A DNA stretch of 64,000 bases from Lepidurus packardi (Eukaryota; Arthropoda; Branchiopoda; Notostraca; Triopsidae), in assembly GCA_023053545.1 (NCBI GenBank), contig JAKZAN010000047.1, forward strand, positions 186,001 to 250,000. The letters are read 5' to 3'. This document shows positions 1 through 64,000 of this stretch, piece by piece; within the stretch, counting starts at the first letter, position 1; every line of letters begins with the position of its first letter. The notes beneath the pieces are model-generated. The model was given only the letters and a program-made list of their open reading frames with translations. It was not told the origin of the DNA and did not search any database. The position numbers and the translations under genes are program-made.

Positions 1-3000
1 CCATAAGGAATTAATTCAGTCTGTAAGGATTTAATTAAGTCCGTAATGAATTAATTCAGTCCGTAAGGAATTAATTCAGTCCTTAAGGAATTAATTCAGT
101 CCGTAAGGAATTAATTCAGTCCGTAAGGAATAAGTTCAGTACGTAAGGAATTAATTCAGTCCGTAATGGATTAATTAAGTCCGTAATGAATTAATTCAAT
201 CCGTTAATCCGTAATGAATTATCCGTAATGAATAGTAATCCGTAATGAATTAATTCAGTCCGTATGAAATTAATTCAGTCCGTAAGGAATTATTTAAGGA
301 ATTAATTCAGTCCGTAAGGAATTAATTCAGTCCGTAAGGAATTAATTCAGTCCGTAAGGAATAACTTCAGTACGTAAGGAAATAATTCAGTCCGTAATGG
401 ATTAATTAAGTCCGTAATGAATTAATTCAGTCCGTAAGTAATTAATAAAATCCGTACGGAATTAATTCAGTTCGTAAGGAATTTATTCAGTCCGTAAGGA
501 ATTAATAAAATCCGTAAGGAATTAATTCAGTCCGTAAGGAATTAATAAAATCCGTACGGAATTAATTCAGTTCGTAAGGAATTTATTCAGTCCGTAAGGA
601 ATTAATAAAATCTGTACGGAATTGATTCATTCCGTAAGGAATTAATAAAATCCGTACGGAATTAATTCAGACCGTAAGGAATTAATAAAGTACGTAAGGA
701 ATTAATTAAGTCCGTAAGGAATTAATTCAGTCCGTAAGGAATTAATTCAGTCCGTAAGGAATTAATTCAGTCCGTAAGGAATTAATTCAGTCCGAAAGGA
801 ATTAATTCATTCAGTAAGGAATTAATTCAGTCAGTAAGGAATTAATTCAGTCCGTAAGGAATTAATTCAGTCCGTAAGGAATTAATTCAGTCCGTAAGGA
901 TTTAATTCAGTCCGTAAGGTATTAATTCAGTCCGTAAGGAATTAATTCAGTCCGTAAGGAATTAATTCAGTCCGTAAGGAATTAATTCAGTCCGTAAGGA
1001 ATAAGTTCAGTCCGTAATGAATTAATTCAGTCCGTATGAAATTAATTCAGTCCGTAAGGAATTAATTAAGGAATTAATTCAGTCCGTAAGGAATTAATTC
1101 AGTCCGTAAGGAATTAATTCAGTCCGTAAGGAATTAATAAAATCCGTACGGAATTAATTCAGTTCGTAAGGAATTTATTCAGTCCGTAAGGAATTAATAA
1201 AATCTGTACGGAATTGATTCATTCCGTAAGGAATTAATAAAATCCGTACGGAATTAATTCAGACCGTAAGGAATTAATAAAGTACGTAAGGAATTAATTA
1301 AGTCCGTAAGGAATTAATTCAGTCCGTAAGGAATTAATTCAGTCCGTAAGGAATTAATTCAGTCCGTAAGGAATTAATTCAGTCCGTAAGGAATTAATTC
1401 AGTCCGTAAGGAATTAATTCAGTCAGTAAGGAATTAATTCAGTCAGTAAGGAATTAATTCAGTCCATAAGGAATTAATTCAGTCCGTAAGGAATTAATTC
1501 AGTCCGTAAGGATTTAATTCAGTCCGTAAGGTATTAATTCAGTCCGTAAGGAATTAATTCAGTCCGTAAGGAATTAATTCAGTCCGTAAGGAATAAGTTC
1601 AGTCCGTAAGGAATTAATTCAGTCCGTAAGGAATTAATTCAGTCAGTAAGGAATTAATTCAGTCAGTAAGGAATTAATTCAGTCCGTAAGGAATTAATTC
1701 AGTCCGTAAGGAATTAATTCAGTCCGTAAGGATTTAATTCAGTCCGTAAGGTATTAATTCAGTCCGTAAGGAATTAATTCAGTCCGTAAGGAATTAATTC
1801 AGTCCGTAAGGAATTAATTCAGTCCGTAAGGAATAAGTTCAGTCCGTAATGAATTAATTCAGTCCGTATGAAATTAATTCAGTCCGTAAGGAATTAATTA
1901 AGGAATTAATTCAGTCCGTAATGAACTAATTCAGTCCGTAAGGAATTATTTCAGTCCGTAATGAATTAATTCAGTCCGTAAGAAATTAATAAAATCCGTA
2001 CGGAATTAATTCAGTTCGTAAGGAATTTCTTCAGTCCGTAAGGAATTAATAAAATCCGTACGGAATTAATTCAGTCCGTAAGGAATTAATAAAATCCGTA
2101 CGGAATTAATTCAGACCGTAAGGAATTAATTAAGTACGTAAGGAATTAATTAAGTCCGTAAGGAATTAATTCAGTCCGTAAGGAATTAATTCAGTCCGTA
2201 AGGAATTACTTCAGTCCGTAAGGAATTAATTCAGTCAGTAAGGAATTAATTCAGTCCGTAAGGAATTACTTCAGTCCGTAAGGAATTAATTCAGTCCGTA
2301 AGGATTTAATTCAGTCCGTAAGGTATTAATTCATTCCGTAAGGAATTAATTCAGTCCGTAAGGAATAAGTTCAGTACGTAAGGAATTAATTCAGTCCGTA
2401 ATCGATTAATTAAGTCCGTAAGGAATTAATTCAGTCCGTAATCGATTAATTAAGTCCGTAATGAATTAATTCAGTCCGTAAGGAATTAATAAAATCCGTA
2501 CGGAATTAATTCAGTTCGTAAGGAATTTATTCAGTCCGTAAGGAATTAATAAAATCCGTACGGAATTAATTCAGTCCGTAAGGAATTAATAAAATCCGTA
2601 CGGAATTAATTCAGACCGTAAGGAATTAATTAAGTACGTAAGGAATTAATTAAGTCCGTAAGGAATTAATTCAGTCCGTAAGGAATTAATTCAGTCCGTA
2701 AGGAATTAATTCAGTCCGTAAGGAATTACTTCAGTCCGTAAGGAATTAATTCAGTCAGTAAGGAATTAATTCAGTCCGTAAGGAATTACTTCAGTCCGTA
2801 AGGAATTAATTCAGTCCGTAAGGATTTAATTCAGTCCGTAAGGTATTAATTCAGTCCGTAAGGAATTAATTCAGTCCGTAAGGAATAAGTTCAGTACGTA
2901 AGGAATTAATTCAGTCCGTAATCGATTAATTAAGTCCGTAATGAATTAATTCAGTCCGAATGAAATTAATTCAGTCCGTAAGGAATTAATTAAGGAATTA

Positions 3001-5824
3001 ATTCAGTCCGTAATGAATTAATTCAGTCCGTAAGGAATTATTTCAGTCCGTAATGAATTAATTCAGTCCGTAAGGAATTAATAAAATCCGTACGGAATTA
3101 ATTCAGTTCGTAAGGAATTTCTTCAGTCCGTAATGAATTAATTCAGTCCGTAAGGAATTAATAAAATCCGTACGGAATTAATTCAGTCCGTAAGGAATTA
3201 ATTCAGTCCGTAAGGAATTAATTCAGTCAGTAAGGAATTAATTCAGTCAGTAAGGAATTAATTCAGTCCGTAAGGAATTAATTCAGTCCGTAAGGAATTA
3301 ATTCAGTCCTTAAGGAACTAATTCAGTCCGAAAGGAATTAATTCTGTCCGTAAGGATTTAATTCAGTCAGTAAGGAATTATTTCAGTCCGTAAGGAATTA
3401 ATTCAGTCCGTAAGGAATTAATTCAGTCCGTAAGGATTTAATTCAGTCCGTAAGGTATTAATTCAGTCCGTAAGGAATTAATTCAGTCCGTAAGGAATTA
3501 ATTCAGTCCGTAAGGAATTAATTCAGTCCGTAAGGAATAAGTTCAGTACGTAAGGAATTAATTCAGTCCGTAATCGATTAATTAAGTCCGTAATGAATTA
3601 ATTCAGTCCGTATGAAATTAATTCAGTCCGTAAGGAATTATTTAAGGAATTAATTCAGTCCGTAAGGAATTAATTCAGTCCGTAAGGAATTAATTCAGTC
3701 CGTAAGGAATAACTTCAGTACGTAAGGAAATAATTCAGTCCGTAATGGATTAATTAAGTCCGTAATGAATTAATTCAGTCCGTAAGTAATTAATAAAATC
3801 CGTACGGAATTAATTCAGTTCGTAAGGAATTTATTCAGTCCGTAAGGAATTAATAAAATCCGTACGGAATTAATTCAGTCCGTAAGGAATTAATAAAATC
3901 CGTACGGAATTAATTCAGTTCGTAAGGAATTTATTCAGTCCGTAAGGAATTAATAAAATCTGTACGGAATTGATTCATTCCGTAAGGAATTAATAAAATC
4001 CGTACGGAATTAATTCAGACCGTAAGGAATTAATAAAGTACGTAAGGAATTAATTAAGTCCGTAAGGAATTAATTCAGTCCGTAAGGAATTAATTCAGTC
4101 CGTAAGGAATTAATTCAGTCCGTAAGGAATTAATTCAGTCCGTAAGGAATTAATTCATTCAGTAAGGAATTAATTCAGTCAGTAAGGAATTAATTCAGTC
4201 CGTAAGGAATTAATTCAGTCCGTAAGGAATTAATTCAGTCCGTAAGGATTTAATTCAGTCCGTAAGGTATTAATTCAGTCCGTAAGGAATTAATTCAGTC
4301 CGTAAGGAATTAATTCAGTCCGTAAGGAATTAATTCAGTCCGTAAGGAATAAGTTCAGTCCGTAATGAATTAATTCAGTCCGTATGAAATTAATTCAGTC
4401 CGTAAGGAATTAATTAAGGAATTAATTCAGTCCGTAAGGAATTAATTCAGTCCGTAAGGAATTAATTCAGTCCGTAAGGAATTAATTCAGTCCGTAAGGA
4501 ATTAATAAAATCCGTACGGAATTAATTCAGTTCGTAAGGAATTTATTCAGTCCGTAAGGAATTAATAAAATCTGTACGGAATTAATTCAGTCCGTAAGGA
4601 ATTATTTCAGTCCGTAATGAATTAATTCAGTCCGTAAGGAATTAATAAAATCCGTACGGAATTAATTCAGTTCGTAAGGAATTTCTTCAGTCCGTAATGA
4701 ATTAATTCAGTCCGTAAGGAATTAATAAAATCCGTACGGAATTAATTCAGTCCGTAAGGAATTAATTCAGTCCGTAAGGAATTAATTCAGTCAGTAAGGA
4801 ATTAATTCAGTCAGTAAGGAATTAATTCAGTCCGTAAGGAATTAATTCAGTCCGTAAGGAATTAATTCAGTCCTTAAGGAACTAATTCAGTCCGAAAGGA
4901 ATTAATTCTGTCCGTTAGGATTTAATTCAGTCAGTAAGGAATTATTTCAGTCCGTAAGGAATTAATTCAGTCCGTAAGGAATTAATTCAGTCCGTAAGGA
5001 ATTAATTCAGTCCGTAAGGAATTAATTCAGTCCGTAAGGAATAAGTTCAGTACGTAAGGAATTAATTCAGTCCGTAATCGATTAATTAAGTCCGTAATGA
5101 ATTAATTCAGTCCGTATGAAATTAATTCAGTCCGTAAGGAATTATTTAAGGAATTAATTCAGTCCGTAAGGAATTAATTCAGTCCGTAAGGAATTAATTC
5201 AGTCCGTAAGGAATAACTTCAGTACGTAAGGAAATAATTCAGTCCGTAATGGATTAATTAAGTCCGTAATGAATTAATTCAGTCCGTAAGTAATTAATAA
5301 AATCCGTACGGAATTAATTCAGTTCGTAAGGAATTAATTCAGTCCGTAAGGATTTAATTCAGTCCGTAAGGTATTAATTCAGTCCGTAAGGAATTAATTC
5401 AGTCCGTAAGGAATTAATTCAGTCCGTAAGGAATTAATTCAGTCCGTAAGGAATAAGTTCAGTCCGTAATGAATTAATTCAGTCCGTATGAAATTAATTC
5501 AGTCCGTAAGGAATTAATTAAGGAATTAATTCAGTCCGTAAGGAATTAATTCAGTCCGTAAGGAATTAATTCAGTCCGTAAGGAATTAATAAAATCCGTA
5601 CGGAATTAATTCAGTTCGTAAGGAATTTATTCAGTCCGTAAGGAATTAATAAAATCTGTACGGAATTAATTCAGTCCGTAAGGAATTATTTCAGTCCGTA
5701 ATGAATTAATTCAGTCCGTAAGGAATTAATAAAATCCGTACGGAATTAATTCAGTTCGTAAGGAATTTCTTCAGTCCGTAATGAATTAATTCAGTCCGTA
5801 AGGAATTAATTCAGATCGTAAGGA
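1..5824. repeat. Satellite zone I (CGTACGG-type monomers)
   Basis: This zone is marked by monomers reading AATAAAATCCGTACGGAATT, by GTTCAGTACG and by TAATCGATTAATT, which are absent or rare later. Tag sequences show long-range repeats: TATTTAAGGAATTAATTC occurs at 291, 3,639 and 5,143. The block from about 291 to 1,215 recurs at 3,639 to about 4,563 (offset 3,348 bp), and part of it recurs 1,504 bp further on. Truncated monomers such as ATTAATTAAGGAATTAATTC (1,061; 4,409) mark ancestral deletion junctions carried through these duplications. Confidence 0.8.
200..246. repeat. Scrambled monomers inside the array
   Basis: The 20-bp rhythm is broken here by shortened units (AATCCGTTAATCCGTAATG, then ATCCGTAATGAATAGTAATCC). 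Normal phase resumes at about 246. This looks like several small deletions in neighbouring monomers. I did not see the same arrangement again in the window. Confidence 0.6.
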
Positions 5825-8800
5825 ATTAATTCAGTCCGTAAGGAATTAATTCAGTCCGTAAGGAATTAATTCAATCCGTAAGGAATTAAATCAATCCGTA
5901 AGGAATTAATTCAGTCCGTAAGAAATTAATTCAGCCCGTAAGGAACTAAATAAATTCCCAAAGGAATTAATTTGTTCCGTAAGGAATTAATTCATTCTGT
6001 AAGGAATTAATTCAGTCTGTAAGGAATTAATTCAGTCCGTAAGGAATTAATTCAGTCCGTAAGGAATTAATTCAATCCGTAAGGAATTAATTCAGTAAGT
6101 AAGGAATTATTTCAGTCCGTAAGGAATTGATTCAGTCGGTAATGAATTAATTCAGTCCGTAAGAAAGTAATTCAGCCCGTAAGGAATTAATTCATTCCCT
6201 AAGGAATTAATTCAGTCCGTAAGGAATTAATTCAATCCGTAAAGAATTAATTCAGTCCGTAAGGAACTAATTCAGTCCGTAAAGAAATAATTCAGTCCGT
6301 AATGAATTAATTCAGTCCGTAAGAAATTAATTCAGCCCGTAAGGAATTAATTAATTCCCTAAGGAATTAATTTGGTCGGTAAGGAATTAATTCATTCCGT
6401 TAAGAATTAATTCAATCTGTAAGGAATTAATTCAATCCGTACGGAATTAATTCAGTCCGTAAGGAATTAATTCAGTCCGTAAGGAATTAATTCATTCCGT
6501 AAGGAATTTATTATGTTAGTAAGGAATTAATTCAGTCCGTAAGGAATTAATTCTATCCGTAAAGAATTAATTCAGTCCGTAAGGAACTAATTCAGTCCGT
6601 AAGGAATTATTTCAATCCGTAATGAATTAATTCAGTCCATTAATTAATTAATTCAGTACGTAAATAATTAATTCAATCCGTAAGGAACTAATTCAGTCCG
6701 TAAGGAACTAATTCAGTCCGTAATGTATTAATTCAGTCCGTAAGAAATTAATTCAGCCCGTAAGGAATTAATTAATTCCCTAAATAATTAATTTGTCCGT
6801 AAGGAATTAATTCATTCTGTAAGGAATTAATTCAGTCTGTAAGGAATTAATTCAATCCGTAAGGAATTAATTCAGTCCGTAAGGAATTATTTCAGTCCGT
6901 AAGGAATTAATTCAATCCGTAAGGAATTAATTCAATCCGTAAGGATTTAATTCAATCCGTAAGGAATTAATTCCGTCCGTAAGGAATTAATTCAGTCCGG
7001 AAGGTATTAATTCAATCCGTAATGAATTAATTCAGTCCGAAAGGAATTAATTAAGTCCGTAAGGAATTGATTCAGTCCGTAAGGAATTAACTCAGTCCAT
7101 TAATTAATTAATTCAGTCCGTAAGGAATTTATTCAGTCCGTAAGGAATTAATTCAGTCCGTAAGGAATTAATTCAATCCGTAAGGAATTAATTCAATCCG
7201 TAAGGAATTAATTCAGTCCGTAAGGAATTAATTCAGTCCATAAGGAATTAATTCAATCCGTAAATAATTAATTAAATCCGTAACGAATTAATTCCGTCCG
7301 TAAGGAATTAATTCAGTCCGTAAGGAATTATTTCAATCCGTAATGAATTAATTCATTCCATTAATTAATTAATTCAGTACGTAAATAATTAATTCAATCC
7401 GTAAGGAACTAATTCAGTCCGTAAGGAACTAATTCAGTCCGTAATGTATTAATTCAGTCCGTAAGAAATTAATTCAGCCCGTAAGGAATTAATTAATTCC
7501 CTAAGGAATTAATTTGTCCGTAAGGAATTAATTCATTCCGTTAAGAATTAATTCAGTCCGTAAGGAATTAATTCAATCCGTAAGGAATTAATTCATTCCG
7601 TAAGGAATTAATTCAGTCCGTAAGGAATTAATTCAATCCGTAATGAATTAATTCAGTCCATTAATTAATTAATTCAGTACGTAAATAATTAATTCAGTCC
7701 GTAAGGATTTAATTCAGTCCGTAAGGAATTAATTCAGTCCGTAAGGAATTGATTCAGTCGGTAAGGAATTAATTCAGTCCGTAAGAAAGTAATTCAGCCC
7801 GTAAGGGATTAATTCATTCCCTAAGGAATTAATTCAGTCCGTAAGGAATTAATTCAATCCGTAAAGAATTAATTCAGTCCGTAAGGAACTAATTCAGTCC
7901 GTAAGGAACTAATTCAGTCCGTAATGTATTAATTCAGTACGTAAGAAATTAATTCAGCCCGTAAGGAATTAATTAATTCCCTAAGGAATTAATTTGGTCG
8001 GTAAGGAATTAATTCATTCCGTTAAGAATTAATTCAGTCTGTAAGGTATTAATTCAATCCGTAAGGAATTAATTCAGTCCGTAAGGAATTAATTCAATCC
8101 GTAAGGAATTAATTCAGTCCGTAAGGAATTAATTCATTCCGTAAGGAATTTATTATGTTAGTAAGGAATTAATTCAGTCCGTTAGGAACTAATTCAGTCC
8201 GTAATGTATTAATGCAGTCCGTAAGAAATAATTTCAGCCCGTAAGGAATTAATTCAATCTCTAAGGAATTAATTTGGTCCGTAAAGTATTAATTCATTCC
8301 GTTAAGAATTAATTCATTCTGTAAGGAATTAATTGAATCCGTAAGGAATTTATTCAGTCCGTAAGGAATTAATTCAATCCGTAAGGAATTAATTCCGTCC
8401 GTAAGGAATTAATTCAGTCCGGAAGGTATTATTTCAATCCGTAATGAATTAATTCAGTCCGTAAGGAATTAATTCACTCCGAAAGGAATTAATTAAGTCC
8501 GTAAGGAATTGATTCAGTCCGTAAGGAATTAACTCAGTCCATTAATTAATTAATTCAGTCCGTAAATAATTAACTCAGTCCATTAATTAATTAATTCAGT
8601 CCGTAAGGAATTTATTCAGTCCGTAAGGCATTAATTCAGTCCGTAAGGAATTAATTCAATCCGTAATTAATTAATTCAATCCGTAAGGAATTAATTCAGT
8701 CCGTAAGGAATTAATTCAGTCCGTAAGGAATTAATTCAATCCGTAAATAATTAATTAAATCCGTAAGGAATTAATTCCGTCCGTGAGGAATTAATTCAAT

Positions 8801-9837
8801 CCGTAAGGAATTAATTCAATCCGTAAGGAATAAATTCAGTCCGTAAGGAATTAATTCAGTCCGTAAGGAATTAATTCAATCCGTAAGGAATTAATTCATT
8901 CCGTAAGGAATTAATTCAGTCCGTAAGGAATTAATTCAATCCGTAATGAATTAATTCAGTCCATTAATTAATTAATTCAGTACGTAAATAATTAATTCAG
9001 TCCGTAAGGATTTAATTCAGTCCGTAAGGAATTAATTCAGTCCGTAAGGAATTGATTCAGTCGGTAAGGAATTAATTCAGTCCGTAAGAAAGTAATTCAG
9101 CCCGTAAGGAATTAATTCATTCCCTAAGGAATTAATACAGTCCGTAAATAATTAATTAAATCCGTAACAAATTAATTCCGTCCGTAATGAATTAATTCAG
9201 TCCATTAATTAATTAATTCAGTACGTAAATAATTAATTCAATCCGTAAGGATTTAATTCATTCCGTAAGGAATTAATTCAGTCCGTAATGTATTAATGCA
9301 GTCCGTAAGAAATAAATTCAGCCCGTAAGGAATTAATTCAATCTCTAAGGAATTAATTAAGTCCGTAAGGAATTGATTCAATCCGTAAGGAATTAGTTCA
9401 GTCCGTAAGGAATTAATTCAGTCCGTAAGGAATTAATTCAATCCGAAAGGAATTAATTCAATCCGTCAGGAATAAATTCAGTCCGTAAGGAATTAATTCA
9501 GTCCGTAAGGAATTAATTCAATCCGTAAGGAATTAATTCAGTCCGTAAGGAATTAATTCAGCCCGTAAGGAATTAATTAATTCCCTAAGGAATTAATTTG
9601 GTCCGTAAGGAATTAATTCATTCCGTTAAGAATTAATTCAGTCTCTAAGGAATTAATTCAATCCGTAAGGAATTAATTCAGTCCGTAAGGAATTATTTCA
9701 GTCCGTAAGGAATTAATTCAATCCGTAAGGAATTTATTCAGTCCGTAAGGAATTAATTCAGTCCGTAAGGAAGTAATTCAATCCGTAAGGAATTAATTCA
9801 GTCCGTAAGGAATTAATTCAATCCGTAATGAATTAAT

Positions 9838-12800
9838 TCAGTCCATTAATGAATTAATTCAGTCCGTAAGGAATTATTTCAGTCCGTAAGGAATTAATTC
9901 AATCCGTAAGGAATTAATTCAATCCGTAAGGAATTAATTCAGTCCGTAAGGAATTAATTCAATCCGTAAGGAATTAATTCAATCCGTAAGGAATTAATTC
10001 AATCCGTAAGGAATTAATTCATTCCCTAAGGAATTAATTCAGTCCGTAAGGAATTAATTCAGTCTGTAAGGAATTAATTCAATCCGTAAGGAATTAAATC
10101 AATCCGTAGGGAATTAATTCAGTCCGTAAGAAATTAATTCAGCCCGTAAGGAACTAAATAAATTCCCAAAGGAATTAATTTGTTCCGTAAGGAATTAATT
10201 CATTCTGTAAGGAATTAATTCAGTCTGTAAGGAATTAATTCAGTCCGTAAGGAATTAATTCAGTCCGTAAGGAATTAATTCAATCCATAAGGATTTAATT
10301 CAGTAAGTAAGGAATTAATTCAGTCCGTAAGGAATTGATTCAGTCGGTAATGAATTAATTCAGTCCGTAAGAAAGTAATTCAGCCCGTAAGGAATTAATT
10401 CATTCCCTAAGGAATTAATTCAGCCCGTAAGGAATTAATTCAATCCGTAAAGAATTAATTCAGTCCGTAAGGAACTAATTCAGTCCGTAAGGAACTAATT
10501 CAGTCCGTAATGTATTAATTCAGTCCGTAAGGAATTAATTCAGTCCGTAAGGAATTAATTCATTCCGTAAGAAATTTATTATGTTAGTAAGGAATTAATT
10601 CAGTCCGTAAGGAACTAATTCAGTCCGTAATGTATTAATGCAGTCCGTAAGAAATAAATTCAGCCCGTAAGGAATTAATTCAATCTCTAAGGAATTAATT
10701 TGGTCCGTTAAGTATTTATTCATTCCATTAAGAATTAATTCATTCTGTAAGGAATTAATTCATTCCGTAAGGAATTTATTCAGTCCGTAAGGAATTAATT
10801 CAGCCCGTAAGGAATTAATTAATTCCCTAAGGAATTAATTTGGTCCGTAAGGAATTAATTCATTCCGTTAAGAATTAATTCAGTCTCTAAGGAATTAATT
10901 CAATCCGTAAGGAATTAATTCAGTCCGTAAGGAATTATTTCAGTCCGTAAGGAATTAATTCAGTCCGTAAGGAATTAATTCAGTCCGTAAGGAATTAATT
11001 CAATCCGTAAGGAATTAATTAAATCCGTAAGGAATTAATTCAGTCCGTAAGGATTTAATTCAGTCCATAAGGAATTAATTCAATCCGTAAATAATTATTT
11101 CAATCCGTAATGAATTAATTCAGTCCATTAATTAATTAATTCAGTACGTAAATAATTAATTCAATCCGTAAGGAACTAATTCAGTCCGTAAGGAACTAAT
11201 TCAGTCCGTAATGTATTAATTCAGTCCGTAAGAAATTAATTCAGCCCGTAAGGAATTAATTAATTCCCTAATGAATTAATTTGTCCGTAAGGAATTAATT
11301 CAGTCCGTACGGAATGAATTCATTCCCTAAGGAATCAATTCAGTCCGTAAGGAATTAATTTAGTCCGTAAGGAATTAATTCAATCCGTAAGGAATTAAAT
11401 CAGTCCATTAATGAATTAATTCAGTCCGTAAGGAATTATTTCAGTCCGTAAGGAATTAATTCAATCCGTAAGGAATTAATTCAATCCGTAAGGAATTAAT
11501 TCAGTCCGTAAGGAATTAATTCAATCCGTAAGGAATTAATTCAATCCGTAAGGAATTAATTCAATCCGTAAGGAATTAATTCATTCCCTAAGGAATTAAT
11601 TCAGTCCGTAAGGAATTAATTCAGTCTGTAAGGAATTAATTCAATCCGTAAGGAATTAAATCAATCCGTAAGGAATTAATTCAGTCCGTAAGAAATTAAT
11701 TCAGCCCGTAAGGAACTAAATAAATTCCCAAAGGAATTAATTTGTTCCGTAAGGAATTAAATCATTCTGTAAGGAATTAATTCAGTCTGTAAGGAATTAA
11801 TTCAGTCCGTAAGGAATTAATTCAGTCCGTAAGGAATTAATTCAATCCATAAGGATTTAATTCAGTAAGTAAGGAATTAATTCAGTCCGTAAGGAATTGA
11901 TTCAGTCGGTAATGAATTAATTCAGTCCGTAAGAAAGTAATTCAGCCCGTAAGGAATTAATTCATTCCCTAAGGAATTAATTCAGCCCGTAAGGAATTAA
12001 TTCAATCCGTAAAGAATTAATTCAGTCCGTAAGGAACTAATTCAGTCCGTAAGGAACTAATTCAGTCCGTAATGTATTAATTCAGTCCGTAAGGAATTAA
12101 TTCAGTCCGTAAGGAATTAATTCATTCCGTAAGAAATTTATTATGTTAGTAAGGAATTAATTCAGTCCGTAAGGAACTAATTCAGTCCGTAATGTATTAA
12201 TGCAGTCCGTAAGAAATAAATTCAGCCCGTAAGGAATTAATTCAATCTCTAAGGAATTAATTTGGTCCGTTAAGTATTTATTCATTCCATTAAGAATTAA
12301 TTCATTCTGTAAGGAATTAATTCATTCCGTAAGGAATTTATTCAGTCCGTAAGGAATTAATTCAGCCCGTAAGGAATTAATTAATTCCCTAAGGAATTAA
12401 TTTGGTCCGTAAGGAATTAATTCATTCCGTTAAGAATTAATTCAGTCTCTAAGGAATTAATTCAATCCGTAAGGAATTAATTCAGTCCGTAAGGAATTAT
12501 TTCAGTCCGTAAGGAATTAATTCAGTCCGTAAGGAATTAATTCAGTCCGTAAGGAATTAATTCAATCCGTAAGGAATTAATTAAATCCGTAAGGAATTAA
12601 TTCAGTCCGTAAGGATTTAATTCAGTCCATAAGGAATTAATTCAATCCGTAAATAATTAATTAAATCCGTAACGAATTAATTCCGTCCGTAAGGAATTAA
12701 TTCAGTCCGTAAGGAATTATTTCAATCCGTAATGAATTAATTCAGTCCATTAATTAATTAATTCAGTACGTAAATAATTAATTCAATCCGTAAGGAACTA

Positions 12801-12960
12801 ATTCAGTCCGTAAGGAACTAATTCAGTCCGTAATGTATTAATTCAGTCCGTAAGAAATTAATTCAGCCCGTAAGGAATTAATTAATTCCCTAATGAATTA
12901 ATTTGTCCGTAAGGAATTAATTCAGTCCGTACGGAATGAATTCATTCCCTAAGGAATCAA
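9838..12960. repeat. Tandem higher-order repeat, about 1.56-1.62 kb
   Basis: Satellite from about 9,838 recurs from about 11,400. The tag ATTAATGAAT lies at 9,845 and 11,407 and GAACTAAATA at 10,151 and 11,713, both 1,562 bp apart. The pair AGTCCGTACGGAATG lies near 11,302 and 12,924, 1,622 bp apart, so the second unit carries about 60 bp (three monomers) more. Confidence 0.75.
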
Positions 12961-15900
12961 TTCAGTCCGTAAGGAATTAATTTAGTCCGTAAGGAATTAA
13001 TTCAATCCGTAAGGAATTAAATCAATCCGGAAGGAATTAATTCAGTCCGTAAGAAATTAATTCAGCCCGTAAGGAACTAAATAAATTCCCAAAGGAATTA
13101 ATTTGTTCCGTAAGGAATTAATTCATTCTGTAAGGAATTAATTTAGTCTGTAAGGAATTAATTCAATCCGTAAGGAATTAATTCAATCCGTAAGGAATTA
13201 ATTCAATCCGTAAGGAATTAATTCAGTCCGTAAGGAATTAATTCAATCCGTAAGGAATTAATTCAATCCGTAAGGAATTAATTCATTCCCTAAGGAATTA
13301 ATTCAGTCCGTAAGGAATTAATTCAGTCCGTAAGGAATTAATTCAATCCGTAAGGAATTAAATCAATCCGTAAGGAATTAATTCAGTCCGTAAGAAATTA
13401 ATTCAGCCCGTAAGGAACTAAATAAATTCCCAAAGGAATTAATTTGTTCCGTAAGGAATTAATTCATTCTGTAAGGAATTAATTCAGTCTGTAAGGAATT
13501 AATTCAGTCCGTAAGGAATTAATTCAGTCCGTAAGGAATTAATTCAATCCGTAAGGAATTAATTCAGTAAGTAAGGAATTATTTCAGTCCGTAAGGAATT
13601 GATTCAGTCGGTAATGAATTAATTCAGTCCGTAAGAAAGTAATTCAGCCCGTAAGGAATTAATTCATTCCCTAAGGAATTAATTCAGTCCGTAAGGAATT
13701 AATTCAATCCGTAAAGAATTAATTCAGTCCGTAAGGAACTAATTCAGTCCGTAAAGAAATAATTCAGTCCGTAATGAATTAATTCAGTCCGTAAGAAATT
13801 AATTCAGCCCGTAAGGAATTAATTAATTCCCTAAGGAATTAATTTGGTCGGTAAGGAATTAATTCATTCCGTTAAGAATTAATTCAATCTGTAAGGAATT
13901 AATTCAATCCGTACGGAATTAATTCAGTCCGTAAGGAATTAATTCAGTCCGTAAGGAATTAATTCATTCCGTAAGGAATTTATTATGTTAGTAAGGAATT
14001 AATTCAGTCCGTAAGGAATTATTTCAGTCCGTAAGGAATTAATTCAATCCGTAAGGAATTAATTCAATCCGTAAGGATTTAATTCAATCCGTAAGGAATT
14101 AATTCCGTCCGTAAGGAATTAATTCAGTCCGGAAGGTATTAATTCAATCCGTAATGAATTAATTCAGTCCGAAAGGAATTAATTAAGTCCGTAAGGAATT
14201 GATTCAGTCCGTAAGGAATTAACTCAGTCCATTAATTAATTAATTCAGTCCGTAAGGAATTTATTCAGTCCGTAAGGAATTAATTCAGTCCGTAAGGAAT
14301 TAATTCAATCCGTAAGGAATTAATTCAATCCGTAAGGAATTAATTCAGTCCGTAAGGAATTAATTCAGTCCATAAGGAATTAATTCAATCCGTAAATAAT
14401 TAATTAAATCCGTAACGAATTAATTCCGTCCGTAAGGAATTAATTCAGTCCGTAAGGAATTATTTCAATCCGTAATGAATTAATTCATTCCATTAATTAA
14501 TTAATTCAGTACGTAAATAATTAATTCAATCCGTAAGGAACTAATTCAGTCCGTAAGGAACTAATTCAGTCCGTAATGTATTAATTCAGTCCGTAAGAAA
14601 TTAATTCAGCCCGTAAGGAATTAATTAATTCCCTAAGGAATTAATTTGTCCGTAAGGAATTAATTCATTCCGTTAAGAATTAATTCAGTCCGTAAGGAAT
14701 TAATTCAATCCGTAAGGAATTAATTCATTCCGTAAGGAATTAATTCAGTCCGTAAGGAATTAATTCAATCCGTAATGAATTAATTCAGTCCATTAATTAA
14801 TTAATTCAGTACGTAAATAATTAATTCAGTCCGTAAGGATTTAATTCAGTCCGTAAGGAATTAATTCAGTCCGTAAGGAATTGATTCAGTCGGTAAGGAA
14901 TTAATTCAGTCCGTAAGAAAGTAATTCAGCCCGTAAGGGATTAATTCATTCCCTAAGGAATTAATTCAGTCCGTAAGGAATTAATTCAATCCGTAAAGAA
15001 TTAATTCAGTCCGTAAGGAACTAATTCAGTCCGTAAGGAACTAATTCAGTCCGTAATGTATTAATTCAGTACGTAAGAAATTAATTCAGCCCGTAAGGAA
15101 TTAATTAATTCCCTAAGGAATTAATTTGGTCGGTAAGGAATTAATTCATTCCGTTAAGAATTAATTCAGTCTGTAAGGTATTAATTCAATCCGTAAGGAA
15201 TTAATTCAGTCCGTAAGGAATTAATTCAATCCGTAAGGAATTAATTCAGTCCGTAAGGAATTAATTCATTCCGTAAGGAATTTATTATGTTAGTAAGGAA
15301 TTAATTCAGTCCGTTAGGAACTAATTCAGTCCGTAATGTATTAATGCAGTCCGTAAGAAATAATTTCAGCCCGTAAGGAATTAATTCAATCTCTAAGGAA
15401 TTAATTTGGTCCGTAAAGTATTAATTCATTCCGTTAAGAATTAATTCATTCTGTAAGGAATTAATTGAATCCGTAAGGAATTTATTCAGTCCGTAAGGAA
15501 TTAATTCAATCCGTAAGGAATTAATTCCGTCCGTAAGGAATTAATTCAGTCCGGAAGGTATTATTTCAATCCGTAATGAATTAATTCAGTCCGTAAGGAA
15601 TTAATTCACTCCGAAAGGAATTAATTAAGTCCGTAAGGAATTGATTCAGTCCGTAAGGAATTAACTCAGTCCATTAATTAATTAATTCAGTCCGTAAATA
15701 ATTAACTCAGTCCATTAATTAATTAATTCAGTCCGTAAGGAATTTATTCAGTCCGTAAGGCATTAATTCAGTCCGTAAGGAATTAATTCAATCCGTAATT
15801 AATTAATTCAATCCGTAAGGAATTAATTCAGTCCGTAAGGAATTAATTCAGTCCGTAAGGAATTAATTCAATCCGTAAATAATTAATTAAATCCGTAAGG

Positions 15901-17282
15901 AATTAATTCCGTCCGTGAGGAATTAATTCAATCCGTAAGGAATTAATTCAATCCGTAAGGAATAAATTCAGTCCGTAAGGAATTAATTCAGTCCGTAAGG
16001 AATTAATTCAATCCGTAAGGAATTAATTCATTCCGTAAGGAATTAATTCAGTCCGTAAGGAATTAATTCAATCCGTAATGAATTAATTCAGTCCATTAAT
16101 TAATTAATTCAGTACGTAAATAATTAATTCAGTCCGTAAGGATTTAATTCAGTCCGTAAGGAATTAATTCAGTCCGTAAGGAATTGATTCAGTCGGTAAG
16201 GAATTAATTCAGTCCGTAAGAAAGTAATTCAGCCCGTAAGGAATTAATTCATTCCCTAAGGAATTAATACAGTCCGTAAATAATTAATTAAATCCGTAAC
16301 AAATTAATTCCGTCCGTAATGAATTAATTCAGTCCATTAATTAATTAATTCAGTACGTAAATAATTAATTCAATCCGTAAGGATTTAATTCATTCCGTAA
16401 GGAATTAATTCAGTCCGTAATGTATTAATGCAGTCCGTAAGAAATAAATTCAGCCCGTAAGGAATTAATTCAATCTCTAAGGAATTAATTAAGTCCGTAA
16501 GGAATTGATTCAATCCGTAAGGAATTAGTTCAGTCCGTAAGGAATTAATTCAGTCCGTAAGGAATTAATTCAATCCGAAAGGAATTAATTCAATCCGTCA
16601 GGAATAAATTCAGTCCGTAAGGAATTAATTCAGTCCGTAAGGAATTAATTCAATCCGTAAGGAATTAATTCAGTCCGTAAGGAATTAATTCAGCCCGTAA
16701 GGAATTAATTAATTCCCTAAGGAATTAATTTGGTCCGTAAGGAATTAATTCATTCCGTTAAGAATTAATTCAGTCTCTAAGGAATTAATTCAATCCGTAA
16801 GGAATTAATTCAGTCCGTAAGGAATTATTTCAGTCCGTAAGGAATTAATTCAATCCGTAAGGAATTTATTCAGTCCGTAAGGAATTAATTCAGTCCGTAA
16901 GGAATTAATTCAATCCGTAAGGAATTAATTCAGTCCGTAAGGAATTAATTCAATCCGTAATGAATTAATTCAGTCCATTAATGAATTAATTCAGTCCGTA
17001 AGGAATTATTTCAGTCCGTAAGGAATTAATTCAATCCGTAAGGAATTAATTCAATCCGTAAGGAATTAATTCAGTCCGTAAGGAATTAATTCAATCCGTA
17101 AGGAATTAATTCAATCCGTAAGGAATTAATTCAATCCGTAAGGAATTAATTCATTCCCTAAGGAATTAATTCAGTCCGTAAGGAATTAATTCAGTCTGTA
17201 AGGAATTAATTCAATCCGTAAGGAATTAAATCAATCCGTAAGGAATTAATTCAGTCCGTAAGAAATTAATTCAGCCCGTAAG

Positions 17283-20200
17283 GAACTAAATAAATTCCCA
17301 AAGGAATTAATTTGTTCCGTAAGGAATTAATTCATTCTGTAAGGAATTAATTCAGTCTGTAAGGAATTAATTCAGTCCGTAAGGAATTAATTCAGTCCGT
17401 AAGGAATTAATTCAATCCATAAGGATTTAATTCAGTAAGTAAGGAATTAATTCAGTCCGTAAGGAATTGATTCAGTCGGTAATGAATTAATTCAGTCCGT
17501 AAGAAAGTAATTCAGCCCGTAAGGAATTAATTCATTCCCTAAGGAATTAATTCAGCCCGTAAGGAATTAATTCAATCCGTAAAGAATTAATTCAGTCCGT
17601 AAGGAACTAATTCAGTCCGTAAGGAACTAATTCAGTCCGTAATGTATTAATTCAGTCCGTAAGGAATTAATTCAGTCCGTAAGGAATTAATTCATTCCGT
17701 AAGAAATTTATTATGTTAGTAAGGAATTAATTCAGTCCGTAAGGAACTAATTCAGTCCGTAATGTATTAATGCAGTCCGTAAGAAATAAATTCAGCCCGT
17801 AAGGAATTAATTCAATCTCTAAGGAATTAATTTGGTCCGTTAAGTATTTATTCATTCCATTAAGAATTAATTCATTCTGTAAGGAATTAATTCATTCCGT
17901 AAGGAATTTATTCAGTCCGTAAGGAATTAATTCAGCCCGTAAGGAATTAATTAATTCCCTAAGGAATTAATTTGGTCCGTAAGGAATTAATTCATTCCGT
18001 TAAGAATTAATTCAGTCTCTAAGGAATTAATTCAATCCGTAAGGAATTAATTCAGTCCGTAAGGAATTATTTCAGTCCGTAAGGAATTAATTCAATCCGT
18101 AAGGAATTTATTCAGTCCGTAAGGAATTAATTCAGTCCGTAAGGAATTAATTCAATCCGTAAGGAATTAATTCAGTCCGTAAGGAATTAATTCAATCCGT
18201 AAGGAATTAATTCAATCCGTAAGGAATTAAATCAATCCGTAAGGAATTAATTCAGTCCGTAAGAAATTAATTCAGCCCGTAAGGAACTAAATAAATTCCC
18301 AAAGGAATTAATTTGTTCCGTAAGGAATTAATTCATTCTGAAAGGAATTAATTCAGTCTGTAAGGAATTAATTCAGTCCGTAAGGAATTAATTCAGTCCG
18401 TAAGGAATTAATTCAATCCATAAGGATTTAATTCAGTAAGTAAGGAATTAATTCAGTCCGTAAGGAATTGATTCAGTCGGTAATGAATTAATTCAGTCCG
18501 TAAGAAAGTAATTCAGCCCGTAAGGAATTAATTCATTCCCTAAGGAATTAATTCAGTCCGTAAGGAATTAATTCAATCCGTAAAGAATTAATTCAGTCCG
18601 TAAGGAACTAATTCAGTCCGTATTTAACTAATTCAGTCCGTAATGTATTAATTCAGTCCGTAAGGAATTAATTCAGTCCGTAAGGAATTAATTCATTCCG
18701 TAAGAAATTTATTATGTTAGTAAGGAATTAATTCAGTCCGTAAGGAACTAATTCAGTCCGTAATGTATTAATGCAGTCCGTAAGAAATAAATTCAGCCCG
18801 TAAGGAATTAATTCAATCTCTAAGGAATTAATTTGGTCCGTTAAGTATTAATTCATTCCGTTAAGAATTAATTCATTCTGTAAGGAATTAATTCATTCCG
18901 TAAGGAATTTATTCAGTTCGTAAGGAATTAATTCAGCCCGTAAGGAATTAATTAATTCCCTAAGGAATTAATTTGGTCCGTAAGGAATTAATTCATTCCG
19001 TTAAGAATTAATTCAGTCTCTAAGGAATTAATTCAATCCGTAAGGAATTAATTCAGTCCGTAAGGAATTATTTCAGTCCGTAAGGAATTAATTCAATCCG
19101 TAAGGAATTTATTCAGTCCGTAAGGAATTAATTCAGTCCGTAAGGAATTAATTCAATCCGTAAGGAATTAATTCAGTCCGTAAGGAATTAATTCAATCCG
19201 TAAGGAATTAATTCAATCCGTAAGGAATTAAATCAATCCGTAAGGAATTAATTCAGTCCGTAAGAAATTAATTCAGCCCGTAAGGAACTAAATAAATTCC
19301 CAAAGGAATTAATTTGTTCCGTAAGGAATTAATTCATTCTGTAAGGAATTAATTCAGTCTGTAAGGAATTAATTCAGTCCGTAAGGAATTAATTCAGTCC
19401 GTAAGGAATTAATTCAATCCATAAGGATTTAATTCAGTAAGTAAGGAATTAATTCAGTCCGTAAGGAATTGATTCAGTCGGTAATGAATTAATTCAGTCC
19501 GTAAGAAAGTAATTCAGCCCGTAAGGAATTAATTCATTCCCTAAGGAATTAATTCAGTCCGTAAGGAATTAATTCAATCCGTAAAGAATTAATTCAGTCC
19601 GTAAGGAACTAATTCAGTCCGTAATTAACTAATTCAGTCCGTAATGTATTAATTCAGTCCGTAAGGAATTAATTCAGTCCGTAAGGAATTAATTCATTCC
19701 GTAAGAAATTTATTATGTTAGTAAGGAATTAATTCAGTCCGTAAGGAACTAATTCAGTCCGTAATGTATTAATGCAGTCCGTAAGAAATAAATTCAGCCC
19801 GTAAGGAATTAATTCAATCTCTAAGGAATTAATTTGGTCCGTTAAGTATTAATTCATTCCGTTAAGAATTAATTCATTCTGTAAGGAATTAATTCATTCC
19901 GTAAGGAATTTATTCAGTTCGTAAGGAATTAATTCAGCCCGTAAGGAATTAATTAATTCCCTAAGGAATTAATTTGGTCCGTAAGGAATTAATTCATTCC
20001 GTTAAGAATTAATTCAGTCTCTAAGGAATTAATTCAATCCGTAAGGAATTAATTCAGTCCGTAAGGAATTATTTCAGTCCGTAAGGAATTAATTCAATCC
20101 GTAAGGAATTTATTCAGTCCGTAAGGAATTAATTCAGTCCTTAAGGAATTAATTCAATCCGTAAGGAATTAATTCAGTCCGTAAGGAATTAATTCAATCC

Positions 20201-20606
20201 GTAATGAATTAATTCAGCCCATTAATGAATTAATTCAGTCCGTAAGGAATTAATTCAGTCCGTAAGGAATTAATTCAGTCCGTAAGGAATTAATTCAATC
20301 CGTAAGGAATTTATTCAGTCCGTAAGGAATTAATTCAGTCCGTAATGAATTAATTCAATCCGTAAGGAATTAATTCAATCCGTAAGGAATTAATTCAGTC
20401 CGTAAGGAATTAATTCAATCCGTAAGGAATTAATTCAATCCGTAAGGAATTAATTCAATCCGTAAGGAATGAATTCATTCCCTAAGGAATTAATTCAGTC
20501 CGTAAGGAATTAATTCAGTCCGTAAGGAATTAATTCAATCCGTAAGGAATTAAATCAATCCGTAAGGAATTAATTCAGTCCGTAAGAAATTAATTCAGCC
20601 CGTAAG
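17283..20606. repeat. 1,001-bp higher-order repeat, tandem
   Basis: The tag GAACTAAATA begins at 17,283, 18,284, 19,285 and 20,607. The first two intervals are exactly 1,001 bp and the third is 1,322 bp. A length of 1,001 fits 49 monomers of 20 bp plus one of 21 bp, and each unit does contain a 21-bp monomer (TTCCGTAAGG after TTTG). Units differ by single changes such as AAAGG for TAAGG near 18,350 and TATTTAACTA or TAATTAACTA for TAAGGAACTA near 18,620 and 19,622. This is the cleanest HOR in the window. Confidence 0.85.
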
Positions 20607-23600
20607 GAACTAAATAAATTCCCAAAGGAATTAATTTGTTCCGTAAGGAATTAATTCATTCTGTAAGGAATTAATTCAGTCTGTAAGGAATTAATTCAGT
20701 CCGTAAGGAATTAATTCAGTCCGTAAGGAATTAATTCAATCCATAAAGATTTAATTCAGTAAGTAAGGAATTAATTCAGTCCGTAAGGAATTGATTCAGT
20801 CGGTAATGAATTAATTCAGTCCGTAAGAAAGTAATTCAGCCCGTAAGGAATTAATTCATTCCCTAAGGAATTAATTCAGTCCGTAAGGAATTAATTCAAT
20901 CCGTAAAGAATTAATTCAGTCCGTAAGGAACTAATTCAGTCCGTAAGGAACTAATTCAGTCCGTAAGGAACTAATTCAGTCCGTAATGTATTAATTCAGT
21001 CCGTAAGGAATTAATTCAGTCCGTAAGGAATTAATTCATTCCGTAAGAAATTTATTATGTTAGTAAGGAATTAATTCAGTCCGTAAGGAACTAATTCAGT
21101 CCGTAATGTATTAATTCATTCCGTTAAGAATTAATTCATTCTGTAAGGAATTAATTCATTCCGTAAGGAATTTATTCAGTCCGTAAGGAATTAATTCAAT
21201 CCGTAAGGAATTAATTCAGTCCGGAAGGTATTATTTCAATCCGTAATTAATTAATTCAGTCCGTAAGGAATTAATTCACTCCGAAAGGAATTAATTAAGT
21301 CCGTAAGGAATTGATTCAGTCCGTAAGGAATTAATTCAATCCGTAAATAATTAATTAAATCCCTAAGGAATTAATTCCGTCCGTGAGGAATTAATTCAGT
21401 CCGTAAGGAATTAAAACAATAAGTAATGAATTAATTCCGTCCATTAATTAATTAATTCAGTCCGTAAATAATTAATTCAGTCCGTAAGGATTTAATTCAT
21501 TCCGTAAATAATTAATTCAGTCCGTAAGGATTTAACTCATTCCGTAAGGAATTAATTCAGTCCGTAATTAATTAATTCAGTCTGTAAGGAATTAATTCAA
21601 TCCGTAATGAATTAATTCAATCCGTAAGGAATTAATTCAATCCGTAAGGAATTAATTCATTCCGTAAGGAATTAATTCAGTCCGTAAGGAATTAATTCAA
21701 TCCGGAAGGAATTAATTCAATCCGTAAGGAATAAATTCAGTCCGTAAGGAATTAATTCAGTCCGTAAGGAATTAATTCAATCCGTAAGGAATTAATTCAT
21801 TCCGTAAGGAATTAATTCAGTCCGTAAGGAATTAATTAAATCCGTAAGGAATTAATTCATTCCGTAAGGAATTAATTCAGTCCGTAAGGAATTTATTCAA
21901 TCCGTAATGAATTAATTCAGTCCATTAATTAATTAATTCAGTACGTAAATAATTAATTCAGTCCGTAAGGAATTAATTCAGTCCGTAAGGAATTGATTCA
22001 GTCGGTAAGGAATTAATTCAGTCCGTAAGAAAGTAATTCAGCCCGTAAGGAATTAATTCATTCCCTAAGGAATTAATACAGTCCGTAAATAATGAATTAA
22101 ATCCGTAACGAATTAATTCCGTCCGTAAGGAATTAATTCAGTCCGTAAGGAATTATTTCAATCCGTAATGAATTAATTCAGTCCATTAATTAATTAATTC
22201 AGTCCGTAAGGAATTGATTCAGTCCGTAAGGAATTAATTCAGTCCGTAAGGAATTAATTCAATCCGTAAGGAATTAATTCAATCCGTAAGGAATTAATTC
22301 AGTCCGTAAGGAATTAATTCAGTCCAAAAGGAATTAATTCAATCCGTAATGAAATAATTCAGTCCATTAATTAATTAATTCAGTCCGTAAGGAATTAATT
22401 CAGTAAGTAAGGAATTAATTCAGTCCGTAAGGAATTAATTTAGTCCGTAAGAAATTAATTCAGCACGTAAGGAATTAATTCATTCCCAAAGGAATTAATT
22501 CGGTCCGTAAGGAATTAATTCATACCGTTAAGAATTAATTCAGTCCGTAAGGAATTAATTCAATCCGTAAGGAATTAATTCAGTCCGTAAGGAATTAATT
22601 CATTCCGTAAGGAATTTATTATGTTAGTAAGGAATTAATTCAGTCCGTAAGGAACTAATTCAGTCCGTAATGTATTAATGCAGTCCGTAAGAAATAAATT
22701 CAGCCCGTAAGGAATTATTTCAATCTCTAAGGAATTAATTTGGTCCGTAAAGAATTAATTCATTCCGTTAAGAATTAATTCATTCTGTAAGGAATTAATT
22801 CAATCCGTAAGGAATTAATTCAGTACTTAAGGAATAAATTCAGTCCGTAAGGAATTAATTCAGTCCGTAAGGAATTAATTCAATCCGTAAGGAATTAATT
22901 CAGTCCGTAAGGAATTAACTCAGTCCGTAAGGGATTAATTCAGTCCGTAAGGAATTAATTAAGTCCGTAATGAATTGATTCAGTCCGTAAGGAATTAATT
23001 CAGTCCATTAATTAATTAATTCAGTACGTAAGGAATTAATTCAATCCTTAAGGAATTAATTCAGTCCGTAAGGAATTAACTCAGTCCGTAAGGGATTAAT
23101 TCAGTCCGTAAGGAATTAATTAAGTCCATAAGGAATTAATTCAATCCGTAAGGAATTAATTCAGTCCTTAAGTAATTTATTCAGTCCGTAAGGAATTAAT
23201 TCAATCCGTAATGAATCAATTCAGTCCATTAATTAATTAATTCAGTACGTAAATAATTAATTCAGCCCGTAAGGATTTAATTCAGTCCGTAAGGAATTAA
23301 TTCAGTCCGTAAGGAATTAATTCAGTCCGTAAGGAATTAATTCAATCCGTAAGGAATTAATTCAGTCCGTAAGAAATTAATTCAGCCCGTAAGGAATTAA
23401 TTAATTCCCTAAGGAATTAATTTGGTCCATAAGGAATTAATTCATTCCGTAAGGAATTAATTCATTCCGTAAGGAATTATTTCAGTCCGTAAGGAATGAA
23501 TTCAATCCGTAAGGAATTAATTCAGTCCGTAAGGAATTAATTCAGTCCGTGATGAATTAATTCAATCCGTAAGGAATTAATTCAATCCGTAAGGAATTAA

Positions 23601-26600
23601 TTCAGTCCTTAAGTAATTAATTCAGTCCGTAAGGAATTAATTCAATCCGTAATAAATCAATTCAGTCCATTAATTAATTAATTCAGCCCGTAAGGAATTA
23701 ATTCATTCCGTAAGGAATTAATTCATTCCGTAAGGAATTAATTCAGTCCGTAAGGAATTAATTCAGTCCGTTAGGAATTAATTCAGTCCGTAAGGAATTA
23801 ATTCAGTCCGTAAGAAAGTAATTCAGCCCGTAAGGAATTAATTCAGTCATTAAGGAATTAATTCAGTCCGTAAGGAATTAATTCTATCCGTAAAGAATTA
23901 ATTCAATCCGTAAGGAACTAATTCAGTCCGTAAGGAACTAATTCAGTCCGTAATGTATTAATTCAGTCCGTGAGAAATTAATTCAGCACGAAGGAATTAA
24001 TTAATTCACTAAGGAATTAATTTGGTCCGTAAGGAATCAATTCAATCCGTAAGGAATTAATTCAGTCCGTAAGGAATTAATTCAGTCCGTAAGGAGTTAA
24101 TTCAATCCGTAAGGAATTAATTCAATCCGTAAGGAATTAATTCAGTCCGTAAGGAATTAATTCAGCACGTAAGGAATTAATTCATTCCCAAAGGAATTAA
24201 TTCGGTCCGTAAGGAATTAATTCATACCGTTAAGAATTAATTCTGTCCGTAAGGAATTAATTCAATCCGTAAGGAATTAATTCAATCCGTAAGGAATTAA
24301 TTCAGTCCGTAAGGAATTAATTCAGTCCGTTAGAAATTAATTCAGTCCGTAAGGAATTAATTCAGTCCGTAAGAAAGTAATTCAGCCCGTAAGGAAGTTA
24401 ATTCATTCATTAAGGAATTAATTCAGTCCGTAAGGAATTAATTCTATCCGTAAAGAATTAATTCAGTCCGTAAGGAACTAATTCAGTCCGTAAGGAACTA
24501 ATTCAGTCCGTAATGTATTAACTCAGTCCTTGAGAAATTAATTCAGCCCATAAGGAATTAATTATTTCCCTAAGGAATTAATTTGGTCCGTAAGGAATCA
24601 ATTCAATCCGTAAGGAATTAATTCAGTCCGTAAAGAATTAATTCAGTCCGTGATGAATTAATTCAATCCGTAAGGAATTAATTCAATCCGTAAGGAATTA
24701 ATTCAGTCCTTAGGTAAGATCCGTAAGGAATTAATTCAGTCCGTAAGGAATTAATTCAATCCGTAAGGAATTAATTCAATCCGTAAGGAATTAATTCAGT
24801 CCGTAAGGAATTAATTCAGTCCGTAAGGAATTAATTCAATCCGTAATGAATTAATTCAGTCCATTAATTAATTAATTCAGTCCGTAAGGAATTAATTCAG
24901 TAAGTAAGGAATTAATTCAGTAAGTAAGGAATTAATTCAGTCCGTAAGGAATTAATTCAGTCCGTAAGAAATTAATTCAGCACGTAAGGAATTAGTTCAT
25001 TCCCAAAGGTATTAATTCGGTCCGTAAGGAATTAATTCATACCGTTAAGAATTAATTCAGTCCGTAAGGAATTAATTCAATCCGTAAGGAATTAATTCAG
25101 TCCGTAAGGAATTAATTCATTCCGTAAGGAATTTATTATGTTAGTAAGGAATTAATTCAGTCCGTAAGGAACTAATTCAGTCTGTAAGGAATTAATTCAC
25201 TCCGTAAGGAATAAATTCAGTCCGTAAGGAATTAATTCAGTCCGTAAGGAATTAATTCAATCCGTAAGGAATTAATTCAGTCCGTAAGGAATTAACTCGG
25301 TCCGTAAGGAATTAATTCAGTCCGTAAGGAATTAATTAATTCCGTAAGGAATTGATTCAGTCCGTAAGGAATTAATTCAGTCCATTAATTAATTAATTCA
25401 GTACGTAAGGAATTATTTCAATCCGTAAGGAATTAATTCAGTCCGTATGGAATTAACTCAGTCCGTAAGGGATTAATTCAGTCCGTAAGGAATTAATTCA
25501 GTAAGTAAGGAATTAATTCAGTCCGTAAGGAATTAATTCAGTCCGTAAGAAATTAATTCAGTCCGTAAGAAATTAATTCAGCACGTAAGGAATTAATTCA
25601 GTAAGTAAGGAATTAATTCAGTCCGTAAGGAATTAATTCAGTCCGTAAGAAATTAATTCAGCACGTAAGGAATTAATTCATTCCCAAAGGAATTAATTCG
25701 GTCCGTAAGGAATTAATTCATACCGTTAAGAATTAATTCTGTCCGTAAGGAATTAATTCAATCCGTAAGGAATTAATTCAATCCGTAAGGAATTAATTCA
25801 GTCCGTAAGGAATTAATTCAGTCCGTTAGAAATTAATTCAGTCCGTAAGGAATTAATTCAGTCCGTAAGAAAGTAATTCAGCCCGTAAGGAAGTTAATTC
25901 ATTCATTAAGGAATTAATTCAGTCCGTAAGGAATTAATTCTATCCGTAAAGAATTAATTCAGTCCGTAAGGAACTAATTCAGTCCGTAAGGAACTAATTC
26001 AGTCCGTAATGTATTAACTCAGTCCTTGAGAAATTAATTCAGCCCATAAGGAATTAATTATTTCCCTAAGGAATTAATTTGGTCCGTAAGGAATCAATTC
26101 AATCCGTAAGGAATTAATTCAGTCCGTAAAGAATTAATTCAGTCCGTGATGAATTAATTCAATCCGTAAGGAATTAATTCAATCCGTAAGGAATTAATTC
26201 AGTCCTTAGGTAATTAATTCAGTCCGTAAGGAATTAATTCAATCCGTAATGAATCAATTCAGTCCATTAATTAATTAATTCAGTACGTAAATAATTAATT
26301 CAGTCCGTAAGGATTTAATTCAATTGTAAGGAATTAATTAATTCCCTAAGGAATTAATTTGGTCCGTAAGGAACTAATTCATTCCGTAAGGAATTAATTC
26401 ATTCCGTAAGGAATTAATTCAGTCTGTAAGGAATTAATTCAATCCGTAAGGAATTAATTCAGTCCGTAAGGAATTAATTCAGTCCGTAAGGAATTAATTC
26501 AATCCGTAATGAATTAATTCAGTCCATTAATTAATTAATTCAGTCCGTAAGGAATTAATTCAGTAAGTAAGGAATTAATTCAGTAAGTAAGGAACTAATT

Positions 26601-29600
26601 CAGTCTGTAAGGAATTAATTCATTCCGTAAGGAATTTATTATGTTAGTAAGGAATTAATTCAGTCCGTAAGGAACTAATTCAGTCTGTAAGGAATTAATT
26701 CACTCCGTAAGGAATAAATTCAGTCCGTAAGGAATTAATTCAGTCCGTAAGGAATTAATTCAATCCGTAAGGAATTAATTCAGTCCGTAAGGAATTAACT
26801 CGGTCCGTAAGGAATTAATTCAGTCCGTAAGGAATTAATTAAGTCCGTAAGGAATTGATTCAGTCCGTAAGGAATTAATTCAGTCCATTAATTAATTAAT
26901 TCAGTCCGTAAGGAATTAATTCAGTAAGTAAGGAATTAATTCAGTCCGTAAGGAATTAATTCAGTCCGTAAGAAATTAATTCAGCACGTAAGGAATTAAT
27001 TCATTCCCAAAGGAATTAATTCGGTCCGTAAGGAATTAATTCATACCGTTAAGAATTAATTCAGTCCGTAAGGAATTAATTCAATCCGTAAGGAATTAAT
27101 TCAGTCTGTAAGGAATTAATTCACTCCGTAAGGAATTAATTCAGTCCGTAAGGAATTATTTCAGTCCGTAAGGAATTAATTCAATCCGTAAGGAATTAAT
27201 TCAGTCCGTAAGGAATTAATTCAGTCCGTGAGAAATTAATTCAGCCCGTAAGGAATTAATTATTTCCCTAAGGAATTAATTTGGTCCGTCAGGAATCAAT
27301 TCAATCCGTAAGGAATTAATTCAATCCGTAAGGAATTAATTCAGTCCTTAGGTAATTAATTCAGTCTGTAAGGAATTAATTCAATACGTAATGAATCAAT
27401 TCAGTCCATTAATTAATTAATTCAGTACGTAAATAATTAATTCAGTCCGTAAGGATTTAATTCAATTGTAAGGAATTAATTAATTCCCTAAGGAATTAAT
27501 TCAATCCGTAAGGAATTAATTCAGTCCGTAAGGAATTAATTCAGTCCGTGAGAAATTAATTCAGCCCGTAAGGAATTAATTATTTCCCTAAGGAATTAAT
27601 TTGGTCCGTCAGGAATCAATTCAATCCGTAAGGAATTAATTCAATCCGTAAGGAATTAATTCAGTCCTTAGGTAATTAATTCAGTCCGTAAGGAATTAAT
27701 TCAATACGTAATGAATCAATTCAGTCCATTAATTAATTAATTCAGTACGTAAATAATTAATTCAGTCCGTAAGGATTTAATTCAATTGTAAGGAATTAAT
27801 TAATTCCCTAAGGAATTAATTTGGTCCGTAAGGAACTAATTCAGTCCGTAAGGAATTAATTCAGTCCGTAAGGAATTAATTCAGTCCGTAAGGAATTAAT
27901 TCAGTCCATTAATTAATTAATTCAGTCCGTAAGGAATTAATTCAGTCCGTGAGAAATTAATTCAGCCCGTAAGGAATTAATTATTTCCCTAATGAATTAA
28001 TTTGGTCCGTAAGGAATCAATTCAATCCGTAAGGATTAAGTCAGTCCGTAAGGAATTAATTCAATCCGTAAGGAATTAATTCAATCCGTAAGGAATTAAT
28101 TCAGTCCGTAAGGAATTAATTCAGTCCGTAAGGAATTAATTCAATCCGTAATGAATTAATTCAGTCCATTAATTAATTAATTCAGTCCGTAAGGAATTAA
28201 TTCAGTAAGTAAGGAATTAATTCAGTCCGTAAGGAATTAATTCAGTCCGTAAGAAATTAATTCAGTCCGTTAGAAATTAATTCAGTCCGTAAGGAATTAA
28301 TTCAGTCCGTAAGAAAGTAATTCAGCCCGTAAGGAAGTTAATTCATTCATTAAGGAATTAATTCAGTCCGTAAGGAATTAATTCTATCCGTAAAGAATTA
28401 ATTCAGTCCGTAAGGAACTAATTCAGTCCGTAAGGAACTAATTCAGTCCGTAATGTATTAACTCAGTCCTTGAGAAATTAATTCAGCCCATAAGGAATTA
28501 ATTATTTCCCTAAGGAATTAAATTGGTCCGTAAGGAATCAATTCAATCCGTAAGGAATTAATTCAGTCCGTAAAGAATTAATTCAGTCCGTGATGAATTA
28601 ATTCAATCCGTAAGGAATTAATTCAATCCGTAAGGAATTAATTCAGTCCTTAGGTAATTAATTCAGTCCGTAAGGAATTAATTCAATCCGTAATGAATCA
28701 ATTCAGTCCATTAATTAATTAATTCAGTACGTAAATAATTAATTCAGTCCGTAAGGATTTAATTCAATTGTAAGGAATTAATTAATTCCCTAAGGAATTA
28801 ATTTGGTCCGTAAGGAACTAATTCATTCCGTAAGGAATTAATTCATTCCGTAAGGAATTAATTCAGTCTGTAAGGAATTAATTCACTCCGTAAGGAATTA
28901 ATTCAGTCCGTAAGGAATTATTTCAGTCCGTAAGGAATTAATTCAATCCGTAAGGAATTAATTCAGTCCGTTAGGATTTAATTCAGTCCGTAAGGAATTA
29001 ATTCAGTCCGTAAGAAAGTAATTCAGCCCGTAAGGAATTAATTCAGTCCGTAAGGAATTAATTCAGTCCGTAAGGAACTAATTCAGTCCGTAATGTATTA
29101 ATTCATTCCGTGAGAAATTAATTCAGCCCGTAAGGAATTAATTATTTCCCTAAGGAATTAATTTGGTCCGTAAGGAATCAATTCAATCCGTAAGGAATTA
29201 ATTCAGTCCGTAAGGAATTAATTCAATCCGTAAGGAATTAATTCAATCCGTAAGGAATTAATTCAGTCCGTAAGGAATTAATTCAGTCCGTAAGGAATTA
29301 ATTCAATCCGTAATGAATTAATTCAGTCCATTAATTAATTAATTCAGTCCGTAAGGAATTAATTCAGTAAGTAAGGAATTAATTCAGTAAGTAAGGAATT
29401 AATTCAGTCCGTAAGGAATTAATTCAGTCCGTAAGAAATTAATTCAGCACGTAAGGAATTAGTTCATTCCCAAAGGTATTAATTCGGTCCGTAAGGAATT
29501 AATTCATACCGTTAAGAATTAATTCAGTCCGTAAGGAATTAATTCAATCCGTAAGGAATTAATTCAGTCCGTAAGGAATTAATTCATTCCGTAAGGAATT

Positions 29601-32600
29601 TATTATGTTAGTAAGGAATTAATTCAGTCCGTAAGGAACTAATTCAGTCTGTAAGGAATTAATTCACTCCGTAAGGAATAAATTCAGTCCGTAAGGAATT
29701 AATTCAGTCCGTAAGGAATTAATTCAATCCGTAAGGAATTAATTCAGTCCGTAAGGAATTAACTCGGTCCGTAAGGAATTAATTCAGTCCGTAAGGAATT
29801 AATTAAGTCCGTAAGGAATTGATTCAGTCCGTAAGGAATTAATTCAGTCCATTAATTAATTAATTCAGTACGTAAGGAATTATTTCAATCCGTAAGGAAT
29901 TAATTCAGTCCGTATGGAATTAACTCAGTCCGTAAGGGATTAATTCAGTCCGTAATGAATTAATTCAGCACGTAAGGAATTAATTCATTCCCAAAGGAAT
30001 TAATTCGGTCCGTAAGGAATTAATTCATACCGTTAAGAATTAATTCTGTCCGTAAGGAATTAATTCAATCCGTAAGGAATTAATTCAATCCGTAAGGAAT
30101 TAATTCAGTCCGTAAGGAATTAATTCAGTCCGTTAGAAATTAATTCAGTCCGTAAGGAATTAATTCAGTCCGTAAGAAAGTAATTCAGCCCGTAAGGAAG
30201 TTAATTCATTCATTAAGGAATTAATTCAGTCCGTAAGGAATTAATTCTATCCGTAAAGAATTAATTCAGTCCGTAAGGAACTAATTCAGTCCGTAAGGAA
30301 CTAATTCAGTCCGTAATGTTTTAACTCAGTCCTTGAGAAATTAATTCAGCCCATAAGGAATTAATTATTTCCCTAAGGAATTAATTTGGTCCGTAAGGAA
30401 TCAATTCAATCCGTAAGGAATTAATTCAGTCCGTAAAGAATTAATTCAGTCCGTGATGAATTAATTCAATCCGTAAGGAATTAATTCAATCCGTAAGGAA
30501 TTAATTCAGTCCTTAGGTAATTAATTCAGTCCGTAAGGAATTAATTCAATCCGTAATGAATCAATTCAGTCCATTAATTAATTAATTCAGTACGTAAATA
30601 ATTAATTCAGTCCGTAAGGATTTAATTCAATTGTAAGGAATTAATTAATTCCCTAAGGAATTAATTTGGTCCGTAAGGAACTAATTCATTCCGTAAGGAA
30701 TTAATTCATTCCGTAAGGAATTAATTCAGTCTGTAAGGAATTAATTCACTCCGTAAGGAATTAATTCAGTCCGTAAGGAATTATTTCAGTCCGTAAGGAA
30801 TTAATTCAATCCGTAAGGAATTAATTCAGTCCGTTAGGATTTAATTCAGTCCGTAAGGAATTAATTCAGTCCGTAAGAAAGTAATTCAGCCCGTAAGGAA
30901 TTAATTCATTCATTAAGGAATTAATTCAGTCCGTAAGGAATTAATTCAGTCCGTAAGGAACTAATTCAGTCCGTAATGTATTAATTCATTCCGTGAGAAA
31001 TTAATTCAGCCCGTAAGGAATTAATTATTTCCCTAAGGAATTAATTTGGTCCGTAAGGAATCAATTCAATCCGTAAGGAATTAATTCAGTCCGTAAGGAA
31101 TTAATTCAATCCGTAAGGAATTAATTCAATCCGTAAGGAATTAATTCAGTCCGTAAGGAATTAATTCAGTCCGTAAGGAATTAATTCAATCCGTAATGAA
31201 TTAATTCAGTCCATTAATTAATTAATTCAGTCCGTAAGGAATTAATTCAGTAAGTAAGGAATTAATTCAGTAAGTAAGGAATTAATTCAGTCCGTAAGGA
31301 ATTAATTCAGTCCGTAAGAAATTAATTCAGCACGTAAGGAATTAGTTCATTCCCAAAGGTATTAATTCGGTCCGTAAGGAATTAATTCATACCGTTAAGA
31401 ATTAATTCAGTCCGTAAGGAATTAATTCAATCCGTAAGGAATTAATTCAGTCCGTAAGGAATTAATTCATTCCGTAAGGAATTTATTATGTTAGTAAGGA
31501 ATTAATTCAGTCCGTAAGGAACTAATTCAGTCTGTAAGGAATTAATTCACTCCGTAAGGAATAAATTCAGTCCGTAAGGAATTAATTCAGTCCGTAAGGA
31601 ATTAATTCAATCCGTAAGGAATTAATTCAGTCCGTAAGGAATTAACTCGGTCCGTAAGGAATTAATTCAGTCCGTAAGGAATTAATTAAGTCCGTAAGGA
31701 ATTGATTCAGTCCGTAAGGAATTAATTCAGTCCATTAATTAATTAATTCAGTACGTAAGGAATTATTTCAATCCGTAAGGAATTAATTCAGTCCGTATGG
31801 AATTAACTCAGTCCGTAATTGATTAATTCAGTCCGTAAGGAATTAATTCAGTAAGTAAGGAATTAATTCAGTCCGTAAGGAATTAATTCAGTCCGTAAGA
31901 AATTAATTCAGCACGTAAGGAATTAATTCATTCCCAAAGGAATTAATTCGGTCCGTAAGGAATTAATTCATACCGTTAAGAATTAATTCAGTCCGTAAGG
32001 AATTAATTCAATCCGTAAGGAATTAATTCAGTCTGTAAGGAATTAATTCACTCCGTAAGGAATTAATTCAGTCCGTAAGGAATTATTTCAGTCCGTAAGG
32101 AATTAATTCAATCCGTAAGGAATTAATTCAGTCCGTAAGGAATTAATTCAGTCCGTGAGAAATTAATTCAGCCCGTAAGGAATTAATTATTTCCCTAAGG
32201 AATTAATTTGGTCCGTCAGGAATCAATTCAATCCGTAAGGAATTAATTCAGTCCGTAAAGAATTAATTCAGTCCGTGATGAATTAATTCAATCCGTAAGG
32301 AATTAATTCAATCCGTAAGGAATTAATTCAGTCCTTAGGTAATTAATTCAGTCCGTAAGGAATTAATTCAATACGTAATGAATCAATTCAGTCCATTAAC
32401 TAATTAATTCAGTACGTAAATAATTAATTCAGTCCGTAAGGATTTAATTCAATTGTAAGGAATTAATTAATTCCCTAAGGAATTAATTTGGTCCGTAAGG
32501 AACTAATTCAGTCCGTTAGGAATTAATTCAGTCCGTAAATAATTAATTCAGTCCGTAAGAAAGTAATTCAGCCCGTAAGGAATTAATTCATTCATTAAGG

Positions 32601-34084
32601 AATTAATTCAGTCCGTAAGGAATTAATTATATCCGTAAAGAATTAATTCAGTCCGTAAGGAACTAATTCAGTCCGTAAGGAACTAATTCAGTCCGTAATG
32701 TATTAATTCAGTCCGTGAGAAAATAATTCAGCCCGTAAGGAATTAATTATTTCCCTAAGGAATTAATTTTTTCCGTAAGGAATCAATTCAATCCGTAAGG
32801 AATTAATTCAGTCCGTGAGGAATTAATTCAATCCGTAAGGAATTAATTCAATCCGTAAGGAATTAATTCAGTCCGTAAGGAATTAATTCAGTCCGTAAGG
32901 AATTTATTATGTTAGTAAGGAATTAATTCAGTCCGTAAGGAACTATTTCAGTCCGTAATGTATTAATGCAGTCCGTAAGAAATAAATTCAGCCCGTAAGG
33001 AATTAATTCAATCTCTAAGGAATTAATTTGGTCCGTAAAGAATTAATTCATTCCGTTAAGAATTAATTCATTCTGTAAGGAATTAATTCAATCCGGTAGG
33101 AATTAATTCAGTCCGTAAGGAATAAATTCAGTCCGTAAGGAATTAATTCAGTCCGTAAGGAATTAATTCAATCCGTAAGGAATTAATTCAGTCCGTAAGG
33201 AATTAACTCAGTCCGTAAGGAATTAATTCAGTCCGTAAGGAATTAATTAAGTCCGTAAGGAATTGATTCAGTCCGTAAGGAATTAATTCAGTCCATTAAT
33301 TAATTAATTCAGTACGTAAGGAATTAATTCAATCCGTAAGGAATTAATTCAGTCCGTATGGAATTAACTCAGTCCGTAAGGGATTAATTCAGTCCGTAAG
33401 GAATTAATTAAGTCCGTAAGGAATTAATTCAATCCGTAAGGAATTAGTTCAGTCCTTAAGTAATTAATTCAGTCCGTAAGGAATTAATTCAGTCTGTAAG
33501 GAATTAATTCACTCCGTAAAGAATTAATTCAGTCCGTAAGGAATTATTTCAGTCCGTAAAGAATTAATTCAATCCGGAAGGAATTAATTCAGTCCGTAAG
33601 GAATTAATTCAGTCCGTTAGGAATTAATTCAGTCCGTAAGGAATTAATTCAGTCCGTAAGAAATTAATTCAGCACGTAAGGAATTAGTTCATTCCCAAAG
33701 GTATTAATTCGGTCCGTAAGGAATTAATTCATACCGTTAAGAATTAATTCAGTCCGTAAGGAATTAATTCAATCCGTAAGGAATTAATTCAGTCCGTAAG
33801 GAATTAATTCATTCCGTAAGGAATTTATTATGTTAGTAAGGAATTAATTCAGTCCGTAAGGAACTAATTCAGTCCGTAATGTATTAATGCAGTCCGTAAG
33901 AAATAAATTCAGCCCGTAAGGAATTAATTCAATCTCTAAGGAATTAATTTGGTCCGTAAAGAATTAATTCATTCCGTTAAGAATTAATTCATTCTGTAAG
34001 GAATTAATTCAATCCGTAAGGAATTAATTCAGTACTTAAGGAATAAATTCAGTCCGTAAGGAATTAATTCAGTCCGTAAGGAAT

Positions 34085-34406
34085 TAATTAATTCCGTAAG
34101 GAATTGATTCAGTCCGTAAGGAATTAATTCAGTCCATTAATTAATTAATTCAGTACGTAAGGAATTAATTCAATCCGTAAGGAATTAATTCAGTCCGTAT
34201 GGAATTAATTCAATCCGTAAGGAATTAATTCAGTCCTTAAGGAATTAATTAATTCCGTAAGGAATTGATTCAGTCCGTAAGGAATTAATTCAGTCCATTA
34301 ATTAATTAATTCAGTACGTAAGGAATTAATTCAATCCGTAAGGAATTAATTCAGTCCGTATGGAATTAATTCAATCCGTAAGGAATTAATTCAGTCCTTA
34401 AGTAAT
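34085..34406. repeat. 161-bp tandem duplication in satellite, unit A only
   Basis: AATTAATTCCGTAAGGAATTG with the following CCATTAATTAATT and CGTATGGAATT monomers occurs twice, 161 bp apart (the CCG of the first tag at 34,094 and 34,255). Unit B has this block once, near 45,131. A length of 161 is eight monomers with one 21-bp unit. The boundaries could be slid by a monomer. Confidence 0.8.
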
Positions 34407-34968
34407 TAATTCAGTCCGTAAGGAATTAATTCAGTCTGTAAGGAATTAATTCACTCCGTAAAGAATTAATTCAGTCCGTAAGGAATTATTTCAGTCCGTA
34501 AAGAATTAATTCAATCCGGAAGGAATTAATTCAGTCCGTAAGGAATTAATTCAGTCCGTTAGGAATTAATTCAGTCCGTAAGGAATTAATTCAGTCCGTA
34601 AGAAAGTAATTCAGCCCGTAAGGAATTAATTCATTCATTAAGGAATTAATTCAGTCCGTAAGGAATTAATTCTATCCGTAAAGAATTAATTCAGTCCGTA
34701 AGGAACTAATTCAGTCCGTAAGGAATTAATTCAATCCGTAATGAATTAATTCAGTCCATCAATTAATTAATTCAGTCCGTAAGGAATTAATTCAGTAAGT
34801 AAGGAATTAATTCAGTCCGTAAGGAATTAATTCAGTCCGTAAGAAATTAATTCAGCACGTAAGGAATTAATTCGGTCCGTAAGGAATTAATTCATAACGT
34901 TAAGAATTCATTCAGTCCGTAAGGAATTAATTCAATCCGTAAGGAATTAATTCAGTCCGTAAGGAATT

Positions 34969-34980
34969 AATTCAGTCCGT
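34969..34980 (+). repeat. Target-site duplication, 5' copy, LINE copy 1
   Basis: AATTCAGTCCGT directly before the first non-satellite base at 34,981. Its partner TTCAGTCCGT follows the poly(A) at 38,426-38,435; the leading AA cannot be separated from the tail. In a tandem repeat the pairing rests on phase rather than uniqueness. Confidence 0.7.
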
Positions 34981-34982
34981 AG

Positions 34983-35027
34983 GAGATAGACGCAAAGGGC
35001 AAGAAGTCCGTGTCAAGGAGCAAATAG
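34983..35027 (+). pseudogene. Probable ORF1 C-terminal remnant
   Basis: The frame ending in TAG at 35,025-35,027 reads a short basic tail (EIDAKGKKSVSRSK) before stopping three bases upstream of the ORF2 ATG (TAG ACA ATG). Basic C-terminal tails after zinc knuckles are usual for gag-like ORF1 proteins, and an ORF1 stop next to the ORF2 start is usual in two-ORF LINEs. The call is inferred from position and composition; 14 codons cannot establish homology. Confidence 0.4.
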
Positions 35028-35030
35028 ACA

Positions 35031-38000
35031 ATGGGATTGGTACGATTGATTGTGCAGAACATTCGTAAAAGCACATCTCAACTTACTGAAGTTGCTAGAG
35101 AGGCAAACAGAGAAGATGTAACCTTGGTTATTTTATTGATGCCGCCACAGAACTACACTCAATCACGTATCATGGGGTTTGACGTTATTACTCCGTCTCT
35201 TGCTTATGAAGGAGTGATGCTGCTCCGTAAGCCAGACAGCCGTTTCTATGTCCTTGAAATTAAGGAACTATACGCGAAAATCAGGTTGACAAACCCAGGA
35301 GGACGAGCGATATCCATACTTGCAATATATAGAAGGCACACAGCTAACACCGCGTCGCTTCTTGAAGAAGCCTGGGGAAATTACAACCAACACGACCCTG
35401 TGATAGTAACAGGAGATTTCAATGCCCATCACTGGCGGTGGGAGGATAAAGCTTCAGATATACCAGGAATACAACTGTACGACTTTGCCACAGAACATCA
35501 CTTGGACTTGATTAATGAATGGAATGTCCCAACATTTCACAACGAGCGTGGGCACAAATCGACTTTAGACCTCACGTGGTGTTCCCCGCAATTAATCAAG
35601 ACCACAGATTGGCACGTCCTGGATGAAGCAGAGTATTACAATGAATCAGATCACAAAGCCATAGTGATTTCCCTTAATCTTTTGCAAACCCACACGGCAA
35701 AGACAACATGGTGCTACAGCAGGGTCAATTGGAAAGAACTCGCCTCTAACGTACGGGGTGAGGTACTGAAGGCATCACCTAAGTTCGCAGATCTTTCGAG
35801 CCCTATCGCTTTGGACATAGCCGTTGGCAGGCTTACAACAATCATCCAGACGGAAATGACGAAAAGTATCCCCAAAAAATCCGCAAATAACAGGAACAAT
35901 CCTTGGTGGAATAGGGAGCTCCAAATCCTTCGTAAACAAACAGCGGCTGTGCTCAGACAGTACCGTACACACGGGGGCTCTGAGAGGGAAAAGTTATGGA
36001 AAGAAACCAGGAATGCCTATAGAGCGAAAACCAGGGAATTCAGGAATACGTATTGGTCTGAACAACTTAATACACCAGACAGCAGGGTTATTTGGAACCT
36101 AGACCGGCAAATGAGGGTCTACAATAATAACAAGCTCGAATTCCTGAGACGAAATGATGGTACGCCTTTCCCAGATGCGATTACGAAATTAAATTTTGTG
36201 GCGACACACCTGCTGGACGGGGCCCCGGTAAATTCGCAAGAAGATTCCCTACGACGCCGTTCTTCCCTGTACAAAGCTCGGAAAACCAGAGGTTCTTTTT
36301 ATGAAGCCCCTTTCACCAGGGAGGAAATTTCTGAGATAATCGAGGGACTCCAACCATGTAAAGCTGCTGGAGTGGATGAAATCCAAGCAATCATCATTAA
36401 ATCCCTATGGAGTGCTATTGGCCCAACAGTGGTTAGCTTGTATAATGCCTCTCTGGCCCTGGAATATCACCCCAAAGCATGGAAGACTGCTAAAGTTATT
36501 ACGCTCCCTAAGCCTGGGAAGCAGAGCTACACGTCAATCAAGAGTTTTCGACCAATCTCCCTGCTACCGGTATTGGGGAAAATACTAGAAAAGGCAATAG
36601 CAAATCGGTTAAAGCTGTTTCTAGAAGATAACGATAAGTTGTCGGATATGCAATGGGGTTTTAGACCAGGGCGATCAACAGTGGATGCCATGGTGAATTT
36701 CAGCGATGCGATTTTGGATAGCTTCGATAAAGGGAAAGTCCTTTCAGCCTTACTGTTGGACATTTCCGGAGCATTTGACAATGTAAACCACGAAGTGTTA
36801 GTTGAAGAGCTTTGGGCGCTGAAAGTTCCATCACAAGTGACCAGATGGATTAAGAGTTTTCTCGAGAAACGGAGAGCATATGTGGTTTTTGGTGAAGAAA
36901 AAAGCGATGTCGTCTCGATTATTAAGGGAGTTCCGCAAGGCTCTCCCCTATCACCGATATTATTCTTGATGTACATTGATGGAGCGTTGGGATGCATAAA
37001 ACGGAAGAAGATCGACATGCAAGCTTTCGCGGATGACCTGTTGATTTTTACATCGAGCACCTCCAGCGAGAAAAATGTCAAGCTTCTGAGCAACAACTTG
37101 GCTGCGCTCGAAAAATGGGCTAAGAAGCACCGACTACAGTTTGCGAAAGAAAAGACGGAATTAATTCACTTTTCCAAAAAGCAAAAACCAGAAGCCACAC
37201 CCCTCGTTTGGGACGGTACGATAGTCCATTCTAAGGATGCGGTCAGGTACCTCGGTCTAGTTTATGACAATAGTCTCACATGGACACACCATGTTAACCG
37301 TCTGGTAGTCCAATGCAATTTAACCCTGCAAAGGATACACAAAGTGATGAGATTTTCAAGAGCTGTCACTTGCCGTCAGGTCCGTACTCTTTTTCAGACG
37401 ACGGTCCTCTCAAAACTAAGCTATGCTTTCCCAGCCTGGTGCAACATCTCTTTGGCTAAGCTACGACCCATTATCCAACTGTATAGAAAGGGCCTGTTAG
37501 CAATAACAGGAGCCCTCAAAACAACCCCAACCGTTGCTTTGGAAATAGAATCGGGCCTACCACCATTCGATTTGTACCTCGAGAGATTAGTGCTCCGCGA
37601 CTACGCTTCAAGATACTGGGACAAATGGCCCGTTTCCGAAGAGGTACCCAGGCACAGACGATACACGTCCTGTTTGGAGAGGGCAAGAGTACTTGCAGCC
37701 GTCGTCTGGAAGTCAAGCCCAGATTCCATAAAGGTAGCTCGTGGTTGGATAGAAGAAGCAACGATGAGTCAATGGAAGGAACGTTGGAATAATTCTCAGA
37801 GCCCGTTACAGGATCTGACCCATGGACCATCTCGTCAAGGAATAGTGTACGTCCACCTTCCCAGGACAATCATCTCAAAGATGATTCAAGTGAGAACCAC
37901 ACACTTCCCAACCAGGAGCTACCTCCAACGAATCCAAAAATCCGACTCGGACCTATGTCCATGCCAGGATAGAACTAGACAGGACCTACCGCATCTACTG

Positions 38001-38165
38001 TTCCACTGTCGTCGACTCAACAAGCAACGTGCCCAACTACTCCAGAAGCTAAACAAGTTAAAAATCCATTTTAACGCAAAGGAATTGCTAACCAGCCCTA
38101 AAGCTTTCAACACACTTACTATTTTTCTACACGAAGCGAATCAAAGTTGCATAAGGGTGTTCTAG
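35031..38165 (+). CDS. LINE ORF2: endonuclease-reverse transcriptase (copy 1)
   Basis: 1,044 aa, uninterrupted. Residues 1-215 form an apurinic-type endonuclease with QNIRKS (N10), GDFNAHH (128-134), STLDLTW (177-183) and SDH (206-208). The metal-binding glutamate expected near residue 37 is Met (LLMPPQ); the related element at 56,289 has LEPPQ there. Reverse transcriptase motifs run from about 440 to 720: FRPISLL (506), QWGFRPGRST (541-550), LLLDISGAFDNV (574-585), GVPQGSPLSP (633-642) and the catalytic FADDL (666-670). A C-terminal CPC...H...C motif (976-993; CX1CX9HX4C) probably binds nucleic acid. No RNase H domain is seen. The protein would nick target DNA and copy the element RNA onto it. 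The start at 35,031 follows the presumed ORF1 stop and aligns with MNDKPIK of the related element. Confidence 0.93.
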   Translation: MGLVRLIVQNIRKSTSQLTEVAREANREDVTLVILLMPPQNYTQSRIMGFDVITPSLAYEGVMLLRKPDSRFYVLEIKELYAKIRLTNPGGRAISILAIYRRHTANTASLLEEAWGNYNQHDPVIVTGDFNAHHWRWEDKASDIPGIQLYDFATEHHLDLINEWNVPTFHNERGHKSTLDLTWCSPQLIKTTDWHVLDEAEYYNESDHKAIVISLNLLQTHTAKTTWCYSRVNWKELASNVRGEVLKASPKFADLSSPIALDIAVGRLTTIIQTEMTKSIPKKSANNRNNPWWNRELQILRKQTAAVLRQYRTHGGSEREKLWKETRNAYRAKTREFRNTYWSEQLNTPDSRVIWNLDRQMRVYNNNKLEFLRRNDGTPFPDAITKLNFVATHLLDGAPVNSQEDSLRRRSSLYKARKTRGSFYEAPFTREEISEIIEGLQPCKAAGVDEIQAIIIKSLWSAIGPTVVSLYNASLALEYHPKAWKTAKVITLPKPGKQSYTSIKSFRPISLLPVLGKILEKAIANRLKLFLEDNDKLSDMQWGFRPGRSTVDAMVNFSDAILDSFDKGKVLSALLLDISGAFDNVNHEVLVEELWALKVPSQVTRWIKSFLEKRRAYVVFGEEKSDVVSIIKGVPQGSPLSPILFLMYIDGALGCIKRKKIDMQAFADDLLIFTSSTSSEKNVKLLSNNLAALEKWAKKHRLQFAKEKTELIHFSKKQKPEATPLVWDGTIVHSKDAVRYLGLVYDNSLTWTHHVNRLVVQCNLTLQRIHKVMRFSRAVTCRQVRTLFQTTVLSKLSYAFPAWCNISLAKLRPIIQLYRKGLLAITGALKTTPTVALEIESGLPPFDLYLERLVLRDYASRYWDKWPVSEEVPRHRRYTSCLERARVLAAVVWKSSPDSIKVARGWIEEATMSQWKERWNNSQSPLQDLTHGPSRQGIVYVHLPRTIISKMIQVRTTHFPTRSYLQRIQKSDSDLCPCQDRTRQDLPHLLFHCRRLNKQRAQLLQKLNKLKIHFNAKELLTSPKAFNTLTIFLHEANQSCIRVF

Positions 38166-38395
38166 TTAGCAGAGTTTTTGCCCTGCTGTCTCCCCCCCTC
38201 CACCCTCCTTGTCATGTGTCCCCCCCTCCACCCCCTTTGTGTCCTATCCCCCTCTCCACCCTTTTGTTCTATGTGCTATGTTAAAGGGTAATGCAGAAGC
38301 ATCACCCCTTTACCAATTTTTTAAATTATTGACAATGTACAGAAGGCATATTTAATAAAGCTTGAGGCAATAGGCGCGAGCCTACGCCTGTTAAA

Positions 38396-38398
<3 letters not shown>
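38166..38398 (+). other. LINE copy 1 3' UTR
   Basis: Begins with about three imperfect C-rich repeats (units like CCCCCCTCCACCC followed by TTTGT, 38,186-38,272). A strong hairpin at 38,282-38,312 has arms TAAAGGGT/ATGC and GCAT/ACCCCTTTA around loop AGAA, with one mismatch and one bulge. AATAAA lies at 38,354-38,359. A terminal hairpin TAGGC-GCGA-GCCTA (GNRA-type loop) sits at 38,371-38,384, 14 bases before the poly(A). In this class such 3' structures can serve as recognition sites for the element's own reverse transcriptase; that role here is inferred. Confidence 0.7.

Positions 38399-38425
<27 letters not shown>
38399..38425 (+). other. 27-nt poly(A) tail, LINE copy 1
   Basis: Pure A run joined directly to satellite at TTCAGTCCGT. 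It marks the 3' end of the element and, with the target duplication, target-primed insertion. The length is the same as in copy 2 (49,285-49,311). Confidence 0.95.
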
Positions 38426-38426
<1 letters not shown>

Positions 38427-41400
38427 TCAGTCCGTAAGGAACTAATTCAGTCCGTAAGGAACTAATTCAGTCCGTAATGTATTAATTCAGTCCGTGAGAA
38501 ATTAATTCAGCCCGTAAGGAATTAATTATTTCCCTAAGGAATTAATTTGGTCCGTAAGGAATCAATTCAATCCGTAAGGAATTAATTCAGTCCGTAAGGA
38601 ATTAATTCAATCCGTAAGGAATTAATTCAATCCGTAAGGAATTAATTCAGTCCGTAAGGAATTAATTCAGTCCAAAAGGAATTAATTCAATCCGTAATGA
38701 AATAATTCAGTCCATTAATTAATTAATTCAGTCCGTAAGGAATTAATTCAGTAAGTAAGGAATTAATTCAGTCCGTAAGGAATTAATTTAGTCCGTAAGA
38801 AATTAATTCAGCACGTAAGGAATTAATTCATTCCCAAAGGAATTAATTCGGTCCGTAAGGAATTAATTCATACCGTTAAGAATTAATTCAGTCCGTAAGG
38901 AATTAATTCAATCCGTAAGGAATTAATTCAGTCCGTAAGGAATTAATTCATTCCGTAAGGAATTTATTATGTTAGTAAGGAATTAATTCAGTCCGTAAGG
39001 AACTAATTCAGTCCGTAATGTATTAATGCAGTCCGTAAGAAATAAATTCAGCCCGTAAGGAATTATTTCAATCTCTAAGGAATTAATTTGGTCCGTAAAG
39101 AATTAATTCATTCCGTTAAGAATTAATTCATTCTGTAAGGAATTAATTCAATCCGTAAGGAATTAATTCAGTACTTAAGGAATAAATTCAGTCCGTAAGG
39201 AATTAATTCAGTCCGTAAGGAATTAATTCAATCCGTAAGGAATTAATTCAGTCCGTAAGGAATTAACTCAGTCCGTAAGGGATTAATTCAGTCCGTAAGG
39301 AATTAATTAAGTCCGTAATGAATTGATTCAGTCCGTAAGGAATTAATTCAGTCCATTAATTAATTAATTCAGTACGTAAGGAATTAATTCAATCCTTAAG
39401 GAATTAATTCAGTCCGTAAGGAATTAACTCAGTCCGTAAGGGATTAATTCAGTCCGTAAGGAATTAATTAAGTCCATAAGGAATTAATTCAATCCGTAAG
39501 GAATTAATTCAGTCCTTAAGTAATTTATTCAGTCCGTAAGGAATTAATTCAATCCGTAATGAATCAATTCAGTCCATTAATTAATTAATTCAGTACGTAA
39601 ATAATTAATTCAGCCCGTAAGGATTTAATTCAGTCCGTAAGGAATTAATTCAGTCCGTAAGGAATTAATTCAGTCCGTAAGGAATTAATTCAATCCGTAA
39701 GGAATTAATTCAGTCCGTAAGAAATTAATTCAGCCCGTAAGGAATTAATTAATTCCCTGAGGAATTAATTTGGTCCGTAAGGAATTAATTCATTCCGTAA
39801 GGAATTAATTCATTCCGTAAAGAATTATTTCAGTCCGTAAGGAATGAATTCAATCCGTAAGGAATTAATTCAGTCCGTAAGGAATTAATTCAGTCCGTGA
39901 TGAATTAATTCAATCCGTAAGGAATTAATTCAATCCGTAAGGAATTAATTCAGTCCTTAAGTAATTAATTCAGTCCGTAAGGAATTAATTCAATCCGTAA
40001 TAAATCAATTCAGTCCATTAATTAATTAATTCAGCCCGTAAGGAATTAATTCATTCCGTAAGGAATTAATTCATTCCGTAAGGAATTAATTCAGTCCGTA
40101 AGGAATTAATTCAGTCCGTTAGGAATTAATTCAGTCCGTAAGGAATTAATTCAGTCCGTAAGAAAGTAATTCAGCCCGTAAGGAATTAATTCAGTCATTA
40201 AGGAATTAATTCAGTCCGTAAGGAATTAATTCTATCCGTAAAGAATTAATTCAATCCGTAAGGAACTAATTCAGTCCGTAAGGAACTAATTCAGTCCGTA
40301 ATGTATTAATTCAGTCCGTGAGAAATTAATTCAGCACGAAGGAATTAATTAATTCCCTAAGGAATTAATTTGGTCCGTAAGGAATCAATTCAATCCGTAA
40401 GGAATTAATTCAGTCCGTAAGGAATTAATTCAGTCCGTAAGGAATTAATTCAATCCGTAAGGAATTAATTCAATCCGTAAGGAATTAATTCAGTCCGTAA
40501 GGAATTAATTCAATCCGTAATGAATTAATTCAGTCCATTAATTAATTAATTCAGTCCGTAAGGAATTAATTCAATCCGTAATGAATTAATTCAGTCCATT
40601 AATTAATTAATTCAATCCGTAATGAATTAATTCAGTCCATTAATTAATTAATTCAGTCCGTAAGGGATTAATTCAGTAAGTAAGGAAATAATTCAGTCCG
40701 TAAGGAATTAATTCAGTCCGTAAAAAATTAATTTAGCACGTAAGGAATTAATTCATACCGTTAAGAATTAATTCAGTCCGTAAGGAATTAATTCAATCCA
40801 TAAGGAATTAATTCAGTCCGTAAGGAATTAATTCATTCCGTAAGGAATTTATTATGTTAGTAAGGAACTAGTTCAGTCCGTAATGTATTAATGCAGTCCG
40901 TAAGAAATAAATTCCGCCCGTAAGGAATTAATTCAATCTCTAAGGAATTAATTTGGTCCTTAAGGAATTAATTCATTCCGTTAAGAATTAATTCATTCTG
41001 TAAGGAATTAATTCAATCCGTAAGGAATTTATTCAGTCCGTAAGGAATTAATTCAATCCGTAAGGAATTAATTCAATCCATAAGGAATTAATTCAGTCCG
41101 TAAGAAATTAATTCAGCCCGTAAGGAATTAATTAATTCCCTAAGGAATTAATTTGGTCCGTAAGGAATTAATTCATTCCGTAAGGAATTAATTCATTCCG
41201 TAAGGAATTATTTCAGTCCGTAAGGAATGAATTCAATCCGTAAGGAATTAATTCAATCCGTAAGGAATTAATTCAATCCGTAAGGAATTAATTCAGTCCT
41301 TAAGTAATTAATTCAGTCCGTAAGGAATTAATTCAATCCGTAATAAATCAATTCAGTCCATTAATTAATTAATTCAGCCCGTAAGGAATTAATTCATTCC

Positions 41401-44400
41401 GTAAGGAATTAATTCATTCCGTAAGGAATTAATTCAGTCCGTAAGGAATTAATTCAGTCCGTTAGGAATTAATTCAGTCCGTAAGGAATTAATTCAGTCC
41501 GTAAGAAAGTAATTCAGCCCGTTAGGAATTAATTCAGTCATTAAGGAATTAATTCAGTCCGTAAGGAATTAATTCTATCCGTAAAGAATTAATTCAATCC
41601 GTAAGGAACTAATTCAGTCCGTAAGGAACTAATTCAGTCCGTAATGTATTAATTCAGTCCGTGAGAAATTAATTCAGCACGAAGGAATTAATTAATTCCC
41701 TAAGGAATTAATTTGGTCCGTAAGGAATCAATTCAATCCGTAAGGAATTAATTCAGTCCGTAAGGAATTAATTCAGTCCGTAAGGAATTAATTCAATCCG
41801 TAAGGAATTAATTCAATCCGTAAGGAATTAATTCAGTCCGTAAGGAATTAATTCAATCCGTAATGAATTAATTCAGTCCATTAATTAATTAATTCAGTCC
41901 GTAAGGAATTAATTCAGTAAGTAAGGAAATAATTCAGTCCGTAAGGAATTAATTCAGTCCGTAAAAAATTAATTTAGCACGTAAGGAATTAATTCATACC
42001 GTTAAGAATTAATTCAGTCCGTAAGGAATTAATTCAATCCATAAGGAATTAATTCATTCCGTAAGGAATTTATTATGTTAGTAAGGAACTAGTTCAGTCC
42101 GTAATGTATTAATGCAGTCCGTAAGAAATAAATTCCGCCCGTAAGGAATTAATTCAATCTCTAAGGAATTAATTTGGTCCTTAAGGAATTAATTCATTCC
42201 GTTAAGAAATAATTCATTCTGTAAGGAATTAATTCAATCCGTAAGGAATTTATTCAGTCCGTAAGGAATTAATTCAATCCGTAAGGAATTAATTCAATCC
42301 ATAAGGAATTAATTCAGTCCGTAAGGAATTAATTCAGTCCGTAAGGAATTAATTCAATCCGTAAATAATTAATTAAATCCGTAAGGAATTAATTCAGTCC
42401 GTAAGGAATTAAAACAATCCGTAATGAATTAATTCAGTCCATTAATTAATTAATTCAGTACGTAAATAATTAATTCAGTCCGTAAGGATTTAATTCATTC
42501 CGTAAATAATTAATTAAGTCTGTAAGGAATAAATTCAGTCCGTAAGGAAATAATTCAGTCCGTAAGGAATTAATTCAGTCCGTTAGGAATTAATTCAGTC
42601 CGTAAGGAATTAATTCAGTCCGTAAGAAAGTAATTCAGCCCGTAAGGAATTAATTCATTCATTAAGGAATTAATTCAGTCCGTAAGGAATTAATTCTATC
42701 CGTAAAGAATTAATTCAGTCCGTAAGGAACTAATTCAGTCCGTAAGGAACTAATTCAGTCCGTAATGTATTAATTCAGTCCGTGAGAAATTATGTCAGCC
42801 CGTAAGGAATTAATTAATTCCCTAAGGAATTAATTTGGTCCGTAAGGAATCAATTCAATCCGTAAGGAATTAATTCAGTCCGTAAGGAATTAATTCAGTC
42901 CGTAAGGAATTAATTCAATCCGTAAGGAATTAATTCAATCCGTAAGGAATTAATTCAGTCCGTAAGGAATTAATTCAGTCCGTAAGGAATTAATTCAATC
43001 CGTAAGGAATTAATTCAGTCCATTAATGAATTAATTCAGTCCGTAAGGAATTAATTCAGTCCGTAAGGAATTAATTCAGTCCGGAAGGAATTAATTCAGT
43101 CCGTTAGGAACTAATTCAGTCCGTAAGGAATTAATTCAGAAAGTAAGGAATTAATTCAGTCCGTAAGAAATTAATTCAGCATGTAAGGAATTATTTCATT
43201 CCCAAAGGAATTAATTCGGTCCGTAAGGAATTCATTCAGTCCGTAAGAAATTAATTCAGCATGTAAGGAATTAATTCATTCCCAAAGGAATTAATTCATT
43301 CCGTTAAGAAATAATTCATTCTGTAAGGAATTAATTCAATCCGTAAGGAATTTATTCAGTCCGTAAGGAATTAATTCAATCCGTAAGGAATTAATTCAAT
43401 CCATAAGGAATTAATTCAGTCCGTAAGGAATTAATTCAGTCCGTAAGGAATTAATTCAATCCGTAAATAATTAATTAAATCCGTAAGGAATTAATTCAAT
43501 TGTAAGGAATTAATTAATTCCCTAAGGAATTAATTTGGTCCGTAAGGAACTAATTCAGTCCGTTAGGAATTAATTCAGTCCGTAAATAATTAATTCAGTC
43601 CGTAAGAAAGTAATTCAGCCCGTAAGGAATTAATTCATTCATTAAGGAATTAATTCAGTCCGTAAGGAATTAATTATATCCGTAAAGAATTAATTCAGTC
43701 CGTAAGGAACTAATTCAGTCCGTAAGGAACTAATTCAGTCCGTAATGTATTAATTCAGTCCGTGAGAAAATAATTCAGCCCGTAAGGAATTAATTATTTC
43801 CCTAAGGAATTAATTTTTTCCGTAAGGAATCAATTCAATCCGTAAGGAATTAATTCAGTCCGTGAGGAATTAATTCAATCCGTAAGGAATTAATTCAATC
43901 CGTAAGGAATTAATTCAGTCCGTAAGGAATTAATTCAGTCCGTAAGGAATTTATTATGTTAGTAAGGAATTAATTCAGTCCGTAAGGAACTATTTCAGTC
44001 CGTAATGTATTAATGCAGTCCGTAAGAAATAAATTCAGCCCGTAAGGAATTAATTCAATCTCTAAGGAATTAATTTGGTCCGTAAAGAATTAATTCATTC
44101 CGTTAAGAATTAATTCATTCTGTAAGGAATTAATTCAATCCGGTAGGAATTAATTCAGTCCGTAAGGAATAAATTCAGTCCGTAAGGAATTAATTCAGTC
44201 CGTAAGGAATTAATTCAATCCGTAAGGAATTAATTCAGTCCGTAAGGAATTAACTCAGTCCGTAAGGAATTAATTCAGTCCGTAAGGAATTAATTAAGTC
44301 CGTAAGGAATTGATTCAGTCCGTAAGGAATTAATTCAGTCCATTAATTAATTAATTCAGTACGTAAGGAATTAATTCAATCCGTAAGGAATTAATTCAGT

Positions 44401-45866
44401 CCGTATGGAATTAACTCAGTCCGTAAGGGATTAATTCAGTCCGTAAGGAATTAATTAAGTCCGTAAGGAATTAATTCAATCCGTAAGGAATTAGTTCAGT
44501 CCTTAAGTAATTAATTCAGTCCGTAAGGAATTAATTCAGTCTGTAAGGAATTAATTCACTCCGTAAAGAATTAATTCAGTCCGTAAGGAATTATTTCAGT
44601 CCGTAAAGAATTAATTCAATCCGGAAGGAATTAATTCAGTCCGCAAGGAATTAATTCAGTCCGTTAGGAATTAATTCAGTCCGTAAGGAATTAATTCAGT
44701 CCGTAAGAAATTAATTCAGCACGTAAGGAATTAGTTCATTCCCAAAGGTATTAATTCGGTCCGTAAGGAATTAATTCATACCGTTAAGAATTAATTCAGT
44801 CCGTAAGGAATTAATTCAATCCGTAAGGAATTAATTCAGTCCGTAAGGAATTAATTCATTCCGTAAGGAATTTATTATGTTAGTAAGGAATTAATTCAGT
44901 CCGTAAGGAACTAATTCAGTCCGTAATGTATTAATGCAGTCCGTAAGAAATAAATTCAGCCCGTAAGGAATTAATTCAATCTCTAAGGAATTAATTTGGT
45001 CCGTAAAGAATTAATTCATTCCGTTAAGAATTAATTCATTCTGTAAGGAATTAATTCAATCCGTAAGGAATTAATTCAGTACTTAAGGAATAAATTCAGT
45101 CCGTAAGGAATTAATTCAGTCCGTAAGGAATTAATTAATTCCGTAAGGAATTGATTCAGTCCGTAAGGAATTAATTCAGTCCATTAATTAATTAATTCAG
45201 TACGTAAGGAATTAATTCAATCCGTAAGGAATTAATTCAGTCCGTATGGAATTAATTCAATCCGTAAGGAATTAATTCAGTCCTTAAGTAATTAATTCAG
45301 TCCGTAAGGAATTAATTCAGTCTGTAAGGAATTAATTCACTCCGTAAAGAATTAATTCAGTCCGTAAGGAATTATTTCAGTCCGTAAAGAATTAATTCAA
45401 TCCGGAAGGAATTAATTCAGTCCGTAAGGAATTAATTCAGTCCGTTAGGAATTAATTCAGTCCGTAAGGAATTAATTCAGTCCGTAAGAAAGTAATTCAG
45501 CCCGTAAGGAATTAATTCATTCATTAAGGAATTAATTCAGTCCGTAAGGAATTAATTCTATCCGTAAAGAATTAATTCAGTCCGTAAGGAACTAATTCAG
45601 TCCGTAAGGAATTAATTCAATCCGTAATGAATTAATTCAGTCCATCAATTAATTAATTCAGTCCGTAAGGAATTAATTCAGTAAGTAAGGAATTAATTCA
45701 GTCCGTAAGGAATTAATTCAGTCCGTAAGAAATTAATTCAGCACGTAAGGAATTAATTCGGTCCGTAAGGAATTAATTCATAACGTTAAGAATTCATTCA
45801 GTCCGTAAGGAATTAATTCAATCCGTAAGGAATTAATTCAGTCCGTAAGGAATTAATTCAGTCCGT
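38426..45866. repeat. 20-bp satellite array, segment 2
   Basis: 7.4 kb of the same monomer, zone III type, between LINE copies 1 and 2. It contains the junction of the 11-kb tandem duplication at about 43,490. Internal HOR is visible: the GCACGAAGG block near 40,335 recurs near 41,678. No gene or other insertion is seen. Confidence 0.97.
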
Positions 45867-45868
45867 AG

Positions 45869-45913
45869 GAGATAGACGCAAAGGGCAAGAAGTCCGTGTC
45901 AAGGAGCAAATAG
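45869..45913 (+). pseudogene. Probable ORF1 remnant, LINE copy 2
   Basis: Same 14-codon basic tail and TAG ACA ATG spacing as in copy 1, duplicated with it. Confidence 0.38.
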
Positions 45914-45916
45914 ACA

Positions 45917-48900
45917 ATGGGATTGGTACGATTGATTGTGCAGAACATTCGTAAAAGCACATCTCAACTTACTGAAGTTGCTAGAGAGGCAAACAGAGAA
46001 GATGTAACCTTGGTTATTTTATTGATGCCGCCACAGAACTACACTCAATCACGTATCATGGGGTTTGACGTTATTACTCCGTCTCTTGCTTATGAAGGAG
46101 TGATGCTGCTCCGTAAGCCAGACAGCCGTTTCTATGTCCTTGAAATTAAGGAACTATACGCGAAAATCAGGTTGACAAACCCAGGAGGACGAGCGATATC
46201 CATACTTGCAATATATAGAAGGCACACAGCTAACACCGCGTCGCTTCTTGAAGAAGCCTGGGGAAATTACAACCAACACGACCCTGTGATAGTAACAGGA
46301 GATTTCAATGCCCATCACTGGCGGTGGGAGGATAAAGCTTCAGATATACCAGGAATACAACTGTACGACTTTGCCACAGAACATCACTTGGACTTGATTA
46401 ATGAATGGAATGTCCCAACATTTCACAACGAGCGTGGGCACAAATCGACTTTAGACCTCACGTGGTGTTCCCCGCAATTAATCAAGACCACAGATTGGCA
46501 CGTCCTGGATGAAGCAGAGTATTACAATGAATCAGATCACAAAGCCATAGTGATTTCCCTTAATCTTTTGCAAACCCACACGGCAAAGACAACATGGTGC
46601 TACAGCAGGGTCAATTGGAAAGAACTCGCCTCTAACGTACGGGGTGAGGTACTGAAGGCATCACCTAAGTTCGCAGATCTTTCGAGCCCTATCGCTTTGG
46701 ACATAGCCGTTGGCAGGCTTACAACAATCATCCAGACGGAAATGACGAAAAGTATCCCCAAAAAATCCGCAAATAACAGGAACAATCCTTGGTGGAATAG
46801 GGAGCTCCAAATCCTTCGTAAACAAACAGCGGCTGTGCTCAGACAGTACCGTACACACGGGGGCTCTGAGAGGGAAAAGTTATGGAAAGAAACCAGGAAT
46901 GCCTATAGAGCGAAAACCAGGGAATTCAGGAATACGTATTGGTCTGAACAACTTAATACACCAGACAGCAGGGTTATTTGGAACCTAGACCGGCAAATGA
47001 GGGTCTACAATAATAACAAGCTCGAATTCCTGAGACGAAATGATGGTACGCCTTTCCCAGATGCGATTACGAAATTAAATTTTGTGGCGACACACCTGCT
47101 GGACGGGGCCCCGGTAAATTCGCAAGAAGATTCCCTACGACGCCGTTCTTCCCTGTACAAAGCTCGGAAAACCAGAGGTTCTTTTTATGAAGCCCCTTTC
47201 ACCAGGGAGGAAATTTCTGAGATAATCGAGGGACTCCAACCATGTAAAGCTGCTGGAGTGGATGAAATCCAAGCAATCATCATTAAATCCCTATGGAGTG
47301 CTATTGGCCCAACAGTGGTTAGCTTGTATAATGCCTCTCTGGCCCTGGAATATCACCCCAAAGCATGGAAGACTGCTAAAGTTATTACGCTCCCTAAGCC
47401 TGGGAAGCAGAGCTACACGTCAATCAAGAGTTTTCGACCAATCTCCCTGCTACCGGTATTGGGGAAAATACTAGAAAAGGCAATAGCAAATCGGTTAAAG
47501 CTGTTTCTAGAAGATAACGATAAGTTGTCGGATATGCAATGGGGTTTTAGACCAGGGCGATCAACAGTGGATGCCATGGTGAATTTCAGCGATGCGATTT
47601 TGGATAGCTTCGATAAAGGGAAAGTCCTTTCAGCCTTACTGTTGGACATTTCCGGAGCATTTGACAATGTAAACCACGAAGTGTTAGTTGAAGAGCTTTG
47701 GGCGCTGAAAGTTCCATCACAAGTGACCAGATGGATTAAGAGTTTTCTCGAGAAACGGAGAGCATATGTGGTTTTTGGTGAAGAAAAAAGCGATGTCGTC
47801 TCGATTATTAAGGGAGTTCCGCAAGGCTCTCCCCTATCACCGATATTATTCTTGATGTACATTGATGGAGCGTTGGGATGCATAAAACGGAAGAAGATCG
47901 ACATGCAAGCTTTCGCGGATGACCTGTTGATTTTTACATCGAGCACCTCCAGCGAGAAAAATGTCAAGCTTCTGAGCAACAACTTGGCTGCGCTCGAAAA
48001 ATGGGCTAAGAAGCACCGACTACAGTTTGCGAAAGAAAAGACGGAATTAATTCACTTTTCCAAAAAGCAAAAACCAGAAGCCACACCCCTCGTTTGGGAC
48101 GGTACGATAGTCCATTCTAAGGATGCGGTCAGGTACCTCGGTCTAGTTTATGACAATAGTCTCACATGGACACACCATGTTAACCGTCTGGTAGTCCAAT
48201 GCAATTTAACCCTGCAAAGGATACACAAAGTGATGAGATTTTCAAGAGCTGTCACTTGCCGTCAGGTCCGTACTCTTTTTCAGACGACGGTCCTCTCAAA
48301 ACTAAGCTATGCTTTCCCAGCCTGGTGCAACATCTCTTTGGCTAAGCTACGACCCATTATCCAACTGTATAGAAAGGGCCTGTTAGCAATAACAGGAGCC
48401 CTCAAAACAACCCCAACCGTTGCTTTGGAAATAGAATCGGGCCTACCACCATTCGATTTGTACCTCGAGAGATTAGTGCTCCGCGACTACGCTTCAAGAT
48501 ACTGGGACAAATGGCCCGTTTCCGAAGAGGTACCCAGGCACAGACGATACACGTCCTGTTTGGAGAGGGCAAGAGTACTTGCAGCCGTCGTCTGGAAGTC
48601 AAGCCCAGATTCCATAAAGGTAGCTCGTGGTTGGATAGAAGAAGCAACGATGAGTCAATGGAAGGAACGTTGGAATAATTCTCAGAGCCCGTTACAGGAT
48701 CTGACCCATGGACCATCTCGTCAAGGAATAGTGTACGTCCACCTTCCCAGGACAATCATCTCAAAGATGATTCAAGTGAGAACCACACACTTCCCAACCA
48801 GGAGCTACCTCCAACGAATCCAAAAATCCGACTCGGACCTATGTCCATGCCAGGATAGAACTAGACAGGACCTACCGCATCTACTGTTCCACTGTCGTCG

Positions 48901-49051
48901 ACTCAACAAGCAACGTGCCCAACTACTCCAGAAGCTAAACAAGTTAAAAATCCATTTTAACGCAAAGGAATTGCTAACCAGCCCTAAAGCTTTCAACACA
49001 CTTACTATTTTTCTACACGAAGCGAATCAAAGTTGCATAAGGGTGTTCTAG
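45917..49051 (+). CDS. LINE ORF2: endonuclease-reverse transcriptase (copy 2)
   Basis: 1,044 aa, identical at every residue to the protein at 35,031-38,165. It therefore shares the endonuclease motifs, the Met at residue 37 (46,025-46,027) in place of the expected Glu, the FADD active site (47,912-47,923) and the C-terminal Cys/His motif (48,842-48,895). The absence of differences over 3.1 kb means the duplication is very recent, is being homogenised by conversion, or is an assembly artefact. The reading frame is open, but whether the protein is made depends on a promoter that the 5' truncation probably removed. Confidence 0.92.
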   Translation: MGLVRLIVQNIRKSTSQLTEVAREANREDVTLVILLMPPQNYTQSRIMGFDVITPSLAYEGVMLLRKPDSRFYVLEIKELYAKIRLTNPGGRAISILAIYRRHTANTASLLEEAWGNYNQHDPVIVTGDFNAHHWRWEDKASDIPGIQLYDFATEHHLDLINEWNVPTFHNERGHKSTLDLTWCSPQLIKTTDWHVLDEAEYYNESDHKAIVISLNLLQTHTAKTTWCYSRVNWKELASNVRGEVLKASPKFADLSSPIALDIAVGRLTTIIQTEMTKSIPKKSANNRNNPWWNRELQILRKQTAAVLRQYRTHGGSEREKLWKETRNAYRAKTREFRNTYWSEQLNTPDSRVIWNLDRQMRVYNNNKLEFLRRNDGTPFPDAITKLNFVATHLLDGAPVNSQEDSLRRRSSLYKARKTRGSFYEAPFTREEISEIIEGLQPCKAAGVDEIQAIIIKSLWSAIGPTVVSLYNASLALEYHPKAWKTAKVITLPKPGKQSYTSIKSFRPISLLPVLGKILEKAIANRLKLFLEDNDKLSDMQWGFRPGRSTVDAMVNFSDAILDSFDKGKVLSALLLDISGAFDNVNHEVLVEELWALKVPSQVTRWIKSFLEKRRAYVVFGEEKSDVVSIIKGVPQGSPLSPILFLMYIDGALGCIKRKKIDMQAFADDLLIFTSSTSSEKNVKLLSNNLAALEKWAKKHRLQFAKEKTELIHFSKKQKPEATPLVWDGTIVHSKDAVRYLGLVYDNSLTWTHHVNRLVVQCNLTLQRIHKVMRFSRAVTCRQVRTLFQTTVLSKLSYAFPAWCNISLAKLRPIIQLYRKGLLAITGALKTTPTVALEIESGLPPFDLYLERLVLRDYASRYWDKWPVSEEVPRHRRYTSCLERARVLAAVVWKSSPDSIKVARGWIEEATMSQWKERWNNSQSPLQDLTHGPSRQGIVYVHLPRTIISKMIQVRTTHFPTRSYLQRIQKSDSDLCPCQDRTRQDLPHLLFHCRRLNKQRAQLLQKLNKLKIHFNAKELLTSPKAFNTLTIFLHEANQSCIRVF

Positions 49052-49281
49052 TTAGCAGAGTTTTTGCCCTGCTGTCTCCCCCCCTCCACCCTCCTTGTCA
49101 TGTGTCCCCCCCTCCACCCCCTTTGTGTCCTATCCCCCTCTCCACCCTTTTGTTCTATGTGCTATGTTAAAGGGTAATGCAGAAGCATCACCCCTTTACC
49201 AATTTTTTAAATTATTGACAATGTACAGAAGGCATATTTAATAAAGCTTGAGGCAATAGGCGCGAGCCTACGCCTGTTAAA

Positions 49282-49311
<30 letters not shown>
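49052..49311 (+). other. LINE copy 2 3' UTR and poly(A)
   Basis: Same layout as copy 1: C-rich repeats, large hairpin at 49,168-49,198, AATAAA at 49,240-49,245, terminal hairpin at 49,257-49,270 and 27 A residues at 49,285-49,311. Confidence 0.7.
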
Positions 49312-49312
<1 letters not shown>

Positions 49313-52300
49313 TCAGTCCGTAAGGAACTAATTCAGTCCGTAAGGAACTAATTCAGTCCGTAATGTATTAATTCAGTCCGTGAGAAATTAATTCAGCCCG
49401 TAAGGAATTAATTATTTCCCTAAGGAATTAATTTGGTCCGTAAGGAATCAATTCAATCCGTAAGGAATTAATTCAGTCCGTAAGGAATTAATTCAATCCG
49501 TAAGGAATTAATTCAATCCGTAAGGAATTAATTCAGTCCGTAAGGAATTAATTCAGTCCAAAAGGAATTAATTCAATCCGTAATGAAATAATTCAGTCCA
49601 TTAATTAATTAATTCAGTCCGTAAGGAATTAATTCAGTAAGTAAGGAATTAATTCAGTCCGTAAGGAATTAATTTAGTCCGTAAGAAATTAATTCAGCAC
49701 GTAAGGAATTAATTCATTCCCAAAGGAATTAATTCGGTCCGTAAGGAATTAATTCATACCGTTAAGAATTAATTCAGTCCGTAAGGAATTAATTCAATCC
49801 GTAAGGAATTAATTCAGTCCGTAAGGAATTAATTCATTCCGTAAGGAATTTATTATGTTAGTAAGGAATTAATTCAGTCCGTAAGGAACTAATTCAGTCC
49901 GTAATGTATTAATGCAGTCCGTAAGAAATAAATTCAGCCCGTAAGGAATTATTTCAATCTCTAAGGAATTAATTTGGTCCGTAAAGAATTAATTCATTCC
50001 GTTAAGAATTAATTCATTCTGTAAGGAATTAATTCAATCCGTAAGGAATTAATTCAGTACTTAAGGAATAAATTCAGTCCGTAAGGAATTAATTCAGTCC
50101 GTAAGGAATTAATTCAATCCGTAAGGAATTAATTCAGTCCGTAAGGAATTAACTCAGTCCGTAAGGGATTAATTCAGTCCGTAAGGAATTAATTAAGTCC
50201 GTAATGAATTGATTCAGTCCGTAAGGAATTAATTCAGTCCATTAATTAATTAATTCAGTACGTAAGGAATTAATTCAATCCTTAAGGAATTAATTCAGTC
50301 CGTAAGGAATTAACTCAGTCCGTAAGGGATTAATTCAGTCCGTAAGGAATTAATTAAGTCCATAAGGAATTAATTCAATCCGTAAGGAATTAATTCAGTC
50401 CTTAAGTAATTTATTCAGTCCGTAAGGAATTAATTCAATCCGTAATGAATCAATTCAGTCCATTAATTAATTAATTCAGTACGTAAATAATTAATTCAGC
50501 CCGTAAGGATTTAATTCAGTCCGTAAGGAATTAATTCAGTCCGTAAGGAATTAATTCAGTCCGTAAGGAATTTGGTCCGTAAGGAATTAATTCATTCCGT
50601 AAGGAATTAATTCATTCCGTAAAGAATTATTTCAGTCCGTAAGGAATGAATTCAATCCGTAAGGAATTAATTCAGTCCGTAAGGAATTAATTCAGTCCGT
50701 GATGAATTAATTCAATCCGTAAGGAATTAATTCAATCCGTAAGGAATTAATTCAGTCCTTAAGTAATTAATTCAGTCCGTAAGGAATTAATTCAATCCGT
50801 AATAAATCAATTCAGTCCATTAATTAATTAATTCAGCCCGTAAGGAATTAATTCATTCCGTAAGGAATTAATTCATTCCGTAAGGAATTAATTCAGTCCG
50901 TAAGGAATTAATTCAGTCCGTTAGGAATTAATTCAGTCCGTAAGGAATTAATTCAGTCCGTAAGAAAGTAATTCAGCCCGTAAGGAATTAATTCAGTCAT
51001 TAAGGAATTAATTCAGTCCGTAAGGAATTAATTCTATCCGTAAAGAATTAATTCAATCCGTAAGGAACTAATTCAGTCCGTAAGGAACTAATTCAGTCCG
51101 TAATGTATTAATTCAGTCCGTGAGAAATTAATTCAGCACGAAGGAATTAATTAATTCCCTAAGGAATTAATTTGGTCCGTAAGGAATCAATTCAATCCGT
51201 AAGGAATTAATTCAGTCCGTAAGGAATTAATTCAGTCCGTAAGGAATTAATTCAATCCGTAAGGAATTAATTCAATCCGTAAGGAATTAATTCAGTCCGT
51301 AAGGAATTAATTCAATCCGTAATGAATTAATTCAGTCCATTAATTAATTAATTCAGTCCGTAAGGAATTAATTCAATCCGTAATGAATTAATTCAGTCCA
51401 TTAATTAATTAATTCAATCCGTAATGAATTAATTCAGTCCATTAATTAATTAATTCAGTCCGTAAGGGATTAATTCAGTAAGTAAGGAAATAATTCAGTC
51501 CGTAAGGAATTAATTCAGTCCGTAAAAAATTAATTTAGCACGTAAGGAATTAATTCATACCGTTAAGAATTAATTCAGTCCGTAAGGAATTAATTCAATC
51601 CATAAGGAATTAATTCAGTCCGTAAGGAATTAATTCATTCCGTAAGGAATTTATTATGTTAGTAAGGAACTAGTTCAGTCCGTAATGTATTAATGCAGTC
51701 CGTAAGAAATAAATTCCGCCCGTAAGGAATTAATTCAATCTCTAAGGAATTAATTTGGTCCTTAAGGAATTAATTCATTCCGTTAAGAATTAATTCATTC
51801 TGTAAGGAATTAATTCAATCCGTAAGGAATTTATTCAGTCCGTAAGGAATTAATTCAATCCGTAAGGAATTAATTCAATCCATAAGGAATTAATTCAGTC
51901 CGTAAGAAATTAATTCAGCCCGTAAGGAATTAATTAATTCCCTAAGGAATTAATTTGGTCCGTAAGGAATTAATTCATTCCGTAAGGAATTAATTCATTC
52001 CGTAAGGAATTATTTCAGTCCGTAAGGAATGAATTCAATCCGTAAGGAATTAATTCAATCCGTAAGGAATTAATTCAATCCGTAAGGAATTAATTCAGTC
52101 CTTAAGTAATTAATTCAGTCCGTAAGGAATTAATTCAATCCGTAATAAATCAATTCAGTCCATTAATTAATTAATTCAGCCCGTAAGGAATTAATTCATT
52201 CCGTAAGGAATTAATTCATTCCGTAAGGAATTAATTCAGTCCGTAAGGAATTAATTCAGTCCGTTAGGAATTAATTCAGTCCGTAAGGAATTAATTCAGT

Positions 52301-53195
52301 CCGTAAGAAAGTAATTCAGCCCGTTAGGAATTAATTCAGTCATTAAGGAATTAATTCAGTCCGTAAGGAATTAATTCTATCCGTAAAGAATTAATTCAAT
52401 CCGTAAGGAACTAATTCAGTCCGTAAGGAACTAATTCAGTCCGTAATGTATTAATTCAGTCCGTGAGAAATTAATTCAGCACGAAGGAATTAATTAATTC
52501 CCTAAGGAATTAATTTGGTCCGTAAGGAATCAATTCAATCCGTAAGGAATTAATTCAGTCCGTAAGGAATTAATTCAGTCCGTAAGGAATTAATTCAATC
52601 CGTAAGGAATTAATTCAATCCGTAAGGAATTAATTCAGTCCGTAAGGAATTAATTCAATCCGTAATGAATTAATTCAGTCCATTAATTAATTAATTCAGT
52701 CCGTAAGGAATTAATTCAGTAAGTAAGGAAATAATTCAGTCCGTAAGGAATTAATTCAGTCCGTAAAAAATTAATTTAGCACGTAAGGAATTAATTCATA
52801 CCGTTAAGAATTAATTCAGTCCGTAAGGAATTAATTCAATCCATAAGGAATTAATTCATTCCGTAAGGAATTTATTATGTTAGTAAGGAACTAGTTCAGT
52901 CCGTAATGTATTAATGCAGTCCGTAAGAAATAAATTCCGCCCGTAAGGAATTAATTCAATCTCTAAGGAATTAATTTGGTCCTTAAGGAATTAATTCATT
53001 CCGTTAAGAAATAATTCATTCTGTAAGGAATTAATTCAATCCGTAAGGAATTTATTCAGTCCGTAAGGAATTAATTCAATCCGTAAGGAATTAATTCAAT
53101 CCATAAGGAATTAATTCAGTCCGTAAGGAATTAATTCAGTCCGTAAGGAATTAATTCAATCCGTAAATAATTAATTAAATCCGTAAGGAATTAAT

Positions 53196-55200
53196 TCAGT
53201 CCGTAAGGAATTAAAACAATCCGTAATGAATTAATTCAGTCCATTAATTAATTAATTCAGTACGTAAATAATTAATTCAGTCCGTAAGGATTTAATTCAT
53301 TCCGTAAATAATTAATTAAGTCTGTAAGGAATAAATTCAGTCCGTAAGGAAATAATTCAGTCCGTAAGGAATTAATTCAGTCCGTTAGGAATTAATTCAG
53401 TCCGTAAGGAATTAATTCAGTCCGTAAGAAAGTAATTCAGCCCGTAAGGAATTAATTCATTCATTAAGGAATTAATTCAGTCCGTAAGGAATTAATTCTA
53501 TCCGTAAAGAATTAATTCAGTCCGTAAGGAACTAATTCAGTCCGTAAGGAACTAATTCAGTCCGTAATGTATTAATTCAGTCCGTGAGAAATTATGTCAG
53601 CCCGTAAGGAATTAATTAATTCCCTAAGGAATTAATTTGGTCCGTAAGGAATCAATTCAATCCGTAAGGAATTAATTCAGTCCGTAAGGAATTAATTCAG
53701 TCCGTAAGGAATTAATTCAATCCGTAAGGAATTAATTCAATCCGTAAGGAATTAATTCAGTCCGTAAGGAATTAATTCAGTCCGTAAGGAATTAATTCAA
53801 TCCGTAAGGAATTAATTCAGTCCATTAATGAATTAATTCAGTCCGTAAGGAATTAATTCAGTCCGTAAGGAATTAATTCAGTCCGGAAGGAATTAATTCA
53901 GTCCGTTAGGAACTAATTCAGTCCGTAAGGAATTAATTCAGAAAGTAAGGAATTAATTCAGTCCGTAAGAAATTAATTCAGCATGTAAGGAATTATTTCA
54001 TTCCCAAAGGAATTAATTCGGTCCGTAAGGAATTCATTCAGTCCGTAAGAAATTAATTCAGCATGTAAGGAATTAATTCATTCCCAAAGGAATTAATTCA
54101 TTCCGTTAAGAAATAATTCATTCTGTAAGGAATTAATTCAATCCGTAAGGAATTTATTCAGTCCGTAAGGAATTAATTCAATCCGTAAGGAATTAATTCA
54201 ATCCATAAGGAATTAATTCAGTCCGTAAGGAATTAATTCAGTCCGTAAGGAATTAATTCAATCCGTAAATAATTAATTAAATCCGTAAGGAATTAATTCA
54301 GTCCGTAAGGAATTAAAACAATCCGTAATGAATTAATTCAGTCCATTAATTAATTAATTCAGTACGTAAATAATTAATTCAGTCCGTAAGGATTTAATTC
54401 ATTCCGTAAATAATTAATTAAGTCTGTAAGGAATAAATTCAGTCCGTAAGGAAATAATTCAGTCCGTAAGGAATTAATTCAGTCCGTTAGGAATTAATTC
54501 AGTCCGTAAGGAATTAATTCAGTCCGTAAGAAAGTAATTCAGCCCGTAAGGAATTAATTCATTCATTAAGGAATTAATTCAGTCCGTAAGGAATTAATTC
54601 TATCCGTAAAGAATTAATTCAGTCCGTAAGGAACTAATTCAGTCCGTAAGGAACTAATTCAGTCCGTAATGTATTAATTCAGTCCGTGAGAAATTATGTC
54701 AGCCCGTAAGGAATTAATTAATTCCCTAAGGAATTAATTTGGTCCGTAAGGAATCAATTCAATCCGTAAGGAATTAATTCAGTCCGTAAGGAATTAATTC
54801 AGTCCGTAAGGAATTAATTCAATCCGTAAGGAATTAATTCAATCCGTAAGGAATTAATTCAGTCCGTAAGGAATTAATTCAGTCCGTAAGGAATTAATTC
54901 AATCCGTAAGGAATTAATTCAGTCCATTAATGAATTAATTCAGTCCGTAAGGAATTAATTCAGTCCGTAAGGAATTAATTCAGTCCGGAAGGAATTAATT
55001 CAGTCCGTTAGGAACTAGTTCAGTCCGTAAGGAATTAATTCAGAAAGTAAGGAATTAATTCAGTCCGTAAGAAATTAATTCAGCATGTAAGGAATTATTT
55101 CATTCCCAAAGGAATTAATTCGGTCCGTAAGGAATTCATTCAGTCCGTAAGAAATTAATTCAGCATGTAAGGAATTAATTCATTCCCAAAGGAATTAATT
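53196..55200. repeat. 1,102-bp tandem higher-order repeat
   Basis: The tag TTAAAACAAT lies at 53,211 and 54,313, and AATTCATTCAGTCC at 54,031 and 55,133; both intervals are 1,102 bp. The second unit runs until about 55,200, after which the array becomes irregular. In unit A the corresponding first tag is near 42,410, but the second unit is cut off by the 43,490 junction. Confidence 0.8.
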
Positions 55201-56040
55201 CGGTCCGTAAGGATTTAATTTAGTCCGTAAGGAATTAATTCAGTCTGTAAGGAATTAATTAAGTCCGTAATGAATTAATTCAGTCCGTAATGAAATAATT
55301 CAGTCCGTAAGGAATTAATTCTGTCCGTTAGGAATTAATTAAGTCTGTAAGTAATTAATTCAGTCCGTAAGAAATTAATTCAGCCCGTAAGGAATTAATT
55401 CAGTCCGTAAGGAATTAATTATGTCCGTAAGGAATTGATTCAGTAGGTAAGGAATTAATTCAGTCCGTTAGGAATTAATTCAGTCCGTCAGGAATTAATT
55501 CAGCACGTAAAGAATTAATTCAGTCCGCAAGGGATTAATTAAGTCCATAAGGAATGAATGAATTCCGTAATAAATTAATTCAGTCCGTAAGGAGTTAATT
55601 AAGTCTGTAAGGAATTAATTAAGTAGGTAATGAATTAATTCAGTCCGTAATAAATTAATTAAGTCTGTAAGGAATTAATTCAGTCCGTAAGGAATTAATT
55701 CATTCCGTAAGGAATTATTTACGTCCGTAAGGAATTAATTCATTTCCCAAAGGAATTAATTCAGTCCGTATGGTATGAATTCAATCTGTAAGGAATTAAT
55801 TAAGTCCGTAAGGAATTAATTCAGTACGTAATAAATTAATTAAGTCTGTAAGGAATAAATTCAGTCCGTAAGGAAATAATTCAGTCCGTAAGGAATTCAT
55901 TCCGTCCGTAAGGAATTAATTCATTCCGTAAGGAACTAATTCAGTAAGTAAGGAATTAATTCATTCCGTAAGGAACTAATTCAGTAAGTAAGGAATTCAT
56001 TCAATCCTAATGAATTTATTCAATCCTTAAGGAATTAATT

Positions 56041-56150
56041 AATTCCGTAAGGAATTTATTAATTCCGTAAGGAATTTATTAATTCCGTAAGGAATTTATT
56101 AATTCCGTAAGGAATTTATTAATTCCGTAAGGAATTTATTAATTCCGTAA
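56041..56150. repeat. Locally homogenised run of one variant monomer
   Basis: Five exact copies of AATTCCGTAAGGAATTTATT follow one another, then a partial copy. Neighbouring monomers are far more varied, so this is a recent local expansion, probably by slippage or short unequal exchange. Confidence 0.85.
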
Positions 56151-56278
56151 TAAATTAATTCAGTCCGTAAGGATTTGATTCAGTCCGTAAAGAATTAATT
56201 CAGTCCGTAAGGAAATAATTAAGTCCGTAAGTTATTAATTAAGTCCGTAAGGAATTAATTCACTCAGTAAGGAATTAA

Positions 56279-56288
56279 TTAAGTCCGT
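56279..56288 (+). repeat. Target-site duplication, 5' copy, older LINE
   Basis: TTAAGTCCGT before the element, matched by TTAAGTCCGT at 61,205-61,214 after the poly(A). Both carry AAG in place of the consensus CAG, which supports a true duplication. The unoccupied duplicate site near 61,765-61,777 has this sequence once. Confidence 0.82.
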
Positions 56289-56476
56289 AGTGTCAAGGCA
56301 GACGTGTGTCAAATCGCTCTGTGAAAGCAGAGGCGTCTTTCTGTGAAATCCATATCACTGTTGTTAAGAAACGGATTAATCTGGAAAGATCCCATTAGAC
56401 TCTCAAAAGTTACACTGTTTTCAGCTTTTGTTTTTTGTTTCACTGGTTTGGATTAATTGGCTAGATTATCAGGCAG
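56289..56476 (+). promoter_or_regulatory. 5' UTR of older LINE
   Basis: 188 bp of non-satellite sequence before the ORF1 ATG, the expected place for an internal promoter. Inverted repeats could fold: AGACG (56,300-56,304) with CGTCT (56,334-56,338), enclosing CTCTG (56,317-56,321) with CAGAG (56,328-56,332). No recognisable promoter motif was found. Confidence 0.45.
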
Positions 56477-57010
56477 ATGGACGGGGAGCCAGTGCCCTGC
56501 CTTGCGCAGGGCACACGTGGTGAACCTGGTGACCTTGCCAACCGGGTTGAAAGCCAAGTTAAAAACCCACCGCTCATACTTCGCTGTACAATGTGTAGCG
56601 AAAGCTTTACAAAAGACCACCACCTGGCTACAACGTGTCCTGACTGTCGTCACAAAAAAAACTCTCAATCCCGGAAAAGAACAATGTCTCCTATGCGCGA
56701 AGAAACTTCCCGTAAACATTCAGTCTCAGATGAGGAATACCACTCCAAAACCCTTGATCTTCTGCTATCGCAAATCCGATTGCTGCACGGAAACCAAACC
56801 ATAATAATTGAATCAAACAAGACCCTCAAGGAAAATCAAGATCTGCTTATAGGGCAAATTATCTCCTTAACTGAGGAAGTTCAGTCTCTTAAAGATGAAC
56901 TCCACAAAGTGAACCGCTCTCAAGAGGCCCCAACACAGGTGAAAGAAACCTGGTCAGAAGCTATCCGAAAAAAACTCCTCGGACCACAAACCTCGCTCCA
57001 GATCAACTAG
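56477..57010 (+). pseudogene. LINE ORF1, N-terminal part (gag-like)
   Basis: 177 codons from the ATG at 56,477. Residues 37-57 hold CTMC...CPDC (CX2CX13CX2C), a possible small zinc-binding module. A basic stretch follows (RKR near 66-68). Residues about 90-147 are rich in Leu/Ile heptads (LLLSQIRLL ... SLTEEVQSLKDEL), likely a coiled coil for multimerisation, as in other LINE ORF1 proteins. The frame ends at 57,010. The next frame, which carries the RNA-binding half, is already open through 56,941-57,070. A single-base change in the A-run near 56,968-56,974 would explain the split. ORF1 proteins bind element RNA. Confidence 0.7.
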
Positions 57011-57867
57011 GGAATACAGCTCGGGCTAACACCCCAAAACCAACCAAATCCACACTCCCTAAAGAAATATTGATCATCCAGCAAGAAGATCCAGAAAAAT
57101 GGGGAAAAACCATACCGAGAAAGGAATTACTTGAGCTCATCGACGAAGACTTGGCAAAAATTGAACCAAGCTTACCAAGCCCAGTCCTGGCCACAAAGAA
57201 GGAAGAAGGAAAGCTTTTCATCACTTTCAAGTCCAAAGAGGACAAAATAAAGGCAGGAACTGCCATCCAAACTGCAAATTTGAAAAATCTCGGTCGGGTT
57301 AAAATAATTGAACATCGCCCTAATCTTAACATCGTTATCCACCAACTGCCGAAAGACAAACAAGAAACAGAAATTAGCCAACATTTGACAAGGAAAAACT
57401 CAATCCTAGAAATTACCTTTTCGCCAAATCAAATTAAATGGCTGAACCCAACCAGTGACAAAGCATATGGATCTATCATGTACACTTGCAACTCCCAGGA
57501 GGAAAAAAACACGCTACTGAAGGTAGGAGCCCTATTTGCTTTCAATAGAACAGTTCAACTTGAAGAGGCCCATCCACCCCTGGTCATCCAATGCTTTCGC
57601 TGTCAAGCGTATGGCCACTTCGCACAAAAGTGTACAAGCAGATCCAGTAAATGCGCCAAGTGCGCAAGCGAGCAACATTCAACCAAGGAGTGCCAAAGCA
57701 GCCAATTTAAATGCGCAAATTGCCAGGGTAGTCACGCATCTTACGATAGAATTTGCCTTATTCGAGCGGAGGAAATAAAGAAAAGAGGACCAAAAAACCC
57801 CCAAGAAAACACAAAGAACCTGGCAGCCAAAGGAACTTGCACCAGGGATGGTCATCACAATCAATAA
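57011..57867 (+). pseudogene. LINE ORF1, C-terminal part with zinc knuckles
   Basis: Open in a different frame from the upstream part and continuous with it in meaning. A region near 57,320-57,560 (NIVIHQLPKD ... YGSIMYTC) resembles the RRM-like domain that precedes the knuckles in this class. Three Cys/His knuckles lie at 57,592-57,756: CFRCQAYGHFAQKC, CAKCASEQHSTKEC (both CX2CX4HX4C) and CANCQGSHASYDRIC (CX2CX3HX6C). A basic tail follows, and the stop is at 57,865-57,867. ORF2 begins at 57,848 in another frame, a 20-nt overlap. There is no good ATG in this segment, consistent with its being the second half of one ORF1. It is the gag-like nucleic-acid-binding part. Confidence 0.82.
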
Positions 57868-60800
57868 CCAAATTGAAATGAACGATAAACCGATTAAAAT
57901 ATTTATCCACAATATCAGGAAAAATTTTCAGCAGCTACAAGAAACTATAAATTTATCCAGCGAATGTGACTTTGAAGCCGTATTTATCTTAGAACCCCCA
58001 CAAAACTTATCCCCTGGCAAAACCTTTCGCAACTTTGTAACTTATTCCCCAGATGGCGAATATAAGGGGATCGCAACTTTCAAAAACCAAGACACCTCCT
58101 ATATGAAAATTCTTGAAACAAATGAACTTTATTCGGTTATCAAAATACTCCCAGGTCATAACCGCCCAGAATTTATAGTAATCGGCGTATACAGACGATT
58201 CACCCAAGATTTAGAAAAATTACTACAAGAAATTTGGGAGAAATATTCAAAAATTTCACCACGTCTTATCTTCAGTGGAGACATGAACGCTCACCACTGG
58301 GCCTGGGAAGACCATAGCCCGGATATCCCAGGCACCCAACTGTTCGAATTTACCACAACCCACAATTTGACCATCTTAAATGAACATAACTTTTCTACTT
58401 TCTTGAACGAAAGAGGCAATTCATCCACTTTAGATCTAACGTTTGCTACAACCCAGTGCCTACCTTTCGTCGGACACTCCATTTTTAAAAGCCCAGATTT
58501 TATCAACCAATCGGACCACGAAGCAATTATAATAGAAATATATGTCCATAAGGAATCAATTAAATCATGGATATGGAGCTATAATAAAGTGGACTGGATT
58601 AAATTAAACAATACTCTCAATGAGGAACTGAAAAAAAGTAAAATAAAATATCATGACATATCGGGCCCCGAGGAATTAGACGACACAGTTAAAAATCTAA
58701 CGCAAGCACTACATAAAGCAATGGAACTTAATATCCCCAAAACAAATCTTTCCAAAAGAGAAAATCCCTGGTGGTCCAAAGAACTAGCAAACCTCCGGAA
58801 AGAAACAGCTAAAAGCCTAAGGATTTATAAAAATTCAAGAACTGTACAAGACCAAGCCCGATGGAAAACTATGAGAAATTTGTACACAAACAAATGCCGT
58901 GTAGCAAAAAATTTATATTGGGAACAGAAACTAAAAACTCCTGACAACAGAATACTCTGGGGATTGGATAGAGCAAACCGTGAAAAAACAACGAAAAACA
59001 GCCTGGAACAACTGTTAAATCAACAAGGGGACGTTTTCGAGGACGAAATTAACAAACTAAATTTTTTGGCGCAAAAGTTCTTCTCAGCTACTCAAACTTC
59101 GAACTATCAGAACGTAAGAAAATGCAATTTCAGAAGACAGCAAAGATATCCAGAAATATCCTGTCGGGAGCTCAAAACACTCGTGCGAGCTTTACCTAAT
59201 ATTAAAGCACCAGGAGATGATGCCATACAGCCTATAGTGTTAAAAAACACCTGGAAAGTAATCGGAAATATAGTGGTAAATATTTTTAACGCCTCCTTAA
59301 AATACTCGTATTTTCCTACCGCCTGGAAAATCGGAAAAGTGCTCCCTGTTCCTAAACCCAAAAAGGCAGACTATAAAACACATAAGAGTTTCAGCCCCAT
59401 AACCTTACTTTCCACACTAGGAAAAGTTTTAGAAAAAACGATTGCATTAAAAATATTAGATCATATGGAACAAAAATCGCTTCTCTGTGACTATCAGTAG
59501 GGTTTTCGTCCAAAGAAATCGACCACAGATGCTATGCTTGCCCTGAGTAATCAAATCCTAAATGGATTCGACAAACATCAAACTACAACAGCGCTTCTAT
59601 TGGACATTGAAGGAGCCTTTGATAATGTTAATCATAGAAAGTTAATCCAAATACTGAAAAAGAAAAAGGTTACGTCGCAGATTGGCTTCAAAACTTTTTA
59701 GCAGATCGCACAATCTACGTTCAGCATGGTAACCACAGGAGCCAAACTTTTTATGTCAGCAAAGGACTCCCTCAAGGATCACCCCTATCACCAATTTTGT
59801 TCGTCACATATATAGATGGAGCATTAAAACTTCTCAAAAGCAAACGCATCCGTGTGCAGGCTTTCGCTGATGACTTACTTTTAGCTATCAGCGGATCATC
59901 TGGGAAAGTGTCAAAATATCAGGATATCAAAATAATCAGGATGCTTCAGGATGCAAAATAATCAGGAATCAGGATATCAAAAATATCAGGATGCTTCAAA
60001 ATGCCCTGAAAGCACTTGAGAAATGGAGTCTTAGTGTTCACCTCACTTTCAGTCAAAGCAAGACAGAGCTGATACATTTCTCAAAGAAAAGATACCCTGA
60101 CGATACGCCCCTTACATGGGGTGATATCACCATCATCCCAAGACCCCACGTTCGTTATCTTGGCCTCTTATTTGATACAAAGCTATCCTGGAAATCGCAT
60201 GTTAATCGACTTGCAGCCGAAGGAAATTTTATTATTCTGAAAATACGAAACTTGTCCCATAATATTCCAGCTATAAGAACTAACCAGCTGAGACCTCTGC
60301 TTTTAGCTACACTTTATTCTAAGATATTTTACGTCCTACCAGCCTGGTCAAACTTCAAGTTCGAAAAATCCCCCACTTTAAAATACCTTCATCGCCAAGC
60401 CTTGTTAATAATATCCGGAGCATTTAAAACGTCTCCAACATCAACCATAGAAGTAGAGACTGGAATCCCTCCACTGAAGTTGGCCGTCGAAGAAAGGCTG
60501 ATTAGATTCGGTTTAACAAGAAATGCAGCAGACCTCCGAAACATGGATCCTCCTCGTCATTCCTCATACGCAACTTGCTCATATCAAATCGAACAATTGG
60601 TCTCCCAGTTTAACTGTAATCGGGAAACCCAAGAGATCCCAAAAACAGTTAAAAGTATATTCAAACAAAAATGGGTGGAAAATTGGACTAAAAAAACTTC
60701 AACATTGTTAAGTTTAGGAATTACTCCTGAATCCTCACCCATTTGCAAATTAAACTTAAACAGACACACAATTTATACCCTGATAAAACTTCGCTGTTCA

Positions 60801-61073
60801 CACTATCCTTCCTTGGCTTTTCTCCATCGTATAAAGAAGACTGACAACCCTTTCTGCCCGTGCTACGCTCAAAGTTCTCAAGACCTCAAACACATTCTCT
60901 ACCATTGCAGGTGGCTAAACAAACCAAGAGCAATCCTTCTTCAAAAACTATCGAAAGAAAAAGTTCACTTCAATATGCAAAACATTCTAACAAACCCGAA
61001 GATCTTTGCAGCAGTTGAAAGTTTCATAAACAGCTCCCGCGAAATATACAAACAAGGGAGGGCACTATTCTAG
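57848..61073 (+). pseudogene. LINE ORF2: endonuclease-reverse transcriptase, broken
   Basis: The first open part, 57,848-59,500 (550 codons), has a complete set of endonuclease motifs: HNIRKN (57,908), LEPPQ with the catalytic Glu at 57,992-57,994, GDMNAHH (58,277-58,297), STLDLTF and SDH. RT starts near 59,190. The frame stops at TAG 59,498-59,500, where copy 1 has Trp of QWGFRP. RT continues (LLLDIEGAFDNV), shifts frame near 59,680, then shows GLPQGSPLSP and FADD (59,863-59,874). A 50-bp tandem duplication (59,921-59,970 with 59,971-60,000) adds stops. The last part, 59,991-61,073, holds the thumb and the C-terminal CPCYAQSSQDLKHILYHC (60,855-60,908). FRPIS of copy 1 is FSPIT here, another sign of decay. 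A second possible start is ATG 57,878 (MNDKPIK), just after the ORF1 stop. Confidence 0.88.
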
Positions 61074-61204
61074 TCATTTAGAGGAAAGCCCATTGATTTA
61101 AAGTTTAAATAGTGATAACATTGTAAAACAGAAAATTGGAAAGAAAGAAAATAAATATCGGCAAAGAGCTTTGCTCACGCTGAGATTAAATAAAAAAAAA
61201 AAAA
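61074..61204 (+). other. 3' UTR, terminal hairpin and poly(A), older LINE
   Basis: A short AT-rich 3' UTR without the C-rich repeats of copy 1. AATAAA at 61,150-61,155. Hairpin GCAAA-GAGC-TTTGC at 61,161-61,174, followed by TCACGCTGAGATTAAAT and 13 A residues (61,192-61,204). Copy 1 ends with the same arrangement: a 5-bp stem with a 4-nt loop, then ACGCCTGTTAAAG and poly(A). Retention of the layout between diverged subfamilies suggests function. Confidence 0.65.
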
Positions 61205-61678
61205 TTAAGTCCGTAAGGAATTGATTAAGTCCGTAAGGAATTAATTCAGTCCATTAATTAATTAATTCAGTACGTAAGGAATTAATTCAGTGCGTAAAGA
61301 ATTAATTCAGTCCGTGATGAATTAATTCAATCCGTAAGGAATTAATTCAATCCGTAAGGAATTAATTCAGTAATTAAGTAATTAATTCAGTCCGTAAGGA
61401 ATTAATTCAATCCGTAATGAATCAATTCAGTCCATTAATTAATTAATTCAGCCCGTAAGGAATTAATTCATTCCGTAAGGAAATAATTCAGTCCGTAAGG
61501 AATTATTTCAGTCGGTAAGGAATTAATTCAATCCGTAAGGAATTAATTCAGTCCGTAAGGAATTAATTCAGTCCGTTAGGAATTAATTCAGTCCGTAAGA
61601 AAGTAATTCAGCCCGTAAGGAATTAATTCAGTCATTAAGGAATTAATTCAGTCCGTAAGGAATTAATTCTATCCGTAA

Positions 61679-61817
61679 AGAATTAATTCAGTCCGTAAGG
61701 AAATAATTAAGTCCGTAAGTTATTAATTAAGTCCGTAAGGAATTAATTCACTCAGTAAGGAATTAATTAAGTCCGTAAGGAATTGATTAAGTCCGTAAGG
61801 AATTAATTCAGTCCTTA
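61679..61817. other. Unoccupied duplicate of the older LINE's insertion site
   Basis: 61,679-61,777 matches the LINE's left flank (56,191-56,289), including AAATAATTAAG, AAGTTATTAATTAAG and the rare CACTCAGTAAGG monomers. 61,765-61,816 matches its right flank (from 61,205), including GGAATTGATTAAG. The two flanks are joined here without the element, and AATTAAGTCCGTA is present once. This is the array's own record of the pre-insertion site. Confidence 0.85.
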
Positions 61818-62489
61818 AGTAATTAATTCAGTCCGTAAGGAATTAATTCAATCCGTAATGAATCAATTCAGTCCATTAATTAATTAATTCAGCCCGTAAG
61901 GAATTAATTCATTCCGTAAGGAATTAATTCATTCCGTAAGGAATTAATTCAGTCTGTAATGAATTAATTCAATCCGTAAGGAAATAATTCAGTCCGTAAG
62001 GAATTATTTCAGTCGGTAAGGAATTAATTCAATCCGTAAGGAATTAATTCAGTCCGTAAGGAATTAATTCAGTCCGTTAGGAATTAATTCAGTCCGTAAG
62101 GAATTAATTCAGTCCGTAAGAAAGTAATTCAGCCCGTAAGGAATTAATTCAGTCATTAAGGAATTAATTCAGTCCGTAAGGAATTAATTCTATCCGTAAA
62201 GAATTAATTCAATCCGTAAGGAACTAATTCAGTCCGTAAGGAACTAATTCAGTCCGTAATGTATTAATTCAGTCCGTGAGAAATTAATTCAGCACGAAGG
62301 AATTAATTAATTCCCTAAGGAATTAATTTGGTCCGTAAGGAATCAATTCAATCCGTAAGGAATTAATTCAGTCCGTAAGGAATTAATTCAGTCCGTAAGG
62401 AATTAATTCAATCCGTAAGGAATTAATTCAATCCGTAAGGAATTAATTCAGTCCGTAAGGAATTAATTCAATCCGTAATGAATTATTTC

Positions 62490-63773
62490 AGTCCATTAAT
62501 TAATTAATTCAGTCCGTAAGGAATTAATTCAATCCGTAATGAATTAATTCAGTCCATTAATTAATTAATTCAGTCCGTAAGGAATTAATTCAGTAAGTAA
62601 GGAAATAATTCAGTCCGTAAGGAATTAATTCAGTCCGTAAAAAATTAATTTAGCACGTAAGGAATTAATTCATACCGTTAAGAATTAATTCAGTCCGTAA
62701 GGAATTAATTCAATCCATAAGGAATTAATTCAGTCCGTAAGGAATTAATTCATTCCGTAAGGAATTTATTATGTTAGTAAGGAACTAGTTCAGTCCGTAA
62801 TGTATTAATGCAGTCCGTAAGAAATAAATTCCGCCCGTAAGGAATTAATTCAATCTCTAAGGAATTAATTTGGTCCTTAAGGAATTAATTCATTCCGTTA
62901 AAAATTAATTCATTCTGTAAGGAATTAATTCAATCCGTAAGGAATTTATTCAGTCCGTAAGGAATTAATTCAATCCGTAAGGAATTAATTCCGTCCGTAA
63001 CGAATTAATTCAGTCCGGAAGGTATTAATTCAATCAGTAATGAATTAATTCAGTCCGTAAGGAATTAATTCACTCCGAAAGGAATTAATTAAGTCCGTAA
63101 GGAATTGATTCAGTCCGTAAGGAATTAACTAAGTCCATTAATTAATTAATTCAGTCCGTAAGGAATTAATTCAATCCGTAATGAATTAATTCAGTCCATT
63201 AATTAATTAATTCAGTCCGTAAGGAATTAATTCAGTAAGTAAGGAAATAATTCAGTCCGTAAGGAATTAATTCAGTCCGTAAAAAATTAATTTAGCACGT
63301 AAGGAATTAATTCATACCGTTAAGAATTAATTCAGTCCGTAAGGAATTAATTCAATCCATAAGGAATTAATTCAGTCCGTAAGGAATTAATTCATTCCGT
63401 AAGGAATTTATTATGTTAGTAAGGAACTAGTTCAGTCCGTAATGTATTAATGCAGTCCGTAAGAAATAAATTCCGCCCGTAAGGAATTAATTCAATCTCT
63501 AAGGAATTAATTTGGTCCTTAAGGAATTAATTCATTCCGTTAAAAATTAATTCATTCTGTAAGGAATTAATTCAATCCGTAAGGAATTTATTCAGTCCGT
63601 AAGGAATTAATTCAATCCGTAAGGAATTAATTCCGTCCGTAACGAATTAATTCAGTCCGGAAGGTATTAATTCAATCAGTAATGAATTAATTCAGTCCGT
63701 AAGGAATTAATTCACTCCGAAAGGAATTAATTAAGTCCGTAAGGAATTGATTCAGTCCGTAAGGAATTAACTC
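62490..63773. repeat. 642-bp tandem higher-order repeat
   Basis: The tag ATGTTAGTAAGG lies at 62,771 and 63,413 (642 bp apart). The same order of variants follows in both (AACTAG, TTCCGCCCG, AATCTCTAAGG, CCGTTAAAAATT, CAATCAGTAATG). Unit limits of about 62,490-63,131 and 63,132-63,773 are approximate. Confidence 0.8.
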
Positions 63774-64000
63774 AGTCCATTAATTAATTAATTCAGTCCG
63801 TAAGGAATTTATTCAGTCCGTAAGGAATTAATTCAGTCCGTAAGGAATTAATTCAATCCGTAAGGAATTAATTCAGTCCGTAAGGAATTAATTCACTCAG
63901 TAAGGAATTAAAACAATCCGTAATGAATTAATTCAGTCCATTAATTAATTAATTCAGTACGTAAATAATTAATTCAGTCCGTAAGGATTTAATTCATTCC

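Follow-up and report, generated by a model that had tools for sequence, protein, structure and literature searches.

Two LINE families at the same position of a 20-bp satellite: targeting, or an ordinary nick preference on a periodic sequence

The 64,000-nucleotide stretch of Lepidurus packardi DNA analysed here (henceforth the window) is filled by a 20-bp satellite unit, TAAGGAATTAATTCAGTCCG, with three long non-satellite interruptions. These are LINE insertions, termed A1, A2 and B (Table 1), and the question raised by the locus is whether their common position in the monomer reflects recognition of the satellite by a LINE lineage or a less specific property of the target. The junction phases, tails, target duplications and domains of both insertions can be read directly from the window, whereas the reason for the shared position has to be argued.

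A scan of the array in 40-base windows, with a 10-base step, returned 12 low-identity rows, five of them corresponding to the LINEs. The other seven, of 50–70 bases each, were read as satellite variants, and beyond the LINEs nothing non-satellite above 70 bp in length was flagged among the 52,194 satellite bases. GC skew was 0.14–0.16 over array positions 1–6000 and 0.04–0.08 over 6001–34,000; this contrast with the next 28 kb suggests that the blocks differ in their satellite variants.

Table 1. Positions of the satellite blocks, the LINEs and their parts in the window
Feature	Positions	Strand	Remarks
20-bp satellite, (TAAGGAATTAATTCAGTCCG)n	1–34,980 (left block); 38,426–45,866; 49,312–56,288; 61,205–64,000	+	
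A1 target duplication, left copy	34,971–34,981	+	TTCAGTCCGTA, 11 bp minimum
LINE A, copy 1 (A1)	34,981–38,425	+	probable ORF1 end, ORF2, 3' UTR, A tail
LINE A, probable 3' end of ORF1	34,983–35,027	+	in-frame 14 codons and stop; frame only
LINE A ORF2	35,031–38,165	+	1044 codons from ATG, and stop; APE-type endonuclease and reverse transcriptase
LINE A Met codon (ATG)	35,139–35,141	+	B and TRAS1 carry the endonuclease Glu here
A1 tail	38,399–38,425	+	27 A
A1 target duplication, right copy	38,426–38,436	+	
LINE A, copy 2 (A2)	45,867–49,311	+	same insertion as A1, duplicated
B target duplication, left copy	56,279–56,289	+	TTAAGTCCGTA
LINE B	56,289–61,204	+	5' UTR, ORF1, ORF2 across several frames, 3' UTR, A tail
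LINE B ORF1	56,465–57,867	+	two overlapping frames, zinc-knuckle-like end
LINE B ORF2	57,878–61,073	+	frame broken inside reverse transcriptase
LINE B tail	61,192–61,204	+	13 A
B target duplication, right copy	61,205–61,215	+	

Since A1 and A2 both lie within an exact 5,449-bp duplicate (34,238–39,686 = 45,124–50,572, + strand), they represent a single insertion that was copied, in the chromosome or possibly in the assembly. The independent events are therefore two rather than three, as the initial annotation had maintained. Full identity between the duplicated blocks is found again between roughly 39.8 and 43.4 kb, where the offset is 10,802; as a whole, this recent duplication runs from 34,238 to about 43,400 and from 45,124 to about 54,200, and is exact for 5,449 bp and then for some 3.6 kb more, with the offset reduced by 84 bp. 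It could be the product of real unequal exchange or of an assembly duplication.

The array was walked in phase with the 20-mer, at an identity of 92%. The left flanks of A1, A2 and B all ended at phase 0 or, since the following base is an A in satellite and element alike, phase 1; the right flanks all began at phase 11 or, masked by the A tail, 9–10. The bases just before A1 read ...TTCAGTCCGT(A), and those right after its tail of 27 A read TTCAGTCCGTA; the corresponding sequences for B are ...TTAAGTCCGT(A) and, past the 13-A tail, TTAAGTCCGTA. The common satellite phase and orientation first claimed for the two LINEs thus hold, and the target duplications, initially put at about 10–13 bp, measure 11 bp at the minimum and up to 13 bp with the ambiguous As.

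The 11-mer duplicated at B is a minority variant of the satellite (TTAAGTCCGTA occurs 44 times in the 52,194 satellite bases, versus 977 for TTCAGTCCGTA), which supports a genuine duplication at this site. The variant is, however, locally enriched, being found in 3/9 TCCGTA-containing units in the 200 bp to the left of B and in 2/5 to the right, counts that include the duplicated copies themselves. When the joined flanks were compared with the array in search of an empty-site paralogue, many places matched (90–92% for A and 87–88% for B among the eight best places listed for each) and none clearly fitted both sides.

Both elements display the traits of APE-type non-LTR retrotransposons, namely an endonuclease and a reverse transcriptase, a poly(A) tail and a target-site duplication. 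In A, the matches to PF14529 (1.3e-18) and PF00078 (8e-45) fall in one ORF2. ORF1 is absent from A apart from its putative last codons: an open run of 14 codons closes with TAG at 35,025–35,027, and the ATG of ORF2 follows three bases later, at 35,031. Judging from the frame, this run appears to be the 3' end of ORF1, which would make LINE A 5'-truncated. When nine endonuclease residues were aligned with TRAS1, all nine were retained in B and eight in A, where a Met replaces a Glu; the catalytic role ascribed to this Glu follows APE1 and L1. This copy of LINE A is probably not autonomous, given the apparent 5' truncation and the Met at the aligned Glu position.

Despite the Met-for-Glu replacement, ORF2 of A is open across all 1044 codons. 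Just past it, the 3' UTR carries a C-rich 28-bp tandem repeat (38,187–38,272 and 49,073–49,158). An AlphaFold model of the endonuclease of A, built from a two-sequence alignment, had a mean pLDDT of 47.

LINE B is decayed, since its ORF1 lies in two overlapping frames and its ORF2 is broken within the reverse transcriptase; PF14529 (8.1e-17) and PF00078 (2e-14) were matched on separate pieces of the broken frame. An approximately 26-bp short tandem repeat is found at 59,911–59,998, inside the broken reverse transcriptase. In ORF1 of B, the Pfam scores for CCHC (19.1 bits, cut-off 20.8) and RRM (14.3, cut-off 20.7) are both below cut-off. Such a type I ORF1, with an RRM followed by CCHC knuckles, occurs in the I, Jockey, R1 and other clades (PMC4120745); the layout is thus not peculiar to R1.

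A and B had been labelled two subfamilies, a term that proves too weak: judged from their sequences, they are distinct LINE families, with an ORF2 protein identity of 36–47% depending on the stretch. This amounts to 38% in each of two longer stretches (B 59,500–59,939 excluded), 36% within the endonuclease alone, and 38, 47 and 37% when A is compared with three pieces of B ORF2. The 3' UTRs of A and B showed no significant similarity (128/500 shuffles reach the score).

No RNase H match was obtained in A or in the pieces of B at E up to 0.01, and relaxing the limit to 1 for the two 3' pieces of B gave none either. The R1 clade and the TRAS group are not known to carry RNase H in ORF2. A profile of the A and B endonucleases, compared with solved chains, gave one match at E up to 1, namely TRAS1 (1wdu, E 9.1e-14). 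This exclusive match does not separate clades, because the R1Bm endonuclease, also solved (PMC2868851), was left unmatched and no PDB entry for an endonuclease of the Jockey type is known to us.

Both ORF2s contain a satellite-like stretch on the same strand (12/12 bases at 37,157–37,168 in A, 16/18 at 58,544–58,561 in B), whose scores were reached by 20/4000 and 5/4000 synonymous-codon shuffles, respectively. These values come from ten region/strand tests, preceded by four longest-exact-word tests, and the stretch in A encodes a peptide conserved in B. In view of the many tests and of this conservation, the stretches are likely due to chance.

At the 5' end of A, AAGTCCGT followed by GTCAAGG (35,004–35,018) resembles the 5' junction of B and could be taken for a fossil junction, suggesting that the parent of A also resided in the satellite. 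This reading was set aside because the stretch lies within the open frame 34,983–35,027 and can represent the last codons of ORF1. The leader of A past this stretch showed no significant similarity to that of B (291/500 shuffles reach the score). The spacer at 34,981–35,003, considered as decayed satellite, was also rejected (499/500 shuffles); the same spacer resembles A's own leader (7/500 shuffles).

Searches with a few exact peptide or DNA words yielded no usable relatives of the LINEs or of the satellite in viral_contigs or genome_contigs, which are non-eukaryote collections; word searches of virus and prokaryote collections say little about relatives of A and B. Peptide words matched 43 and 108 stretches in viral_contigs, and 92 stretches were matched in genome_contigs, with 0 confirmed in either case. 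The one locus confirmed in viral_contigs lies on a phage-like contig, and its match, 35 aa long, is due to chance. The plasmid protein search returned at least 5000 records, all below 60% identity; the 20 matches listed were 22.6–26.9% identical, 10 of these 20 being annotated as group II intron reverse transcriptases. The satellite DNA had no match in plasmids (with the low-complexity filter on), and no match was found in phages at 1e-20. In the literature, one 14-mer of the satellite had no match, and six further words led only to a paper on cabbage SSRs.

What the satellite offers to a LINE endonuclease was assessed from its composition. TTAA falls at phase 8|9 in 2116/2524 cases, so that each monomer has a single dominant TT^AA site, which is palindromic. 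TA steps are found mostly at phase 0 (2396) and phase 8 (2371), out of 5637, and these adjoin the presumed cut places of the top and bottom strand. Because GAATTAATTC is palindromic and presents TT^AA on both strands, two insertions at a given phase would agree in strand by chance in one case out of two.

A nick-and-stagger model was run on this array, with the duplication length uniform over 7–20, 8–16 or 5–25 (ranges that we chose). For these three ranges, in this order, the chance that a second event belongs to the observed class was 0.011, 0.017 and 0.007 with blind cuts; 0.031, 0.049 and 0.021 when any T^A can take the first nick and the second cut is free; 0.061, 0.094 and 0.041 with a first nick at TT^AA and a free second cut; 0.11, 0.21 and 0.099 with T^A for both cuts; and 0.21, 0.42 and 0.19 with a first nick at TT^AA and a second cut at T^A. 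The initial annotation had cautioned that a liking for TT/AA could produce part of the match, and this turns out to be the main issue, as a TT^AA nick raises the chance to 0.04–0.09, or to 0.19–0.42 where T^A is favoured by the second cut as well. Human L1 has a strong first-nick signature, no strong second-strand consensus and an endonuclease that is modestly specific in vitro (PMC12809410), so the free-second-cut figures are maybe the fairer null. These figures point only mildly towards a fixed stagger, and two events carry no more than that. Plain chance with no nick preference whatsoever, albeit favoured by the small number of events, is very improbable considering the values of 0.007–0.017 for blind cuts.

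In our opinion, the shared position probably stems mainly from an ordinary preference of the TT^AA type acting on a periodic target. LINEs with apurinic-type endonucleases would have inserted twice, independently, by target priming. The bottom strand would be nicked (presumably before the top one) inside GAATT^AATTC of a monomer, and the T-ended primer would then pair with the LINE RNA at its poly(A), while the top strand would be cut 11–13 bp away, after AGTCCGT(A). The preference, presumably exerted by the nick, by poly(A) pairing or by both, would meet a site repeating every 20 bp, and a fixed stagger in this clade perhaps adds to the coincidence of position. Human L1 favours TTTTT^AA, and part of this may stem from priming on poly(A) (PMC12809410). 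The TT^AA explanation is also favoured because the LINE positions in the satellite of Cuscuta coincide with TTTTAA-like sites, and a property of the target seems simpler than an inherited specificity, because an ORF2 identity of 36–47% would demand a very old satellite.

Several points argue against such an explanation. The 5' junctions share the same base, for which the chance is 4–9% with a free second cut; this counts against it because human L1 lacks a strong second-strand consensus and LINE duplications often vary (10–30 bp in Celine, but 13–16 bp in Cuscuta L1-CS). Both insertions derive from alignable lineages, with no other interruption of more than 70 bp flagged, and the sole solved endonuclease matched, TRAS1, belongs to a target-specific element. 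Furthermore, the preference may be weaker than a strict TT^AA model assumes, because the L1 endonuclease is only modestly specific in vitro (PMC12809410).

An alternative is a truly target-specific lineage, whose endonuclease would recognise the monomer and make its two cuts at set positions, as that of TRAS1 does in telomere repeats, with the array serving as a harmless home. Phase, strand and stagger are identical in two families, the chance is 0.007–0.09 under the three models devoid of a second-cut preference, and TRAS1 (E 9.1e-14) is the sole solved chain that the endonuclease profile matches at E up to 1; the precedent of satellite-targeting LINEs in Cuscuta also makes the idea reasonable (PMC8091179). 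We nevertheless regard such a lineage as rather unlikely, as the events are only two and one common TT^AA site per monomer accounts for much of the match; at 36–47% identity, moreover, a shared inherited specificity would seem unlikely unless evolution ran in parallel. The parallel evolution of one target is described for Keno and Utopia, elements of snRNA genes (PMC4640811). That the long-separated families A and B both recognise the satellite at one phase, strand and stagger, through a targeting kept very long or evolved twice, appears doubtful, somewhat more so than target specificity as such.

Alternatively, centromeric or other heterochromatin, and not the DNA sequence, could steer insertion, with the phase then resulting from the local TT^AA. 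G2/Jockey-3 has been suggested to prefer centromeric chromatin over particular sequences (PMC11620609), and 84% of poplar Celine elements lie within CENH3 domains (PMC11288735). The window, however, gives no sign of which chromatin the array forms, and we consider this explanation unlikely. The window is nearly all satellite, so that whatever inserts there lands in satellite, and its two events give no indication of a preference for the satellite over other DNA.

If targeting were true genome-wide, a short satellite would join the small set of sites known to house LINEs (rDNA, telomere repeats, snRNA genes and CUS-TR24), and the distant A and B would make it possible to test whether the choice of target is handed down or arises anew. 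For now, the locus provides a useful warning that an ordinary nick preference in a tandem repeat can mimic phase-specific independent insertion.

LINEs at fixed satellite positions are already published. In Cuscuta europaea, 91% of 97,860 scored L1-CS elements are associated with the satellite CUS-TR24, where two neighbouring sites of the monomer, TTCTA and TTTCAA, receive most of the insertions; both resemble the TTTTAA of L1 (PMC8091179). As in that system, the LINEs described here interrupt a satellite at fixed monomer positions; L1-CS is one LINE lineage, often in one orientation, with duplications of about 13–16 bp, TTTTAA-like cut sites and segmental duplications alongside (PMC8091179). 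The Cuscuta case differs in involving a 389-bp monomer, a plant L1 lineage and 97,860 elements, as opposed to a 20-bp monomer, another LINE type and two events.

With TRAS1 of Bombyx, A and B share an APE-type endonuclease, and TRAS1 integrates between T and A within a short tandem repeat (PMC2868851; PDB 1wdu). The target of TRAS1, however, is the telomere repeat TTAGG and its specificity has been demonstrated biochemically (same source), whereas any specificity of A and B is hypothetical. The R1-clade element Mino, found in AC repeats (PMC3124438), likewise has short tandem repeats as targets. Finally, G2/Jockey-3 of Drosophila (PMC11620609) and poplar Celine (PMC11288735) are LINEs concentrated at centromeres, and Celine shows unique duplications with merely a loose AAGA/AATA bias (PMC11288735).
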